From assembly GCA_947561395.2 (NCBI GenBank), contig OX387185.1, positions 21,705,866 through 21,769,865 on the forward strand: DNA of 64,000 bases, written 5' to 3'. The notes beneath the pieces were generated by a model. It did not search any database, had not been told where the DNA came from, and saw only the letters and a program-made list of their open reading frames with translations. Below, piece by piece: positions 1-64,000 of this stretch. Position 1 is the first letter of the stretch; each line of letters begins with the position of its first letter. Both the position numbers and the translations under genes were made by a program. Origin of the DNA: Buxus sempervirens. Its lineage: Eukaryota; Streptophyta; Magnoliopsida; Buxales; Buxaceae.

Positions 1-907
1 TACATTGGACCGTATTTTCTATACGGTCCACCTTGCCCGTGGATGAATTACGGTCTTCCTCGCCCGTGAAGAAAATACGGTCCCGCCTGGACCGACCTGA
101 GTTTACGGGCGCGGCTTGTTTTGCATTTTTGGTGCCGGCTTTTCTTGGGATCACTCCAGTGGGACTCCTGGTTGTTCCGGCAGCTTCAGTGGTGCTTCTA
201 GGCCCTTCCAATTCCTTTGTTGCCTTCAATTGGCCTAAAAGGCCTTATTTTTCTTCTTCTTTCTCCTTGGGTTCTTTGCTGAAAGATTAACCCCTTGCTA
301 GTTGTTCATAGCCACTTCTTAAAAGGGGAAATGGATGCTTTACAGGGGATACCAAAGGCTTCAAAAGAATCTCACATTCTCTTTTCCAGAATGGTAATTA
401 AATGGAATTAAACACTCCTTTTAAGATCCTTTTTTGGTGACTTTTTGTCACTATTTCATTTCTTTTCCATGATGATGATCCTTCCTAGATTAAAAATTGT
501 CATCTCACACAATACTTCAAGATAGGTTAGTGACATATAAAAAAGATTAGTGAGAAGGAAAGAAAAGTGGAATTAATTTAAAGGAAAAGAACATGCTTAC
601 AATGCAATGGTTTACTTTTACTGATTTGGTGATCCTCCAGAAGTTTGGGCAGCGCTTCTGCGTCCTCCTTATTTTGCGGGGAAGAATTGGGAAGAGCTTG
701 GTTAAGGTGGATGGGTTCAAGACCAAGTTGAAGAGGATTTGGGCATGGTTTTGGGGTAGTTTAGGAGTATAGGGGTAATTTGGGGATTAAAAAAGGTTTA
801 GGTTTTGGGATGGTGGAATTTGGGCAGGGTTTTGGGTATGGAGAGCACCTGGATGAAGAGGGTTTCGGCCAGGGGATCAGGCTTATTCAAATGAGGGGGT
901 GGCCTCT

Positions 908-916
908 CTATTTATA
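908..916 (-). promoter_or_regulatory. E1 LTR TATA box
   Basis: The minus strand reads CTATAAATAG, the plant TATA consensus. The copy in the other LTR is at 10309-10317. It lies about 15 bp downstream (element sense) of the palindrome array, so transcription probably starts near plus-strand position 880. An identical TATA context occurs in the E2 LTR. Confidence 0.7.
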
Positions 917-930
917 GGCAAAATTTTCGT

Positions 931-1135
931 GCCCGTATTTGAACTACGGGCATGCCTTGCCCGTACTTTAAGTACGGGCGTGCCTTGCCCGTACTTCAAG
1001 TACGGGCGAAAAACGAATATTTACAATTATCGCAGATTCTTCCGTACGGGACGCGTGTCCCGCCACGCGTCCTCTTCTAGAAGCTTGCCCATAGTTGAAG
1101 TACGGGCATGCCTCGCCCGTACTTCAAATACGGTC
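931..1135. repeat. E1 21-bp palindrome array (GCCCGTA-N7-TACGGGC)
   Basis: Palindromes of 21 bp start at 931, 959, 987, 1087 and 1115, so within each block the pitch is exactly 28 bp. The seven-base linker is close to RTGCCTT. The arms pair over seven bases, and some copies replace GGGC with GGTC. Related units near 7-105 include GGACCGTA-N7-TACGGTCC (7-29). The array sits immediately upstream of the minus-strand TATA box, in U3. The duplicate array is at 10332-10536. Confidence 0.85.
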
Positions 1136-1716
1136 CAGCACGTTTTTAAAATGTTTGGATTTCAAACCTTTATTCAATTTGGTTTATTTAAAGATTTTTA
1201 TCCGATTTTTTGATTATTTTATTATAAAAACGAGATTCTTTTATTAAAATATTATTAAAAAATAAAGATATTTTATTAAATGATTATTTTATTTATTTAA
1301 CTCATTTATTCTGCTTTTTGCTGCTGTTTTGCCACATGGGTAGCTTTCTTTGAAATTTCAACTGCCCATAACTTTTCCGTCCGATGTCTGATTTCAGCAA
1401 ATTTGGTGTCGTTGGAATCAGCTCGGAACATACTATCCATTGGGATTAAGTTTGGCAGCTGAATTGGGGTCGAGCAAAAAGTCAACTTTCGCTTCCCCAA
1501 AAGTTTGACCGGCTCATAACTTCCTCATCCGGACTCCGATTATGGCAAACTCAGTTGCGTTAAAACCGTGTCAAAATGCTCTTTTCAATGAGAGGAAGTT
1601 TGATGGCCAATTTTCTTTGGATCAAAAAGTCAAATTTTGGCCCCCTCAGGGTTTGACTTTTTAGTTGAAATTTTCATTTTCTGCATTTTTTGGGGTGCAA
1701 AAATTAGGTGCTAACA

Positions 1717-1730
1717 GCTGCCCCTCTTTG
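1717..1730 (-). promoter_or_regulatory. E1 polypurine tract
   Basis: On the element strand the sequence next to the 3' LTR is CAAAGAGGGGCAGC, a purine-rich primer for plus-strand DNA synthesis. E2 has a matching tract in the same place (36695-36709), which supports both LTR boundaries. Confidence 0.75.
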
Positions 1731-4341
1731 CCGGAGTCACCTTGGGGATGAACGGCAAAGAAGAAAAAGAACCTTATTTTTGCACCTTGCATTTCTGTCG
1801 ACATGATTAACGAGCTTAAGTCCTCTTGATTTTTCAAAGCAGCGGAAACACGAAACGGTTTCCACTAAGTTTTTTGGAGCTTGCTCAGCCACACTTCGCG
1901 GGCTTCCTGGAGCAACCCCTGATTGGTTTCCACTTGGATCTCGAAGCTTGCTCACCCACACTTCGCGGGTTTCTTGGAGCAATTTCTTGATTTTAATTTA
2001 GATTTAAAAGAGATGGGATTGGAATTAAGCTCCCCAACCTGTTTCGGCATCGATGCAAGATGCTCAGCAATGTTCTTTTCTTCTTGTTTGTTCCATTAAA
2101 GCTTTTAGATGATTTCCAATTTGTGGTTTCTTTTATCTTTCAGCAGATTTAAAGGTTTACTTTTTTTATTTTTTTTATTAGAGGCTGGATGAGGGTTGAT
2201 GATGGTGGTTCAGGAATGAAGGAGGCTGCCTTGCTGCTGTTTGTCATCCAGAGAACCTCGCACACCTGACCTATTCTATTTACAAAAGTGGTAAATCAAA
2301 ATTACAAAAGGACTTCTTCATTCTGTTCTCTTCTTCGAGTCTTGAGAACTTCACCACTCTTTCTTCATGGTATGGCCTTCTCAGCTTGGTGAAGAGTTCC
2401 TCTGTCAGCTCCTCTTGTGATAAGGTAGAGGTTTCCTGGTTTGGAATGACTCTATTGAGGATTGGTGGGGAGCCTCTACCACTTCTTCTTTCTTGTTGAT
2501 TCTGGGAGCTTTGGGAGTCCTCATGCTGTTCAGGATCCTTAAAGAGAACATTGCTGGGGAATAGACTCCATTGGGGATTGGGGAGTCCTTTTGCAATTCC
2601 CCTTTGCCTTGACTTTCTGCTTGGCCTTTTTCCGGCTTGTTCTTTTTTCTGACTTCAAGGCGTTTCTTGATGGCCTGCAAAGATCTCACAAAGCGGTGAG
2701 GCATCTGAAATCAAGAAGATAAGCAGAATAGGTCCTTTTTTTTTTTTTGCAAGTGATCTCAAAAGAAAAGGCAAGACCAATGACCACAGAGATTTGCCTT
2801 ATTAGCTCGAAGTGTTTTGGGACAGTGTGCTCGACACGTATTCCCATGAAATTCTTGACTTAGGCCAACAAGGGTTTAGAAGCTGAGAAGTATTTCAAGG
2901 AATGTCCCCCCTTTCCCAGGTTTCGGTTTCTCTCATTTTCTCCTTTTTGAGGGAACTTTGGCAACTGAGGGTCCTTTCCTGGGTTAGTGTCTGTTCCTGC
3001 TTGAGGGTTCTTGGCCAACTTTTTGCATATCATGCACTTTAGATCAGAGAGGTCTTGAAATTAGGACGAAACGTCAGCTTGGTTTTAAGTCTGAGAAATG
3101 AAAGGTGGCAAGGCTCAAAATTTTTTCATTCTCAGGTTTTACTTTGTGTCTAGCCGAAGCTCGTTCTTCCTCTCTTGGATTCCTTCATCACAAATCTGCA
3201 CAAATCTGATTTTCACTTCTTCTGTAATCAGAAAGGACTTTCTGTTGGGATGAAATGAAGGCCGAGGTTTTGGTTTATGAAAGAAAGGGAATATGGCTCA
3301 AAGTTCTTTTGTAAATGGGTTGAGTCATGTTCTCCCCTTCTTTTGATTGCTTGGACTTTGACATTGTCCGTTTCACTTTTTTTTTCTTTTTTTTTTTTTT
3401 TTTGAGGCCTTTTGCTTTTTCCTTTATTTTTTCTTTTCCCTGGGGGCCGATTCTTGCCTTTTGATTTGCTTGGCCTGCCCCAATGTGCATTCTGATTTTT
3501 TTCTTTTCTTTTCTTTGCTTTTACATACTTGCCTCATTTCTTCTTTGTCAAGCACCATATTCTAGGTATTTGACTCAGTGGGTTAAGAAAGAAAGAAAAT
3601 TGTTAGGCTCAAGGGGTTTGACTAAGGATATGATTTGGGAAATTTTGGGACGCAAAGCAAAGATGGCCTTTCATCCTTTTACAGAAGTTGTGACAACTTT
3701 GTTGAATTATTTCATGCAAACTCATTCAGGAATCTTTTTATTTCTTTTTCAGCTTTTCCCCAGTGTGGGGTGGCTAGACACAACACAGGTATTTGAATAA
3801 TACGATCAGGCTCAAAATGTTTGACTAGCGATTCTTAAAATTCAGGATGAATGAAGGATGGCCTCTCATCCTTTCTCAAAGACATAATTGCTCAAGTCGG
3901 CCTCGGCCCTTAGCTGGTTTAGACACTTTCTCTCTTTTCTTTTCTTTTCTAGGGTTGTTCTACCCCAGTGCAAGGATGAGCTTGGGAGAAAAATCAAAGC
4001 ATAGATCAGGAAAGGACTGCCTTTGGCTTAGTCAAGGTTCTCATGGGACAGTATCCTGTACCCAGCTGAAAACACCTTTGAGCTACTCGGCATTTTTCCA
4101 TGATCATGGTCTTACCAAAGGGTATGGTCTCAGAACAATGTCATCACTGACCAAACACTTACATTTTTTTTTCTTCTTTTTTTTTTCTCATTTTTATGTA
4201 TATATATTTTTTCAAAAAGTTTCCATGGAAGTAAAAAGTATTTACAGAATTACTAATTACTAGGAGAGATTAACAAAAAGGTAAATTTCAAACTTATCCT
4301 GGTTATAGTGGATGTTGCATCTTGCAGCCCTGCCTAACCTC
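1731..4341 (-). other. E1 region between gag and 3' LTR, no recognisable enzyme domain
   Basis: This stretch occupies the place of pol and the 3' untranslated region but shows no protease, RT or integrase motif in any frame. It has long T tracts (around 2733, 3378 and 4167). A block resembling the E2 3' region recurs: it starts with GGCTCAA and continues with TTTGAC, and in two copies a GATGGCCTTTCATCC-type string follows (around 3297, 3608 and 3808). The segment 3249-3310 resembles E2 50636-50710 in sequence and order, so the two elements share a 3' region although E1 has lost its coding part. Short lysine-rich ORFs here look like products of the T tracts. Confidence 0.65.
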
Positions 4342-5913
4342 TTACTTTGTCCCGCTAGAAGATGCCTGATGGTCTGGAAGAGGATTAGTCTGGACCCCTA
4401 CTGGAGGAGTTGTTGCTGGGGGATCGACAGAAATTTGCTTATTGTCGATCAAATCTTGTATATCATGCCTCAAATCCCAGCAATAGTTAGTATGATGACC
4501 AGGAGCTCCCATGTGATATTCGCAGCGCACATTAGGATTGTAATTGCGACTATTAGTCGGCTGGTGGGTTGGATCCTTTTTCTGCAAATATCCCTTTTTC
4601 AACAAGGTTGGCAGCAATTCTGCAACTGAGTAAGGGAGGGGAGTGAACACTCTAGTCATTCTTGCTCGGTGTTCCTCTCTGGTCAACCTAGGCCTTCTTG
4701 CAGCCTGTGTCTCCTGTTCAGGGTTCTGGTTATTAGGTGCTGAAAAGTGGTAAGGTCTGCTTTGCTGGACGTAATTAACATTCTCGTCCTCTTTTTTCTT
4801 TTCCGGACCTCTCCCACTAATAGGGCCTCTTCTCTGCTCAGGGAATCCTGTAACTCTACCAGACTTAACTCCATCCTCTATCCTGTCTGCCACAACCACC
4901 AGGTCTGCGAAACTCGCAGCAAACTGTCCCAGCAGCAGTGTATAGTATGGTTGCCCCAATGTTGAGATGAACAGGGTTACCATCTCTTTTTCCAGCATGG
5001 GTGGCTGAACCATCGCAGCCATCTCTCGCCATCTCTTAGCATACTCACGAATGGACTCCGTGCTTTTCTTGACCATCTTTTGTAATTCCATCCGAGTGGG
5101 CAAGACTTCGGTGTTGAACTTGAAGTGCTCTAGGAAAGTACTTGCCAAGTCATCCCAAGTCCTGATTCGACTCCTGTCTAGAATGGCGAACCATTTTTGT
5201 GCTGATCCCGTCAGTGAGCGTTGGAAGAATTGGATCATGATCCTCTCATCATACGCATACTGGCACATGTCTCCATAGTACGCTTTGAGGTGTAACAGTG
5301 GATCACCACTTCCATCAAATTTTACGAGATCTGGACATTTAAACTTTGGCGGGAGCTGTAAATCAGGGAAGAACCCAAGCCTATCCAGTGAGGCTTCCTT
5401 TGGCACAGAACTTCGGTTCGCATTCCGTACATGTTCTTTTAAGGCCTGCACATCGGCTTGCATCGATTCTTGTGCCCGATACCAATCTTCTATTTCATGC
5501 CCCATTTCCTGTGGCATGGCAGGGGCTGCGGGAATTCTCAGCTGTTGCTCTGCTTGGACAGGTAGTGGTTGAGGAACTGGCTGTTCTGGTGGTTGCAAAT
5601 TCATCTGTGGAATAGCAGGCGGTGGCTGCTCTGGCATGACTGGTAAAGGCTGAGGAGCCAAGTGCTGTGGTGGCGGTGCTCGTGGCTCCTGGGGAGGTAC
5701 CGGCTGTTGCGGAGGTATTGGCAACTGTTGCTGCGGCTGTATAATCTGTGGTGGTGCTTGCAGCCTTTCCATTCTCTGCATCATGTTTGCCATCATGGCT
5801 GTCATGTGAGCCATTTGCTGGTTAATTCCTGTGATCACTGGATGATCTTCCAGCTTTTCTTGCTCCTGAGGAGGTGGAGGGAGTGCTTGTTCAAGTCCTT
5901 CAGCAGGATCCAT
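4342..5913 (-). CDS. gag: E1 Gag polyprotein (Tat lineage)
   Basis: This is the retrotransposon Gag, which would form the cytoplasmic virus-like particle and package RNA. From the ATG at 5913 it has about 523 residues. The open frame reaches 6129, but the upstream part is low-complexity and follows a likely splice acceptor near 5970, so 5913 is preferred. In order it shows a proline/glutamine-rich N-terminal third, the conserved Gag core (KFKCPDLVKFDGSGDP, a CQYAYDE segment, FFQRSLTGSAQKWF, RIEDGVKSGR) and a zinc-knuckle-like CEYHMGAPGHHTNYC near the end. The same blocks occur in the same order in E2 Gag. The frame is intact, so this Gag could be functional. No protease follows. Confidence 0.9.
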   Translation of the reverse strand: MDPAEGLEQALPPPPQEQEKLEDHPVITGINQQMAHMTAMMANMMQRMERLQAPPQIIQPQQQLPIPPQQPVPPQEPRAPPPQHLAPQPLPVMPEQPPPAIPQMNLQPPEQPVPQPLPVQAEQQLRIPAAPAMPQEMGHEIEDWYRAQESMQADVQALKEHVRNANRSSVPKEASLDRLGFFPDLQLPPKFKCPDLVKFDGSGDPLLHLKAYYGDMCQYAYDERIMIQFFQRSLTGSAQKWFAILDRSRIRTWDDLASTFLEHFKFNTEVLPTRMELQKMVKKSTESIREYAKRWREMAAMVQPPMLEKEMVTLFISTLGQPYYTLLLGQFAASFADLVVVADRIEDGVKSGRVTGFPEQRRGPISGRGPEKKKEDENVNYVQQSRPYHFSAPNNQNPEQETQAARRPRLTREEHRARMTRVFTPLPYSVAELLPTLLKKGYLQKKDPTHQPTNSRNYNPNVRCEYHMGAPGHHTNYCWDLRHDIQDLIDNKQISVDPPATTPPVGVQTNPLPDHQASSSGTK

Positions 5914-6125
5914 TTGGAGTTTTCTTCTTGAACGTAGGAGGTACGGGCTGCGATACGCAATCTTGGTACCTTTGAACAAAAAGACAAAAATTAGTATAAA
6001 GAATTCATATTTCATCAAAATATAATGCATGTTGATGCATGCCAATGACTTGATGATTTTTTTTTCTTTTATTTTGAAACTTTTATTCAACAACCAAGGA
6101 GGATAATTTGATCTCTTTTTAGCCG

Positions 6126-6765
6126 CCATTCGGAGACAAGGGGAGAGTCCCTGAGAATAATCTCCTTTTTACCGCCACTTCGGAGGTAAGGAAAGAAGAT
6201 TTCTGAAAATGATTTCCTTCAACCGCCACTTCGGAGGTTGACCTCCACTTCGGAGGTAAGGAAAGAAGATTTCTGAGAATGATTTCCCTCAACTGCCACT
6301 TCGGAGGTTGACCGCCACTTCGGAGGTAAGGAAAGAAGATTTCTGAGAATGATTTCCCTCAACCGCCACTTCGGAGGTTGACCTCCACTTCGGAGGTAAG
6401 GAAAGAAGATTTCTGAGAACGATTTCCCTCAACCGCCACTTCGGAGGTTGACCGCCACTTTGGAGGTAAGGAAAGAAGATTTCTGAGAACGATTTCCCTC
6501 AACCGCCACTTCGGAGGTTGACCGCCACTTCGGAGGTAAGGAAAGAAGATTTCTGAGAATGATTTCCCTCAACCGCCACTTCGGAGGTTGACCTCCACTT
6601 CGGAGGTAAGGAAAATGACCGCTACTTCGAAGGTAAGCCTCCACTTTGGAGGAAAGATCCCTTTTAACCGCCACTTCGGAGGTAAAGGGAGAGAAGATCC
6701 TTGGAAACTATTTCCTTTAACCGCCACTTCGGAGGTTGACCGCCACTTCGGAGGTAAGGAAATAA
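6126..6765. repeat. E1 70-bp tandem array with CCNCCACTTCGGAGG palindrome
   Basis: Six units with an exact 70-bp period start at 6221, 6291, 6361, 6431, 6501 and 6571, with degenerate partial units on both sides. Each unit carries the string CCGCCACTTCGGAGGT or CCTCCACTTCGGAGGT twice. The second form is a 17-bp palindrome (ACCTCC-N5-GGAGGT). The array lies between PBS and gag, probably inside a 5' leader intron. E2 has an unrelated 78-bp array in the same position. Confidence 0.88.
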
Positions 6766-8624
6766 TCTTTGGGTTTGGAAATCACAGGAGCCAATTTTGA
6801 TTTTGGAAATGCGGAGCGTTGATTTCCAAAGGATCAGTTTGAAGAATTCCAAGGAATGATAAGGGATTTGGGATGGTAGGAACACAGAGTATTAATTTCT
6901 ATCAGGATCTGGGAAACTACAAGAGTTGATTTCCCAATTGGCTGACATTTTTTTTTTGGTCCGATGGCCATTGGCAAAAATCAGACTTTTTCCTTGACTC
7001 TTTTTTTTTTCTTATTTTGGGCTATTTTACAGCCAATTGAAACTTGGTTTAAGCACAGGGGATTGAAACCAGTTTTCGCCCTAAGGCAAATTTAATGTAC
7101 ACTTAGGAGTAATTCAAACCTTTAAAAAAAAAATTTTTTTTTATTATTATTTTGTTTTGTTTTTTGTTTTTTTTTTCTGTTTTTTTTTCTTTCTTTTTTT
7201 TTTTTTGAAATGAGTTAATCAGGCATATTTATGCAGATGATCTTGAAGTGTGTGCACTTGATGCATGAAGATGCCTACAAAATTAGAGCCAACATTACCA
7301 TTCTGCATAATTAAAAAGTGTGTGCACAATCCTAAAAAGGTTGGTGCCCCTCGAGGCACGACTTCTAGACATACTTGTGTATGGAAGCACATCTAAGTCC
7401 AGATCAGCCTTCTTTCATCTGCCTTTGGTTTCAGGTGTCAGACCAAAAGATTTAACAATTTGCCAATCAAGGGCGAAAATTACATGATAATCAAAATCTG
7501 CAAAATTTCATCTTAAGGGCTTTTTGGGAACCCAGAAGAAGGGTACAAATTTACTTCAAGGCAGGTAGGCTGAATTCCTAGATCTAGGGTTTTGCCCCTG
7601 CTCTGATCTGGCCTGTTTCTGTCTGATTTTCTGATCTGGCCGGCTTTCATCTGCTCAAAAGGCCGACATGGACTCAGAGTGCTTCCAATGGGCTCAATGG
7701 GTCAAGGCTTATGGTTCACAGGACTTAATGCATGGATCTGGGGTGGTTCCCCTGATCAAAAATTTGGTTGGCTTCCTAAATTAGGGCTAAGGCAGCCCAT
7801 GATCTAGGGTTCACTCAATTTAATGCAAAAGAGTTGGGGAATGCCCCTGATGGACTCTTGGATTTTAAATTGATTTTATTTTCCAATATTCACATCCACA
7901 TCCATATCCATGCTGCATTCACAAAGCCTTGGTTTATCAGAAACAATAGGTGGGGAAAGGGTACCCAGCCCGAGACATTCGTCTACAAGGGTCTGAGCCA
8001 AGTACTAGACCCTCGCGTACCACAGCATGAAGCCAGTGGCGCTAAGGAATCCAGAAACCTGGGGAGATGGGTTTACCCTGCTTTCCCCGGCAAGCCACGG
8101 GAGCCTAGAGCTAATACCATCCCAAAAGTAAGTTCATCGTTTGAGAAGGGTGGCTGCTAGAGAGATCTATGTTTTTGGTGAAGAAGAGCAGCATTTCATC
8201 AAGTCATTCAAAGCGGATCATTCATGCAGACCCCCTCGTGCATGTCACCCCATGCAGTTAAAGGATCATTCACGGTGTAGTGAAGTGCTTGTGTGTGCAG
8301 TGGGGCAAGGTGCTGTGTCTATTTGGGTGATTCTCAGATAATGAGCTGATAAAGGGTTCCTTAATGTCACTTTTATAGTGAGAGTACAGAACAACATGCA
8401 ATACGATGTCTGGGTGAATCCCCAGGTAAGTGGAGGGTCACAGGGAACCGCTTAAATTCCACTTTCCTTAGGCAATTATCTCGTCCTTGTGACAGGATCC
8501 CCCAATATCACGTAATTGCAAGAGTTCCATACCTCACTAAGGTTGGACAAAAAGTACTTCTTAAATCTACTCATATCCCCCTATGTTGACTCATTTCTTG
8601 ACCAAGGTCCAATTGGGCTGAGAG
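6766..8624 (-). other. E1 5' leader, non-coding
   Basis: This is the untranslated leader between the tandem array and the PBS. It includes a T-rich tract (7127-7206) and a more GC-rich stretch (about 7930-8340). No convincing coding frame is seen. On the element strand a polypyrimidine stretch followed by CAAAG/G ends at about 5970, so most of this leader may be removed as an intron. Confidence 0.55.
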
Positions 8625-8643
8625 GTCCCCAGTGGAGTCGCCA
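8625..8643 (-). promoter_or_regulatory. E1 primer binding site, Tat/Ogre type
   Basis: The element strand reads TGGCGACTCCACTGGGGAC, three bases inside the 5' LTR. This is the PBS type known from Tat/Ogre elements and usually assigned to tRNA-Arg. It fixes the element as minus-strand and the LTR boundary at 8647. Confidence 0.85.
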
Positions 8644-8646
8644 AGC

Positions 8647-11117
8647 TGTGCGCACCCCCCGATTTCCGATTCCGGGCCGCACGACGAGGTGCATGTAGAT
8701 GTGATGCTCGCCTCGGGACTGTTTTGGTTTGGAGTCGCCACTGCCTGAGAGGTGCAGGCAGACACAAAAGGGGCACCTATTCGGGCCTAATTATTCTGGT
8801 CTGCGGCTTATTAGAGTTCTGAGCAAGTTCTCGGTTACGTCTAGGGAAGCCCGAAGACACCCTAGCCCGCCCCGTCGATTGACAGGTCCCGTGAGTCTCC
8901 TTGGTCTGAGTCAACTTAGTTTTCACCCAATTCCTAAGCCAACATGCACACTTATTTGGTCTGGTGGGGACCGTTGATGGTGTGGGTCCCCTTTTATTTG
9001 ATTTTATCTTTTCATTAAGTTAATGAAGTGGGTTGGATCCGGGTCCCGTTGGAAGACCCGTGGGCTGCCATGGTTGGGCCTTGGGCCCAGTTGGGTTATT
9101 GGGTAACCCATTTGGTTATTTTATTATTTTATTTATTTACACTTTAGGTTTGGGCTTAGTGGGCTTGGAATGAGCCCATTAGCCAAAGTCAAGTGGCCTT
9201 GGGCCCGTTTATTGAAAACGGGCCTGGTTTGGGCCGGTCCGAAGTGGGCTCCACAGTTGGGCCCAGGGTGGTCTTGGTGGGCCCATCTAGGCCCATAGTC
9301 CAAAAATGGGCTTGAGACAGCCCAAGTTGTTAAAGGGTTCGGTTCAGGCCGGTTTAGGCCGGATCAAGTCCGACCGGACCGAAAAATTATATTTTTTAAG
9401 TTACATTGGACCGTATTTTCTATACGGTCCACCTTGCCCGTGGATGAATTACGGTCTTCCTCGCCCGTGAAGAAAATACGGTCCCGCCCGGACCGACCTG
9501 AGTTTACGGGCGCGGCTTGTTTTGCATTTTTGGTGCCGGCTTTTCTTGGGATCACTCCAGTGGGACTCCTGGTTGTTCCGGCAGCTTCAGTGGTGCTTCT
9601 AGGCCCTTCCAATTCCTTTGTTGCCTTCAATTGGCCTAAAAGGCCTTATTTTTCTTCTTCTTTCTCCTTGGGTTCTTTGCTGAAAGATTAACCCCTTGCT
9701 AGTTGTTCATAGCCACTTCTTAAAAGGGGAAATGGATGCTTTACCGGGGATACCAAAGGCTTCAAAAGAATCTCACATTCTCTTTTCCAGAATGGTAATT
9801 AAATGGAATTAAACACTCCTTTTAAGATCCTTTTTTGGTGACTTTTTGTCACTATTTCATTTCTTTTCCATGATGATGATCCTTCCTAGATTAAAAATTG
9901 TCATCTCACACAATACTTCAAGATAGGTTAGTGACATATAAAAAAGATTAGTGAGAAGGAAAGAAAAGTGGAATTAATTTAAAGGAAAAGAACATGCTTA
10001 CAATGCAATGGTTTACTTTTACTGATTTGGTGATCCTCCAGAAGTTTGGGCAGCGCTTCCGCGTCCTCCTTATTTTGCGGGGAAGAATTGGGAAGAGCTT
10101 GGTTAAGGTGGATGGGTTCAAGACCAAGTTGAAGAGGATTTGGGCATGGTTTTGGGGTAGTTTAGGAGTATAGGGGTAATTTGGGGATTAAAAAAGGTTT
10201 AGGTTTTGGGATGGTGGAATTTGGGCAGGGTTTTGGGTATGGAGAGCACCTGGAGGAAGAGGGTTTCGGCCAGGGGATCAGGCTTATTCAAATGAGGGGG
10301 TGGCCTCTCTATTTATAGGCAAAATTTTCGTGCCCGTATTTGAACTACGGGCATGCCTTGCCCGTACTTTAAGTACGGGCGTGCCTTGCCCGTACTTCAA
10401 GTACGGGCGAAAAACGAATATTTGCAATTATCGCAGATTCTTCCGTACGGGACGCGTGTCCCGCCACGCGTCCTCTTCTAGAAGCTTGCCCGTAGTTGAA
10501 GTACGGGCATGCCTCGCCCGTACTTCAAATACGGTCCAGCACGTTTTTAAAATGTTTGGATTTCAAACCTTTATTCAATTTGGTTTATTTAAAGATTTTT
10601 ATCCGATTTTTTGATTATTTTATTATAAAAACGAGATTCTTTTATTAAAATATTATTAAAAAATAAAGATATTTTATTAAATGATTATTTTATTTATTTA
10701 ACTCATTTATTCTGCTTTTTGCTGCTGTTTTGCCACATGGGCAGCTTTCTTTGAAATTTCAACTGCCCATAACTTTTCCGTCCGATGTCTGATTTCAGCA
10801 AATTTGGTGTCGTTGGAATCAGCTCGGAACACACTATCCATTGGGATTAAGTTTGGCAGCTGAATTGGGGTCGAGCAAAAAGTCAACTTTCGCTTCCCCA
10901 AAAGTTTGACCGGCTCATAACTTCCTCATCCGGACTCCGATTATGGCAAACTCAGTTGCGTTAAAACCGTGTCAAAATGCTCTTTTCAATGAGAGGAAGT
11001 TTGATGGCCAATTTTCTTTGGATCAAAAAGTCAAATTTTGGCCCCCTCAGGGTTTGACTTTTTAGTTGAAATTTTCATTTTCTGCATTTTTTGGGGTGCA
11101 AAAATCAGGTGCTAACA
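8647..11117 (-). repeat. E1 5' LTR, right copy, complete (2471 bp)
   Basis: The plus strand begins TGTGCGCACC and ends GGTGCTAACA, giving imperfect terminal inverted repeats with TG...CA ends. The TATA box is at 10309-10317 on the minus strand and the palindrome array at 10332-10536. Against the left copy only single-base differences were seen, for example C/T at 9488. Confidence 0.93.
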
Positions 11118-14100
11118 CATGGAATTTAAAATTTTTCATATAATAAATGGGCATCTGTGTAATAACTCCAAAATACAACATTTAGGTATACAAAAGGCTT
11201 CTAAGATCTCCCTGTCACTGCCTCTCACATGAGCATTCATATACAAGAATGATAATTTAAAGATAACTCCCACGTCTACAAATCCAAAAAGAATAATTAC
11301 ATTCCCATTGATAGTTTCTAGGAACTAAATACTATAACACAAAGAGAACCCCTACTACAGATAGGAAAAGTCCTCGGGCCTGTGCTCAAGCTCACCCTCA
11401 ATAGCTGCCCCAATACGTGGCTCACCAAACGGATCTGAAAACAAATCCGGTAAAACAAAACGCGTGAGACTTAAAGTCCCAGCAAGTAGCAAACATGCAT
11501 GAATGGAAGCAGTTGATACAATTCACATAATATCATGATTGGAACAGTTTAGGCAATTTCTATAACATCATGAGTAGAGGCAGTTTATGCGATTCATATA
11601 ACATTAAATGAATAAAAGCAGTTCATGCAATTCATATTCTCAAGTTAAGCATCCAAATAATATAACCCAAAAAAAATTAGCTAACAAACCTGTAGAGCTC
11701 ACGATGTAGGACAAACCTTTATCAGCAGTTACTAGAACCAATATCACATCCCACAAACCAAGATATAGTACTAAATTCACAAACCAAGTGGAATTCCCCA
11801 TCCACTACCATTTAACCAAGGCCAAGTGAGATCTACACCGTCACTGGCATTCAACAAAAGGGCAAGTGAGAACTACACCGTCACTGCCAACCAACCACGA
11901 CCAAGTGAGATCTACACCGTCACTTAAATCACATAGAAGAAGCTCATCACAGCTTTACCAAATCAAATTAATATTCCAAATGCGTAAGAACTAACCAACA
12001 AGCACTTCACAGCCAAAGCCAATTCACAGTAAAACACATACCCCTTAAGGTCCACGAATTATGCATTTAAGAAGTGGGATAATCTTAGGATCCCCAATAA
12101 AGTCACCATACCAAAAATCAATGGATTCCGAGACAAAAAGTTTCTGACCTCAAAAATATTCTAAGTATGGATAAAAACGTTGACTTTTCTGTGTCGAATT
12201 TTTCTAAACAAATCTACAAGGAGTTTGGGGCTCAAATTCTGGTTGTTGTCTATTGGAGGGTATACAAATCATCTAGAATTTTCTGGGCTTCCGAATCCCT
12301 CATTTGGATATCAAACTCAAAAAGTGGCCATATTTGAAAACTAGGAAAACTGGAAATTTAGGCACAAACTGAAAAGTTGACTTTTTATTGGTTGGGAATT
12401 GGGCCTTGGGAGTATTTTTATTGGTTCCAAATGGGGGGTAAAACCTTATTTACATGTAAAGACTTAAGTAAATGGAGCAATAAATACACAGGACGTTGAG
12501 GTTGGACGCGCGCGCGCTGAGGTATTACACAGGGCAACGCTCGCGCGTTAAAGGTGGACGTTCACGCGCTAAGGTTTAAACCTTCCTGAGGTGCGCGTGC
12601 TCCCTTTGAGCGTTTGCGCGCTAAGACTCTGGATTAATCGCCCAGGTTAATCCTGAGCCGCGATTTGAATAACAGAGGCTGGGTTTTTAGGTTTTGGCTC
12701 AGGATTAATCGCCAAGTTTCAGGATTAATCGCCACCTCGGGTTTTCTACTATTTTTGACTATTTTCAACTCAAAACTCATACCAACCCTATCCAACCTTC
12801 TCAATACCAAATGTGATGATTCCAAAACATCCCAACATACTCAAAAACCCTTCCCAACATAGGAATCCATACCAAATCCTCATGAACATGAATCCAACAT
12901 ATAAAGTATCATTCAATATACCCATCTCAAACCCTAACCAGAAATATAACAATAGAGGTTGCAAATCTATGGCAAATCGATAGAAAACTAAACAATATAG
13001 TTAGATAAACCAAACCCTACGAATTTTTTTGAAGCAAAACCCTACATGCAAATGATTCTTCAGTTTATCAAAACCCTAAGATAGAGAAATACGAAAATCC
13101 AATAAATTCATTTTAGTTGAAGGGTTTGCTACTTACTTGTTAATGGAGAAGCAACCTTCCCTTCAAGCTTTTCTCTCCTTCTTCTTCTTCCTCTTGAAGC
13201 TTCAAGCAAGCTCCCACACTTTCTCTCTTGTTCTATACGTCCAAGACAAGAGGGAGTGTTCTAAAAATACTTAAAATAGAAATTAGGGCATCTTTTTATA
13301 TGCCCAAACTTTTGGTCTTTCAACTCTGCCCCTAAACAAGGCTTTTATTCAACTAAAACCCTTAGGGTGTACTTAAGGCATACCAGAGGGTACCTTAGTG
13401 TTATTTGAGGGGGTACCTTGGTGTTAAGTTGAGGGTACCTTAGTGTTATTTGAGGAATACCTTAGTGTTTCAAGGGGGATTTGCCTTAGTTACTCAAGAG
13501 GTGATACTTTAGGTAAACTTAAAGGGTACCATAGTTATACAAGAGGTGGGTACCTTGGTTAATGAAAGGTGTACCTTAGTTATACAAGGGTGTACCTTTA
13601 GGTAATACAAGGAGGTATACCCTAGGTTATGGAATGGGTGTACCTTAGTAATATAAGAGGGTACTCTAATTATACAAAGGGGGGTCCCCTAGCTGTATAA
13701 GGGGGGTCTACCTTAGGTATTCAAGGGGTACATTAGCTAAAACAGTGGGGGTACCTTAGCTATAGAAGGGATGTACCTTAGTTGTATGAGATAGGTACTT
13801 TAGTTATACAAGGGCTATACCTTAGGGTAAACAGGGGGTTACCTTACTTATATAGGGGTTATTTTAGTTAGACAAAGGGGGTACTTTGGCTATATAGGGG
13901 GTGTACCCTAGGTAAAACAGTGGGGGTACCTTACTTATATGAGAGGAGTACCTCTAGGAAATACAAGGGGTGTACCCTAGGTAATATAAGGGATATACCT
14001 TAGGTATGTTGGAGGTACTTTAGGGATATAAATGGGGTACCTTAGCTGTATAAGGGAATGTACCTTAGCTAAACAAGGGGGTACTTCAAGTAAGACAGTA

Positions 14101-15173
14101 GGGTACCTTAGTTAAAATAAAGGGACACCTTAGGCAATAGAAGTGAGGTACCTTAGGTATAGTTAGGGGATACTTTAGGTATTCGAATGGGGTACCTTGG
14201 GCAAAACAGTGGAGTACCTTAACAAATACGAGTGAAGTGCCTTGGGTAATACAAGGGGATACCTTAGGCAAACACAAGGGGGATACCTTAGGCAAACACA
14301 GGGGTACCTTAGGTAAATGCAAGGGGATACCTTAGGTAAACCCAGGGGTACCTTAGGCAATTAAGGTAGGGTACCTTAGGTGAAACAGTAGGATACCTTG
14401 GGTGTACTTTGGGCACACAATGGGGGTACCTTAGGGATACAAGTGGGGTACCTTAGGTAAATCAAAGGGATACCTTAGGCAAATATAGGGGTACCTTAGG
14501 AATATAAGTGGGGTACCTTAGGGATAATTAGGGGATACTTTAGGTATACTTGAGTGGTACCTTGGGTAACACTTGGATATACTTTGAGTAATACATTGGG
14601 GTACTTCGGGTAATACATGGGTGTACCCTAGGCATATTTGAGTGGTACTTTGGGTAATACTTTGGTGTACTCTAGGTATACTTAGATGGTACCTTGAGTA
14701 GTACATGGATGTACTTTGGGTATACAATGGGAGTACCTTGGGTAATACAAGAGGTACTTTAGTGGTATTTAGGAGGGTACCTTGGGTACCCTTAGGAGGT
14801 TCTTTAGGTACTCTTAGGAGTTACTTGAGGTACATGTGAGAGGTACCTTGGGTACACTTAGATGAAGATTTGGGTACACTCAGAAGGTACTTTAAGTATA
14901 CTCGGGAGATGATTTGTGGTACACTTAACTCAAATTTTTCCGAATTTGATTTCCAATTCACTAGATCTAATTGAAAGATATCATAGCCAATTGTAACTAA
15001 GACATAACACTAACTAAACTTTTCTTTAACAACTTCAATTCGATTCCCCTAACTCTTTAGGTGTAATCCATACTTACCCCATCTTCATAACACAATTTCT
15101 TAATTAGTCTAATAATCACACTTTAGATAATTAAGCTTAATAATTAAGGTATAATCCGGGACGGGGTTTTACA
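11118..15173 (-). mobile_element. Tekay-like chromovirus LTR fragment, minus orientation
   Basis: The right end ...CGGGGTTTTACA at 15173 is the reverse of the Tekay LTR start (TGTAAAACCCCG), as in the element ending at 47320. An internal block at 11435-11500 (minus) matches blocks in the other two Tekay-like LTRs (21537-21593 plus, 41300-41360 minus). The left end is hidden by the E1 insertion, so this could be a solo LTR or part of a full element. It includes three copies of a repeat near 39 bp (11825-11930), GC-rich short palindromes (12505-12640), an inverted GGATTAATCGCC motif (12632-12740) and the minisatellite listed separately. No coding domain is seen. Confidence 0.6.
13370..14930. 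repeat. Degenerate GGTACC-rich minisatellite
   Basis: About 1.5 kb of tandem units, roughly 20-30 bp each, built on GGGGTACCTTAGG followed by a short A/T-rich linker such as TAATACAA. Unit length and sequence vary continuously. The right third drifts to TTGGGTAATAC variants. Long frames across it (for example minus strand 14086-14322) read as repeats of LRYP and PKVP and are repeat products, not a gene. It lies inside the Tekay-like LTR fragment. Confidence 0.88.
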
Positions 15174-15773
15174 GTGTCCCTTGAGGGGTGTTGATGAGTT
15201 GACTTGTCAATCATAAAGATATATTCTAAATAAGAGTCTCCAATTGCAACATTCCATATTTATCCAAATTGTCATGAACTTTGCTTTTTTTTTTAATACT
15301 TTTATTTGAGATTATAATGATACATCTGTCGTCCAAAATATTGTATCAAGGGGCTTTATCGTTATATACAAACTGGTATATTGGGATGGGTATTGGATAC
15401 ATGAATAAGTGTAATAAAAATCATGGGTATTGATGGAAAAATTATGGATGCTTAAAACAAAATTTAGATGCAGAGATAAGTGAAAAATATAATAAATTAA
15501 GATGAAATTTATATTTTGCACACAGAAGTAATATATATTACAATGGAAACAAATCAGTACATATGCAAGTGCATGGATATTTTTAAAGCTTGGTTGAATG
15601 TAAAGGAAACTGTAACATATCATGTAAACTAATAAAACACAAATTAGATCATTCATATCTAGTGGACCATACCAGTTAACCATATAGAATAAGATATCAT
15701 TTGTTTCAAGACATATAATTATACTTTTAGACATCAAAGGAATATCTTTCATAGGGAAGAACAAGTGTTATTG
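15174..15773. other. Unclassified AT-rich spacer
   Basis: About 600 bp between the end of the Tekay-like LTR and the TSD of the next solo LTR. A 150-residue open frame on the minus strand (15312-15764) is hydrophobic and compositionally biased, with no recognisable domain, and is treated as chance. Confidence 0.5.
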
Positions 15774-17685
15774 CTCAGTGTGGGAACACGACCCATAGGG
15801 TCGGTTCAGGTCAATGGAGTCGCCACCATCCATGGTTTAATTTTGGGTGTGGATGGACACCATAATTAATTAAGCGAGAATTTGAAATTTGATCCAACCA
15901 GATTTTGGATTAGGGGGTTCAATTAAGTGGTTAGGAAGGTGTTAGGCACCCAACCACCCCTGGTTCAATGAACCAGTCACCTTATCTAAATTTCATCCTA
16001 AAATTTTTTATTTATTTACAATTTTCTAAAATTCTAATGAAAATTGTCTACAAATCCTAAAGAAAAGGAAGTTTTTAAGTTTGCTAAATTTTACAAAAAT
16101 GGAATATTTCTAAAAATCATAATCTTTACAAATTTCTAAAAAAAAAATTAAAGAAAGTTTCTAAGTTTACTAAAAAAGGAAGGTTTCTAAATTTCTAAGT
16201 ATTTCTAAATTTGCAAATCTAAAAAAAAGGAAAATTTTCTAAGTTTGCTAAATTTTATACAAGATGATTATTTCTAAAATCCTAATATTTAAAAATTTCT
16301 AAATATTTAAAAATGCCAATAAAAAAATTTTATTATTCCTAAAGCATCTAAAATTTCTTTTTTTCTTTCTTCTTTTTTTTATTTTATAAAATTATTTATT
16401 AAAAATTTCCTAAAAAAACATAATATTTACAAGTCCTAAAAAGGGAAAGTTTCTAATTTAACAGGAATTTGTACAAATAAAATATTTCTAAAATCCTAAA
16501 ATGGCAAAATTTCTAAAATCCTATGTATACGAAATTCCTAAAATTTTAAATTCAGATTTTCTAAAATACAAGATTCTAATTTAATTTTTTTTATATTTTT
16601 CATTTTTTATTTTCCAAATTTTTTTTTTTGAGATTTCTAAAAAGATACCTAAACCTTAATGAGGGAAATAATATTACTAGTATAGATTAAATGGTATGAG
16701 AGACAAATAATCTGTAAAATAATGGAATAAATAAACTACAAATCCTAACTAACAAATCTGAAAATAATGGTCATGGAATAATATACATAAATATGTGACT
16801 GAAACCCATTGAAATTTGCATTCCACAATGACAATTATAACACTAACCCAAGTGATGAAGCTGCTGTAAATACCAGAAAAGTTTCAAAAAACAAATGACC
16901 AAGTTATCAAGCACATCCTAAAAACTGAACACAGATTCTATCTCATCCTAAAAAAATTGAAACACAAAATAGAGAGCTTCCGAAAGAACAGTCCGTAATG
17001 GCATTACTGAATTGAAACAAGCCTTATTACAATTAAAGCATTCAACAAAATAATTAAACTGAAACAACAACAACTCTCATAAAAATCCTATCACATACAT
17101 TTTGACTAAATTAATCTAGAAAGTAAGAAAGATTCAATCACCCAAGGCATCATTGAGAAAATAATAATCAAAGCATTACCTGATTCAGACGACTATGAAT
17201 GCCTAAAGAATTAGCCTTATCAGCTCTTGATTCCAGAAAATGAAAGCAAGCCTCCAATAGATGAGGAAAACAACTCACGTAGCAGAAACAGAAACTTACT
17301 TTAAGTTTCTCTCGTTCAGAAGAGAAGACAGACAGTGAGACCAAGAGAGTTGCGAGAGAGAGAGAGAGCACTACGTGAAGGAGCTGCTGCGACAGGGAGA
17401 GGAGGATGCTGTTGCGACAGAAAGAAGATGTTGCTGTGAGAGAAAAAGAGATCAATGAGAGAGATGGGAAGGTACGACAGAGAGGGATTGAATGAGAGAT
17501 GGTGCGACAGAGGTGAGAGAGAAGCTGCAAGCAAGAGAAGAAGATGGTGTAAGTGTGAAAACTCACACTTCCTTTATGGCAAATGCTTGACAAATTATGT
17601 CTTCTAATAATCTTCAAGATGTGCAGATTAAATAATGAAAATTCAGTGAATTTAGTAAAGAAGAAGAAGACGATGCTGCCACACA

Positions 17686-17942
17686 GCTACCATGCCGCTG
17701 GTAGCTCAAGGAAATGAAAGATTGTCTAAATAAAGCATCTCTTGTAAAGGCACTTGCGAGGAACAACGCCGCTGCCACTCTGCTGGCAGCACATAAATGA
17801 AACAGTGCTTTGAAAGTAAGGCACGTGCACTAGCGTCATAAGGCGACGCCGACACGCCGCTGGTAGCGCAGAGCGAGATTGAAGATTATATGATCAGCTG
17901 TGCACATGCCGCGTTCTCTCCCGCTAGCAGCTCGCTGGCAGC
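17686..17942. repeat. Copia 20-bp palindromes in U3
   Basis: Four 20-bp imperfect palindromes are at 17686-17705, 17771-17790, 17848-17867 and 17923-17942. The second is perfect in its arms, GCTGCCA-N6-TGGCAGC. The others keep a GCT/GCC start and a GGYAGC end. They are spaced about 75-85 bp apart, upstream of the TATA-like box. Right-LTR copies lie at 29657-29913. The same motif recurs at 27499-27581 upstream of the extra ORF. Confidence 0.82.
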
Positions 17943-18053
17943 GCGCCCTTAACTGATTCAACTTGTTCTGAGCGAGACTTGAGTTCGCTTCCAGCCGTCT
18001 ACCCCGATCGCACCACGAGGCCACCAGCGCTCGACGCGATCTGAGTTTTCTCC

Positions 18054-18062
18054 TTTAAATAG
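18054..18062 (+). promoter_or_regulatory. Copia LTR TATA-like box
   Basis: TTTAAATAG follows the palindrome cluster and precedes the likely transcript start near 18090. It is weaker than the TATAAATA of the Tat elements. The right-LTR equivalent is near 30025. Confidence 0.5.
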
Positions 18063-18335
18063 ACGTGCTGTAATTTTTAGTAATGACTTTTTTCTTTGGT
18101 TCAATTTGATTTCGGATCTTGAGGTGTTCGAGATTCGATCAATTCTTCTTTAGAGAGTCGGTGATCGAGTGAGGGGGAGATCTGAGATAGATCGCCTGGA
18201 ATTGAAGGTTGAGGATTCTTCTTCAATTCGGAACTTCACCTGATCGTGTGATCGCCTGGATTGGTGATCGAATTTGTTAGATGCATAGGTGGATTCCTAA
18301 TACATTGGATCGTCTCAGTGGACTCTGAGGTGATT

Positions 18336-18515
18336 GTTGCGATCTGGATTGATCGTGTTCTGCAGCTTGTGGATTCAAGCTATGTTGCAGTTCGTGGATT
18401 CGAACTATGGATCACTGTTGAGTGATTGTTTGCGATCTGGATTGATCTTGGTTCGCAGCTTGTGGATTCAAGCTGTGTTGCAGTTCGTGGATTCGAGCTG
18501 TGGATTGCTGTTGAG
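18336..18515 (+). repeat. Tandem duplication of about 90 bp in copia LTR
   Basis: Two diverged copies begin GCGATCTGGATTGATC (about 18339 and 18430). Each contains paired GTGGATTCAAGCT and GTGGATTCGAGCT-type half repeats, so a shorter unit was duplicated before the 90-bp unit. Both LTRs carry it, so it predates this insertion. Confidence 0.8.
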
Positions 18516-18734
18516 TGAGTTCAATTGTAAAGGTTAAGTGTGTGCTCCTTTGTAATTGTCTTTTCATTCAATAGTGGAAATTCGAAGGGTTAGTCGCCTC
18601 ATATAGACTCGAGGTTTTTCCTGGATCTGGATTCAGGTTTCCTCGTATAATTCTCTGTGTGTATGTTTCCGCATTGTTAAATTCTTAATTGTTGTAGATC
18701 GTGGACCTATAGAGTAGTCCTCTACTCTTTCAAT

Positions 18735-18746
18735 TGGTATCAGAGC
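18735..18746 (+). promoter_or_regulatory. Copia primer binding site (tRNA-iMet type)
   Basis: TGGTATCAGAGC, two bases after the LTR end, is the standard initiator-methionine tRNA complement of plant copia elements. Confidence 0.93.
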
Positions 18747-18792
18747 CTATTCACTTTGAATTGTTATACAAAGTGTGATCTAGATCTATAGC

Positions 18793-21700
18793 ATGGACTT
18801 TGGAAAAGAAGGAGGATCTGCCTCTCGACCTCCATTATTTGAAGGTAACAATTATTCTTACTGGAAAGCAAGAATGAGAGCTTACCTGAAATCTATCGAT
18901 GAGCGTGTCTGGCTCTCGGTATGTAAAGGTTATTATCCACCTGAGATCACAACAGAAGGAGGTGTTGTGATCCCTAAACCTCATGATCAGTGGACTAAAT
19001 ATAAAACCCCGAAATTTTTGGTATTTATTTTGAGAAATAATTAAAATAAATTATTTATTTATGTGGTGGACTTTCAGGTGAACAATGCACAAGGGCAAGT
19101 TGGTAAATTTCTTAAAGGATGGATTTAGCTAAACTAAGGTAAGTCAAGTTAGGATACAATTTTTAATATTCAATAAGTAATATGTAATAATTTGTTAACT
19201 ATTAGTGGTACTAATATTTCATTTAAAATTTGATAAATCAAAGTATTAAAAGAGAATAGGTTGTTGGTGTAGGTGATATGGTGGTAAGGCACCACACTTG
19301 ATCAAAAATAGCATGCAAACAGTTTTTAAAACGTATGGTTTTGTTTTGCTGTTTGCTGAAACGTAACATATGCTTTATCTCCGGGCGTTACCAACGGTTA
19401 CAGCTTTGGGAGAAGGCAAAACAAATGGATGCAACTCAGATCTAAGAATCTAGAGAGAGTGGAGAGATTTGTTGGAGAAGAAAGAGGTGGTCGCCCACTG
19501 CTGTTGGAGAAGAAAGAAGAAGAGAAAAACCCAGATTTTTAATCCAGTTCGTGAGGACTTCTGGGCGTGGGAAACATTGGGTTTCATTGCTGGTTTTTGC
19601 AGAAGTTGAACTCCAGCAATCAAGAGGCAAGTAGCCTTTCAAAATAGCATGATTTTCGTGTGAATTATGAGCATCTAAAATGCTTAGTTCTGAATGGAAC
19701 GAATCTGACATATTTGGTTCATGTTTGGACATCTATAATAGTAAGCTTAGTTCTGTTAATGATTGGATGAATATGATAGTTTAGAGATGTTATTTAGAGG
19801 GTGTTAATCATGTTAGATGTGTTAGAATACATTCTTCCCTTTTCTTCCAGTTCAGATTTATTATCATGTTAGAAAGTTTATGGGCGTCTGATCTATTTAG
19901 TTGAAGTGAGTTGAGTTCATTTTTATTGCAATGTTACAGGTAGCATCTTCTGACTTTCTGTTTTAGAGAATTAAATTGAAGAGGATATGAAAATGTTCAC
20001 AAAGAACTTTTAGAAAAAATTTCGTACCATTTCAGGTTCTTAAGTTAGTTCAGGTTATTAAGTTAGTTCAGGTTGGAATTCTTGTTTCAGCTTAGTAATT
20101 TAGTTCAGATTTTGAGGCACGAACTGAAGGTACTTAGAGCTTTGTTCTAGCTTCTATTTATCCTGTTCCAATCCTATTAATCCTGTTCAGGTGCTGAGAC
20201 ATGATCTGAAGGTTGTAGATTCTGGGTTTTAAGCTTTCTTGTGAGGAAACTTTCTTGTGAGGCCTTAGAACAGTAGAGGAAACTTTCAGGTGCTGAGACA
20301 CGATCTGAACAGTAGAGGAAACTTTCTTGTGAGGCTTTAGGACCTGTGATAAAGTAGAAGTAGTTGTTGTTAGAAGTGTGCACGGAGGTACCAATCTAGT
20401 GGCAAGCTCACCTTATTCCCATTATATACAGCAGCAGTAGTGTTATTCTTTAAGAGAAGAGGCAAGTTCTAGTTTTGAGAAATCCAAGGTTGCTGTTGGT
20501 CCATTAGGACAATTAATAATTTTCTGGTGGGTTTTCGGTCCAGCAAGAGGGAAGAGTGCTGAACAGATTTTTAATTCTAAGAATATAAGGCTGGTATTAA
20601 GAGATTTAAATTCTTTTCCCACTTCTGAAATTTTTCTAAATACTGTTATGAGCCGAGAACTTAGGTTTGACTTCTTATGGATAGTTATGATTAAAGTGCA
20701 AATACTTTAGAATTAATAGTAACCTATGGTAAGTAGTTTTGGACAGCAAAGTTTAGGGAGTAATTGATATGGGGACCATTTAGAAGAAGTTAACATAAAT
20801 CTGAATTCTTGAACATTAGAGGGATTGGTCATTTGAACAACTATTGAACTGATTTAAGATCACATTGAAAAAAAATTCTGAATTCTTATTATTATTTGAA
20901 AATGTATTCGATTATGGACTTGTCGTATGACCTTTGGTTATCACAGTGATTAAAGTGTGAGTACTTTTATGGTAGATGCAAGTTGCCGTAAATTTTATTG
21001 TGGAATGGCTGTAGTGTTTTTTTTTTAATTAAATTTGGTTTAAACATATATACATGACTTTGTTTTTCATTGAGCATGACTTTATGATGAATTAGCAAAT
21101 AATTTGAGAAAATGTTTAAGTAATAAGGGCAAGACTTAGTGTGGATCCACAGTCGAGTTATAATTGAATTTTGTAAATTTTGTCTGGATTTAAGTCTGGA
21201 GTTCCTTCATGCGTTTCCTCCATGATGGAGAGGCCTTCCATGAGGGAAGCGCTGCAGCAACTCCGTTTCCACCATGATGGTGAGGTCACTTGAGTTTTTC
21301 CGCCATGAGGGTGACGATATTGGATGTTCGAGCTGTTGCAGTGTTAGACTGGATTGTCTGGAACTCTAGTGCTTAGCCACACAAAATAGACAAACTTCAC
21401 GAGTCCCAATATATAATGTTTTTCCGAAATTGTAATTGTCGATGTATTTCCGAGATTAGTCGGATTAACCGAGATTAATCGTAACTTAATTGATTATAAC
21501 TTGTGCATGTTTAGAATTGTTATAATTGTATTTTTGTGCATGCATTGCTACTTGCTGAGATAGTCGTATCTCACTGCTTTGTTTTGTTTTCAGATTTCAG
21601 CGAGGACGATACCGTGGGGGTTGATATTCCGGTGGACTATCCGGAGTATCGTGAGGAGGATTATTTTATTGAGTAGATCTTAGTAGTTGGTTTTACTTAC

Positions 21701-23600
21701 TCTAGTGAGTTTTATTATGAACATTGTATTACTTTTGAATAGTGTTTTGGGAAATTAGTGAACCTTGATTTCTTGCATTTGAATCTTTATATTATTTTAT
21801 TTCATGTTTTCCCTTACTCTGTTGATCCTGTGGAATTTTAATTAACCTTCGGGTACGAGTTACGGTTATTTTACGTAACCCGGATCCGGGGCGTTACACT
21901 AAAGCTGAATCTGATCTATGTGGATGGAACAACAAGGCAATGAATGCCTTATTTTGTGCTGTAAGTGTTGAGGAATTCAGGAGAATTTCCTCATGTGAAG
22001 TCGGTAAGGAAGCTTGGGACATTCTTGAGGTCACTCATGAAGGAACCTCAGCTGTCAAGCTGTCTAGACTTCAAAGACTTACTACATCTTTCGAAACTCT
22101 ATACATGAAAGATGATGAGTCTTTTGATGAATTTTATGCTAAACTCTCAGATATTGTTAATTCGAGTTTTAATCTTGGAGAAAAGATCTCTACATCTAAG
22201 GTTGTTAGAAAAATCTTAAGATCTTTGCCTGAAAAATTCAGACCAAAAGTTACTGCCATTCAAGAGGCAAAAGATGTGGATACCATGAGAATTGAAGATC
22301 TGGTAGGATCTTTACAGACTTATGAGCTAGATCTGAATATTCCTAAAAGGAGTAAAGGAATAGCTCTAAAATCTGTAAATACTGAAGATTCAGATAATTC
22401 TGATGTAGATATGGATGAATTAGTTCTCTTAGCTAAAAAGTTTAAGAGAATGTTTAAAAAGAGACAATCTAATCCTTCATCATCCATGGACAGATCTAAT
22501 AGGAGATCTGATAAGAAAATTTCTGATCTAAGAAAGGAGAAGAAATTTTCTCAGAATGATGAAGTTCAATGTTACAAATGTAGAGGATTTGGACATGTTG
22601 CCTCTGATTGTCCCTCAAAGGATAAAAAGAAAAAGACAAATTATCAGGTTACTTGGGATGACAGTAATACTGACAATTCTTCACAATCTGATGAGGATAT
22701 TTCTGCTAATTTTACTGCTTTCAATTCCTTTTACTCATCTTCTTCTGGTAGTTCAATCTCTGGAATTGCAGGAGATAATAAAGAGACTTTATCAGATGAT
22801 GAAGAAGAATTACAAGAAGCCTACAATCAGCTCTATAAGGAATTCAATAGAGCTCAGAAGAAAGTCAAGAAACTCAGTAAAAAATTGAAGGAATCAGAAA
22901 CAGAGAAAAATAAAGCTCTTGCAGAAATAGATTCAATAAACAAGAAGTTACTTGAAAGACATGCCAAAGAAAATTCTCTGGTAACTTCTTTGACTGAAAA
23001 AACTGAAAAATTAAAAGAAAAGGAAGCTCAGATTTCTGCACTTCAAGGTAAAGTGATTGAACTTGAGAAAGTTTCAAATTCAATTAAATCTAATGCTTCA
23101 AATTCTTCTGCAGGAAATCATCAAATTGATGAGGAATCAACTTCAAAGGAAGTTCCTGAAAGCTCAAATTCTGCTGAAAAGAGAATGAGTGTAAGTAATC
23201 AAAATAAGGAATCTTCACAGAAAATTTCTGCTGGAGAAGTAAGACTAACAGGTAAATCTTCAACATCTGAGAAATCTAAATCTGTACAGTTTAGAAATAC
23301 TGTCAAATCTGGAAAGGTTGATTTTTCTGAACATAGGTTCATACCTGTGTGCCATCACTGCAATAAAAAGGGTCATATAAGACCAAAGTGTTATGTTTTG
23401 CATGGTTTTCCTGAGGGATATTTTGACAATAAGAGGAAAGTAAATCAAAGTCAGTCCCTGGATTTACATAACAGATTTGATTCCCTGTTAAAATTGACTG
23501 AAACATTAAATAAGGAAGTCACAAATCTGTCAAAGAAACTTCCTTCAAAATCTCAAGTTGTTGATGAAGGTACTTCTCAGAAAACTCCTGAAAAACAGAT
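18793..23600 (+). pseudogene. gag: Copia Gag, interrupted by a solo LTR
   Basis: Gag begins at the ATG at 18793 (MDFGKEGG...). It is broken at 18999 by the LTR insertion and resumes in frame at 21904. The N-terminal part has the copia Gag signature FEGNNYSYWKARM; later come the UBN2-type core (FDEFYAKLSDIVN, KILRSLPEKF) and a long charged coiled-coil stretch (about 22800-23080). Two CX2CX4HX4C zinc knuckles follow, CYKCRGFGHVASDC (22570) and CHHCNKKGHIRPKC (23350). Two knuckles and a long coiled coil are typical of SIRE Gag. The insertion must stop normal translation in this copy. Confidence 0.9.
19000..21898 (+). mobile_element. Tekay-like solo LTR inside copia gag
   Basis: It runs from TATAAAACCCCG to CCGGGGCGTTACA and is flanked by the TSD CTAAA (18995-18999, 21899-21903). 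Family LTRs start TGTAAAACCCCG, so the first dinucleotide appears changed from TG to TA. At 2899 bp it has no internal region, PBS or pol, so it is a solo LTR. It contains tandem stretches around CTTTCTTGTGAGG (20230-20340), four CCATGATGG-type palindromes (21213-21315) and the conserved TTTTCAG-ended block (21537-21593). Confidence 0.9.
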
Positions 23601-24834
23601 TTGGGTTAGAAAAGATTCCTTAGTTGCAAATGTGGTTCATATTGCTTTAAAAGTTCATGATATCAACATGTCGTACTTGGATAGTGGTTGTTCAAGACAT
23701 ATGTGTGGAAATAAGTCTATGTTTAGTACTTTTGAAGAATATTTTGGTGGAAGTGTAACATTTGGTGATGGAAGCACTTCTCAAGTCAAAGGTAAAGGAA
23801 CAGTAACTGGTCCTAATGGAGTTTGTCTAAAAAATGTTTTATTTGTATATGGTTTAAAGGCAAACTTAATCAGTATTAGCCAGTTATGTGATTCAAGGTT
23901 GTTTGTCAATTTTACCAGAAAAGAATGTAAAATTTTGGATAATTCTGGTAGAACTGTTCTTATAGGTGTAAGAACAAGTGACAATTGTTATGGAATCATT
24001 GGAAACAATGAAAAATCTTTAAAATCTTCTGTATGTAATGAAATTGATTTGTGGCATAGAAGACTTGGTCACATTAACTATAGAGATTTGTCAAAAATCT
24101 TTAAGTCTGAATTGGTTAGAGGAATTCCCAAGTTTGGGAACAATAAAAAGAAAGGAATGTGTGGTCCTTGCAATCAAGGAAAGCAAATCAAAGCCACACA
24201 CAAGAGAACCAACATTGTAGGAACCTCTAGACCATTAGAACTGATTCATATGGACTTGATGGGACCTACAAAGATTGAAAGTCTTGGAGGAAAGAGGTAT
24301 ATCTTTGTTGCTGTAGATGACTACAGTAGATACACCTGGGTAAATTTTCTAAGAGAAAAATCTAAATGTTTTGATTGTTTTAAACAATTGTGCTGTCAAA
24401 TTCAAGTTGAAAAGAACTTGCAAATAGGGAGAATGGTTAGAATAAGATTTGATCATGGGACAGAATTTGAAAATCAGATGTTTTCCAAATTCTGTGAAGA
24501 ACAAGGAATTAAACATGAATTTTCTGCTCCTCAGACTCCACAGCAAAATGGAGTTGTGGAAAGGAAAAACAGAGTTTTGCAAGAAATGGCTAGAACCATG
24601 ATGATAGCCAAGAAAGTGTCAACAAAATTCTGGGCTGAAGCAATAAACACTGCCTGTTATATAAGTAACAGAGTTTATATCAGATCTGGGTGGAAACAAA
24701 CTCCTTATGAAATTTGGAAAGGAAAACAGCCAAACTTGAAATATTTTAGAGTCTTTGGAAGTAAATGCTATATCCTAAGGGACAGAGAAAATCTAGGAAA
24801 ATTTGATTCTAGAGTGATGAAGGAATCTTTCTAG
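23601..24834 (+). CDS. pol: Copia protease and integrase
   Basis: This continues gag in the same frame. The aspartic protease motif [11 protein letters not shown] is near 23677. The integrase zinc-binding region shows WHRRLGH (24052) through CGPCNQGK (24163). The catalytic core shows [15 protein letters not shown] and [10 protein letters not shown], giving the D, D and E residues. The frame ends at 24834 by a small deletion near 24813. After it, the next frame continues with GYSSSS and the linker to RT. This copy therefore cannot make one pol polyprotein without frameshifting. Confidence 0.9.
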
Positions 24835-26653
24835 GATATTCTTCTTCTAGTAGAGCATACAGAGTTTTTAACTTGCAAAAATCTGTTGTAATGGAATCTA
24901 TTAATGTGTTAATAGATGATGAAGGAACTGACTGTGAACTTTTGCAGGTTGTAGATGAAGAGGATGAAATCAGAGATGCTTCCTCAAGCAATGAAGTTGT
25001 TCCTCTTACAAAAACTCTCAAAGATCACCCAACTGAGCAAATTGTTGGAAATATTTCAGATGGTGTAAGAACAAGACATCAATTACATAATGAGGTAAGA
25101 TTTTCTTCTTATCTATCTCAATTTGAGCCAAAATCTTATAAAGATGCCTTGTTGGATGAATCCTGGTTAAATGCTATGCATGAAGAACTAAACCAATTTA
25201 CTAGAAATAATGTATGGGAATTGGTTGAAAGACCCTCTGATCTGAATGTGATAGGAACCAAATGGATTTTTAAGAACAAATCTGATGAGAATGGGATAGT
25301 AACCAGAAATAAAGCTAGGCTTGTTGCTCAGGGATACACCCAAGTAGAAGGAATAGATTTTGATGAAACCTTTGCTCCTGTAGCTAGGTTAGAATCAATC
25401 AGATTACTTTTGTCTATTGCATTCTATTTGAAGTTTAAACTGTTTCAAATGGATTTTAAGAGTGCATTCTTGAATGGATATCTAAATGAAGAGGTCTATG
25501 TAGAGCAACCTAAAGGATTTGAGGACACAAATCATCCTAAATATGTTTATAAGCTGAACAAAGCCTTGTATGGACTCAAACAAGCTCCTAGAGCTTGGTA
25601 TGAGAGACTCACCTCTTTTTTACTTGAATCTGGTTTTATGAGAGGAAATGTGGATAAAACTCTCTTTATTCAAAGAGAGTCCAAACATATTTTGATTGCT
25701 CAAATCTATGTTGATGACATAGTGTTTGGATCTACTTCTGAAAATCATGCTCACTCCTTTGGAGACTTAATGAAAAGTGAATTTGAGATGAGTATGATGG
25801 GTGAACTGAACTTTTTCTTAGGACTTCAGATTTATCAATCTCAACAAGAGATTTTTTCTCTTAAGCAAAATATGCTAGAAATCTAGTCAAGAGATTCAGT
25901 TTAACTCATGCAAAACATGCTAGGACTCCTATGAGTACTAGCTTAAAGCTTGGAAAAGATGAATCTGGTAAGGATATAGACCCTACCTTGTACAGAGGAA
26001 TGATTGGAAGTCTTCTGTACTTAACAGCAAGTAGACTTGATATAAGCTTTAGTGTTGGAGTTTGTGCTAGATATCAGGCTAATCCTAAAGAATCTCATCT
26101 AAATGCTGTGAAAAGGATAATAAAATATGTAAATGGAACTGTTGATCTGGGAATTTGGTTTTCCAAAGAAACAAACCCATATCTTACTAGATACACTGAT
26201 GCTGATTGGGCTGGGTGTATGGATGATAGAAAAAGCACCTCTGGTGGTTGCTTTTATATGGGTAATAACCTCATTGCTTGGTTAAGCAAAAAGCAAAACT
26301 CAGTTTCACTGAGTACTGCTGAAGCAGAGTACATTGCTGCAGGAAGCAGTTGTACTCAACTAATTTGGATGAAACAAATGCTATCTGATTATGGTTTAGA
26401 TCAGGACCAAATGATTCTCTTCTGTGACAATCAGAGTGCCATAAATATTTCCAAAAATCCTGTTCAACACTCAAGGACTAAACATATAGACATCAGGCAT
26501 CACTTTATAAGAGAGTTAATTGAAGACGAAACTGTTATGATTGAATATATATCTACTGAAAAACAGTTAGCTGATATTTTCACTAAACCTTTAGATCAGA
26601 ACAGATTTGAAACTCTTAGGAAATCCCTAGGAGTATGCTCTCAAAACTGAAAA
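24835..26653 (+). pseudogene. pol: Copia reverse transcriptase and RNase H
   Basis: The RT part (about 24840-25870) shows [41 protein letters not shown] and the catalytic [10 protein letters not shown] one-base loss near 25860 shifts the frame, and RNase H continues to the stop at 26653 with TDADWAGCMDDRKSTSG, STAEAEYIA and HIDIRHHF. All expected catalytic residues are visible. Two frameshifts in an element with about 1% LTR divergence suggest that it was defective soon after, or already at, insertion. Confidence 0.9.
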
Positions 26654-27480
26654 TCAGGTTCTGTTTTGAGTTAATTTAGATGTAAAATGATTTACATGTC
26701 TGTTCAAAATGAATTTATGTGTTCTTGATACTAAAATCTTAATTCAGGAAGCTTGAGTCTATGCATATTGACAGAAATGTTGTGTTCTCAACTATCATTT
26801 TTGTCTTAAACACTTTTGTGTATTGAAGTTTATTGTGTGTTGAAGCTTGGGATCTATAGGCTATCACCTTTATGAAAAGAAAAGTTTTGGAAATGGCTGC
26901 CATAGAGATTAGAGTGAAAGCCACTGTAATTCTCAAAAAGAAAAAGAGAAAGAAGGTATATTCTTGGAATGAACTGTAAACTCAGGTTTTTTAAGGGTCA
27001 ATGCCTTCTACAAAAAGAAAAAAAAAGGAGATCAGAAAAGGCTACCTATCTCTGATGTGCGAAAGCCACCAAAATGAAGTTTGGGGTATGTCTATACTTT
27101 GCAAGTATGATTACACTAAAATAGCTTTCCATATGCAAAAAGTGTGAAAGTCAAAAATATTTCACACACTACACAAGCAATGTTTCATGAATATGCATGT
27201 GTGCTCAATATCTTGAAGAAAATTTATAGTATGAGAAACCATGAAGGAAATTTTGGTCATCGATATGAAATGTGTAACATCTGAATTAACCTTGATAGGT
27301 TCTTCATGATCAGTTTTGTGATAAGTACTTCTTAGATTGAATAAAAGTTGATTATCTGGATGATTTTTAGTTTAGTTAAAATCTTAGCTTTGTGTTTAGA
27401 TGTATGAGTGTTTCATGAAAAATGGTTCAAACTCTTTTTATAAAATTTTGCCTTGTGAGTGTGTTTTTTCTTGTTTGTGC
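26654..27480 (+). other. Non-coding spacer between copia pol and extra ORF
   Basis: No coding frame of substance is present. The stretch has several A-rich tracts near 26940-27030. It ends at the palindrome and TATA cluster that precedes the extra ORF. Confidence 0.6.
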
Positions 27481-27498
27481 ATATGCACCTTCTACGTC

Positions 27499-27605
27499 GC
27501 TAGTAGCGTGCCGGTAGCCTTCTCTCTTCTGCATGCTTTGGCACCTGCCCTGTTAAGCATCGCCAGAGGCACGCTGGCAGCGTGTCCTTTTTGTCTATAA
27601 AAAGG
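27499..27605 (+). promoter_or_regulatory. Putative internal promoter of the copia extra ORF
   Basis: Two 20-bp palindromes of the LTR family (27499-27518 and 27562-27581, ending GGTAGC and GGCAGC) are followed by CTATAAAAAGG (27595-27605). This copies the LTR layout, palindromes then TATA, at an internal site about 290 bp before the ORF start. It suggests the extra ORF has its own promoter under the same control as the LTR. The function is inferred; the motifs are seen. Confidence 0.6.
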
Positions 27606-27720
27606 TGAAATCTGTTTCATTTTTTTACCTCGTTTTTTTACCTGCGGCTCTCTTCGCTCCTCGCGTCGTGGTCTATCTTGCCTTCGTGCTTACCTTCCGT
27701 CAACCTTGTCCACTGTTCAG

Positions 27721-27780
27721 GTAAAATTTTTTTTTTCTATCTTCGTCTTGCTTCTTCATTTTTTCTTCTTCCTTTTTCAG
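27721..27780 (+). other. Possible 60-bp 5' UTR intron
   Basis: CAG/GTAAAA at 27721 and a pyrimidine-rich TTTTTCAG ending at 27780 form a plausible short plant intron in the leader of the extra ORF. The length is near the plant minimum, so this is tentative. Confidence 0.4.
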
Positions 27781-27895
27781 TGTTCTTCTCTCGTTCTTCC
27801 AAGTTAGGGTTTGGTAGATTGTTCTGCCATTAGGGCTTTGTCTAGCTTTGCTTGTGTTTTTCTCTTTCGTCTATTTCTTTCTGTTTTTTTCCATC

Positions 27896-29186
27896 ATGCC
27901 TCCCAAGAAGAAGTCTCGAACTGATTCTCCTTCCACCTCTTCTCCACTTGTAAGATCCTCACCGGTTGTATCTTCTCCACCAGTGAAGACCCCCTTCCCC
28001 TTCTCATTCCTCTGAACCATTCCTTGGGAATGGTTTATCTGATTTTAATGAGTTCTTCAAGCACATGCCACTCCTTTTGGAAAGGGCCATTAAGCTTGAT
28101 TCATTTTCTGAATCTCCTCTCTACTCATTGTTTTCGGACAATGGTTGGAAAAAATTTGCTTTGCTCAGTGGTTTTGCATATCCTGACCTGGTTCGAGAAT
28201 TATATTCGAACCTTCACCATCTTCATCTGGCCAATCAAGGCTTTGTCAAAGCCTATGTCCGGGGCATCTCTTTCGACTTCTCGAAAGAGCTGATCTCATC
28301 TCTTCTAGAATTGCCCCTTGTTGATTCTCCCTCCTTTGATTTCTTTGATTCTCACTCTGATCCTCCCATGGAGTCAATCATTTCTTCTATGATTGTTCAG
28401 GGTGCTCCTACCTCCATAAAAAATAAGCCCAACTATCTGCCTCATGGCTCTCTTCAAGATCTTCTTAGGATCTTGAATCTGTTTATCTGTGCCTCTCTTG
28501 TCCCCTCAGATCATCATTCTGAGATTTCTCACTCTAGAGCTAGACTTTTTCATGCTATCTGGAACAGAGACAGTGTCTGTCTTCCGTCCATCATTTTCAA
28601 TCAAATCCTTCAGTCTCGGAATTTAAAATCCAAGACTGCTGCTCTTCCATTTGGGATTTTAATCTCTTTCATGTGCATTCATCAGGGGATCTTACCTGAT
28701 CCTGTTGAATTAATCATTCATCCCAAACCTCCTATTGATGCCTCCACCCTCACCAGAAGCAAACGAGCAAATCCTTTTTGGTTGGTTTCTTCTTCGGAGC
28801 CTTCTTCTCCCTACTCTTTGTCCAGTTTTGATGCTACGGCAATCCTGGACAAATTGAATTCCATGCAAGCCTCTCAGGAGGCTTTCAATTCTGAGGTTAG
28901 GGCTCACATGCTCATGATGAGCATGTTCAAATCAGAGACCCAGGAGAAGCTGGAGAAGCTTGCAAAGGATGTTGACTTTGCTTGTGGCAAGGTACAAAGG
29001 GATGTTGCTGCTCAGCAACGAATGCAAAATGAAGCTGATCATTTTCTGAGCAGCATTCGAAGAACTCAACTGGAGATGGATCACAAACTCTGTTGGCTGC
29101 ACTCTCAGTCCCAAGACGCGTACAAACATTACTCAAGGACTTGGGAACCAAAACCACGTTCCAGAAAGGGGGAGTTTTTTGGATGA
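27896..29186 (+). pseudogene. Copia extra ORF, putative plant transposon protein domain
   Basis: The natural start seems to be the ATG at 27896, which opens with basic MPPKKKSRTDSP, a nuclear-localisation-like sequence. A one-base change in a C-rich tract near 27990-28000 breaks the frame. The rest (from 28025, ATG 28065) runs to 29186. The part with NLHHLHLANQGFVKAYVRG and SRARLFHAIWNRDSVCLPSIIF matches the family called putative plant transposon protein (Pfam Transposase_32 type). A serine-rich linker and a C-terminal coiled coil (about 28840-29100) follow. No signal peptide or membrane segment is seen, so although it sits in the env-like position it does not look like an envelope protein. 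A nuclear, DNA-related role is possible but unproven. Confidence 0.72.
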
Positions 29187-29507
29187 TGATTCTGCTGTGA
29201 TTCTGCTGGGTTGTTGCTGCTTGTTGTTATTTTTTTCTTCTTTATGTTGTTGTTATGTTGTTTTTAGTAGTTTTTGAAAGTTGGTTTGTGGGGGAGTTTT
29301 CTGTGGGTTTGTAAAGGAAGTTTTCTGTTGGTTGGATATATGTATATATGTTGGAACAATGGATTTTTTTTCGAATGAATGAAATTCTGGATTCTCCCAA
29401 ATCATTGTGTCTCTCTTATCAGTGTGGTTTTAAATTCTTAAATGGAAATGAATATTAACTGAGGTTGATATTAAACACTGGTTTAAGGTTGTTGTCAGGC
29501 ATTTGCC

Positions 29508-29518
29508 AAGGGGGAGAT
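29508..29518 (+). promoter_or_regulatory. Copia polypurine tract
   Basis: AAGGGGGAGAT lies directly before the 3' LTR start TGTAAGTG and fits the copia PPT. Confidence 0.88.
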
Positions 29519-30703
29519 TGTAAGTGTGAAAACTCACACTTCCTTTATGGCAAATGTTTGAAAAATTATGTCTTCTAATAATCTTCAAGATGTGCAGATT
29601 AAATAATGAAAATTCAGTGAATTTAGTAAAGAAGAAGAAGACGATGCTGCCACACAGCTACCACGCCGCTGGTAGCTCAAGGAAATGAAAGATTGTCTAA
29701 ATAAAGCATCTCTTGTAAAGGCACTTGCGAGGAACAACGCCACTGCCACTCTGCTGGCAGCGCATAAATGAAACAGTGCTTTGAAAGTAAGGCACGTGCA
29801 CTAGCGTCGTAAGGCGACGCCGACATGCTGTTGGTAGCGCAGAGCGAGATTGAAGATTATATGATCAGCTGTGTACATGCCGCGTTCTCTCCCGCTAGCA
29901 GCTCGCTGGCAGCGCGCCCTTAACTGATTCAACTTGTTCTGAGCGGGACTTGAGTTCGCTTCCAGCCGTCTACCCCGATCGCACCACGAGGCCACCAGCG
30001 CTCGACGCGATCTGAGTTTTCTCCTTTAAATAGACGTGCTGTAATTTTTAGTAATGACTTTTTTCTTTGGATCAATTTGATTTCGGATCTTGAGGTGTTC
30101 GAGATTCGATCAATTCTTCTTTAGAGAGTCGGTGATCGAGTGAGGGGGAGATCTGAGATAGATCGCCTGGAATTGAAGGTTGAGGATTCTTCTTCAATTC
30201 GGAACTTCACCTGATCGTGTGATCGCCTGGATTGGTGATCGAATTTGTTAGATGCATAGGTGGATTCCTAATACATTGGATCGTCTCAGTGGACTCTGAG
30301 GTGATTGTTGCGATCTGGATTGATCGTGTTCTGCAGCTTGTGGATTCAAGCTATGTTGCAGTTCGTGGATTCGAACTATGGATCACTGTTGAGTGATTGT
30401 TTGCGATCTGGATTGATCTTGGTTCGCAGCTTGTGGATTCAAGCTGTGTTGCAGTTCGTGGATTCGAGCTGTGGATTGCTGTTGAGTGAGTTCAATTGTA
30501 AAGGTTAAGTGTGTGCTCCTTTGTAATTGTCTTTTCATTCAATAGTAGAAATTCGAAGGGTTAGTCGCCTCATATAGACTCGAGGTTTTTCCTGGATCTG
30601 GATTCAGGTTTCCTCGTATAATTCTCTGTGTGTATGTTTCCGCATTGTTAAATTCTTAATTGTTGTAGATCGTGGACCTATAGAGTAGTCCTCTACTCTT
30701 TCA
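29519..30703 (+). repeat. Copia 3' LTR
   Basis: Identical in length (1185 bp) to the 5' LTR. Among the roughly dozen differences seen by eye, several fall in the palindromes (for example three changes in the copy at 29819-29838), mostly C-to-T or G-to-A. Confidence 0.95.
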
Positions 30704-31403
30704 GATGGTTTGAGAGAGCTTCGACTACGACAGAGAGGTGGCGGCAGAGATATGAAGGTGCTGCCACAAGAGAGAAGTTAGTGAGAGGGATAAAAATCTA
30801 TTGTCTGATGGTTTTTTTTGTGCCAGTCAAAGATCCTCCCCAGAAGAGTAGAAGAATCTGTTTTTAAAGGAAATGGAAGAGAGAGAAGAGCTTCAGCAAT
30901 CGAAAGAAAACTTCCTAACATTGAGGAAGATTCTAATCTAAGATATAAGAAAGAAAGGGAGAGTAGAGGGCCCAAAGAGATCTGTTTTGAACGACTATTA
31001 GCAGTCATTTGGAAATTTCCGAATTTTGAGAAAAATTGCAAAATCCTTCAAAGAAACTTTCCAAATATCTTCTAATAACTTTCTTTTAACCTAGGAATCA
31101 TTTTAGAATGATTTCCCTTTGATTTGGGTTGCAAAAATAGCAACCCATGAATCAAACAAAGAAAGAATACATTCGTTAAAAATCTGGGATAAATTTTGTA
31201 AATTTTAAAAAACTTTATTCCTCTTCTGATATTTTAAAAAAGTTAGGGTAAAAAATTAATTTTAAAAATATCACTTTTCCCCTGTTTTTCAATGTTTATT
31301 TCAAAAAGTCCTTTTTTTTTGTTTTTTTGCAATTAAAACCCCAAAAATTGGGGTTCTGACACTTAGTACAATCAATCAAACGATACACCATATATTAGCA
31401 AAA

Positions 31404-31763
31404 GGGTAAATTGGTTTTTAGTGATGCTTTATCGAAATAATTCAGATTCAGTCCATCAAATCTTGGTAATTGATTTTTAGTGATACTTTTTTAAAATAAT
31501 TGAGAATTTGTGTCATTTTACTATTTATTAAAAATTTCTTTCAAAAATGCTCTCAAAAGACTTTGAAAACCTTTTCACTCATTTTGTTATAAATGAGGTT
31601 TGCAAGTTTGTTGAGGGCATTTTTGAATGAAACTCTTAACAAACAATAAAATGACACCGATTCTCAATTATTTTAAAAAAGTATCACTAAAAACCAATTA
31701 TCAAGATTTGGCCGACTGAATCTGAATTATTTTGAAAAAGTATCACTAAAAATCAATTTACCC
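31404..31763. mobile_element. MULE-type MITE with 9-bp TSD
   Basis: A 360-bp element whose ends are long inverted repeats (GGGTAAATTGGTTTTTAGTG... against ...CACTAAAAATCAATTTACCC), pairing over more than 100 bp with mismatches. The direct repeat TTAGCAAAA flanks it at 31395-31403 and 31764-31772. A 9-bp TSD with long TIRs is the signature of Mutator-like elements. There is no coding capacity. It lies just outside the solo LTR end at 31361. Confidence 0.88.
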
Positions 31764-31859
31764 TTAGCAAAAAGGCTTAAGTACTGTAATTAGTTACCTA
31801 CAAGCTCAATGTTATTCTACTGATATATACCTGATGGCACATTAGTTAGCATTTTAACA

Positions 31860-32940
31860 TTGTAACAATAGGGTGCGATCTATATAGTTTTGATAAATTG
31901 CCGTGTACTCTCTTGAACTGCTAATATAGTGAAGGGATGCTCTAATATCTAGTATTGATCAATGATCTTGTGGACCTATTTATATAACTAGAGGCTAGTA
32001 GCTTTAATCTGCACCTTTATTAGCGTCATTGTCTTGCAAATGGACAGCATGATAGGAAACAGTTTATATCAACTACATGTAATACATGTTAGGGGGCTTC
32101 ATAAGGTTGACAAGGTTGTGACACCATTCTGGAAAGAATTCTATGACATTATATCATCCATTTTCATGCCCAAAGTATTTTGTCCCAAGGGCAGCTTTTC
32201 TAATTATTTCATATAAATAATGCCATCAAATCTGTTCTGTGTCAAAAAATGTTGTTCAATATCATGTAATTCATCGCAAACCATGTGATATTCGATCCCA
32301 CCATGCCTCTACAATAAATCTCTTTCATTTTTGCTAAGAAATATGAGTGATTCTAGACCAAGTTTTATCAATATTATAGCTTCTTCTGACCTCTAATCCA
32401 TCAAGTACAGTTGCTAACTATACTAACACACAAGTTGTTTTGGACAAAGTCCGTCATAATCCTTGTTCTTCTAAGACATTATGGACATTTTCTCTCTTTG
32501 CAATCCTCTTCAACATCAATTCTATGTAATTTTTGCGGCAAAAGTAGTCTATTAGAGTTTGTACCTTTGAATTAGTGTGAGGAGCAAAGACATTACCATT
32601 GCATGTTACAATCTATACTTCCTTATTTATCCGACTTGTTTGATGGCATCTTTAAGCAATCTAGTCATATAGGTAGCATCATTCATCTTATTTGATTTGT
32701 CAGCCATGAATAGGAATATTGCTTGGACCTTAAAAATTACCCATGATGTTGATAATAGAGAATTCCATGAGCCTTGTTTGCCCATAGGGCATGATAGTAT
32801 TTTTGTGTTCCTTATGAGGCTATAGACTCAATGTATTTGTTGATCTAACTCCCCTCATTCAAATTCTTGCCAATTAGCTGATGTGCGGTAGGGGGCTACT
32901 TCCTACAGGGAAGTGGGGCTGCTATACTGGCTAATATGTG
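31860..32940 (-). pseudogene. Decayed hAT-type (DUF659-like) transposase remnant
   Basis: On the minus strand, broken frames around 32900 down to 32640 read PPTAHQLIGKNLNE, INKYIESI, KYYHALWANKAHG and SNKMNDATYMTRLLKDAIKQ. These resemble plant hAT transposases of the DUF659 group (PPTYHELR, K.L.SLI and DAEYI..LL.DAIEQVG segments). Many stops and shifts show long decay. No TIRs or 8-bp TSD were found. The call rests on short motif likeness only. Confidence 0.38.
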
Positions 32941-34303
32941 ACCGAAGATGAAGATAATAGAAATTGTTTTCCCATCTTATCCCAACACTGATGCTACTCT
33001 CTGTATTTCTTTCATCACTTTTGTCTCAAATTTTTTTGGCTTAAAGGACAGTGGATCTATAGGTGGATCCACCAAAATGAGTCTCCTGAGCAGTTTTGAA
33101 AATCTTGTTACTGGTACGTACCACCGGTACTGGACATTTGTGTCCAGTGTTACCGGTGCGTACTTTCTTTTTCTTCTCCTCTTTTATTTTTCTAGTTTTC
33201 TAAATCAAGAAATTTGGTACCTTCATTTATTACCTAGTTTTTCTACAACAAGATTTCTGGTTTTCTGAAACCAGATTTTTGGTTACTCATTGAAGAACTC
33301 GGGTTGTATTATCAAGTTGGTACTGCCCAAGTTTAGCCAATTTTTTAAACCATTCTCCTGGGCATGCATTATTTTAATGCTACCAACTCCTCCATTACTT
33401 CCATGGGCCCATGTAATTGAATGGTTCCTACATTGAGCATGCAAACTTTGGACAAAGGAAGCTTGTGTGACGCAAATTTTTTGGATTTGTAAGAAAATAT
33501 ATAGCAATAGTAAGTCCATTTGGATCCATCATAACAGACAGTGTGATGTTGGCAGGATCAATAAGTCCATGCAAGAGCCTGAAAAACAAGGGCCATTTTG
33601 AGTCCATCTCAGTCAAAGGGCCAGGATTTGGGTGGAAATTTATTTGGCCTTCTAATCTATAGGATATGTTTGGAAACTTGGATTTTGCTGTTTTTTTTAA
33701 GACATCTCATATTCTTAGACGATGTTGGTTGCTTTCAACAAAAGCTGACAAAGGAGAGAGGGGGAGGGAGAGAGAGAGGGAGGGAGGGAGGGAGGGGTGG
33801 TTTCGGTTCATTGGAAAATGTGGGCCCATCGGAAATCACTTTTCCAAAAGAGCCTCATATTTCCATTAAAAGACTTAAAACCCTTGCTCTCAAAAGTATG
33901 GGAAACAAAGGAAAGGAAAGAAAAATGATATTTTACTTTTCTTTCTATTGTTTTCCACCTAACCAAACACAGCCAAGGAAAATTTTTTAACAAGTTTTGT
34001 TCCTAATCTGTATCCATAGTTCCAACCAGATCAGAGAAATTGATTATCTTTGCATTTTATATATGTTCTCTCAAATCCAGGGTTCCAAACGCAGCCTCTA
34101 GTGGTGAGTTGAAAGTAATTTCCCCATCAATGTGATGGTTTGTAGACCATGGTGGTGAGTCGGAAATATATTCCTCATCAGAGGGAGGGTTCGGGGCTTT
34201 AAGTATTCCACTGAGAATACGCATATGTTTGGACTAAAACAGAAGTTGCCCCACCCTCCCTCTCTCCCTCCTCCCTCTAGGGAAGGGGTTTTTGTCATGT
34301 GGG
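32941..34303. other. Unclassified sequence with GA-rich microsatellite
   Basis: No gene recognised. A GA/GGGA-rich tract lies at 33749-33797 and its pyrimidine counterpart (CCCTCCCTCTCTCCC type) at 34253-34280, so the two could pair. An imperfect palindrome with ACCGGTA and CTGGACA arms lies at 33113-33163. AGGATATGTTTGG (33661) and CCAAACACAGCC (33963) look like decayed MITE ends but have no clear TSD. Confidence 0.5.
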
Positions 34304-36127
34304 TGTGAGACATGGATTTGTCATCTCGGATGACTACCGATATCGTCACGCGGGGATCGATAAAAGCTAAGAGTCGCCACCATCCATTTTAGGGTGTGAA
34401 TGGACACCAAATGGTTTATGAAAGCCAAATAGAGGCAAAGTAGCTCTAATATATGAAAAATCCAGAGATTGGGTAAGCGGAATTATTTATAAGCGGGTGA
34501 AGGTGTTAGGCACCCCCACTCATCCGTCTAATACGGTTGCCACATGCTTGCTTATGCCATAAATTGTTTGCTAACGTAATGGACAAAAAGGTGCTTATAA
34601 CAAGCACAATGTGTGTGACCATTCCACATGAGAAGTCTAATGAGCTTAAACTCTCTTCATGGATTCATCACTCCTAAGACTTCATGAGTGAGTAGAAATC
34701 AGGGTAAAAACAAAGAAAATCAAGCTAAAGTAAATCTGGAGAAATTAAGTCAAAAGAGCTTGAAAGCTTCGATTAACCATAACTCACTCAATTTAAATCC
34801 AAATCCAATGAAACTAAAGCCATTTGAAAACTGGTATATAGTAGAGTATACAGTAAAAATTTCAGCTCAATCCGATTTAAAACGAGAGAGAAATCCACAT
34901 CTGAAATCTGCTGTTTATAACTTGGAAAAAGCGTTAAGTAGGCATTTTCAAAATCCTATTCGTGGAGTTTGGCTCAATAAAAATTCATGAAAATTGGTAT
35001 GGGGGAAGTGTGTAGTGCCATCTTTCCAAATAAAAAAACCTCACACCAAACTCTATCCGGATGTGACTTGTGTGCTCTCTTGAACAGGCCTAGAAGACCA
35101 CAGATTAGCTCTGGACTATGCCAGCGAGCATCTCTGAGTCAATTGAGCACCCAAGGCACAAAACAGATCAAAATCTGCTGAAACCAGTTGGAAATGAAAA
35201 TAGACTTCTCAAGGAAAACTCAGAAACTGGAATTACTCAAAACGGATTAAAATTGAGCAAATAGTGCACCATCAAAGCGGCAAGTTCAGCAATCTTGGCT
35301 GAACTGACTTACAGACTTTGAACAGATGGTGTCAAAAATTGGCTACACAAAAGTGGACGAAATTTTCCAGATAAGAAATAGGCATATCCATCTATCACAT
35401 GTCTTTGGAATCACTCAAAAATTCATCTGGAGGATGAAGTTATAAGTATTCCAAGACAGGCCACAGATCTGCCCTGTTTTGAAGATTTTTGGATAAAAAA
35501 ACCAAAATCATAGCATGTGTGCATGTGGATTCGACCAAAACTCTTAAAAATCACCAAAAACCAACTCATGAAGTTTTAAGATTCATTTTGAAGCCAATGG
35601 ATTCAGATTTCCCGTATTGAACATGGAAATCCAAGATCTAGCTTCTTTGATGAAAAAAGGTGGAAAGTGTGTGAATATGTGAAAATTCACTCCCTAGGAG
35701 AAGTATGGAATCCTTTGCTACTGAGAGCAAGGATTCACATATTTCTCCATGAGCAAGTGCAAAACATCAGAAAATAAACATCCATAGGTTTAAAATAACC
35801 ACATTGTATGCTCTTCATCACTTGTAGGTTCTAAGCCTAGAGGATCCATCCCTACTTCTTTTTCCCAAGGCTCTCTCTTCACGTTTTACGGCTAGAGAGA
35901 ATTCCCAGGTACTTTGGAAGAGGTCTGGGGCTACAAATCAACACAAAGTGGCCTTATACTACAGAAAGGTAGAAGATGAGAGAGAAATGTAAAGAGAGTG
36001 CTGGAAATATAAAGAGCTTTACCTTTGGTAGCTTGAATACTTGAGGCAGCAATCCAACAGAGTTTTCCCTCTTCTTGCAGAGCTTCCAAGCTTCAGATTA
36101 TTAGCCATTTGCAAGAGGAGGACCCCT

Positions 36128-36136
36128 CTATTTATA
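36128..36136 (-). promoter_or_regulatory. E2 LTR TATA box
   Basis: The minus strand reads CCTATAAATAG, the same core as in E1. The right-LTR copy is at 63561-63569. Transcription of the element would start about 30 bp further on, near plus position 36100. Confidence 0.7.
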
Positions 36137-36337
36137 GGCCAAGTCAGGGGTAGAAGAGTCCCAAGGGTAGGCCTAAAAAGCCTTCTAGATTATTCCAATT
36201 CTCCTCCAAGGCTTGAATTGGAGTAATTCAGCAAGTTTCGGAGGGTGAAATAGGGAGTTCAAGTCCCTGAGAGGGAGGTAATATGCGTAAATAAGGCTCA
36301 GAGATCGAGCCATTTCGCAAATCCCCGAAACAGCCAA

Positions 36338-36582
36338 AACCGCATACACAGTACGGTTTCCACACAACCGTCACTCTAAGTGCGGTTTCTATGCAAATTT
36401 AACTAAACCGCACATACAGGATAGTTCAATTCAGTTACGCTCGTCATGATTGCTGTCGACGTGGCTCAACGGCCGAAGCTTCGCGAAGCCACGTGGCAGC
36501 TCACGCAACAAGCATGGATATCAACCGTGCTGTGTGTGCGGTTGAGACCAAAATTATAAAAACCGTATACTCAGTGCGGTTG
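36338..36582. repeat. E2 21-bp palindromes, LTR cluster
   Basis: Units at 36338-36358, 36366-36387 (22 bp), 36406-36426 (right arm mutated here, intact in the other LTR), 36523-36543 and 36562-36582. Each begins AACCG and ends CGGTT, often extended to TGCGGTT. The central bases differ between units. Confidence 0.88.
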
Positions 36583-36694
36583 GCATCTTTTTTGATTGTT
36601 TTTGAATGTTTGACATATATCAAGGCTCAAATAAGACTTTTAAAGTTCATTTTGAGTATTCTCTTATATAGAGGTGCAATTTGGGGTGTCTACA

Positions 36695-36709
36695 ACTGCC
36701 CCCTCTTCG
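36695..36709 (-). promoter_or_regulatory. E2 polypurine tract
   Basis: On the element strand, GCGAAGAGGGGGCAGT abuts the LTR start TGTAGACACC. It is nearly identical in form to the E1 tract. Confidence 0.75.
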
Positions 36710-37038
36710 CTGGAATTGGAATCAATTAACAGCGGAGAGCAACAAAGACCCGCAAATTGCGCTTCTCAAGATCATTTCTATTCGATCATGAGCTGCAAGA
36801 ATTCCAACATGGTTTTTGAAAAAGAATTTGTTTAGAGGATCTGATGAAAAGTCCCTTACTTTAAGGGGCAAATCCTCTTCTCGCGTCTCACCGAGCACTC
36901 GTGGCTATGGAGTGAGATTTGAGCAAATTTTTAAAGCAAAAGTTGATAGTGTGGTGCTTCTTGCAATTCATGACTATCCTGGACATAGATCTTTTGAAAG
37001 AGATTGGAAAAAGTTTTGAAAATTCATTTTTGGGTGCC

Positions 37039-37159
37039 AACCGTACTGAACGTGCGGTTTTTAGCAATTTTGATTTCAACTGCTCTGTATGTGCGGTTTT
37101 GGACAATATTATACCAACCGTTCTGTATGTGCGGTTTTCTAGGTTTCATATAAACGAGA
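37039..37159 (+). promoter_or_regulatory. Putative gene A promoter: three palindromes plus TATA-like box
   Basis: Three 21-bp units of the E2 palindrome (37039-37059, 37078-37098 with a degenerate left arm, 37116-37136) end about 12 bp before CATATAAACG (37149-37158), a TATA-like box on the plus strand. A C/T-rich leader typical of plant 5' UTRs follows (37160-37523). The arrangement repeats the LTR layout for the antisense gene. The promoter role is inferred. Confidence 0.6.
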
Positions 37160-37179
37160 CCGCGACCGCGGCTGGCTTC

Positions 37180-38517
37180 ATTTCGTTTGCGAAAACCCTT
37201 GACTATCGGAGCTTACCCTCTTCTCTGGCGACCGTGCGTTCTCTCCAGTCTTCTTCCCTTCTCCTCCGGCGAAGACTTTCTGCTATCCGTCGGCTTCTGT
37301 TTTTCCGGCGAACTCCATTCTCTCCGGTGAACTGCTGCATTGGCCGTATTCAAGCTGAAATCTGCTCCTTGCCGTGCCAGTGTTTCTCCTTGGTTCTTGG
37401 GATTTCCCCTCGCACACGCCCACCTCATTGGATCTTCTCAATCATTCGGTGGTGGTGATTGCTTGTTCCTGAATCTCTGGTGAGACAAACATTGTCCAAT
37501 CTTTCTCTTGTCGACCAGAACAAGTAAGTGACTGAATCTGGATTTCCTTTGCAGTCTCTCCATCCGAAAATCCATGCTTATATTTTCTGATTGAATGAAT
37601 TTGCTGTAGGCATGATTTTGATTCCTTGTCCTTGATTGAATGCCTTGGTTGCTCAGTTGCTAATAGGATAAAATCCTCATTTTGCCTACGTTAATTGCCT
37701 GCCAAGCCGATTTTCTCTTGGTGAATTGCTGCCTGTAACTGTCTCAGATTTATGTATCTTAATCCCATGATGTGAATCCTTATGATTGGGCTTTGCCTTC
37801 ATGTGAACAAACATCTGCGAAATCTGCTAATTTGACTGTGCTTTGGCCTGCTTTACATTCCTGTCTTATTGGTCACTGATCATCTTTAATGCGGTGTAGC
37901 TAACCACCCTCTTCATGTCTATGGCATGTTTTAACTTTTTTTTTTTTGAAAGGTGCTGTGTATGCCCATTTGATTGTATTTGCTTCTCTTTCGAAATTCT
38001 TGATTCCTGCTTATGGCATGCTTAGGATTGATTTCCCTTGGACTTACTGGTTTGCCATTATTCCTGTATGCTTGAATGATTTTATGCTGATTTGAGCATG
38101 CCTTGACTGCCTTTTGCCTCCTTCCTTCTGTGAATCTGAAAATGGGACAAACTTAGTAGTTTAGAGAGTTAAGCAATCATGAAATTGAGGATCCTAAAAA
38201 TTCCTTTTACTGTCTCTTCTTCTTCTTTTTTTTTCTTTTTTGTCTATAAGAAGGATATATAGGAAATTTTGTTTCCTATATATAATTCTTATGTATAACA
38301 GAAATAATAAAGAAATTAATAAAGACTAAAAGACATCAAATCCGGGTCTGGTCGGGCACTTTTGAAGTGTTTCTTCCGATCTTCATTTTTTCTGCAAACG
38401 AAATAAATTTGATTAATACTAGAGAAAATCAAAATTAACAGAAACATGAAAGCAAATATAACGATTTTATTTAAATGCAGAAATATAAAGAATTTCTCCT
38501 TGCAATTGGTCTTGTAG
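37180..38517 (+). other. Gene A leader exon and 5' UTR intron (inferred)
   Basis: A leader without a long frame ends at CAA/GTAAGT (donor at 37524). The stretch to TTGTAG (acceptor ending 38517), directly before the ATG at 38518, would be a 994-bp intron. Donor and acceptor match plant consensus. The T-rich composition of 37550-38300 fits an intron. The transcript start is estimated only. Confidence 0.5.
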
Positions 38518-40835
38518 ATGGCCCGTACAAGACGTGCTTCCCGGGGTCCCGCAGATGAGCCTTTATCTTCGAGGGTTCGGAGGGACCCGGCCGATGTGGC
38601 TTCTTCTTCTAGCGCCAAGCCGGACCCTGATCCTTCTTCTCCCAGCAGTCTGGAGGCTTCAGATTCTGATTCTGGGGCGTCTGGGGGGTCGCAGGAGTCG
38701 ATCCCAGAGGTATTCTTTTTCCTTTTCAAAAATCTGGCCTTTCTTTCACCACATTCAACTTAAACCCCTTTTTATTTGCCTTTCTAGCCTGCTGCCGAGG
38801 TTCGAGGTCGTAGGGGAGCTCGCCGCAGAGAGAGGGCAGGAGCCCGGGTGACTCGTGTTGCCATTCCTGCAGAGATAGCGGATCAGATCCGGGACACCTC
38901 TCTCCTCCATGATTTGACGACGCATCCTTCGGCGGGCATCAGGGCAGACATTCCTCTTTCTTATCCATCTTCCCATTTCCGCGGGAGCTGGGCCCTTTTT
39001 GCTGATATCGTAGCTGCTTGTTCGACTCCTCTGCACCGAGAGATGGGCCGCTTTGGATTTGGCCCTTTCATCACCATCACCGGCGTTCGTCAGGATCGGC
39101 CTTTGATCCTGGCTTTGATGGAGCGCTTTTTCCCAGAGACCCTGAGCTTCCATCTGCCTGATGTGGAGATTGGTATTTGCCCATCCGACTTCGCTCTCAT
39201 TACTGGGATCAGGATGACTGGAGATGTCATCACTGAGATGGATCGGCCGGCAGATTCAGAGATTGCCGAGCTGTTGGGATATGATGAGATGCCAGTGGGG
39301 GCATGGGACCGGAGCAGGATCACCTGCATTTCCCGGACATGGTTGAGGGAGACATTCCTGGAGGAGGGATACAGTACCCTGGCCGCGAAGCATCCTAGTT
39401 TCCCAGTGGCCTTTCGGTTTCTTTTTCTTTTGATGATGGGGTCATGCTTCTGCTTGGAGGATACTACCTCAATCAGTCCCCATTTTCTGAGTCTTCTTTG
39501 GGATCTGCACCGAGCGAGGGAGTATGCTTGGGGCTAGCTTGTCTATGGCACCTTGCTAGCGGGCCTACGACGAGTGGTTTCTGGCCTATCCTCTCCCAGA
39601 GGGGCTGGAGTGGGTTGCAGGTTTTTCTGGCCCTTTTTGCAGGTATAAATCCTTTTCCTCTTCTTTTCCTTTCTTTTCTTTTCTTTTTTTTTCTTCTTTT
39701 TTTTTCCTTTTTTCTTTGCTTATCTTTTTTTTCTTCTCTTTTCTTTTTCAGTTCTTTGCTCGGGCTTACGTGGTCCACTTTCGCCCCACCTCCACATTGC
39801 TTGAGGGGACATTCCCCTTGGCCTGCCGGTGGAATCGGATTAGGCGCGACTCAGAGAAGAGTCGCCCTAGGTCGGCCAGGGCGCACCTGGACAGGACCTT
39901 CAGGAGAGAGGTAAGCAATTTCTTCTTTTCTTTCTTTCTTTTCTTTTTCTCCTTTTTGTAAGAATCTGACATTCTCCTCTGTTTATCCTCAGCTATCTGT
40001 TCCCCGTCTTGACAGCCTGCACGATGAGTTGGCTTTTCAGCCTTTCATGGATGACGCTTTTGCTTTGGATCAGTGGCGCCAGAGGTACCCATTCTTCATT
40101 GGGCAGTTGGGTAGGATATGGTACCTCGGCGAGCGCTTCTTCTTCCAGCATACTGGCGAGCTCCGGATCCCAGTGGCTCCTCCAGCTACAGCACCCTTCA
40201 CCCCTCCTGGTCCATTCGACCCTGCCCATTTTGGCGATTGGGAGGGAGGAGATGGCCTTTTAGTCGATGGTGACTATGATACCTGGTTCGGGCAGGTCTC
40301 AGTGGGTTGTCTTATGCAACCCATGCCCGTTCGAGGTGGAGTTACTGAGATCGGGGGGGGGGGGGTGGTGGTCAGCATGTATGACACCACGGTACAACAA
40401 ATTTCATTCCCTTGTGCAGTCCTTTTAGTCTTCTTTTCTTGTTTAAAGCTTGACTGATATCTTTTTTCTTCTTATCTCATTTCAGGAGGCACAGCTAGAG
40501 GAGGTCCGGGCTAGATATGCAGATCTGGAGCGCTAGCTAGCTGAGAGGGATGCTGCCATAGCCGAGAGCGACGTCATCATCACTGGGCAGGCCGCTCTTA
40601 TTGCCGACTTGCGGGCCTAGTTGGCCAGTGCTCAGGGCTAGGCGGGGCCTTCAGGAGCTCAGGTTAGTCTTTTTCAGTTTCTGTATTTTTTCTTTATCTT
40701 TTCTGCTTCTGATTTATCCTTCTTTGTCTTCCAGGAGGATGTGGCAGTTTCACCATCCAGTTCTCGTACTCTATCCTTTTCCTTAGGAGCTGCAGAGATC
40801 CCAGAGAGAGAGACTGAGGTGGCGGCCGAGGCTAC

Positions 40836-43183
40836 TGTAACGCCCCGAACCCGGGTCAGTCCAAACCGGCACCTGACCCGAACCCGGTTCGCTACTGTAA
40901 CAACCCGAATTTAGTTCAACAACCAAATCCGAGGTGTTACTGGCCCATATCAATTACAACATCAATAACATACCAGACCAAAGAAAGTAAATCCAATCCA
41001 TATATTAAACCATCAGAGTTGCGGAAACAAGTATGTGCGGAAGTGTCGATTAAAATCATCAAACAAGCATGAAGCTTGACCATCAATCAATAGTATCAAA
41101 GTCTGGTAGAATGAACTGGTTACTAACTCTCTCTTGTCTCTCTCATACATCAAATCCAATTAATGATAATAAACCAATTAAAAATGCTAAGTCTATAACA
41201 TCAATCCACCTCAGATAAGATCGGGATAATAGTAATCCTCTGGAGAATACTCAGCTATCTCTCCCTGGAAGTCTAAGAGATCCCCCTCTAGCGTATCAGC
41301 TGAAAAATATGGAATAACAGTAGGGTGAGATACGAATATCCCAGTAGGTAACACATGCATGATTAAACAGTTAATATACGGAAAGTAGCAGTTCATGCAC
41401 GAATAAGTCACATCGATTAATCAGGCTCGTATAATCATTCGTATCATTCGTAAATACAAAACAATATACTAAACAGCTCTAGAGATGAATTCCAGCAAGT
41501 TTAATATGAAAATACCATAGTCAAATCAGTAACATAATTCATACATTGCCAGGATGTACTAAACAGTCACATCCAACCAATATCCCAAACACATGCCTCC
41601 CGCATGTACCACAATAATAACAAGTTTTATGATTTCAGGGTCATTGTAGGACTCACAAAGTTAGATAAACCTTTTGAGATGATTCTCAACCAATTGCTAT
41701 ACCACCGTGCGACTTAGGAGCGATGCTACTAATGATACTCAAGCCCCATGCAGCGCAGCTTAGACAAGAGCCGTAGTCACCGACTTATTGCACACGTACC
41801 CATCAAAGTTGGCATGTACCACCAGCATGCAGCACCAGAATCAATACATGGAGGTGGTTGCTTATCCACATGTACAGGGAATCACCAGCGGCTCACCGGG
41901 GTGTCCCTCCAGACATAGGACCTTCCCAGACAAACTAACTTGCAAAGGAAGCGCGTCGCATATAGGAGTAACTCAACTCAAATGACATATCCCTCAGCTA
42001 TCTAGCTACGACTATGGATCCGCAACCAGCTATGCCCACTAGACTCCAAAACTTCCCTAAAGTGTCATATTCTATAAGGGTTGGTGCCTAGCGGCATATA
42101 ATGGTTATATCTGTACATTTACTTCAATATTTGTTCATCTGAATTCAGTATTCTCTTTAGAAAGTATTCTGATTTATAATGTCATTTAGAGGTATTTAGA
42201 TAGTCAAATGGTAGTTAGGCTTTTCCAAAATCACGTTTCTCATTTAACTTCAAAACTTGGCAACTATTGTCCTAAATATCTCCCTAATTTGTTTTTCTGT
42301 AAAACAGGGGTTTAGGTAGTTTATTTTGGTCTTAAAGCACCTTAATTAATCATTAAAATTGTCTAAAAATAGTTTAGAATTGAATTAGGTTCGAAATTAT
42401 GAAAAATTGGAAATTCTGTTGAGAGCGCCTAGGATCGCTCAGGATCGCCCTGGCGGTCCCAGGTCAGCGGTCGTGTATTTTCGAGCGCCCGCGGTCCGTC
42501 TTCTCGCGGTCTACGGCGCCCTAATTTTATTTAACCAGCGCCGAAGATCGCCGACGAGCGCCGAGCACAGTCGAGGTCGGCGGTCGTGCGAAATCGAGCA
42601 GAAATAGTTCTAAATCACGATTTTTCTCGTCTAAACTCATTCTAGTGTATTTCTAACATGCTTAGCTAACTAAATACAACATTACATATCATAGAAACAT
42701 GCATTTGCGATTAACCAAGGAAAAATCCAATTTCAAAACCAAAACGGTGTCACCTACCTCGTATACGCGTTTCTCCTCTTCTCTTCTGAACAGCAAACCC
42801 CCAAACCTCTCCTCAGTTGCAAGGCAAGGCTCTGAGCAAGTTCCTTTGGTCTTCCCCCTTCCTTCTCTTTCTCCTCTTCTCGGTCGTTTCAACTCTCGTT
42901 GTTTGCGGCTGAATAATACGAGCGAGAATACGATTAGGTTATTTAATACATATATATACTCCCTGATCCCATGCATCTCCCATGCAAACTCTCCCATACA
43001 CCTCGCCCAATTAAAATACGTACCTCGATATCTCAAGATCGGACGGTCAGATCTGCGTCTAATTCTGGATCTTCACTAAACTGATCACCCCCTACAAGAA
43101 TAAAATATTCCCATCAATCATAACCCTCAGTAATATTATTTACTAATTTAATTTATTATTTAAGTAAAATTCGGGGTTTTACA
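40836..43183 (-). repeat. Tekay 3' LTR with 60-bp extra end
   Basis: The right end GGGGTTTTACA (43183) is followed by a polypurine tract on the element strand (43184-43194). The left end has two candidate termini, TGTAACGCCCCG at 40836 and TGTAACAACCCG at 40896, each preceded by GCTAC. The 60 bp between them look like an added or duplicated end. GC-rich inverted motifs such as GAGCG...CGCTC and GATCGCC..GGCGGTC fill 42420-42600. The conserved LTR block lies at 41300-41360. Confidence 0.85.
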
Positions 43184-46100
43184 TCCTCCCCTCCTAAAAG
43201 AAAAATTTCGTCCTCGAAATTTACCTTGTGGTTCTGGAAATAAGTTGGGATACTTTCTCTGCATTTCCGATTCCAATTCCCATGTAGCTTCCTCAGTCGT
43301 GTGGTTTTGCCAAAGTACTTTCACAAGTGGTATTACTTTAGTACGAAGAACCTGTTCCTTCCTGTCCAAAATCTCAACTGGATGCTCCTCGTAAGTCAAG
43401 TCCCCCCGCACTACTATCGGTTCATGCTGAATGATATGAGTAGGGTCGTGCACGTACTTCCTCAACATAGAAACATGGAATACGTCATGAACTCTTTCCA
43501 ATTGTGTAGGTAAAGCCAATCTGTATGCTAATGGTCCCACTGTACCCTTAATCTCAAATGGACCTATATATCTTGAAGCCAATTTGCCTTTCTTTCCAAA
43601 CCTCTTGATTCCACGAGATGGTGAAATCTTCAGAAATACCCAATCTTCAAAATGCAAGTCTCTTCTTCTGGTATCTGCATAACTCTTTTGACGACTCTGG
43701 GCTGTAAGCATGTTTCGCCTAATCTGATTCACCTTCTCAATGCTATCTTGTACAATCTGGGGCCCAATGAGTTGTCTTTCCAACTTCCACCCAGCACACT
43801 GGGGATCTACACGGTCTTCCATAAAGTGCCTCGAATGGTGCCATCTGAATACTCGCCTGATAGCTGTTATTATAGGCAAACTCCACCAATGGTAGGTGCT
43901 GATTCCAACTGCCTCCCCAATCCATAACACAGCATCTCAACATGTCTTCCAAAGTCTGAATGGTACGCTCAGACTGTCCATCTGTCTGAGGATGATAACT
44001 AGTGCTGAAATTAAGCTTAGTCCCCAAAGCTGCCTGAAATGCAAGCCAAAAACGTGCTGTGAATCGTGCATCTCTGTCAGACACTATAGAAACTGGCACT
44101 CCATGAAGTCTCACTATCTCCCTGACATATAACTCAGCTAAAGACTTCAATGGCTGTGTAGTGCTCATAGGCAAGAAATGCGCAGACTTAGTCAGTCTAT
44201 CCACGACAACCCAAATAGCATCTTCCTTCCTTGCTGTCAGTGGTAATCCAGATACAAAATCCATAGTTACATGCTCCCACTTCCACTCTGGGATAGGAAG
44301 TGACTGAAGTAAACCAGGTGGTTTCCGATGTTCAGCTTTTACTTGCTGGCATATCAAACACTTTGCCACATACTCTGCAATCTCTCTCTTCATTCCTGAC
44401 CACCAATAGATTTCTTTCAAGTTCTTGTACATTTTCGTACTTCCTGGGTGAACTGCATACTTCGATCTATGACCCTCTGATAATATTTTCTCCTTAATTT
44501 CTTCATTAGCTGGAACACAAATACGACCTCTATATCTCAATAGCCCATCTCTATCTGCAAAATCTACAGCTCCCTCAGATCCTCTACTCATCATCTCCCT
44601 AGTCTGGATCAACTGTGGGTCAATCAGTTGTTTCTCCCGAATCAACTGAACCAAATCTGGTTCAATCTGAACACGAGCAACTCGAATTACTCCCTCCTGT
44701 GGCATGCTAAACTCTCCCTGCCAATCTCTGACTGAAACAATCAATCTACACTGGCTCATCATGGAAACTGCTAAAGTAGCTATTTGACCTTCAACTGAGC
44801 TTTTTCTACTCAAAGCATCCGCCACTACATTTGCCTTACCAGGGTGGTATTGCAAAGTAAACTTGAAGTCCTTTAGCAAATCCATCCACCTTCGCTGCCT
44901 CATATTCAAGTCTTTCTGTGAAAACAGATATCTCAAGCTCTTATGATCAGAAAAGATCTCAAACTCTACTCCATAAAGGTAATGCCTCCATAGCTTCAAT
45001 GCAAAGACTATAGCTGCAAGCTCCAAATCGTGGGTAGGGTAGTTCTTCTCATGCGGCCTCAACAATCTCGAAGCATACGCTATAACTCTACCCTGCTGCA
45101 TCAATACACATCCCAAGCCTATCCTAGAAGCATCACAATACACTGCAAATGCCTCATCCATGGATGGCACAATCAACACTGGTGCAGTAGTCAATCTCTG
45201 CTTCAATTCCTGAAAACTCTGCTCACATTTTTCATCCCATTGAAACTTCACTGCTTTCTTGGTTAGATTAGATAACGGTGCAGCTATACGCGAAAATCCT
45301 GCAATGAATCTCCTATAGTAACCTGCCATACCAAGGAAACTCCTGACCTCTGTCACTGTAGTAAGCCTAGGCCATTCTGCCACTGCCTTAACCTTCTCAG
45401 GGTCCACAGATATACCCTCTCCTGAGATAATATGACCTAAGAAAGAAATTTGCCTTAGCCAAAACTGACATTTACTAAATTTCCCATACAACTTGTGGTC
45501 TCTCAAAGTGCACAATACTAACTTCAAATGCCCTTCATGTGCTTCTCGGGTCTTAGAATATACTAGGATGTCATCAATGAACACCACTACAAAACTGTCC
45601 AAGTATGCATGAAAAATTCTGTTCATGAGGTCCATGAAAACAGCTGGGGCATTGGTCAACCCAAAAGGCATAACCAAGAACTCATAATGCCCATAGCGTG
45701 TACGAAAAGCTGTCTTCTCTATGTCCTCCTCTGCTACTCTCACCTGATGATATCCTGACCTCAAGTCTATCTTTGAGAACCATGATGCTCCTCCTAACTG
45801 GTCAAATAGGTCATCAATCCTAGGCAACGGATACTTGTTCTTCACTGTAACTTCATTCAGTTGCCTATAATCAATACACATCCTCATGCTTCCATCCTTC
45901 TTCTGGACAAATAGAACTGGAGCGCCCCACGGAGACATACTGGGTCTAATGAAACCTTTTTCCTGGAGCTCATCCAACTGTTGCTTAAGTTCCTCCTGTT
46001 CTGGTTTCGCAAGCCTATAGGGTGGTTTCGAAACTGGAGCCGTACCAGGCATCAACTGTATTCTGAACTCTACTCCTCTAGCAGGTGGTAATCCAGGTAA

Positions 46101-46550
46101 ATCCTCTGGAAACACATCCGCAAACTCCTGTACAACGGGCACATCGGAGATGACAAGGGTGTCACTCCTAAGCTCCTCTGCTATCACAGATGCTACCAGA
46201 CCAATCCGTGACTTCAACCCCTCACATTTGAAACAGTGAGTGGTCTGATCTGGCCCTCTAACTATCACGGTACCCGCATAACAGTCCAATGTCACATGGT
46301 GTCTACATAGCCAATCCATCCCCAATATCACATCAAAACCTCCAATGTCTAAGGCAATCAAATCACCAGACAACTCTAATCTACCCAATCTAATCATACA
46401 GTCTCTATACATATGCTCCACTCGAGTAGACTCTCCCAAAGGTGTGTGCACAGACAAAACAACATCCAATTCAGTGGGTGACAAACCAATCTGTTGTGCA
46501 CAAGCAGGCGATATAAAAGAATGGGAAGCACCAGAATCAAACAGAACACA
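43160..46550 (-). pseudogene. pol: Tekay pol: protease, RT, RNase H, integrase, chromodomain
   Basis: The frame opens at the deletion junction. Protease [10 protein letters not shown] lies near 46530 and GMDWLCRH near 46310. RT shows [21 protein letters not shown] and [11 protein letters not shown] (catalytic DD). RNase H shows [15 protein letters not shown]. The integrase zinc region runs from [11 protein letters not shown] to [11 protein letters not shown], and its core shows [16 protein letters not shown] and a glutamate before [11 protein letters not shown] one-base loss near 43785 shifts the frame. The C-terminal part (to 43160) continues with GPFEI, VFHVSMLRKY and a chromodomain-like WQNHTTEEATWELE. 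Gag is absent. Confidence 0.92.
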
Positions 46551-47320
46551 TTCTGTTGAGAGCGCCTAGGATCGCTCAGGATCGCCCTGGCGGTCCCAGG
46601 TCAGCGGTCATGTATTTTCGAGCGCCCGCGGTCCGTCTTCTCGCGGTCTACGGCGCCCTAATTTTATTTAACCAGCGCCGAAGATCGCCGACGAGCGCCG
46701 AGCACAGTCGAGGTCCGCGGTCGTGCGAAATCGAGCAGAAATAGTTCTAAATCACGATTTTTCTCGTCTAAACTCATTCTAGTGTATTTCTAACATGCTT
46801 AGCTAACTAAATACAACATTACATATCATAGAAACATGCATTTGCGATTAACCAAGGAAAAATCCAATTTCAAAACCAAAACGGTGTCACCTACCTCGTA
46901 TACGCGTTTCTCCTCTTCTCTTCTGAACAGCAAACCCCCAAACCTCTCCTCAGTTGCAAGGCAAGGCTCTGAGCAAGTTCCCTTGGTCTTCCCCCTTCCT
47001 TCTCTTTCTCCTCTTCTCGGTCGTTTCAACTCTCGTCGTTTGCGGCTGAATAATACGAGCGAGAATACGATTAGGTTATTTAATACATATATATACTCCC
47101 TGATCCCATGCATCTCCCATGCAAACTCTCCCATACACCTCGCCCAATTAAAATACGTACCTCGATATCTCAAGATCGGACGGTCAGATCTGCGTCTAAT
47201 TCTGGATCTTCACTAAACTGATCACCCCCTACAAGAATAAAATATTCCCATCAATCATAACCCTCAGTAATATTATTTACTAATTTAATTTATTATTTAA
47301 GTAAAATTCGGGGTTTTACA
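46550..47320 (-). repeat. Tekay 5' LTR remnant
   Basis: 771 bp matching 42413-43183 without indels. On the element strand these are the first 771 bp of the LTR. It then jumps into protease coding sequence at 46550. Confidence 0.93.
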
Positions 47321-47819
47321 GCTACTTCTGCTGCTGCAGTTCCTGAGTCATTTGAGATGCCAGAGGCTGTGCCTGTATCTGAGACTGCTCCTGCATCTGA
47401 GCCAGAGACCGCTCCTGAGACAGCGGAGGGTGACTCAGAGTTTCCTGTAGTTCCTGAGGCGGCCGAGCCCGTGAGAGAGGAGGATATGCCAGGTGTAGCT
47501 GAGCCCGAGGTGGCAGAGGTGTGTGATGTAGCGGATCCCACAGATGCCTCTCCTCCTGTTGAGGATTCCCGAGTTCTGGAGCTGGTTCCTTTGGCGACGG
47601 ATACTTCAGTCTCCTGCTTTATGGACCTGTCCCGGGATGATCCAGTTCCAATTCCTACCTCTTCTATTGATCCTGCGCCTCCTGCAGACCCAGTGCCTCC
47701 TGCTAGTCTTTCGACTCCTGCTGAGCCGCCTTCTCTTGCTAGCCAGCGCTTCTCAGATCATTTCTTCATCCAACAGCGACGGCGAGGTAGAGGTGAGGGG
47801 GATTGACCTGTAGAAGATA

Positions 47820-48024
47820 GGTTTAGATTAGGATTTATCTGATATTTGTATAAAACATGATGTATCCATTTGCAATTATATGAAAAAGAGAAAATTATTT
47901 ATTTTGTTTCTTTTCTTGTAATTTTTTGGTTCTTTTGTGTATGTTTATCATGTTGCAACTGCTATACAGGTAACAGGTTTTTGGTGAACATGACTTATTA
48001 AAAGAAGGAAGAAAAGCTGTTTTC
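47820..48024. other. Spacer after gene A
   Basis: AT-rich sequence following the gene A stop, plausibly its 3' UTR and terminator region. No gene seen. Confidence 0.4.
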
Positions 48025-48031
48025 GTGCAAA

Positions 48032-48149
48032 AACCGTATATACAGGGCGGTTATCCAAGAACCGTGCTTATCCCGTGGTTTTTAAACTTTGCGGGAATGC
48101 AACCGCACATTGAGTGCGGTTCAGGCATAACCGTTCTGTGTATGCGGTT
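48032..48149. repeat. E2 21-bp palindromes upstream of gene B
   Basis: Four units, all 21 bp: 48032-48052, 48060-48080, 48101-48121 and 48129-48149. The third has perfect seven-base arms (AACCGCA/TGCGGTT). The cluster ends 131 bp before the gene B start codon. Confidence 0.88.
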
Positions 48150-48188
48150 TTTGCCCTTAGGTTATTTTAAAGCCGCGAATTGCGGGCA

Positions 48189-48205
48189 TGACGTCATTTT
48201 GACGT
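48189..48205. promoter_or_regulatory. Paired TGACG motifs (bZIP-type) before gene B
   Basis: TGACGTCA (48189-48196) is a full CRE/TGACG palindrome, followed closely by TGACGT (48200-48205). Paired TGACG motifs are binding sites of plant TGA-type bZIP factors. They lie between the palindrome cluster and the ATG of gene B. The promoter role is inferred. Confidence 0.45.
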
Positions 48206-48279
48206 ATTGCTTAGGTCAGAAACCCCATTTTCGGTGATTTTCTCTCTCCTAGTTGCCTTTAATCCACTTCTGCCCATTA

Positions 48280-49932
48280 ATGGCTTCTGATTCAGCTTCT
48301 GTGCCTTCTTCATCTTCTGTACCTGAAACATTAGCACCTAGACCAAAAATTAGGTCCAAACCTCCCAATCTGACTAGGTATGCCATTGTAGATACGTACT
48401 ATGAGAGGTGGGTAGATTCAATGACCCCACAAGATGAGATAGATTGGGATTCCGCCAATCTAGGCCACCTTCTCTCAATCCCAAAGGTTCCCCTAAAATG
48501 GGAAATCATAGAGGCCTTGATTGAGCATTGGGAACCCCAATTGAACCTTTTTAGGTTTGGGGAAAAAGAGATGACCCCTACAGTCGAGGAGGTTGAAACC
48601 ATCCTCAACCTTAGGTTCTCCAATAAAGTAGTCAACCCACCTCTCAAACCGAGCTTCAAAAAGGAAGCCTCCACCTTTTTAGGAATTAGCAAGAAAGAGT
48701 TAGGGGAAGCTGACGCCTTATTGACTCTATCAAAGTCATTTTTGACTGAAAAGCTGTTGAATAGCCCAAACCAATCGGCTCGGTTCAATGCTTTGACCTT
48801 GATAGTGGTCAACCAACTTTTGTTCCCCCGAGGTGATAGCGAGGTTGATTTATCCCTCATTTCAGTCATTTGCCAAGTTAGGGAACGCAAAAGGCTTGCC
48901 CCTATGATCCTGGCTGAAATATACCAGGCCTTGACTAACTGCTATCACCGGAAGCAGAAAAGTTTCCTTGCCTGCGCCCCTATACTTCAGTTAAAATCTG
49001 AACCTCTTTCTTGAATTATAGTTTTTATTGCAAAATTGAGATTTTATAAGTTAGAAATGCTTCCCTTTTATTTGCAGCTCTGGCTACTTGACCACCTGAG
49101 TCAAGTTGAAGAGATCACCCGCCGCTTCTTCCCTCGGCTAAAAATTCCTGGTTTGATGAGCAACAGGGGGTGTCTCAATATCCATGGTGGCAAACAGGGA
49201 TGGTTCACTTTCTTAGGGACGCTTCAAGATGATTAGGTGAGATGGCCTGGTGCTTATCAGCCTTCCACTGAGACAGTGATCAGCTTCCTTGATCAGAATT
49301 TCGCTGTGCTCATGGGCTTGAGGTCTGCCTTGCTCTACTTGCCTTTGAGAGTCATCCGGCAGTTCGGAGAGGAGGTGCAGGGGATTCTGGTACCTCAGGG
49401 ATATGAAGAGTTCATAGGTTCTCTCACCCCGGCCACCATGGGACTATGCTTCCGCTTGTTGAAGGACTGGTCGCAGGCTTGCTTCTTGAGAGGTCCTGTC
49501 TTCTCCAAATTGCATGAGAAGGACTATCTTTTTTGGATTAGAGAGCAGGTGCAGAGCTGCGCTTCTGTACCGGTAGATCCTCCTGCTATCCCGTGTCCTA
49601 CCTATGAGGACCTCTTGGAGACTGAGCGGGCTTCTCATAGACGGCTTCAGCACATATGGGTGGAGGAGGCCCGAACCTTGAGATTGGAGAAGGAAGATCT
49701 GGAGAGACGGTTATCAGAGCAGATACAGGCCTGTCGCTTCGAGGTGAGAGCCGCATGGCGTAGGCATGATGAGACCACGGCCAGGCTCAGAGATATGAGG
49801 ACCAGACAGACCCTCTCAGATGACGTCATCTCATTCCTCAGTGACCCAGATGCAGAGGGGGCTGAAAGGCTTGTGGCGGTTCAGGCGGCTCGGATCAAAG
49901 AGCTTGAGGAAAGGCTAGGGGATAGAGATTAG
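48280..49932 (+). pseudogene. Gene B: antisense DUF7745-like protein with coiled coil
   Basis: Also opposite to gag-pol. The ATG at 48280 (MASDSASVPSSSS) is preferred over earlier non-ATG starts. Exon 1 (48280-48990) shows WDSANLGHLL, ALIEHWEPQLNLFRFGEKEM and TPTVEEVETILNL, the pattern of the plant DUF7745/mobile-domain group. An 87-bp intron (48991-49077) has a good TTTGCAG acceptor, but its donor reads CAG/TTAAAA, so GT seems mutated to TT. Exon 2 (49078-49932) continues LWLLDHLSQ and ends in a charged coiled coil (about 49620-49930). An in-frame TAG at 49234 again fits a lost CAG. The frame otherwise gives 521 residues. Gene B resembles gene A in layout: serine-rich start, mobile-domain core, coiled coil. 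Confidence 0.7.
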
Positions 49933-50349
49933 CCCCTTTTATTATTTTTTTTCTTTTTTACACTTTTGTACAAAGAGAAACTCCACTAGTGGAAAGATAG
50001 AGAATACAAAATAGGTTTTTATAATATTGGCCTCAGAACTCTCATATGCTTGTAGAAACTGACAGTTTTAATGAAAAGTCACTGATTTCTCATCATCGGC
50101 CAAAATATAATTTTCATTTTTGTGTGTTTTTGTTGTAAATTGGTCCATAATGCTTTAATCCCATATAGTTGGATGAATTGAAATAAGTTGGGCAAAAAGG
50201 GTACTTTAACCAATGAGGAGGAAGCCATTCTGTCCCCCTTGGAATCTTTAGACTCATCCCCAAGTTTCCTTCCCACATCTAGGGGGATGCCACAGCCTCC
50301 TGGTTCAGTCCTGCGCAGAAAATTGGCTTAACTCAATTCTGCTGCCCAA

Positions 50350-50437
50350 AACCGTGCATTCAGAACGGTTTAGCCAAAACCGTCTTCAACATGCGGTTGC
50401 ATAGCCCTTTTGCCAAAACCGTAGTTAACGGGCGGTT
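50350..50437. repeat. E2 21-bp palindromes between gene B and pol
   Basis: Units at 50350-50370, 50378-50398 and 50417-50437, plus a half unit (GTGCGGTT) near 50459. No nearby start codon or TATA box was seen on either strand, so this cluster is not explained by a known promoter. Confidence 0.85.
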
Positions 50438-50465
50438 GAGTTCAGTCTATACCCCAAGTGCGGTT

Positions 50466-50974
50466 GGTGACCTCTTTTCCTGTTTCTTTCTTTTCTTTTA
50501 TTCCTTTTTCTTTGCCAATATTGCCCCTAGTGCCTGCTACGGTTTTCACTAGGGCCGGCTTTTTTTATTCTGTCATTGCCCTTTCAACACTGCGAGCTGA
50601 AGGAATACACCCAGATCACCGAGGACTTGACCAATAGGATGAAATGAGGGCTGGGTTGAGTTTATGGAAGAAAGTCATTATAGGCTCAAAATTTTGACAT
50701 CTTTGGAATGGGACAACTGGGCTTACAGCTATAATGGATGCGACCCCCCATTCCCAATATTGGCCTTTTTTCTTTTCTTTGTACTTGGCCTTTCTTTGCT
50801 ATTTTCCCTTCTTTGTTTTTTTTCTTTTTATTAACTTTGCCCCAGTCGCAACTGTAAGCTCCAGTTTGGGTTCTTTAAAGCACGAGCAGGCTCAACTTGG
50901 TTTAATCTAGGGATGTTAAAATTTTTGAGGGATAAAGAAAAAATGGCCTCGGATAATTTCTTTGTGATATTCCT
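50466..50974 (-). other. E2 non-coding segment downstream of integrase
   Basis: On the element strand this follows the integrase stop. The segment 50636-50710 resembles E1 3249-3310, marking a shared 3' region of the two Tat elements. No coding frame. Confidence 0.55.
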
Positions 50975-52360
50975 TCAAGGGAAATATTGTTTGACCGCAT
51001 CGGAGTTGATTGGCTCGGGAAAATCTGTCCCATCCATTTCTGTCAAGATAAGAGTGCCCCTTGAAAAGACCTTCTTCACTACATAAGGTCCTTCCCAATT
51101 TGGTTTAAACTTTCCGCGAGGGTCTTCCAGAAATGGCAATATCTTCTTTAAGACTAAATTACCCACTTGGAAAGCTCTGGGCTTCACCTTCTTGTTGTAG
51201 GCTCTGGCCATTCTCTTCTGATACAGCTGACCGTGGCAAAGCGCATTCAAACGCTTTTCTTCTATCAAATTGAGTTGCTCATATCTAGACTGAACCCATT
51301 CAGCCTCTTCAAGTTCTATTTCCATAAGCACTCTTAATGAAGGGATTTCTACTTCAACAGGTAGGACTGCCTCCGTTCCATAGACCAAGGAATACGGCGT
51401 TGCCCCAGTAGAAGTTCGGATTAAGGTTCTGTAAGCATGGAGAGCAAATGGTAACATCTCGTGCCAATCTCTATAGCTCACTACCATCTTCTGGATTATT
51501 TTCTTTATATTCTTATTCGCGGCCTCCACTGCCCCATTCATCTTTGGCCTGTAAGGGGCTGACTTGTGATGAGTTATCTGAAACTGCTCACACATCTTCT
51601 TCATATCCTTGTTCTTGATATTTGAAGCATTGTCTGAAACTATGGCTTTTGGCAACCCATAGCGACAAATTATGTTGTGCTTCAAAAACTTAAGAACATG
51701 GTTCCCTGTAATATTTGCATATGAAGCAGCTTCAACCCACTTCGTAAAATAGTCGATTGCCACTAGAATGAACCGGTGTCCATTAGACGCTTTTGGAGAA
51801 ATCATCCCAATGACATCAATACCCCACATAGAGAAAGGCCATGGAGAGGTCATGCTGTGCAGCTCACTTGGTGGTGCATGCCTATTATCAGCATATATTT
51901 GGCACAAATGGCATCTATTAACATGTAGATAACAATCGTGCTCCATTGTGGACCAATAATATCCCAATCGCAGTATTTTCCTTGCGAGCATGTGTCCATT
52001 CATATGCGGCCCACAGACTCCTCCGTGCACTGTTTCAATCAACCTTTCTGCTTCAACCTTGGTGACGCATCTGAGTAGAACATTACTGTGAGATCGTTTG
52101 TATAACTGCCCACCACTTAGGAGGAACTGCCCCGCTAACCTCTGTATGGTTCTTTTTTCAGTAGGATTAGTGCTTTCTGGAAAACTTCGATTATTCAAGA
52201 AATTCTTGATATCTTGAAACCATGGTATTTCTGCTTCTTGCGCCCCTTCTAAAACAAGACAGTAAGCTGGTTCGTCTCTGACTTCAATTTCAAGTGGTTG
52301 TATGTCTACCCCTTCTGGAATACTAACCATTGAAGCCAATGTCGCCAGGGCATTTGCAAA
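50975..52360 (-). CDS. pol: E2 integrase, C-terminal pol segment
   Basis: It follows an in-frame TAG at 52361-52363, so it is the downstream part of a single pol frame. The zinc-binding region shows HGGVCGPHMNGH and CHLCQIYADN. The catalytic core shows GIDVIGMI, VSDNASNI and NGAVEAANK, giving D, D and E. The C-terminal region has GNLVLKKI and NWEGPYVVKKVFSRGTL. The motifs look intact. The upstream stop prevents normal synthesis in this copy. Confidence 0.9.
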   Translation of the reverse strand, partial: FANALATLASMVSIPEGVDIQPLEIEVRDEPAYCLVLEGAQEAEIPWFQDIKNFLNNRSFPESTNPTEKRTIQRLAGQFLLSGGQLYKRSHSNVLLRCVTKVEAERLIETVHGGVCGPHMNGHMLARKILRLGYYWSTMEHDCYLHVNRCHLCQIYADNRHAPPSELHSMTSPWPFSMWGIDVIGMISPKASNGHRFILVAIDYFTKWVEAASYANITGNHVLKFLKHNIICRYGLPKAIVSDNASNIKNKDMKKMCEQFQITHHKSAPYRPKMNGAVEAANKNIKKIIQKMVVSYRDWHEMLPFALHAYRTLIRTSTGATPYSLVYGTEAVLPVEVEIPSLRVLMEIELEEAEWVQSRYEQLNLIEEKRLNALCHGQLYQKRMARAYNKKVKPRAFQVGNLVLKKILPFLEDPRGKFKPNWEGPYVVKKVFSRGTLILTEMDGTDFPEPINSDAVKQYFP

Positions 52361-53479
52361 CTAATTCTTAGACCTTGGCATATAGCTAAAAGAAATTCGA
52401 GTAAATTTGGTACTTATTTCTTCCAAATACTGGTGATATGGGATCAATTTATGATCTTTGGTTTTCCATTCCCCAGTTGTTTGGAAGATGATAAGACTCG
52501 AATCCCCGTATACGTCAAGTTCTTGGACATCATGATCTAGAGCAGCTTGTAATCCAATTATACAGGCTTCATACTCTGCTATGTTGTTCGTGCACTGAAA
52601 CCTCAATTTCACTGCGATTGGGATATGTGAACCATCTGGCTTCACTAATACTGCGCCGATCCCATTTCCATTCATATTTGCAGCCCCGTCAAAGAACATC
52701 TGCCAGGAGTCTTCAATTTCTTCCTCTTCAGCAAATAAGATAGCCTCATCAGGGAAATTCGTCTTAAGGGGCTGATAATCTGGTAATGGGTGCTCAGCTA
52801 GATGATCAGCAATTGCTTGACCTTTAATTGCTTTCTGAGTGACATATGTCAGGTCGAATTCTGAAAGCAAAAGCTGCCATTTTGCTGTTCTACCAGTTAA
52901 AGCTGGCTTTTCAAACAGATATTTTAACGGATCCATCCTTGAAATCAGAAAAGTCGAATAGCTTAAGAAATAGTGCCTAAGCCTCTGAGTTGCCCAGACC
53001 AAAGCGCAACAAGTCTTTTCCAGAGGCGAATATCTCGTCTCATAATCTGTGAACTTCTTGCTCAAATAGTAGATAGCCTTTTCTTTTTTGCCTGTTTCAT
53101 CATGCTGCCCCAATACACATCCCATTGATGTTTCTAAAACCGATAGATACAGAATCAATGGTTTCCCTGGAGTTGGTGGTACTAGAACAGGTGGATTTAA
53201 CAGATAATCTTTTATTTTGTCGAATGCTTGTTGGCAATCCTCATTCCATATAGTTGGGTTATTCTTCCTTAGAAGCTTAAAGATCGGCTCGCAAATAGCA
53301 GTGAGCTGTGCTATGAACTGGCTAATATACTGAATTCTTCCCAGAAAACCCTTAACTTCATTTTCAGTCTTAGGAGGTGGCATCTCAATGATTGCTTTTG
53401 CTTTAGACGGATCTACCTCAATCCCTCTTCTGCTTACAATGAATCCAATAATTTCCCTGATGTGGCTCCAAAAACACAC
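52361..53479 (-). pseudogene. pol: E2 RT connection, RNase H and archaeal-type RNase H
   Basis: The segment starts after a frameshift near 53457, where the preceding frame ends in GKLLDSL. It carries the end of RT (GFIVSRRGIEVDPSKAKAI), the first RNase H region (ILYLSVLETSMGCVLGQ, YSPLEKTC) and a second RNase H (MFFDGAANMNGNGIGAVL, NNIAEYEACI, DVYGDSSLI). The second domain is the archaeal-type RNase H known from the Tat lineage. It ends MPRSKN then TAG, where the next frame reads FANALATLASM, so CAG to TAG is likely. Confidence 0.9.
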
Positions 53480-54603
53480 TTTGCTGGATTAAGCCTTAAG
53501 CTGTATTTCCTTAGACGGTCAAATACCCTCTTTAGATTGATCAAGTGGTCTTCCTCTTCACATGATTTGGCGATCATATCATCCACATAGACCTCCATTT
53601 CTTTGTGGATCATATCATGGAAAAGGGCTGTCATGGCTCGCTGATATGTTGCCCCGGCATTCTTTAATCCAAAAGGCATGACTGTGTAGTGAAAGGTTCC
53701 CCAAGACGTGATAAAAGCGGTTTTCTCTTGATCCTCCTTTGCCATTTTGATTTGGTTATATCCGGAAAAGCCATCCATAAAAGAGAACAAGCTGTGCACC
53801 GCCGTATTATCAACCAAGATGTCGATGTGTGGCAAAGGAAAATCATCCTTTGGGCTCGCCTTGTTCAAGTCTCTATAATCTACACACATCCTGACTTTTC
53901 CATCCTTCTTTGGAACCGGGACTATATTAGCTAGCCAATCAGGGTATGTGGACACTGCCAAAAACCCGGCTTGAAACTGTTTCACCACTTCATCCTTGAC
54001 TTTTAAAGTCCACTCTGGTTTCAACCTTCTTAATTTCTGCTTAATGGGCTTTACTCCTGGCAGGATCGGCAGCCTGTGTACAACCATGTCTGTATCCAAC
54101 CCTGGCATATCCCGATAAGACCATGCGAACACGTCCTTGTAATCGGCCAAGAATTGGGACATTTCCTTCTGCTGCATATCAGACAAGCATGCACTAATCT
54201 TTACAATTTTTGGGTCCTCTTCGGTTCCCAGGTTTATGGAAATGGTTTCTTCAATATTAGGTTGAATACCCTTTTCGTGACGTTCCAATTGATATGATAT
54301 TTCTCTTGGAAGGTCATCGTCTTCGGCCTCGATCTCCTCTTCGATCCCCATTAGGTCAAAGTCGAGCTCGAGGTCGAAGTCATATTCAACTTGCTCTAAT
54401 TCAGTCTGTATATATGGTTCATAAGTAGTCTGGACCATTTTGGAAGCTTTAGATTTTCTAGAAAAAGTTGAAAAATCTTTTTGGGTTTTTTGAGAACCTT
54501 CTAAAGAGGCTTTTCCTAAAGATGAAGGTTCATTAAAACTTTCAGGAAAAGGGCAATCCACTAATGGAGTATTTTTTTTTTGGAGACCGCAGCTGATTGC
54601 CAA
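53434..54603 (-). pseudogene. pol: E2 reverse transcriptase
   Basis: It shows GLDTDMVVHRLPI, VRMCVDYRDLNKASPKDDFPLP, FMDGFSGYNQI, TVMPFGLKNAGATYQRAM and the catalytic EVYVDDMIAKS. It is out of frame with gag-protease; the two frames overlap at a run of ten A on the element strand (T run at 54572-54581). The 3' end is broken by a one-base change near 53457. Confidence 0.9.
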
Positions 54604-57600
54604 CCATATGCGGCCTCAAATGTCAAAGGGATCTCTTCCCAATTTTTTAGTGCAAAGCCTTCTGGAGCAGGTGGTATAGTGCAAACCTGCTCCTCCTCAA
54701 GCTCTTGATCTGATACCATCATTACCGGATTTGGAAAACTGTCCTTTTCTGCTTCGGGGCTGAGTTCAGAGGTGACTTTATCTGGGATCTTGATTGAGGT
54801 CCAGTCAATAAAAGGAACCTCTTTTTCTGCTTTCTCTCTTCCTTCATCCTCTGTCATTGCAAAGAATGCCCCAGCCTCTTCTGTGAAGTCCTGCTGCTCT
54901 TGTGGTAGCGGCTCAGGCTCATCCATGGCTTTAGGCGCCAAAGTGGATAAAAGGGGGATAAAAGGTTGAAGGGTTGAGGTGAAGGGTTTTCTGAAAGGAT
55001 TATCATTAAAGTATGGAGGTTGGGAGGAATCTGAAGGAGGAGACAATTGAATGGTATGAGAGGGCTTCGGAAAAGTTTCCCTTAAATGAGGGAATTTTCC
55101 TTGATTCTTCTCCCTTTCGTTACCATTTTCTTTCTGTGGTCCCCTCTTCCATCTTCTTATTTTCATCCCTAGTCCTGCTCGTGGGACCAGCCTCTGTGCC
55201 TCTATGGGCTCCAACCTTCCTTGTAGATTAATTCCCAACCCCTTCCCTGGGTGGAAATTGCAATCTCTTAAAACCTTTTCCACCATCCTGTTGGCGCATG
55301 TCAACTTCTCATTCTTTTTTAGACACCCCCCAGGTATGAAGTTGACTGTTTCAAATTGAAAAGAATGAAACGCAATTTTGTCTGCCGTTAATTCTACATT
55401 AATGAAAGGTACGTTCGGTGGTATAACGGGAGGGACTAGACTCTCGGCTAGGACCGTTATCACCCTCTGGCCTCTTATATATTTTACTCTTTGATGAAGG
55501 GTGGATGGTATAGCCCTAGCTGAGTGGATCCATGGCCTTTCCAGAAGTAGATTGAAGGTAGCAGGAATATCTATCACTTCGAATGTGATATTAATGATAT
55601 TCGGTCCGATGGTAATCGGCAATTCAATCTCCCCTAGGGAGTGTGTTTTGGAGCTATCAAAAGCTCTCACTATCCTTCCGTTTTGCTTTATTTTAGATTG
55701 GTCCAGACCAAGCCTCACGAATGTTACCAAGGGACAGACGTTTAAGGCTGACCCATTGTCAATTAGGACCCGGGCTATCATGCTACCCTTACAAAGCACA
55801 GTGATGTGCAAAGGGTCCACATGATAACATCCGCCAGGGCTTATCTCGCTTTCAGAAAAGCGTATTACATTGTGAGATAAGATCTGGCCGATCATCATGC
55901 CGAGCTGGTCTGGTTCAATTGTCTTAGGCACATGAGCACTCTGGAGTACCTTTATTAATGAGTCCCTATGCTTTTCTGTATTAAGCAATAATCCCAGTAT
56001 TGATATCTGGGTAGGGACCTTGATCAATTGGTCGACAATATTGAATTCACTCTTTTTCAGTATTTTTAGGAGGTCTGTTGCCTCATCATTTACGACCTGG
56101 GGGGTGTCCTCCCCTATCTTAGCCTTCCCCTTCTGACCTTGCTCTGCCTCCTTCTTTTCTTGTTCTTTTCCTTCCACACATCTCCTTGATCTTGTCATGA
56201 GATTTACTTCCTCCTGACTCTGATTCCTGGCCACTGGAATAGTGGTCGTATAACCCTCGCTGTAGTTCCAAGGTACAGTAGCTTCTAAATAGGAGGGTTT
56301 AGGAACGTTAAATACCAAGGGTTGGAGATGAGCCCTTGGTGCAGGAGTTGATGTGAGAATGGGGTTAGAAGAAGGCACCTCAATAACCAGAGGCGAGGAT
56401 TGCCTGGGTTCCTTGGGTTGAGAGGATTTCAAGGTCTGAGAAGAAACGGAGGTAATTGATGCTGTGGTGGGATCATAATTAATGACCAAAGGTGGTTTGG
56501 ATGATGAAGTAGGTAGAGGAGCAACAGCCTGGTTGCAATTAATGATGAGAGGGGGTTTGGTTACATTAAGCTGGGCCATGAGAGAAGCGGCCCGGTTTAA
56601 AGAGGCATTAATGTCCTCTGCAGTCTTGCCATTTCCATTATTTCCAGAAATGACATTGATTTGTTCCCCTATCTCTTCTTGGTCAAAATAGACCTTAACG
56701 GACGTCCCTATTGGCGCAATTAACTGCGAGGGATCAAACGTCCTAGGTCCAGAAGAGACTGTCCCTACAAAATTGGAAGGACCAGCCCCATTATGCTGGG
56801 GCAGAGGATTCTGACCAATGTCAGTCCTGGCGGGAGAGGGTGCAGCCGTGTTAAACAACAAGGTTCCCTGATCGATCAAATCCTGGATAGCATGTTTTAA
56901 CGGCCAACACCTGTCTGTAGGGTGTCCTAGGGCACCCATATGGTATTCACAGGTGGTTGAGGGATCGAAATTCTTTCCCTTCGAAGCGTTTGGATTTGGT
57001 TCTTTCAGAGTAACATACCCTGCGTTTAACAGAGTTGGCAATAGCTGGCATGGAGTCACAGGGAGAGGGGAAAGGACCCTATTCCTTCTGGACGCCATCC
57101 AAGCATCTCTCTCCTCTTTCGAGAATACCCTTTTTTGGTTGGGCATTGCTGCCTGAGGAACATTAATATTGAGAGGGTTTTGATAGGTCGATTGCGGCTG
57201 CACTGGGATGGATGGAGGTGCAGAAATATTGACTTGGAGTGGTTTTTTGGGTGGTTGGGGTTGTACCATATTTACTTCCCCTTCTTTCTTCCCTCCGTTC
57301 CTTCTTGCCCCATTTTTCTGCTTCTGGGCCGAAGGATTGGAAGTGGGCTCCTGCTGACGAGCCGAGGCAGAAAGGTCATAGATTCGCCCGGATCTGATTC
57401 CATCTTCAATCCGATCTGCGACCTGTACTAGGGCAGCAAAACTGGTGGTAATCTGACCCACCAAGTGATTGTAAAATGGCTGCCCCAGTGTGCCAATAAA
57501 AGTGGTTACCATCTCTGGCTCCATCATGGGAGGCCTGACTTGAGAGGCGACTTCCCTCCACCTTTTGGCATACTGCCTGACTGTCTCATCTCTTCCTTTG

Positions 57601-58343
57601 CTCATCTTCATCATATCGTACCTATCTGGCACGATGTCTGCATTGAAACGATACTGAGCAAGGAAAGCATCAGCTAGGTCCTTCCACCTTCTGATTCTGC
57701 CATGGTCCACGGTTGCGAACCATCTCAAAGCTGCCCCAGTCAGGCTTCTTTGGAATAGCTGGATCAAAATGCCGTCATCCTGGCCAAATTGGCACAACGC
57801 CCCACAGTAGAGCTTCAGATGGCTCATTGGGCAGCCAGTGCCGTCATATTTCTCGAAATCCGGGCACTTAAATTTGGCCGGTAGGCATGCGTCGGGGTAC
57901 ATGCAGAGATCCTTAAAGTTGGTACCACCCAACGTGTTGATCCCTCTTACTTCTTTCAGCTCTTCTTGGATAGACTCCAGCTTTTCCAAGAATTTCCTCT
58001 CCACTTCTACCCTCAGTCTTTCCTTTTCTTTTTCCTTCTCCCTCTCACATTCAGATTCCTCCTCTCGGATCAAGATAGGCTCGGGGGTTAGTTGGTGAAG
58101 TTCAGGTTGAGGTGGGATAGGTTGGACTGGTGGTGGAAGGTCAGTCTGGGGTTGAGCTGGTGGTGCATTATGGGATGATGAAGCCTGATGAACCTGAGCC
58201 TGCGCCTGCTACGCCTGCATCTGAGCCTGAGCGGCTTGGTTGGCCAGCAAATTCTCCAGTAGTTTTGTCATCCCTGCCACTTGCTCTTGCAGTTGAGCGA
58301 AGGCCTCAGCAGAAACAGTGGACTGCTCTTCAATTGGATTCAT
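54561..58343 (-). pseudogene. gag-pro: E2 Gag-protease polyprotein
   Basis: The open frame from 58073 has 1170 residues. The natural start is likely the ATG at 58343, in the same frame but separated by a TAG at 58209-58211 (residue 45, a likely lost CAG within a Gln/Ala-rich stretch). Gag shows KFKCPDFEKYDGTGCP, FQRSLTGAALRWF, YAKRWREVASQVRPPM and RIEDGIRSGR, then the zinc-knuckle-like CEYHMGALGHPTDRC. The aspartic protease has VLIDNGSALNV. A G-patch-like segment follows (NFHPGKGLGINLQG). It is homologous to E1 Gag over the core and knuckle. The next pol frame overlaps at the A10 run. Confidence 0.9.
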
Positions 58344-58403
58344 AGTGGCAGATTTCAGTCTCTGAGAACGTCGAGGAGCAATGGTTGCAGTAGGAACCGG
58401 AAA

Positions 58404-58420
58404 CCTTTGGTAAAAGAAAA
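58404..58420 (-). promoter_or_regulatory. Putative 3' splice site before E2 gag
   Basis: The element strand shows a pyrimidine-rich run ending CCAAAG/G, with the exon starting near 58404, about 60 bp before the gag ATG. E1 has the same arrangement (TTCAAAG/G, exon near 5969, 56 bp before its ATG). Agreement between diverged elements suggests a leader intron. Confidence 0.45.
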
Positions 58421-58596
58421 AAAGACAAAGGAAAAATATTAGTATCCCATTAAATCAATTTTACACACCTATGCATGCATGTAGGCTTGGTGAACAAGAG
58501 TTTGGGATTTTCCTTGTATTCATATTTTTTTGCCCTTTAGATTTATGGTTAAAATAACCTTATTAAAATGAGGTGATTGATACGAAAAAGATCAAA

Positions 58597-59340
58597 CCAC
58601 AAAAATTCTGTTGGAGTATTCTAGGGCCTCCAACATGTCCCACAAAAGATAATGTGGCTATAGTAAAGGCCTATAGTCAAATCAAGCATTGGAATTGCAC
58701 AAGCTTCCAAGGGCTTATGACTTGGTTGGTACGAAAAAGACCCACCAATATTGGAAAATTCTAGGGCTTCCAACATATCCCACAAAAAATGAGATGTCCA
58801 AAGTAAAAAAAACTTTAGACAAACTCGAGACTTGGATTACGCAAGCTTCCAAGGGCTTATGCTTTGGAATTAAGGCTACCATAGCCTCTTGAAATTACGC
58901 AGGCTTTCAAGGGCCTATGAATTTCTAAATTAAGGCTTTAGAAGGCCTATGGTGCTTTTGAGAAAAATTTGGAATTTCAGGCCTCCAGGGTCCTATGAGT
59001 TTCTAAATTCAGGCTTTAGAAGGCCTATGAAGATTTTGAAAAATTCTGGAATTTCAGGCTTCCAGGAGTCCTATGAGTTTCTAAATTCAGGCTTTAGAAG
59101 GCCTATGAAGGTTTTGAAAAATTCTTGAATTTCAGGCTTCCAGGAGTCCTATGAGCTTCTAAATTCAGGCTTTAGAAGGCCTATGAAGATTTTGAAAAAT
59201 TCTGGAATTTCAGGCTTCCAGGAGTCCTATGAGTTTCTAAATTCAGGCTTTAGAAGGCCTATGAAGATTTTGAAAAATTCTGGAATTTCAGGCTTCCAGG
59301 AATCCTATGAGTTGATTTTCTGAAATTCCAAGGCTTTCAG
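58597..59340. repeat. E2 78-bp tandem array upstream of gag
   Basis: Five clear units start at 58971, 59048, 59126, 59204 and 59282 (pitch 77-78 bp), built on GGAATTTCAGGCTTCCAGG and GGCTTTAGAAGGCCTATGA. Older, degenerate units extend left to about 58597 (TCTAGGGCCTCCAACAT type). The position matches the E1 70-bp array, but the sequences are unrelated. Confidence 0.88.
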
Positions 59341-61717
59341 ATGCCTCACATATTTTGATTTCCCCCCCCCAGGTGTTTTTGAGTTAAAAAGAGACTCAAT
59401 TTGCCCTTAAGGTGGTGATTTATTTGAAATTTTCTTTCATTGGATTTTTAAATGATTATTTGCTTGGAATTCAAAGGTTCCCAAGTGACCCCCAGATTGC
59501 TCTTTGGAAGAAATCTCAAAAGCTTGGATACTTTATGGTTAAAGATTTCTTAAAGATTGATTTTTGATTGGAATTCGCCTTATCTTAAAAGAGTTGAGCT
59601 TCCTTTCATGAATTATATTACACTTTAAGTTTAAACTCATTATGATTTCCAAGTTCAATTTTTGAGATTGAAGTGTGATTAAGTGGGTTATTTGAACCAA
59701 TTCTCTTTTAATCCTTTACTTCACTTAAGATGGGTTAAGTGGTCAAATTGGACAAAAAGAGCCCAATGTGGACTTAACCCCCAGATTGAGGTGCTTGACC
59801 TGTTTTTTGGTTTGAGCCAACTTTTATTTTATCATTTTCACCCTTGAGTTTAGTTGATTTATTCAATTTAGGTGAAAATGTTAAAAATGACTTTGATTTC
59901 TTGATTTGGGTGTATTTGGAATGGTTTATATGCCATTTATCTCATTTAGCACACCTGCCCACTTGCTTATATAACTTAGGGATGAAAGGACCCAGAAATG
60001 TTTAATTAGCAAGGCTGGAATAGGATTTCGGCTTAAAACCGTGCAATCAGGACGGTTTGGTCCAAACCGTATGACACATGCGGTTGCATCTAAAATGCAG
60101 ACAACCGCATACTCAGGACGGTTTTAAGCCAAAAGATAGATTTGCGATTTGTTTCCTTTTCCAATTGGTTTTATTAGCTTGGTTAAATGCCCAAACACAC
60201 TGTTCACCATTGGGTGGCTTCCAGACTGCCCCAAATTGGGCATTTGACACATCAAATGGCATTAAAAGCCCTCTTAAACCATGAATTTCATGAGGTTGCA
60301 TGGGGAGACCACAAATATGCACAAACAGATCTCTTACAATAAAAGAAATATGTTACAATACAAATTGGCCTTCAAGGGCATGAATCAAAATAAAATTACA
60401 CTTTTAGCCTCCTTGGGCTTGAGAATGAGAGTTTTTAAACAAAAAGGAAAATAAGAGGCCCTTTGCACCAGCAGCTCTTGGATGGCCTTCACACACAAAT
60501 TCCCTACAAGAAAGAGGATTAGCCATATTCATACAAAGGAGGGCGTAGGCTCCCTCCTAAAAATGGACACCTAATGCATGGAATTTGGGACTTTTGGGTG
60601 CTTCCTATGGGCATTTGGGTAGAATGACACTTAAGAAGAGTAAAAACTCTCTCTAAGGGCTACACCAATCCTAGGCTAACAGCAATTTTCTGGGAAAAAC
60701 AAAATCCCATCAAATGGACACCATGATCTTGATTCCTACAAAGTATAGAGGCCATCATAAGGAATAAACTGAAAATACCTTGTTACCTCATGTTTACCTT
60801 CAAAATGGTGTCCATATCATACCTCGGGTTACCTGAGCCATGCAAGACGGCCTTCCCTCAATTACAAACCCTTTCCCCATTGTATTTGGTTTATTTTGGC
60901 CAAAAGGGTGTTTCTCCACCTTCGCGTAGGGGTCTTGGGTTTTGGCTTATTGGCAACTTAGAGCTCAAGCCTAGTGTATGACCAGAATTCTAGATCCACC
61001 ATGTCATCACATCATTGGCTCAAAGTCTCTAAGGTGAATGTTTTCACTTTCGCTTTCCGAAGTAACGACCTTGGTGCGCCAAGCTACACACATTCTTGTT
61101 CAACTTCCTATAGGTGATAGGTAGGCTGTGTAAAAAAATAAAAAAGTGCTCAAGTGCATTTGAAAAAGAGGGTCACATTCAACACAACGTCCCACCCTTG
61201 CCACTCTTTTTTCGTAGCCATGCAAGCGCAATCACATTCACGAAGGCATGATATGGAAATCATATTTGAAGCAAACAATCATGAATAAAACAAAGTAAAT
61301 AAAAAAAATACCTAGCATGCTCATACTAAACATGTATTCACACAAGCATCATGCAAGCATGTTATCATGTTGTACAAAAAAGCAAATAAATCATGGTGAG
61401 CATGCTTGATATGAAGTAAACATCTCTCAAAAATTCTGATTTCATGCTCATCACATTAAACTTCTAATCAAAGCATGCTTATCATAACAAAAATGGCAAC
61501 CTAGCATGGTAAGACTATCTAGGTCCACAAACATGGTTTTGAATATAATCAAAGCATACACACATCACATGGCCTATTGTCTAAGGTCTCAGGTATTCTA
61601 AAAACAAAAGCACTCAGATCAAAAATGTTTATCACAAATGGCAAAACAGCAAACAATTCATGGAAATCAATCAATCATGCTCAAGCAATCAAAACATGGC
61701 TCAATTCCACTAGAACT
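59341..61717 (-). other. E2 5' leader, non-coding, with palindromes at 60037-60123
   Basis: This is the leader between PBS and the tandem array. It contains three 21-bp palindromes at 60037-60057, 60065-60085 and 60103-60123, and otherwise no coding frame worth reporting. Unlike classical Ogre elements, no ORF1 is seen upstream of gag. Confidence 0.7.
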
Positions 61718-61734
61718 CCCCAGCAGAGTCGCCA
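61718..61734 (-). promoter_or_regulatory. E2 primer binding site, Tat/Ogre type
   Basis: The element strand reads TGGCGACTCTGCTGGGG, two bases inside the 5' LTR, the same class as the E1 PBS. Confidence 0.87.
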
Positions 61735-61736
61735 GT

Positions 61737-64000
61737 TGTGAGACATGGATTTGTCATCTCGGATGACTACCGATATCGTCACGCGGGGATCGATAAAAGC
61801 TAAGAGTCGCCACCATCCATTTTAGGGTGTGAATGGACACCAAATGGTTTATGAAAGCCAAATAGAGGCAAAGTAGCTCTAATATATGAAAAATCCAGAG
61901 ATTGGGTAAGCGGAATTATTTATAAGCGGGTGAAGGTGTTAGGCACCCCCACTCATCCGTCTAATACGGTTGCCACATGCTTGCTTATGCCATAAATTGT
62001 TTGCTAACGTAATGGACAAAAAGGTGCTTATAACAAGCACAATGTGTGTGACCATTCCACATGAGAAGTCTAATGAGCTTAGACTCTCTTCGTGGATTCA
62101 TCACTCCTAAGACTTCATGAGTGAGTAGAAATCAGGGTAAAAACAAAGAAAATCAAGCTAAAGTAAATCTGGAGAAATTAAGTCAAAAGAGCTTGAAAGC
62201 TTCGATTAACCATAACTCACTCAATTTAAATCCAAATCCAATGAAACCAAAGCCATTTGAAAACTGGTATATAGTAGAGTATACAGTAAAAATTTCAGCT
62301 CAATCCGATTTAAAACGAGAGAGAAATCCACATCTGAAATCTGCTGTTTATAACTTGGAAAAAGCGTTAAGTAGGCATTTTCAAAATCCTATTCGTGGAG
62401 TTTGGCTCAATAAAAATTCATGAAAATTGGTATGGGGGAAGTGTGTAGTGCCATCTTTCCAAAGAAGAAAACCTCACACCAAACTCTATCCGGATGTGAC
62501 TTGTGTGCTCTCTTGAACAGGCCTAGAAGACCACAGATTAGCTCTGGACTATGCCAGCGAGCATCTCTGAGTCAATTGAGCACCCAAGGCACAAAACAGA
62601 TCAAAATCTGCTGAAACTAGTTGGAAATGAAAATAGACTTCTCAAGGAAAACTCAGAAACTAGAATTACTCAAAACGGATTAAAATTGAGCAAATAGTGC
62701 ACCATAAAAGCGGCAAGTTCAGCAATCTTGGCTGAACTGACTTACAGACTTTGAACAGATGGTGTCAAAAATTGGCTACACAAAAGTGGACGAAATTTTC
62801 CAGATAAGAAATAGGCATATCCATCTATCACATGTCTTTGGAATCACTCAAAAATTCATCCAGAGGATGAAGTTATAAGCATTCCAAGACAGGCCACAGA
62901 TCTGCCCTGTTTTGAAGATTTTTGGATAAAAAAACCAAAATCATAGCATGTGTGCATGTGGATTCGACCAAAACTCTTAAAAATCACCAAAAACCAACTC
63001 ATGAAGTTTTAAGATTCATTTTGAAGCCAATGGATTCAGATTTTCCGTATTGAACATGGAAATCCAAGATCTAGCTTCTTTGATGAAGAAAGGTGGAAAG
63101 TGTGTGAATATGTGAAAATTCACTCCCTAGGAGAAGGATGGAATCCTTTGCTACTGAGAGCAAGGATTCACATATTTCTCCATGAGCAAGTGCAAAACAT
63201 CAGAAAATAAACATCCATAGGTTTAAAATAACCACATAGCATGCTCTTCATCACTTGTAGGTTCTAAGCCTAGAGGATCCATCCCTACTTCTTTTTCCCA
63301 AGGCTCTCTCTTCACGTTTTACGGCTAGAGAGAATTCCCAGGTACTTTGGAAGAGGTCTGGGGCTACAAATCAACACAAAGTGGCCTTATACTACAGAAA
63401 GGTAGAAGATGAGAGAGAAATGTAAAGAGAGTGCTGGAAATATAAAGAGCTTTACCTTTGGTAGCTTGAATACTTGAGGCAGCAATCCAGCATAGTTTTC
63501 CCTCTTCTTGCAGAGCTTCAAAGCTTCAAATTATCAGCCATTTGCAAGAGGAGGACCCCTCTATTTATAGGCCAAATCAGGGGTAGAAGAGTCCCAAGGG
63601 TAGGCCTAAAAAGCCTTCTAGATTATTCCAATTCTCCTCCAAGGCTTGAATTGGAGTAATTCAGCAAGTTTCGGAGGGTGAAATAGGGAGTTCAAGTCCC
63701 TGAGAGGGAGGTAATATGCGGAAATAAGGCTCAGAGATCGAGCCATTTCACAAATCCCCGAAACAGCCAAAACCGCATACACAGTGCGGTTTCCACACAA
63801 CCGTCACTCTAAGTGCGGTTTCTATGCAAATTTAACTAAACCGCACATACAGGACGGTTCAATTCAGTTATGCTCGTCATGATTGCTATCGACGTGGCTC
63901 AACGGCCGAAGCTTCGCGAAGCCATGTGGCAGCTCACGCAACAAGCATGGATATCAACCGTGCTGTGTGTGCGGTTGCAACCGCACATATAGGGCGGTTG
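61737..64000 (-). repeat. E2 5' LTR, right copy, truncated by window end
   Basis: It aligns with the left LTR at a constant offset of 27433 with no indel seen until about 63976. There the left copy continues GAGACC while this copy continues into another 21-bp palindrome (63979-63999). About thirty substitutions were counted by eye before that point. The TATA box is at 63561-63569 and palindromes run from 63771. Confidence 0.93.

Follow-up and report, generated by a model that had tools for sequence, protein, structure and literature searches.

Fixed-spacing palindrome arrays in a Tat/Ogre-like retrotransposon as candidate sites of a dimeric DNA-binding factor

VANDAL elements are Mutator-like transposons and not LTR retrotransposons. 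For their VANC anti-silencing system, the available parts of two reports describe a short motif clustered in the non-coding parts of one TE family, note that the motifs differ between related families and evolve together, and propose their co-evolution with an element-encoded protein; VANDAL VANA is called a transposase (PMC5735166, PMC10398659). The RM boxes of Sireviruses (Ty1/copia) are, according to the accessible text, palindromic and high-copy, and form clusters both ahead of the LTR TATA box and on the 5' side of an extra gene; they are element-specific versions of a CG-rich signature, and regulation is suggested by the authors (PMC2829016). Antisense genes are known in Tat-type retrotransposons, their role is not, as far as the consulted sections go (PMC7264820, PMC11963269). 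In Retand, a long region from pol to the 3' LTR holds antisense genes of unknown function, for which a DNA-binding regulatory role has been proposed, and tandem arrays are common (PMC11963269, PMC7264820, both in part); an antisense ORF with TRP28 (PF04195) is found in 97 percent of Retand clusters (PMC11963269, in part). Excerpts of two further papers report the plant mobile domain (PMD) as the extra domain found most often in plant Gypsy elements (PMC9289625), and an effect of the Arabidopsis PMD proteins MAIN and MAIL1 on TE silencing and on genes with a promoter motif (PMC7156037).

The window, i.e., the whole 64-kb stretch of DNA analysed, contains an LTR element, E2, on the minus strand. 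Self-comparison and the target-site repeat delimit its 3' LTR (34304..36694, 2391 bp), with GTGGG on the left; the 5' LTR (61737..64000, 2414 bp) runs beyond the window to 64150 and is then followed by GTGGG. The gag-pol open frames (50978..58208, minus strand) match Retrotrans_gag, G-patch, RVT_1, RT_RNaseH, RVT_3, and integrase in Pfam, in the order gag, RT, RNase H, then integrase of Ty3/gypsy Tat/Ogre elements. The matches at 52364-53488 to RT_RNaseH (2.7e-26) and RVT_3 (3e-17) constitute a dual RNase H, a domain reported for Tat elements (PMC9289625, in part). From these predicted domains, E2 is assigned to the Ty3/gypsy retrotransposons, with Tat/Ogre-like features.

Two plus-strand genes, antisense to gag-pol, are the only extra E2 genes found with a recognised domain. 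Gene A (38518..40835) consists of exon-like pieces, one of which (38788-39534) matches PMD (PF10536, E=5.1e-15, Pfam), and is broken by a nested element (40836..47320) with GCTAC on either side and a Ty3/gypsy pol at 43743-46484. The open frame directly past the nested element (47321..47803, plus strand; no Pfam match) is probably the later part of gene A. Gene B (48253..49929) comprises open frames 48253-49011, matching DUF7745 (PF24924, 2.4e-21) and PMD (1.3e-12) in Pfam, and 49237-49929, with no Pfam match. Besides weak matches of single family members, Pfam gives only PMD and DUF7745 for the scanned pieces of both genes. None of the solved structures matches the gene B profile, and two matches to gene A (E 0.11 and 0.42) were treated as chance. 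The protein search yields zero neighbours for gene A, one for gene B alone, and 92 for the gene B profile, the named ones being from Solanaceae genera.

The scan of the window for AACCG-Nn-CGGTT with n from 0 to 30 gives 18 exact sites at n = 11, every one within E2; two at n = 12, both in E2; one at n = 16 (40864, within the nested element); and zero at any other n. Positions 1-36337 have zero sites at any n in this range, and the nested element has zero N11 sites. Together with three damaged units of E2 (37078 and 48060 with one mismatch each, 36404 with two), the window holds 23 recognisable AACCG-type units, at the cluster positions given by the first-pass annotation. The latter counted more than 20 units in six clusters: the number of units stands, while the clusters occupy five independent places, since 36338-36582 and 63771-63999 correspond to each other in the two LTRs. 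Similarly, its one 22-bp (N12) unit exists, and is seen twice, once per LTR. Single-arm counts in the window predict 0.028 pairs at n = 11 versus 18 observed, and 200 first-order Markov simulations of the window give at most one such pair per run; the spacing scan and the simulations rule out a chance or low-complexity origin of the units.

A freely variable centre, as initially described, is not seen: the centres of the 17 distinct exact units in the window hold 11.0 bits of information (LTR duplicates and shared ancestry still included), versus a mean of 3.1 and a maximum of 4.1 bits in 100 sets of composition-matched random centres, and they have an oriented consensus, hence they are not free. 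Within clusters, units mostly start 28 or 38-41 bp after one another, values that differ by about one helical turn, a regularity absent from the first-pass annotation; independent 28-bp pairs occur five times (once in the LTR, twice before gene B, and once each at 50350 and 60037). For four 49-bp modules within E2, the identity of linkers (0.31) and flanks (0.24-0.33) is near random; their arms served as the search key, so that arm identity here partly reflects how the modules were picked.

The cluster of the 3' LTR (36338..36581; units 36338, 36366 (N12), 36404, 36523, and 36561) precedes a TATA motif at 36131 by about 200 bp. The cluster of the 5' LTR (63771..63999) has units at 63771, 63799 (N12), 63839, 63956, and 63979, and one further unit at 64017, past the window end; unit 63979 is missing from the left LTR, as a 23-bp gap. 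The gene A promoter cluster (37039..37136; units 37039, 37078, and 37116) is followed by a TATA motif 12 bases past its last unit, and the gene B promoter cluster (48032..48149; units 48032, 48060, 48101, and 48129) has a spacing of 28/41/28. The cluster ends 11-14 bases before a TATA motif in three of the four antisense promoters examined. The cluster between gene B and the 3' end of pol (50350..50437; units 50350, 50378, and 50417) has no evident promoter adjoining in the antisense promoter examination, and no counterpart was found at that place in a related element, R013. The last cluster (60037..60123) falls in a region that has a cluster also in R013 and in another relative, R011. The claimed placement of the clusters, upstream of the LTR TATA box and immediately ahead of genes A and B, is thus borne out; since the sense LTR promoter and both antisense genes are preceded by arrays, a single factor could switch the whole set jointly.

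Genome-wide, AACCG-N11-CGGTT has 19,195 sites versus 4,568 for the six neighbouring spacings combined (19,195 of 23,763 at N8-14), which agrees with the predicted enrichment of N = 11, and ATCCG-N11-CGGAT has 48,312 (of 52,022 in its spacing control). Hence, N = 11 is locked in the two arm classes with spacing controls. A third class, GCCCG-N11-CGGGC (17,547 sites; reversed control, 1,289), was counted at N11 alone, so that the spacing lock rests on the first two. Control arms TTCCG/CGGAA give 1,315 sites at N11, and the reversed control of AACCG is itself high at this spacing (1,691 of 6,746). The core common to all three classes is CCG-N11-CGG. A simple-repeat artefact was rejected as the source of the N11 excess, as AACCGA-type repeats occur at other spacings and are absent at N11 among the C1 matches listed.

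The expectation that N = 11 is enriched only inside the E2 family holds as to the strength of the enrichment, and partly fails as to its exclusivity: AACCG-N11-CGGTT is present, too, in stretches that lack similarity to E2 (L006-L010, L014) and, as single units, in the 5' UTR of ATCCG-family elements. A single-family origin of the motif is ruled out, CCG-N11-CGG being common to E1, R006, and R011/R013. E1, another LTR element in the window (1..11117; gag frame 4342-6129), has units (GC/GA)CCG-N11-CGG(GC/TC) about 27-28 bp apart and 19 CCG-N11-CGG sites; window positions 11118-34303, including a copia element, have one. A separate matter are 11 CCG-N6-CGG sites of E1, all of which fall within its 70-bp tandem array, between about 6170 and 6770. 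The paired ATCCG pattern matches 13 stretches among genome contigs, and viral contigs searched with two paired patterns give 0 matches each. Three ATCCG copies on C1 repeat the layout, among the positions listed.

Comparison with R011 and R013 reveals ATCCG-N11-CGGAT arrays at places corresponding to E2 clusters: for the two combined, in the LTR, the 5' UTR, the gene A promoter place (R011), and the gene B promoter (R013). At matching places one base is changed per arm relative to the AACCG arrays, in a comparison of two families. The switch is not clean, as single AACCG-type units lie 39 bp from ATCCG arrays in R011 and R013, and the arms of the E1/R006 class are mixed (GC, GA, some AA). The 5' UTR cluster of R011/R013 has no evident promoter adjoining. 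Synonymous differences between E2 and R013 are near saturation (pS 0.61-0.84, seven fragments), and genes A (pN 0.34) and B (pN 0.20 and 0.25) are still constrained; gag (pN 0.19) evolves about as fast as gene B, hence the rates of A and B do not demonstrate a shift in specificity. The one-base change across sister arrays fits a co-evolving factor with VANC-like logic, as could be expected from the first-pass annotation, whose observation is confirmed and whose interpretation is partly supported.

The sites, their geometry and positions, the within-family conservation of arms, and the changed outer base in sister arrays are direct observations. With evenly balanced confidence, we read the E2 arrays as candidate sites of one dimeric DNA-binding factor that would co-regulate the LTR and the two antisense genes by family-specific recognition, and that may be encoded by gene A or gene B. 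Each unit would present a pair of inverted CCG half-sites a fixed distance apart (CCG-N11-CGG), bound by a protein dimer; the outer base beside the core differs by family, being A in E2, T in its sister family, and C or A in the class of E1. The factor would act on transcription, by activation or by VANC-like protection from silencing.

Alternatively, a host transcription factor dimer, e.g., of the LBD/LOB type, could be exploited as an enhancer, with arm classes corresponding to different host paralogues. Cis boxes in LTRs are often recognised by host factors related to stress (PMC2829016, in part), and LBD proteins are said, in the available text, to discriminate palindromes by dimerisation as "molecular calipers" (PMC10118128). 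Moreover, E1, with its arrays, and R011 have no gene A/B match in the stretches examined, so that the factor would need to work in trans or come from the host. However, a shared host factor does not require differing outer bases at corresponding places in related elements of one genome, and the element's own antisense genes have arrays beside them too; we regard this explanation as possible but rather unlikely.

The spread of a palindromic unit by tandem duplication and conversion, with no binding partner, would account for the similar modules 50348-50402 and 60035-60089 (83.6 percent alike in self-comparison), the 23-bp unit that differs between the E2 LTRs, and the near-regular 39-bp repeats of ATCCG arrays (of 53 listed gaps no longer than 120 bp, 44 measure exactly 39 bp). 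It is improbable in view of 20 gene B promoters of the family, picked by gene B similarity without regard to the motif. Leaving E2 out, diversity there is 0.015 for arms, 0.084 for centres, 0.107 for linkers, and 0.097 for the 5' flank, so that arms, as anticipated, are better conserved than the other three, at about one seventh of linker diversity (about one sixth of linkers and 5' flank with E2 included), although every arm contains a CpG; the 28/41/28 grid is kept in 20/20. Conservation extends to the 3' flank of the array (0.034).

An element-encoded factor for integration or chromatin tethering, not transcription, would suit the clusters in the 5' UTR and after pol, the latter without an evident promoter, but seems quite improbable given that arrays closely adjoin TATA motifs at antisense promoters and precede the LTR TATA in both families. 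RNA hairpins in the sense or antisense transcript, acting as signals for packaging, export, or splicing, are highly improbable: every unit is self-complementary, and the 5' UTR and internal copies should be in sense RNA, but five-pair arms with 11-base loops would probably be weak, and the arrays of the LTR and of the antisense genes precede TATA motifs in the orientation they would serve.

Returning to the dimeric factor, we count against it the unclean arm switch, the high AACCG reversed control, the clusters with no evident promoter, and the conserved 3' flank. More tentatively still, antisense PMD-type proteins of giant Gypsy elements might be dimeric sequence-specific regulators, each family having a private address code on a CCG-N11-CGG ruler with a swappable outer base, the factor and all its sites changing together, as an LTR-retrotransposon counterpart of VANC. 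Such a code, if true, would explain why elements keep antisense genes. Were the factor element-encoded, LTR retrotransposons would possess a family-specific system of control or anti-silencing that regulates itself, a logic met, in the portions of the literature consulted, for VANDAL transposons only. Tens of thousands of natural sites, three arm classes, and matched relatives make the question of role open to direct binding and reporter tests.

Fungal Gal4-type Zn2Cys6 sites, CGG-N11-CCG, have two CGG triplets at 11-bp spacing, read by a dimer; E2 has the same triplet spacing with the triplets reversed. The initial view that no such system is described in Tat elements needs qualification, since promoter-near palindromic repeats are known in Sireviruses (PMC2829016, in part), and stands as to superfamily and geometry. 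As in Sireviruses, E2 palindromes are clustered upstream of the LTR TATA and 5' of extra genes; unlike them, E2 has the gypsy domain order with RVT_1. Sireviruses are copia elements with a sense ENV-like gene, RM units of 10-20 bp (Table 3), and a CGG-CCG core in place of CCG-N11-CGG, and the accessible text describes no 11-bp lock, antisense PMD genes, or coordinated multi-place arm switch (PMC2829016). MAIN and MAIL1 are genic PMD proteins, and their direct DNA binding is left open in the part available (PMC7156037). Retand is described, in the sections seen, without palindrome arrays (PMC11963269, PMC7264820) and with LTRs of 315-1,194 bp, shorter than the 2.4 kb of E2 (PMC11963269); TRP28 (PF04195) was not found in the scanned pieces of genes A and B, the first gene A exon being outside the scan. 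Like Retand, E2 has antisense genes in a long stretch between pol and the 3' LTR. VANC proteins have DUF1985/DUF287, neither seen in E2, and the VANC21 motif, in the excerpts at hand, has nine bases in one orientation and measured binding (PMC5735166, PMC10398659); DUF1985 is absent from the scanned gene A/B pieces and from the 25/30 families listed for 34 gene B family members. Yet, as in VANDALs, the motifs of E2 and its sister family are clustered in non-coding parts and differ between related families.

E2, the element that carries the palindromic units, is a Ty3/gypsy retrotransposon on the minus strand, with LTRs at 34304-36694 and 61737-64150, the second crossing the window end; the window lies on contig C6 of a source genome of 676.5 Mb and 247 contigs. 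GTGGG stands at both outer edges of E2, and the K2P distance between its two LTRs is 0.014. The gag-pol frames give Pfam matches to gag, G-patch, reverse transcriptase (RT), two RNase H types, and integrase; the G-patch domain lies inside the gag-containing frame (54564-58208, minus strand) at residues 980-1016 of 1215. Two genes are antisense to these frames, on the plus strand: gene A, with a plant mobile domain (PMD), split by a nested element that spans 40836-47320, and gene B, with DUF7745 and PMD matches. No relative of the PMD was found among solved structures. The nested element is likewise Ty3/gypsy, with GCTAC on either side and internal repeats at 42413-43183 and 46550-47320; the segment 40836-42412 precedes the left repeat.

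Exact AACCG-Nn-CGGTT pairs occur in the window 18 times at N11, twice at N12, and once at N16, and never at the remaining spacings from 0 to 30; the expectation for N11 is 0.028 pairs, and simulations never gave more than one. Together with two units with one mismatch and the damaged unit 36404, the exact units make 23 recognisable ones. The first-pass annotation thus counted correctly in reporting more than 20 copies, whereas its six clusters reduce to five independent places, since both LTR clusters are one array, carried in each LTR. LTR unit 36404 and its counterpart 63839 differ at two bases, and a 23-bp palindrome unit in the right LTR (63956-63999) is absent from the left LTR (36523-36543).

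The start-to-start spacing of units is mainly 28 or 38-41 bp, with 23, 117, and 119 bp also seen in the LTRs. Pairs spaced by 28 bp form 49-bp modules; in four of these (the LTR pair, whose second unit is 22 bp, being excluded) identity is 1.0, 1.0, 1.0, and 0.9 in the arms, 0.58 and 0.42 in the centres, 0.31 in the 7-bp linker, and 0.33 and 0.24 in the flanks. The arms served as the search key, so this comparison by itself is no proof of constraint; the genome-wide and conservation tests are free of this fault. The centres, earlier described as variable, depart from randomness: in the 17 distinct exact units of the window they carry 11.0 bits, where random centres average 3.1 and reach at most 4.1, and a hand-picked, pooled E2-like set gives the consensus YAYAYWCAGKR.

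Genome-wide, AACCG-N11-CGGTT has 19,195 sites among 23,763 for N8-14, leaving 4,568 for the other six spacings jointly (an approximate figure, as a start with two gap lengths was possibly counted once), which agrees with the proposed enrichment of N11. The reversed pattern, used as a control, yields 1,691 sites at N11 and 6,746 across N8-14; it is also over-represented at N11, yet at less than one tenth of the true count. The AACCG class is found in stretches lacking E2 similarity as well, which counts against a reader specific to the E2 family. In other elements the palindrome lies within a larger inverted repeat (L006, 4674-4774; L009, 4987-5075); in L006 further CCG-N11-CGG units follow the inverted repeat in 28-bp steps.

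A search with the gene B protein gave 5,905 first-look candidates, and the best 150, E2 among them, were scored; all of these have at least 91 percent identity, with internal stops in 20. The upstream stretches of 20 gene B copies were compared, with E2 added. An array stands at the matching place in all 20, with four exact units in 15 copies, three in 4, and two in 1 (three in E2), and a 28/41/28 grid fits the unit distances in 21 of 21 stretches, E2 included. Pairwise diversity among the 20 copies is 0.015 in arms, 0.084 in centres, 0.107 in linkers, 0.097 in the 5' flank, and 0.034 in the 3' flank; with E2 included, the values are 0.0165, 0.084, 0.106, 0.101, and 0.035. The arms are hence more conserved than the flanks, as had been predicted for relatives; the 3' flank, comprising core promoter and leader, is conserved too, though less than the arms.

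Two same-genome stretches, R011 and R013, hold E2-related elements in which ATCCG-N11-CGGAT takes the place of the AACCG arrays. By position of the CCG, R013 has such sites in an LTR (11288-11405), in the 5' UTR (15020-15098), and directly before gene B (26774-26890); R011 has them in both LTRs, in the 5' UTR, and at 9612 and 9651 near the 3' LTR. Gene A gave no match in R011; the 9612/9651 place is, as judged by eye, its putative promoter, because the DNA downstream resembles the E2 gene A core promoter. R013 has no site matching the E2 cluster at 50350, though E2 aligns with R013 down to 50483 and from 50137. The layout LTR, 5' UTR, gene B, gene A, LTR recurs in the listed site positions of three C1 copies, the third missing units; R013 is the one copy of the three that was read in part and had genes assigned. 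Genome-wide, ATCCG-N11-CGGAT has 48,312 sites (control 292), and ATCCG arms at N8-14 have 52,022 (control 3,089); the centres of this class carry 8.8 bits against 3.0 (22 units). The paired ATCCG pattern also occurs in thirteen bacterial-genome stretches (L052-L064), three from one actinobacterial assembly, perhaps by chance in GC-rich DNA.

Protein identity between E2 and R013 is 89 percent for integrase and RT, 64 and 57 percent for gene B, and 49 percent for gene A. Synonymous differences approach saturation, with pS of 0.61-0.84 over 7 fragments, and the common CCG-N11-CGG ruler has hence outlasted neutral sequence. Gene A has a pN of 0.34 and gene B values of 0.20 and 0.25; RT, RH, and integrase have 0.05-0.07, and gag has 0.19. 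Gene A and gene B are under constraint, yet evolve faster than pol.

The third arm class, (GC/GA)CCG-N11-CGG(GC/TC), is found in E1, another LTR element of the window (1..11117), and in R006, a stretch that encodes a gene B relative; the centres of this class carry 9.9 bits against 5.7 (26 units). In E1 the LTR arrays (930-1133 and 10331-10534; 10-110 and 9411-9510) have GC/GA outer arms at a period of about 28 bp (spacing 27-28 bp), with CCG-N11-CGG as in E2. Among CCG-Nn-CGG pairs in E1, N11 has 19 sites and N6 has 11, all of the latter within a distinct 70-bp tandem array; no other spacing up to 25 exceeds 5. With 98 query proteins, the matches in E1 were confined to its gag frame. Tandem arrays of approximate period lie at 6171-6614 (about 70 bp), 13388-14898 (22/44 bp), and 58900-59313 (78 bp). 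The copia element at 17548-30716, with 1.2 kb LTRs and an extra frame (28065-29183) matching Transposase_32 (PF20167), has no palindrome array of the E2 or E1 type in its region. GCCCG-N11-CGGGC has 17,547 sites genome-wide (control 1,289), and the control arms TTCCG/CGGAA have 1,315 at N11 against 958 reversed; with four outer-arm types counted, the enrichment is tied to particular outer bases, not to CCG-N11-CGG per se.

LTR arrays stand upstream of a sense-direction TATA motif, by 158 bp in R011 and R013 and by about 200 bp in E2. Before gene A of E2, at the R011 gene A place, and before gene B of R013, 11-14 bases separate the array end from a TATA motif; no canonical TATA motif follows the array at E2 gene B. 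The arrays are thus placed where promoter-proximal sites would stand. The fixed distance between inverted half-sites suggests that a putative reader of CCG-N11-CGG would be a dimer. One outer base is switched in the two arms alike, and this at several places, which suggests that the putative reader changed between families; counting against such a change are the mixed arms within the third class and the single AACCG-type unit in the 5' UTR array of both R011 and R013, precisely 39 bp off the neighbouring unit. The lack of the 50350 cluster in R013 and of a solved PMD relative also weighs against this interpretation. As the putative reader we favour the gene A or gene B product; a host factor, e.g., an LBD dimer, is the less favoured alternative. 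Candidate effects of the putative reader would be activation, repression, or anti-silencing.

In domain content E2 fits descriptions of Tat-type and plant Gypsy elements: a dual RNase H is a published feature of the former, and PMD genes are one of the latter (PMC9289625). In the mainly open-access literature searched, we found no Gypsy element described with arrays of this kind. The nearest described systems are the RM boxes of Sireviruses (PMC2829016) and the VANC targets (PMC5735166; PMC10398659). Repeated sites next to promoters are in themselves known from transposable elements; for the geometry and the coordinated arm switch of the present arrays, no description was found in that literature.
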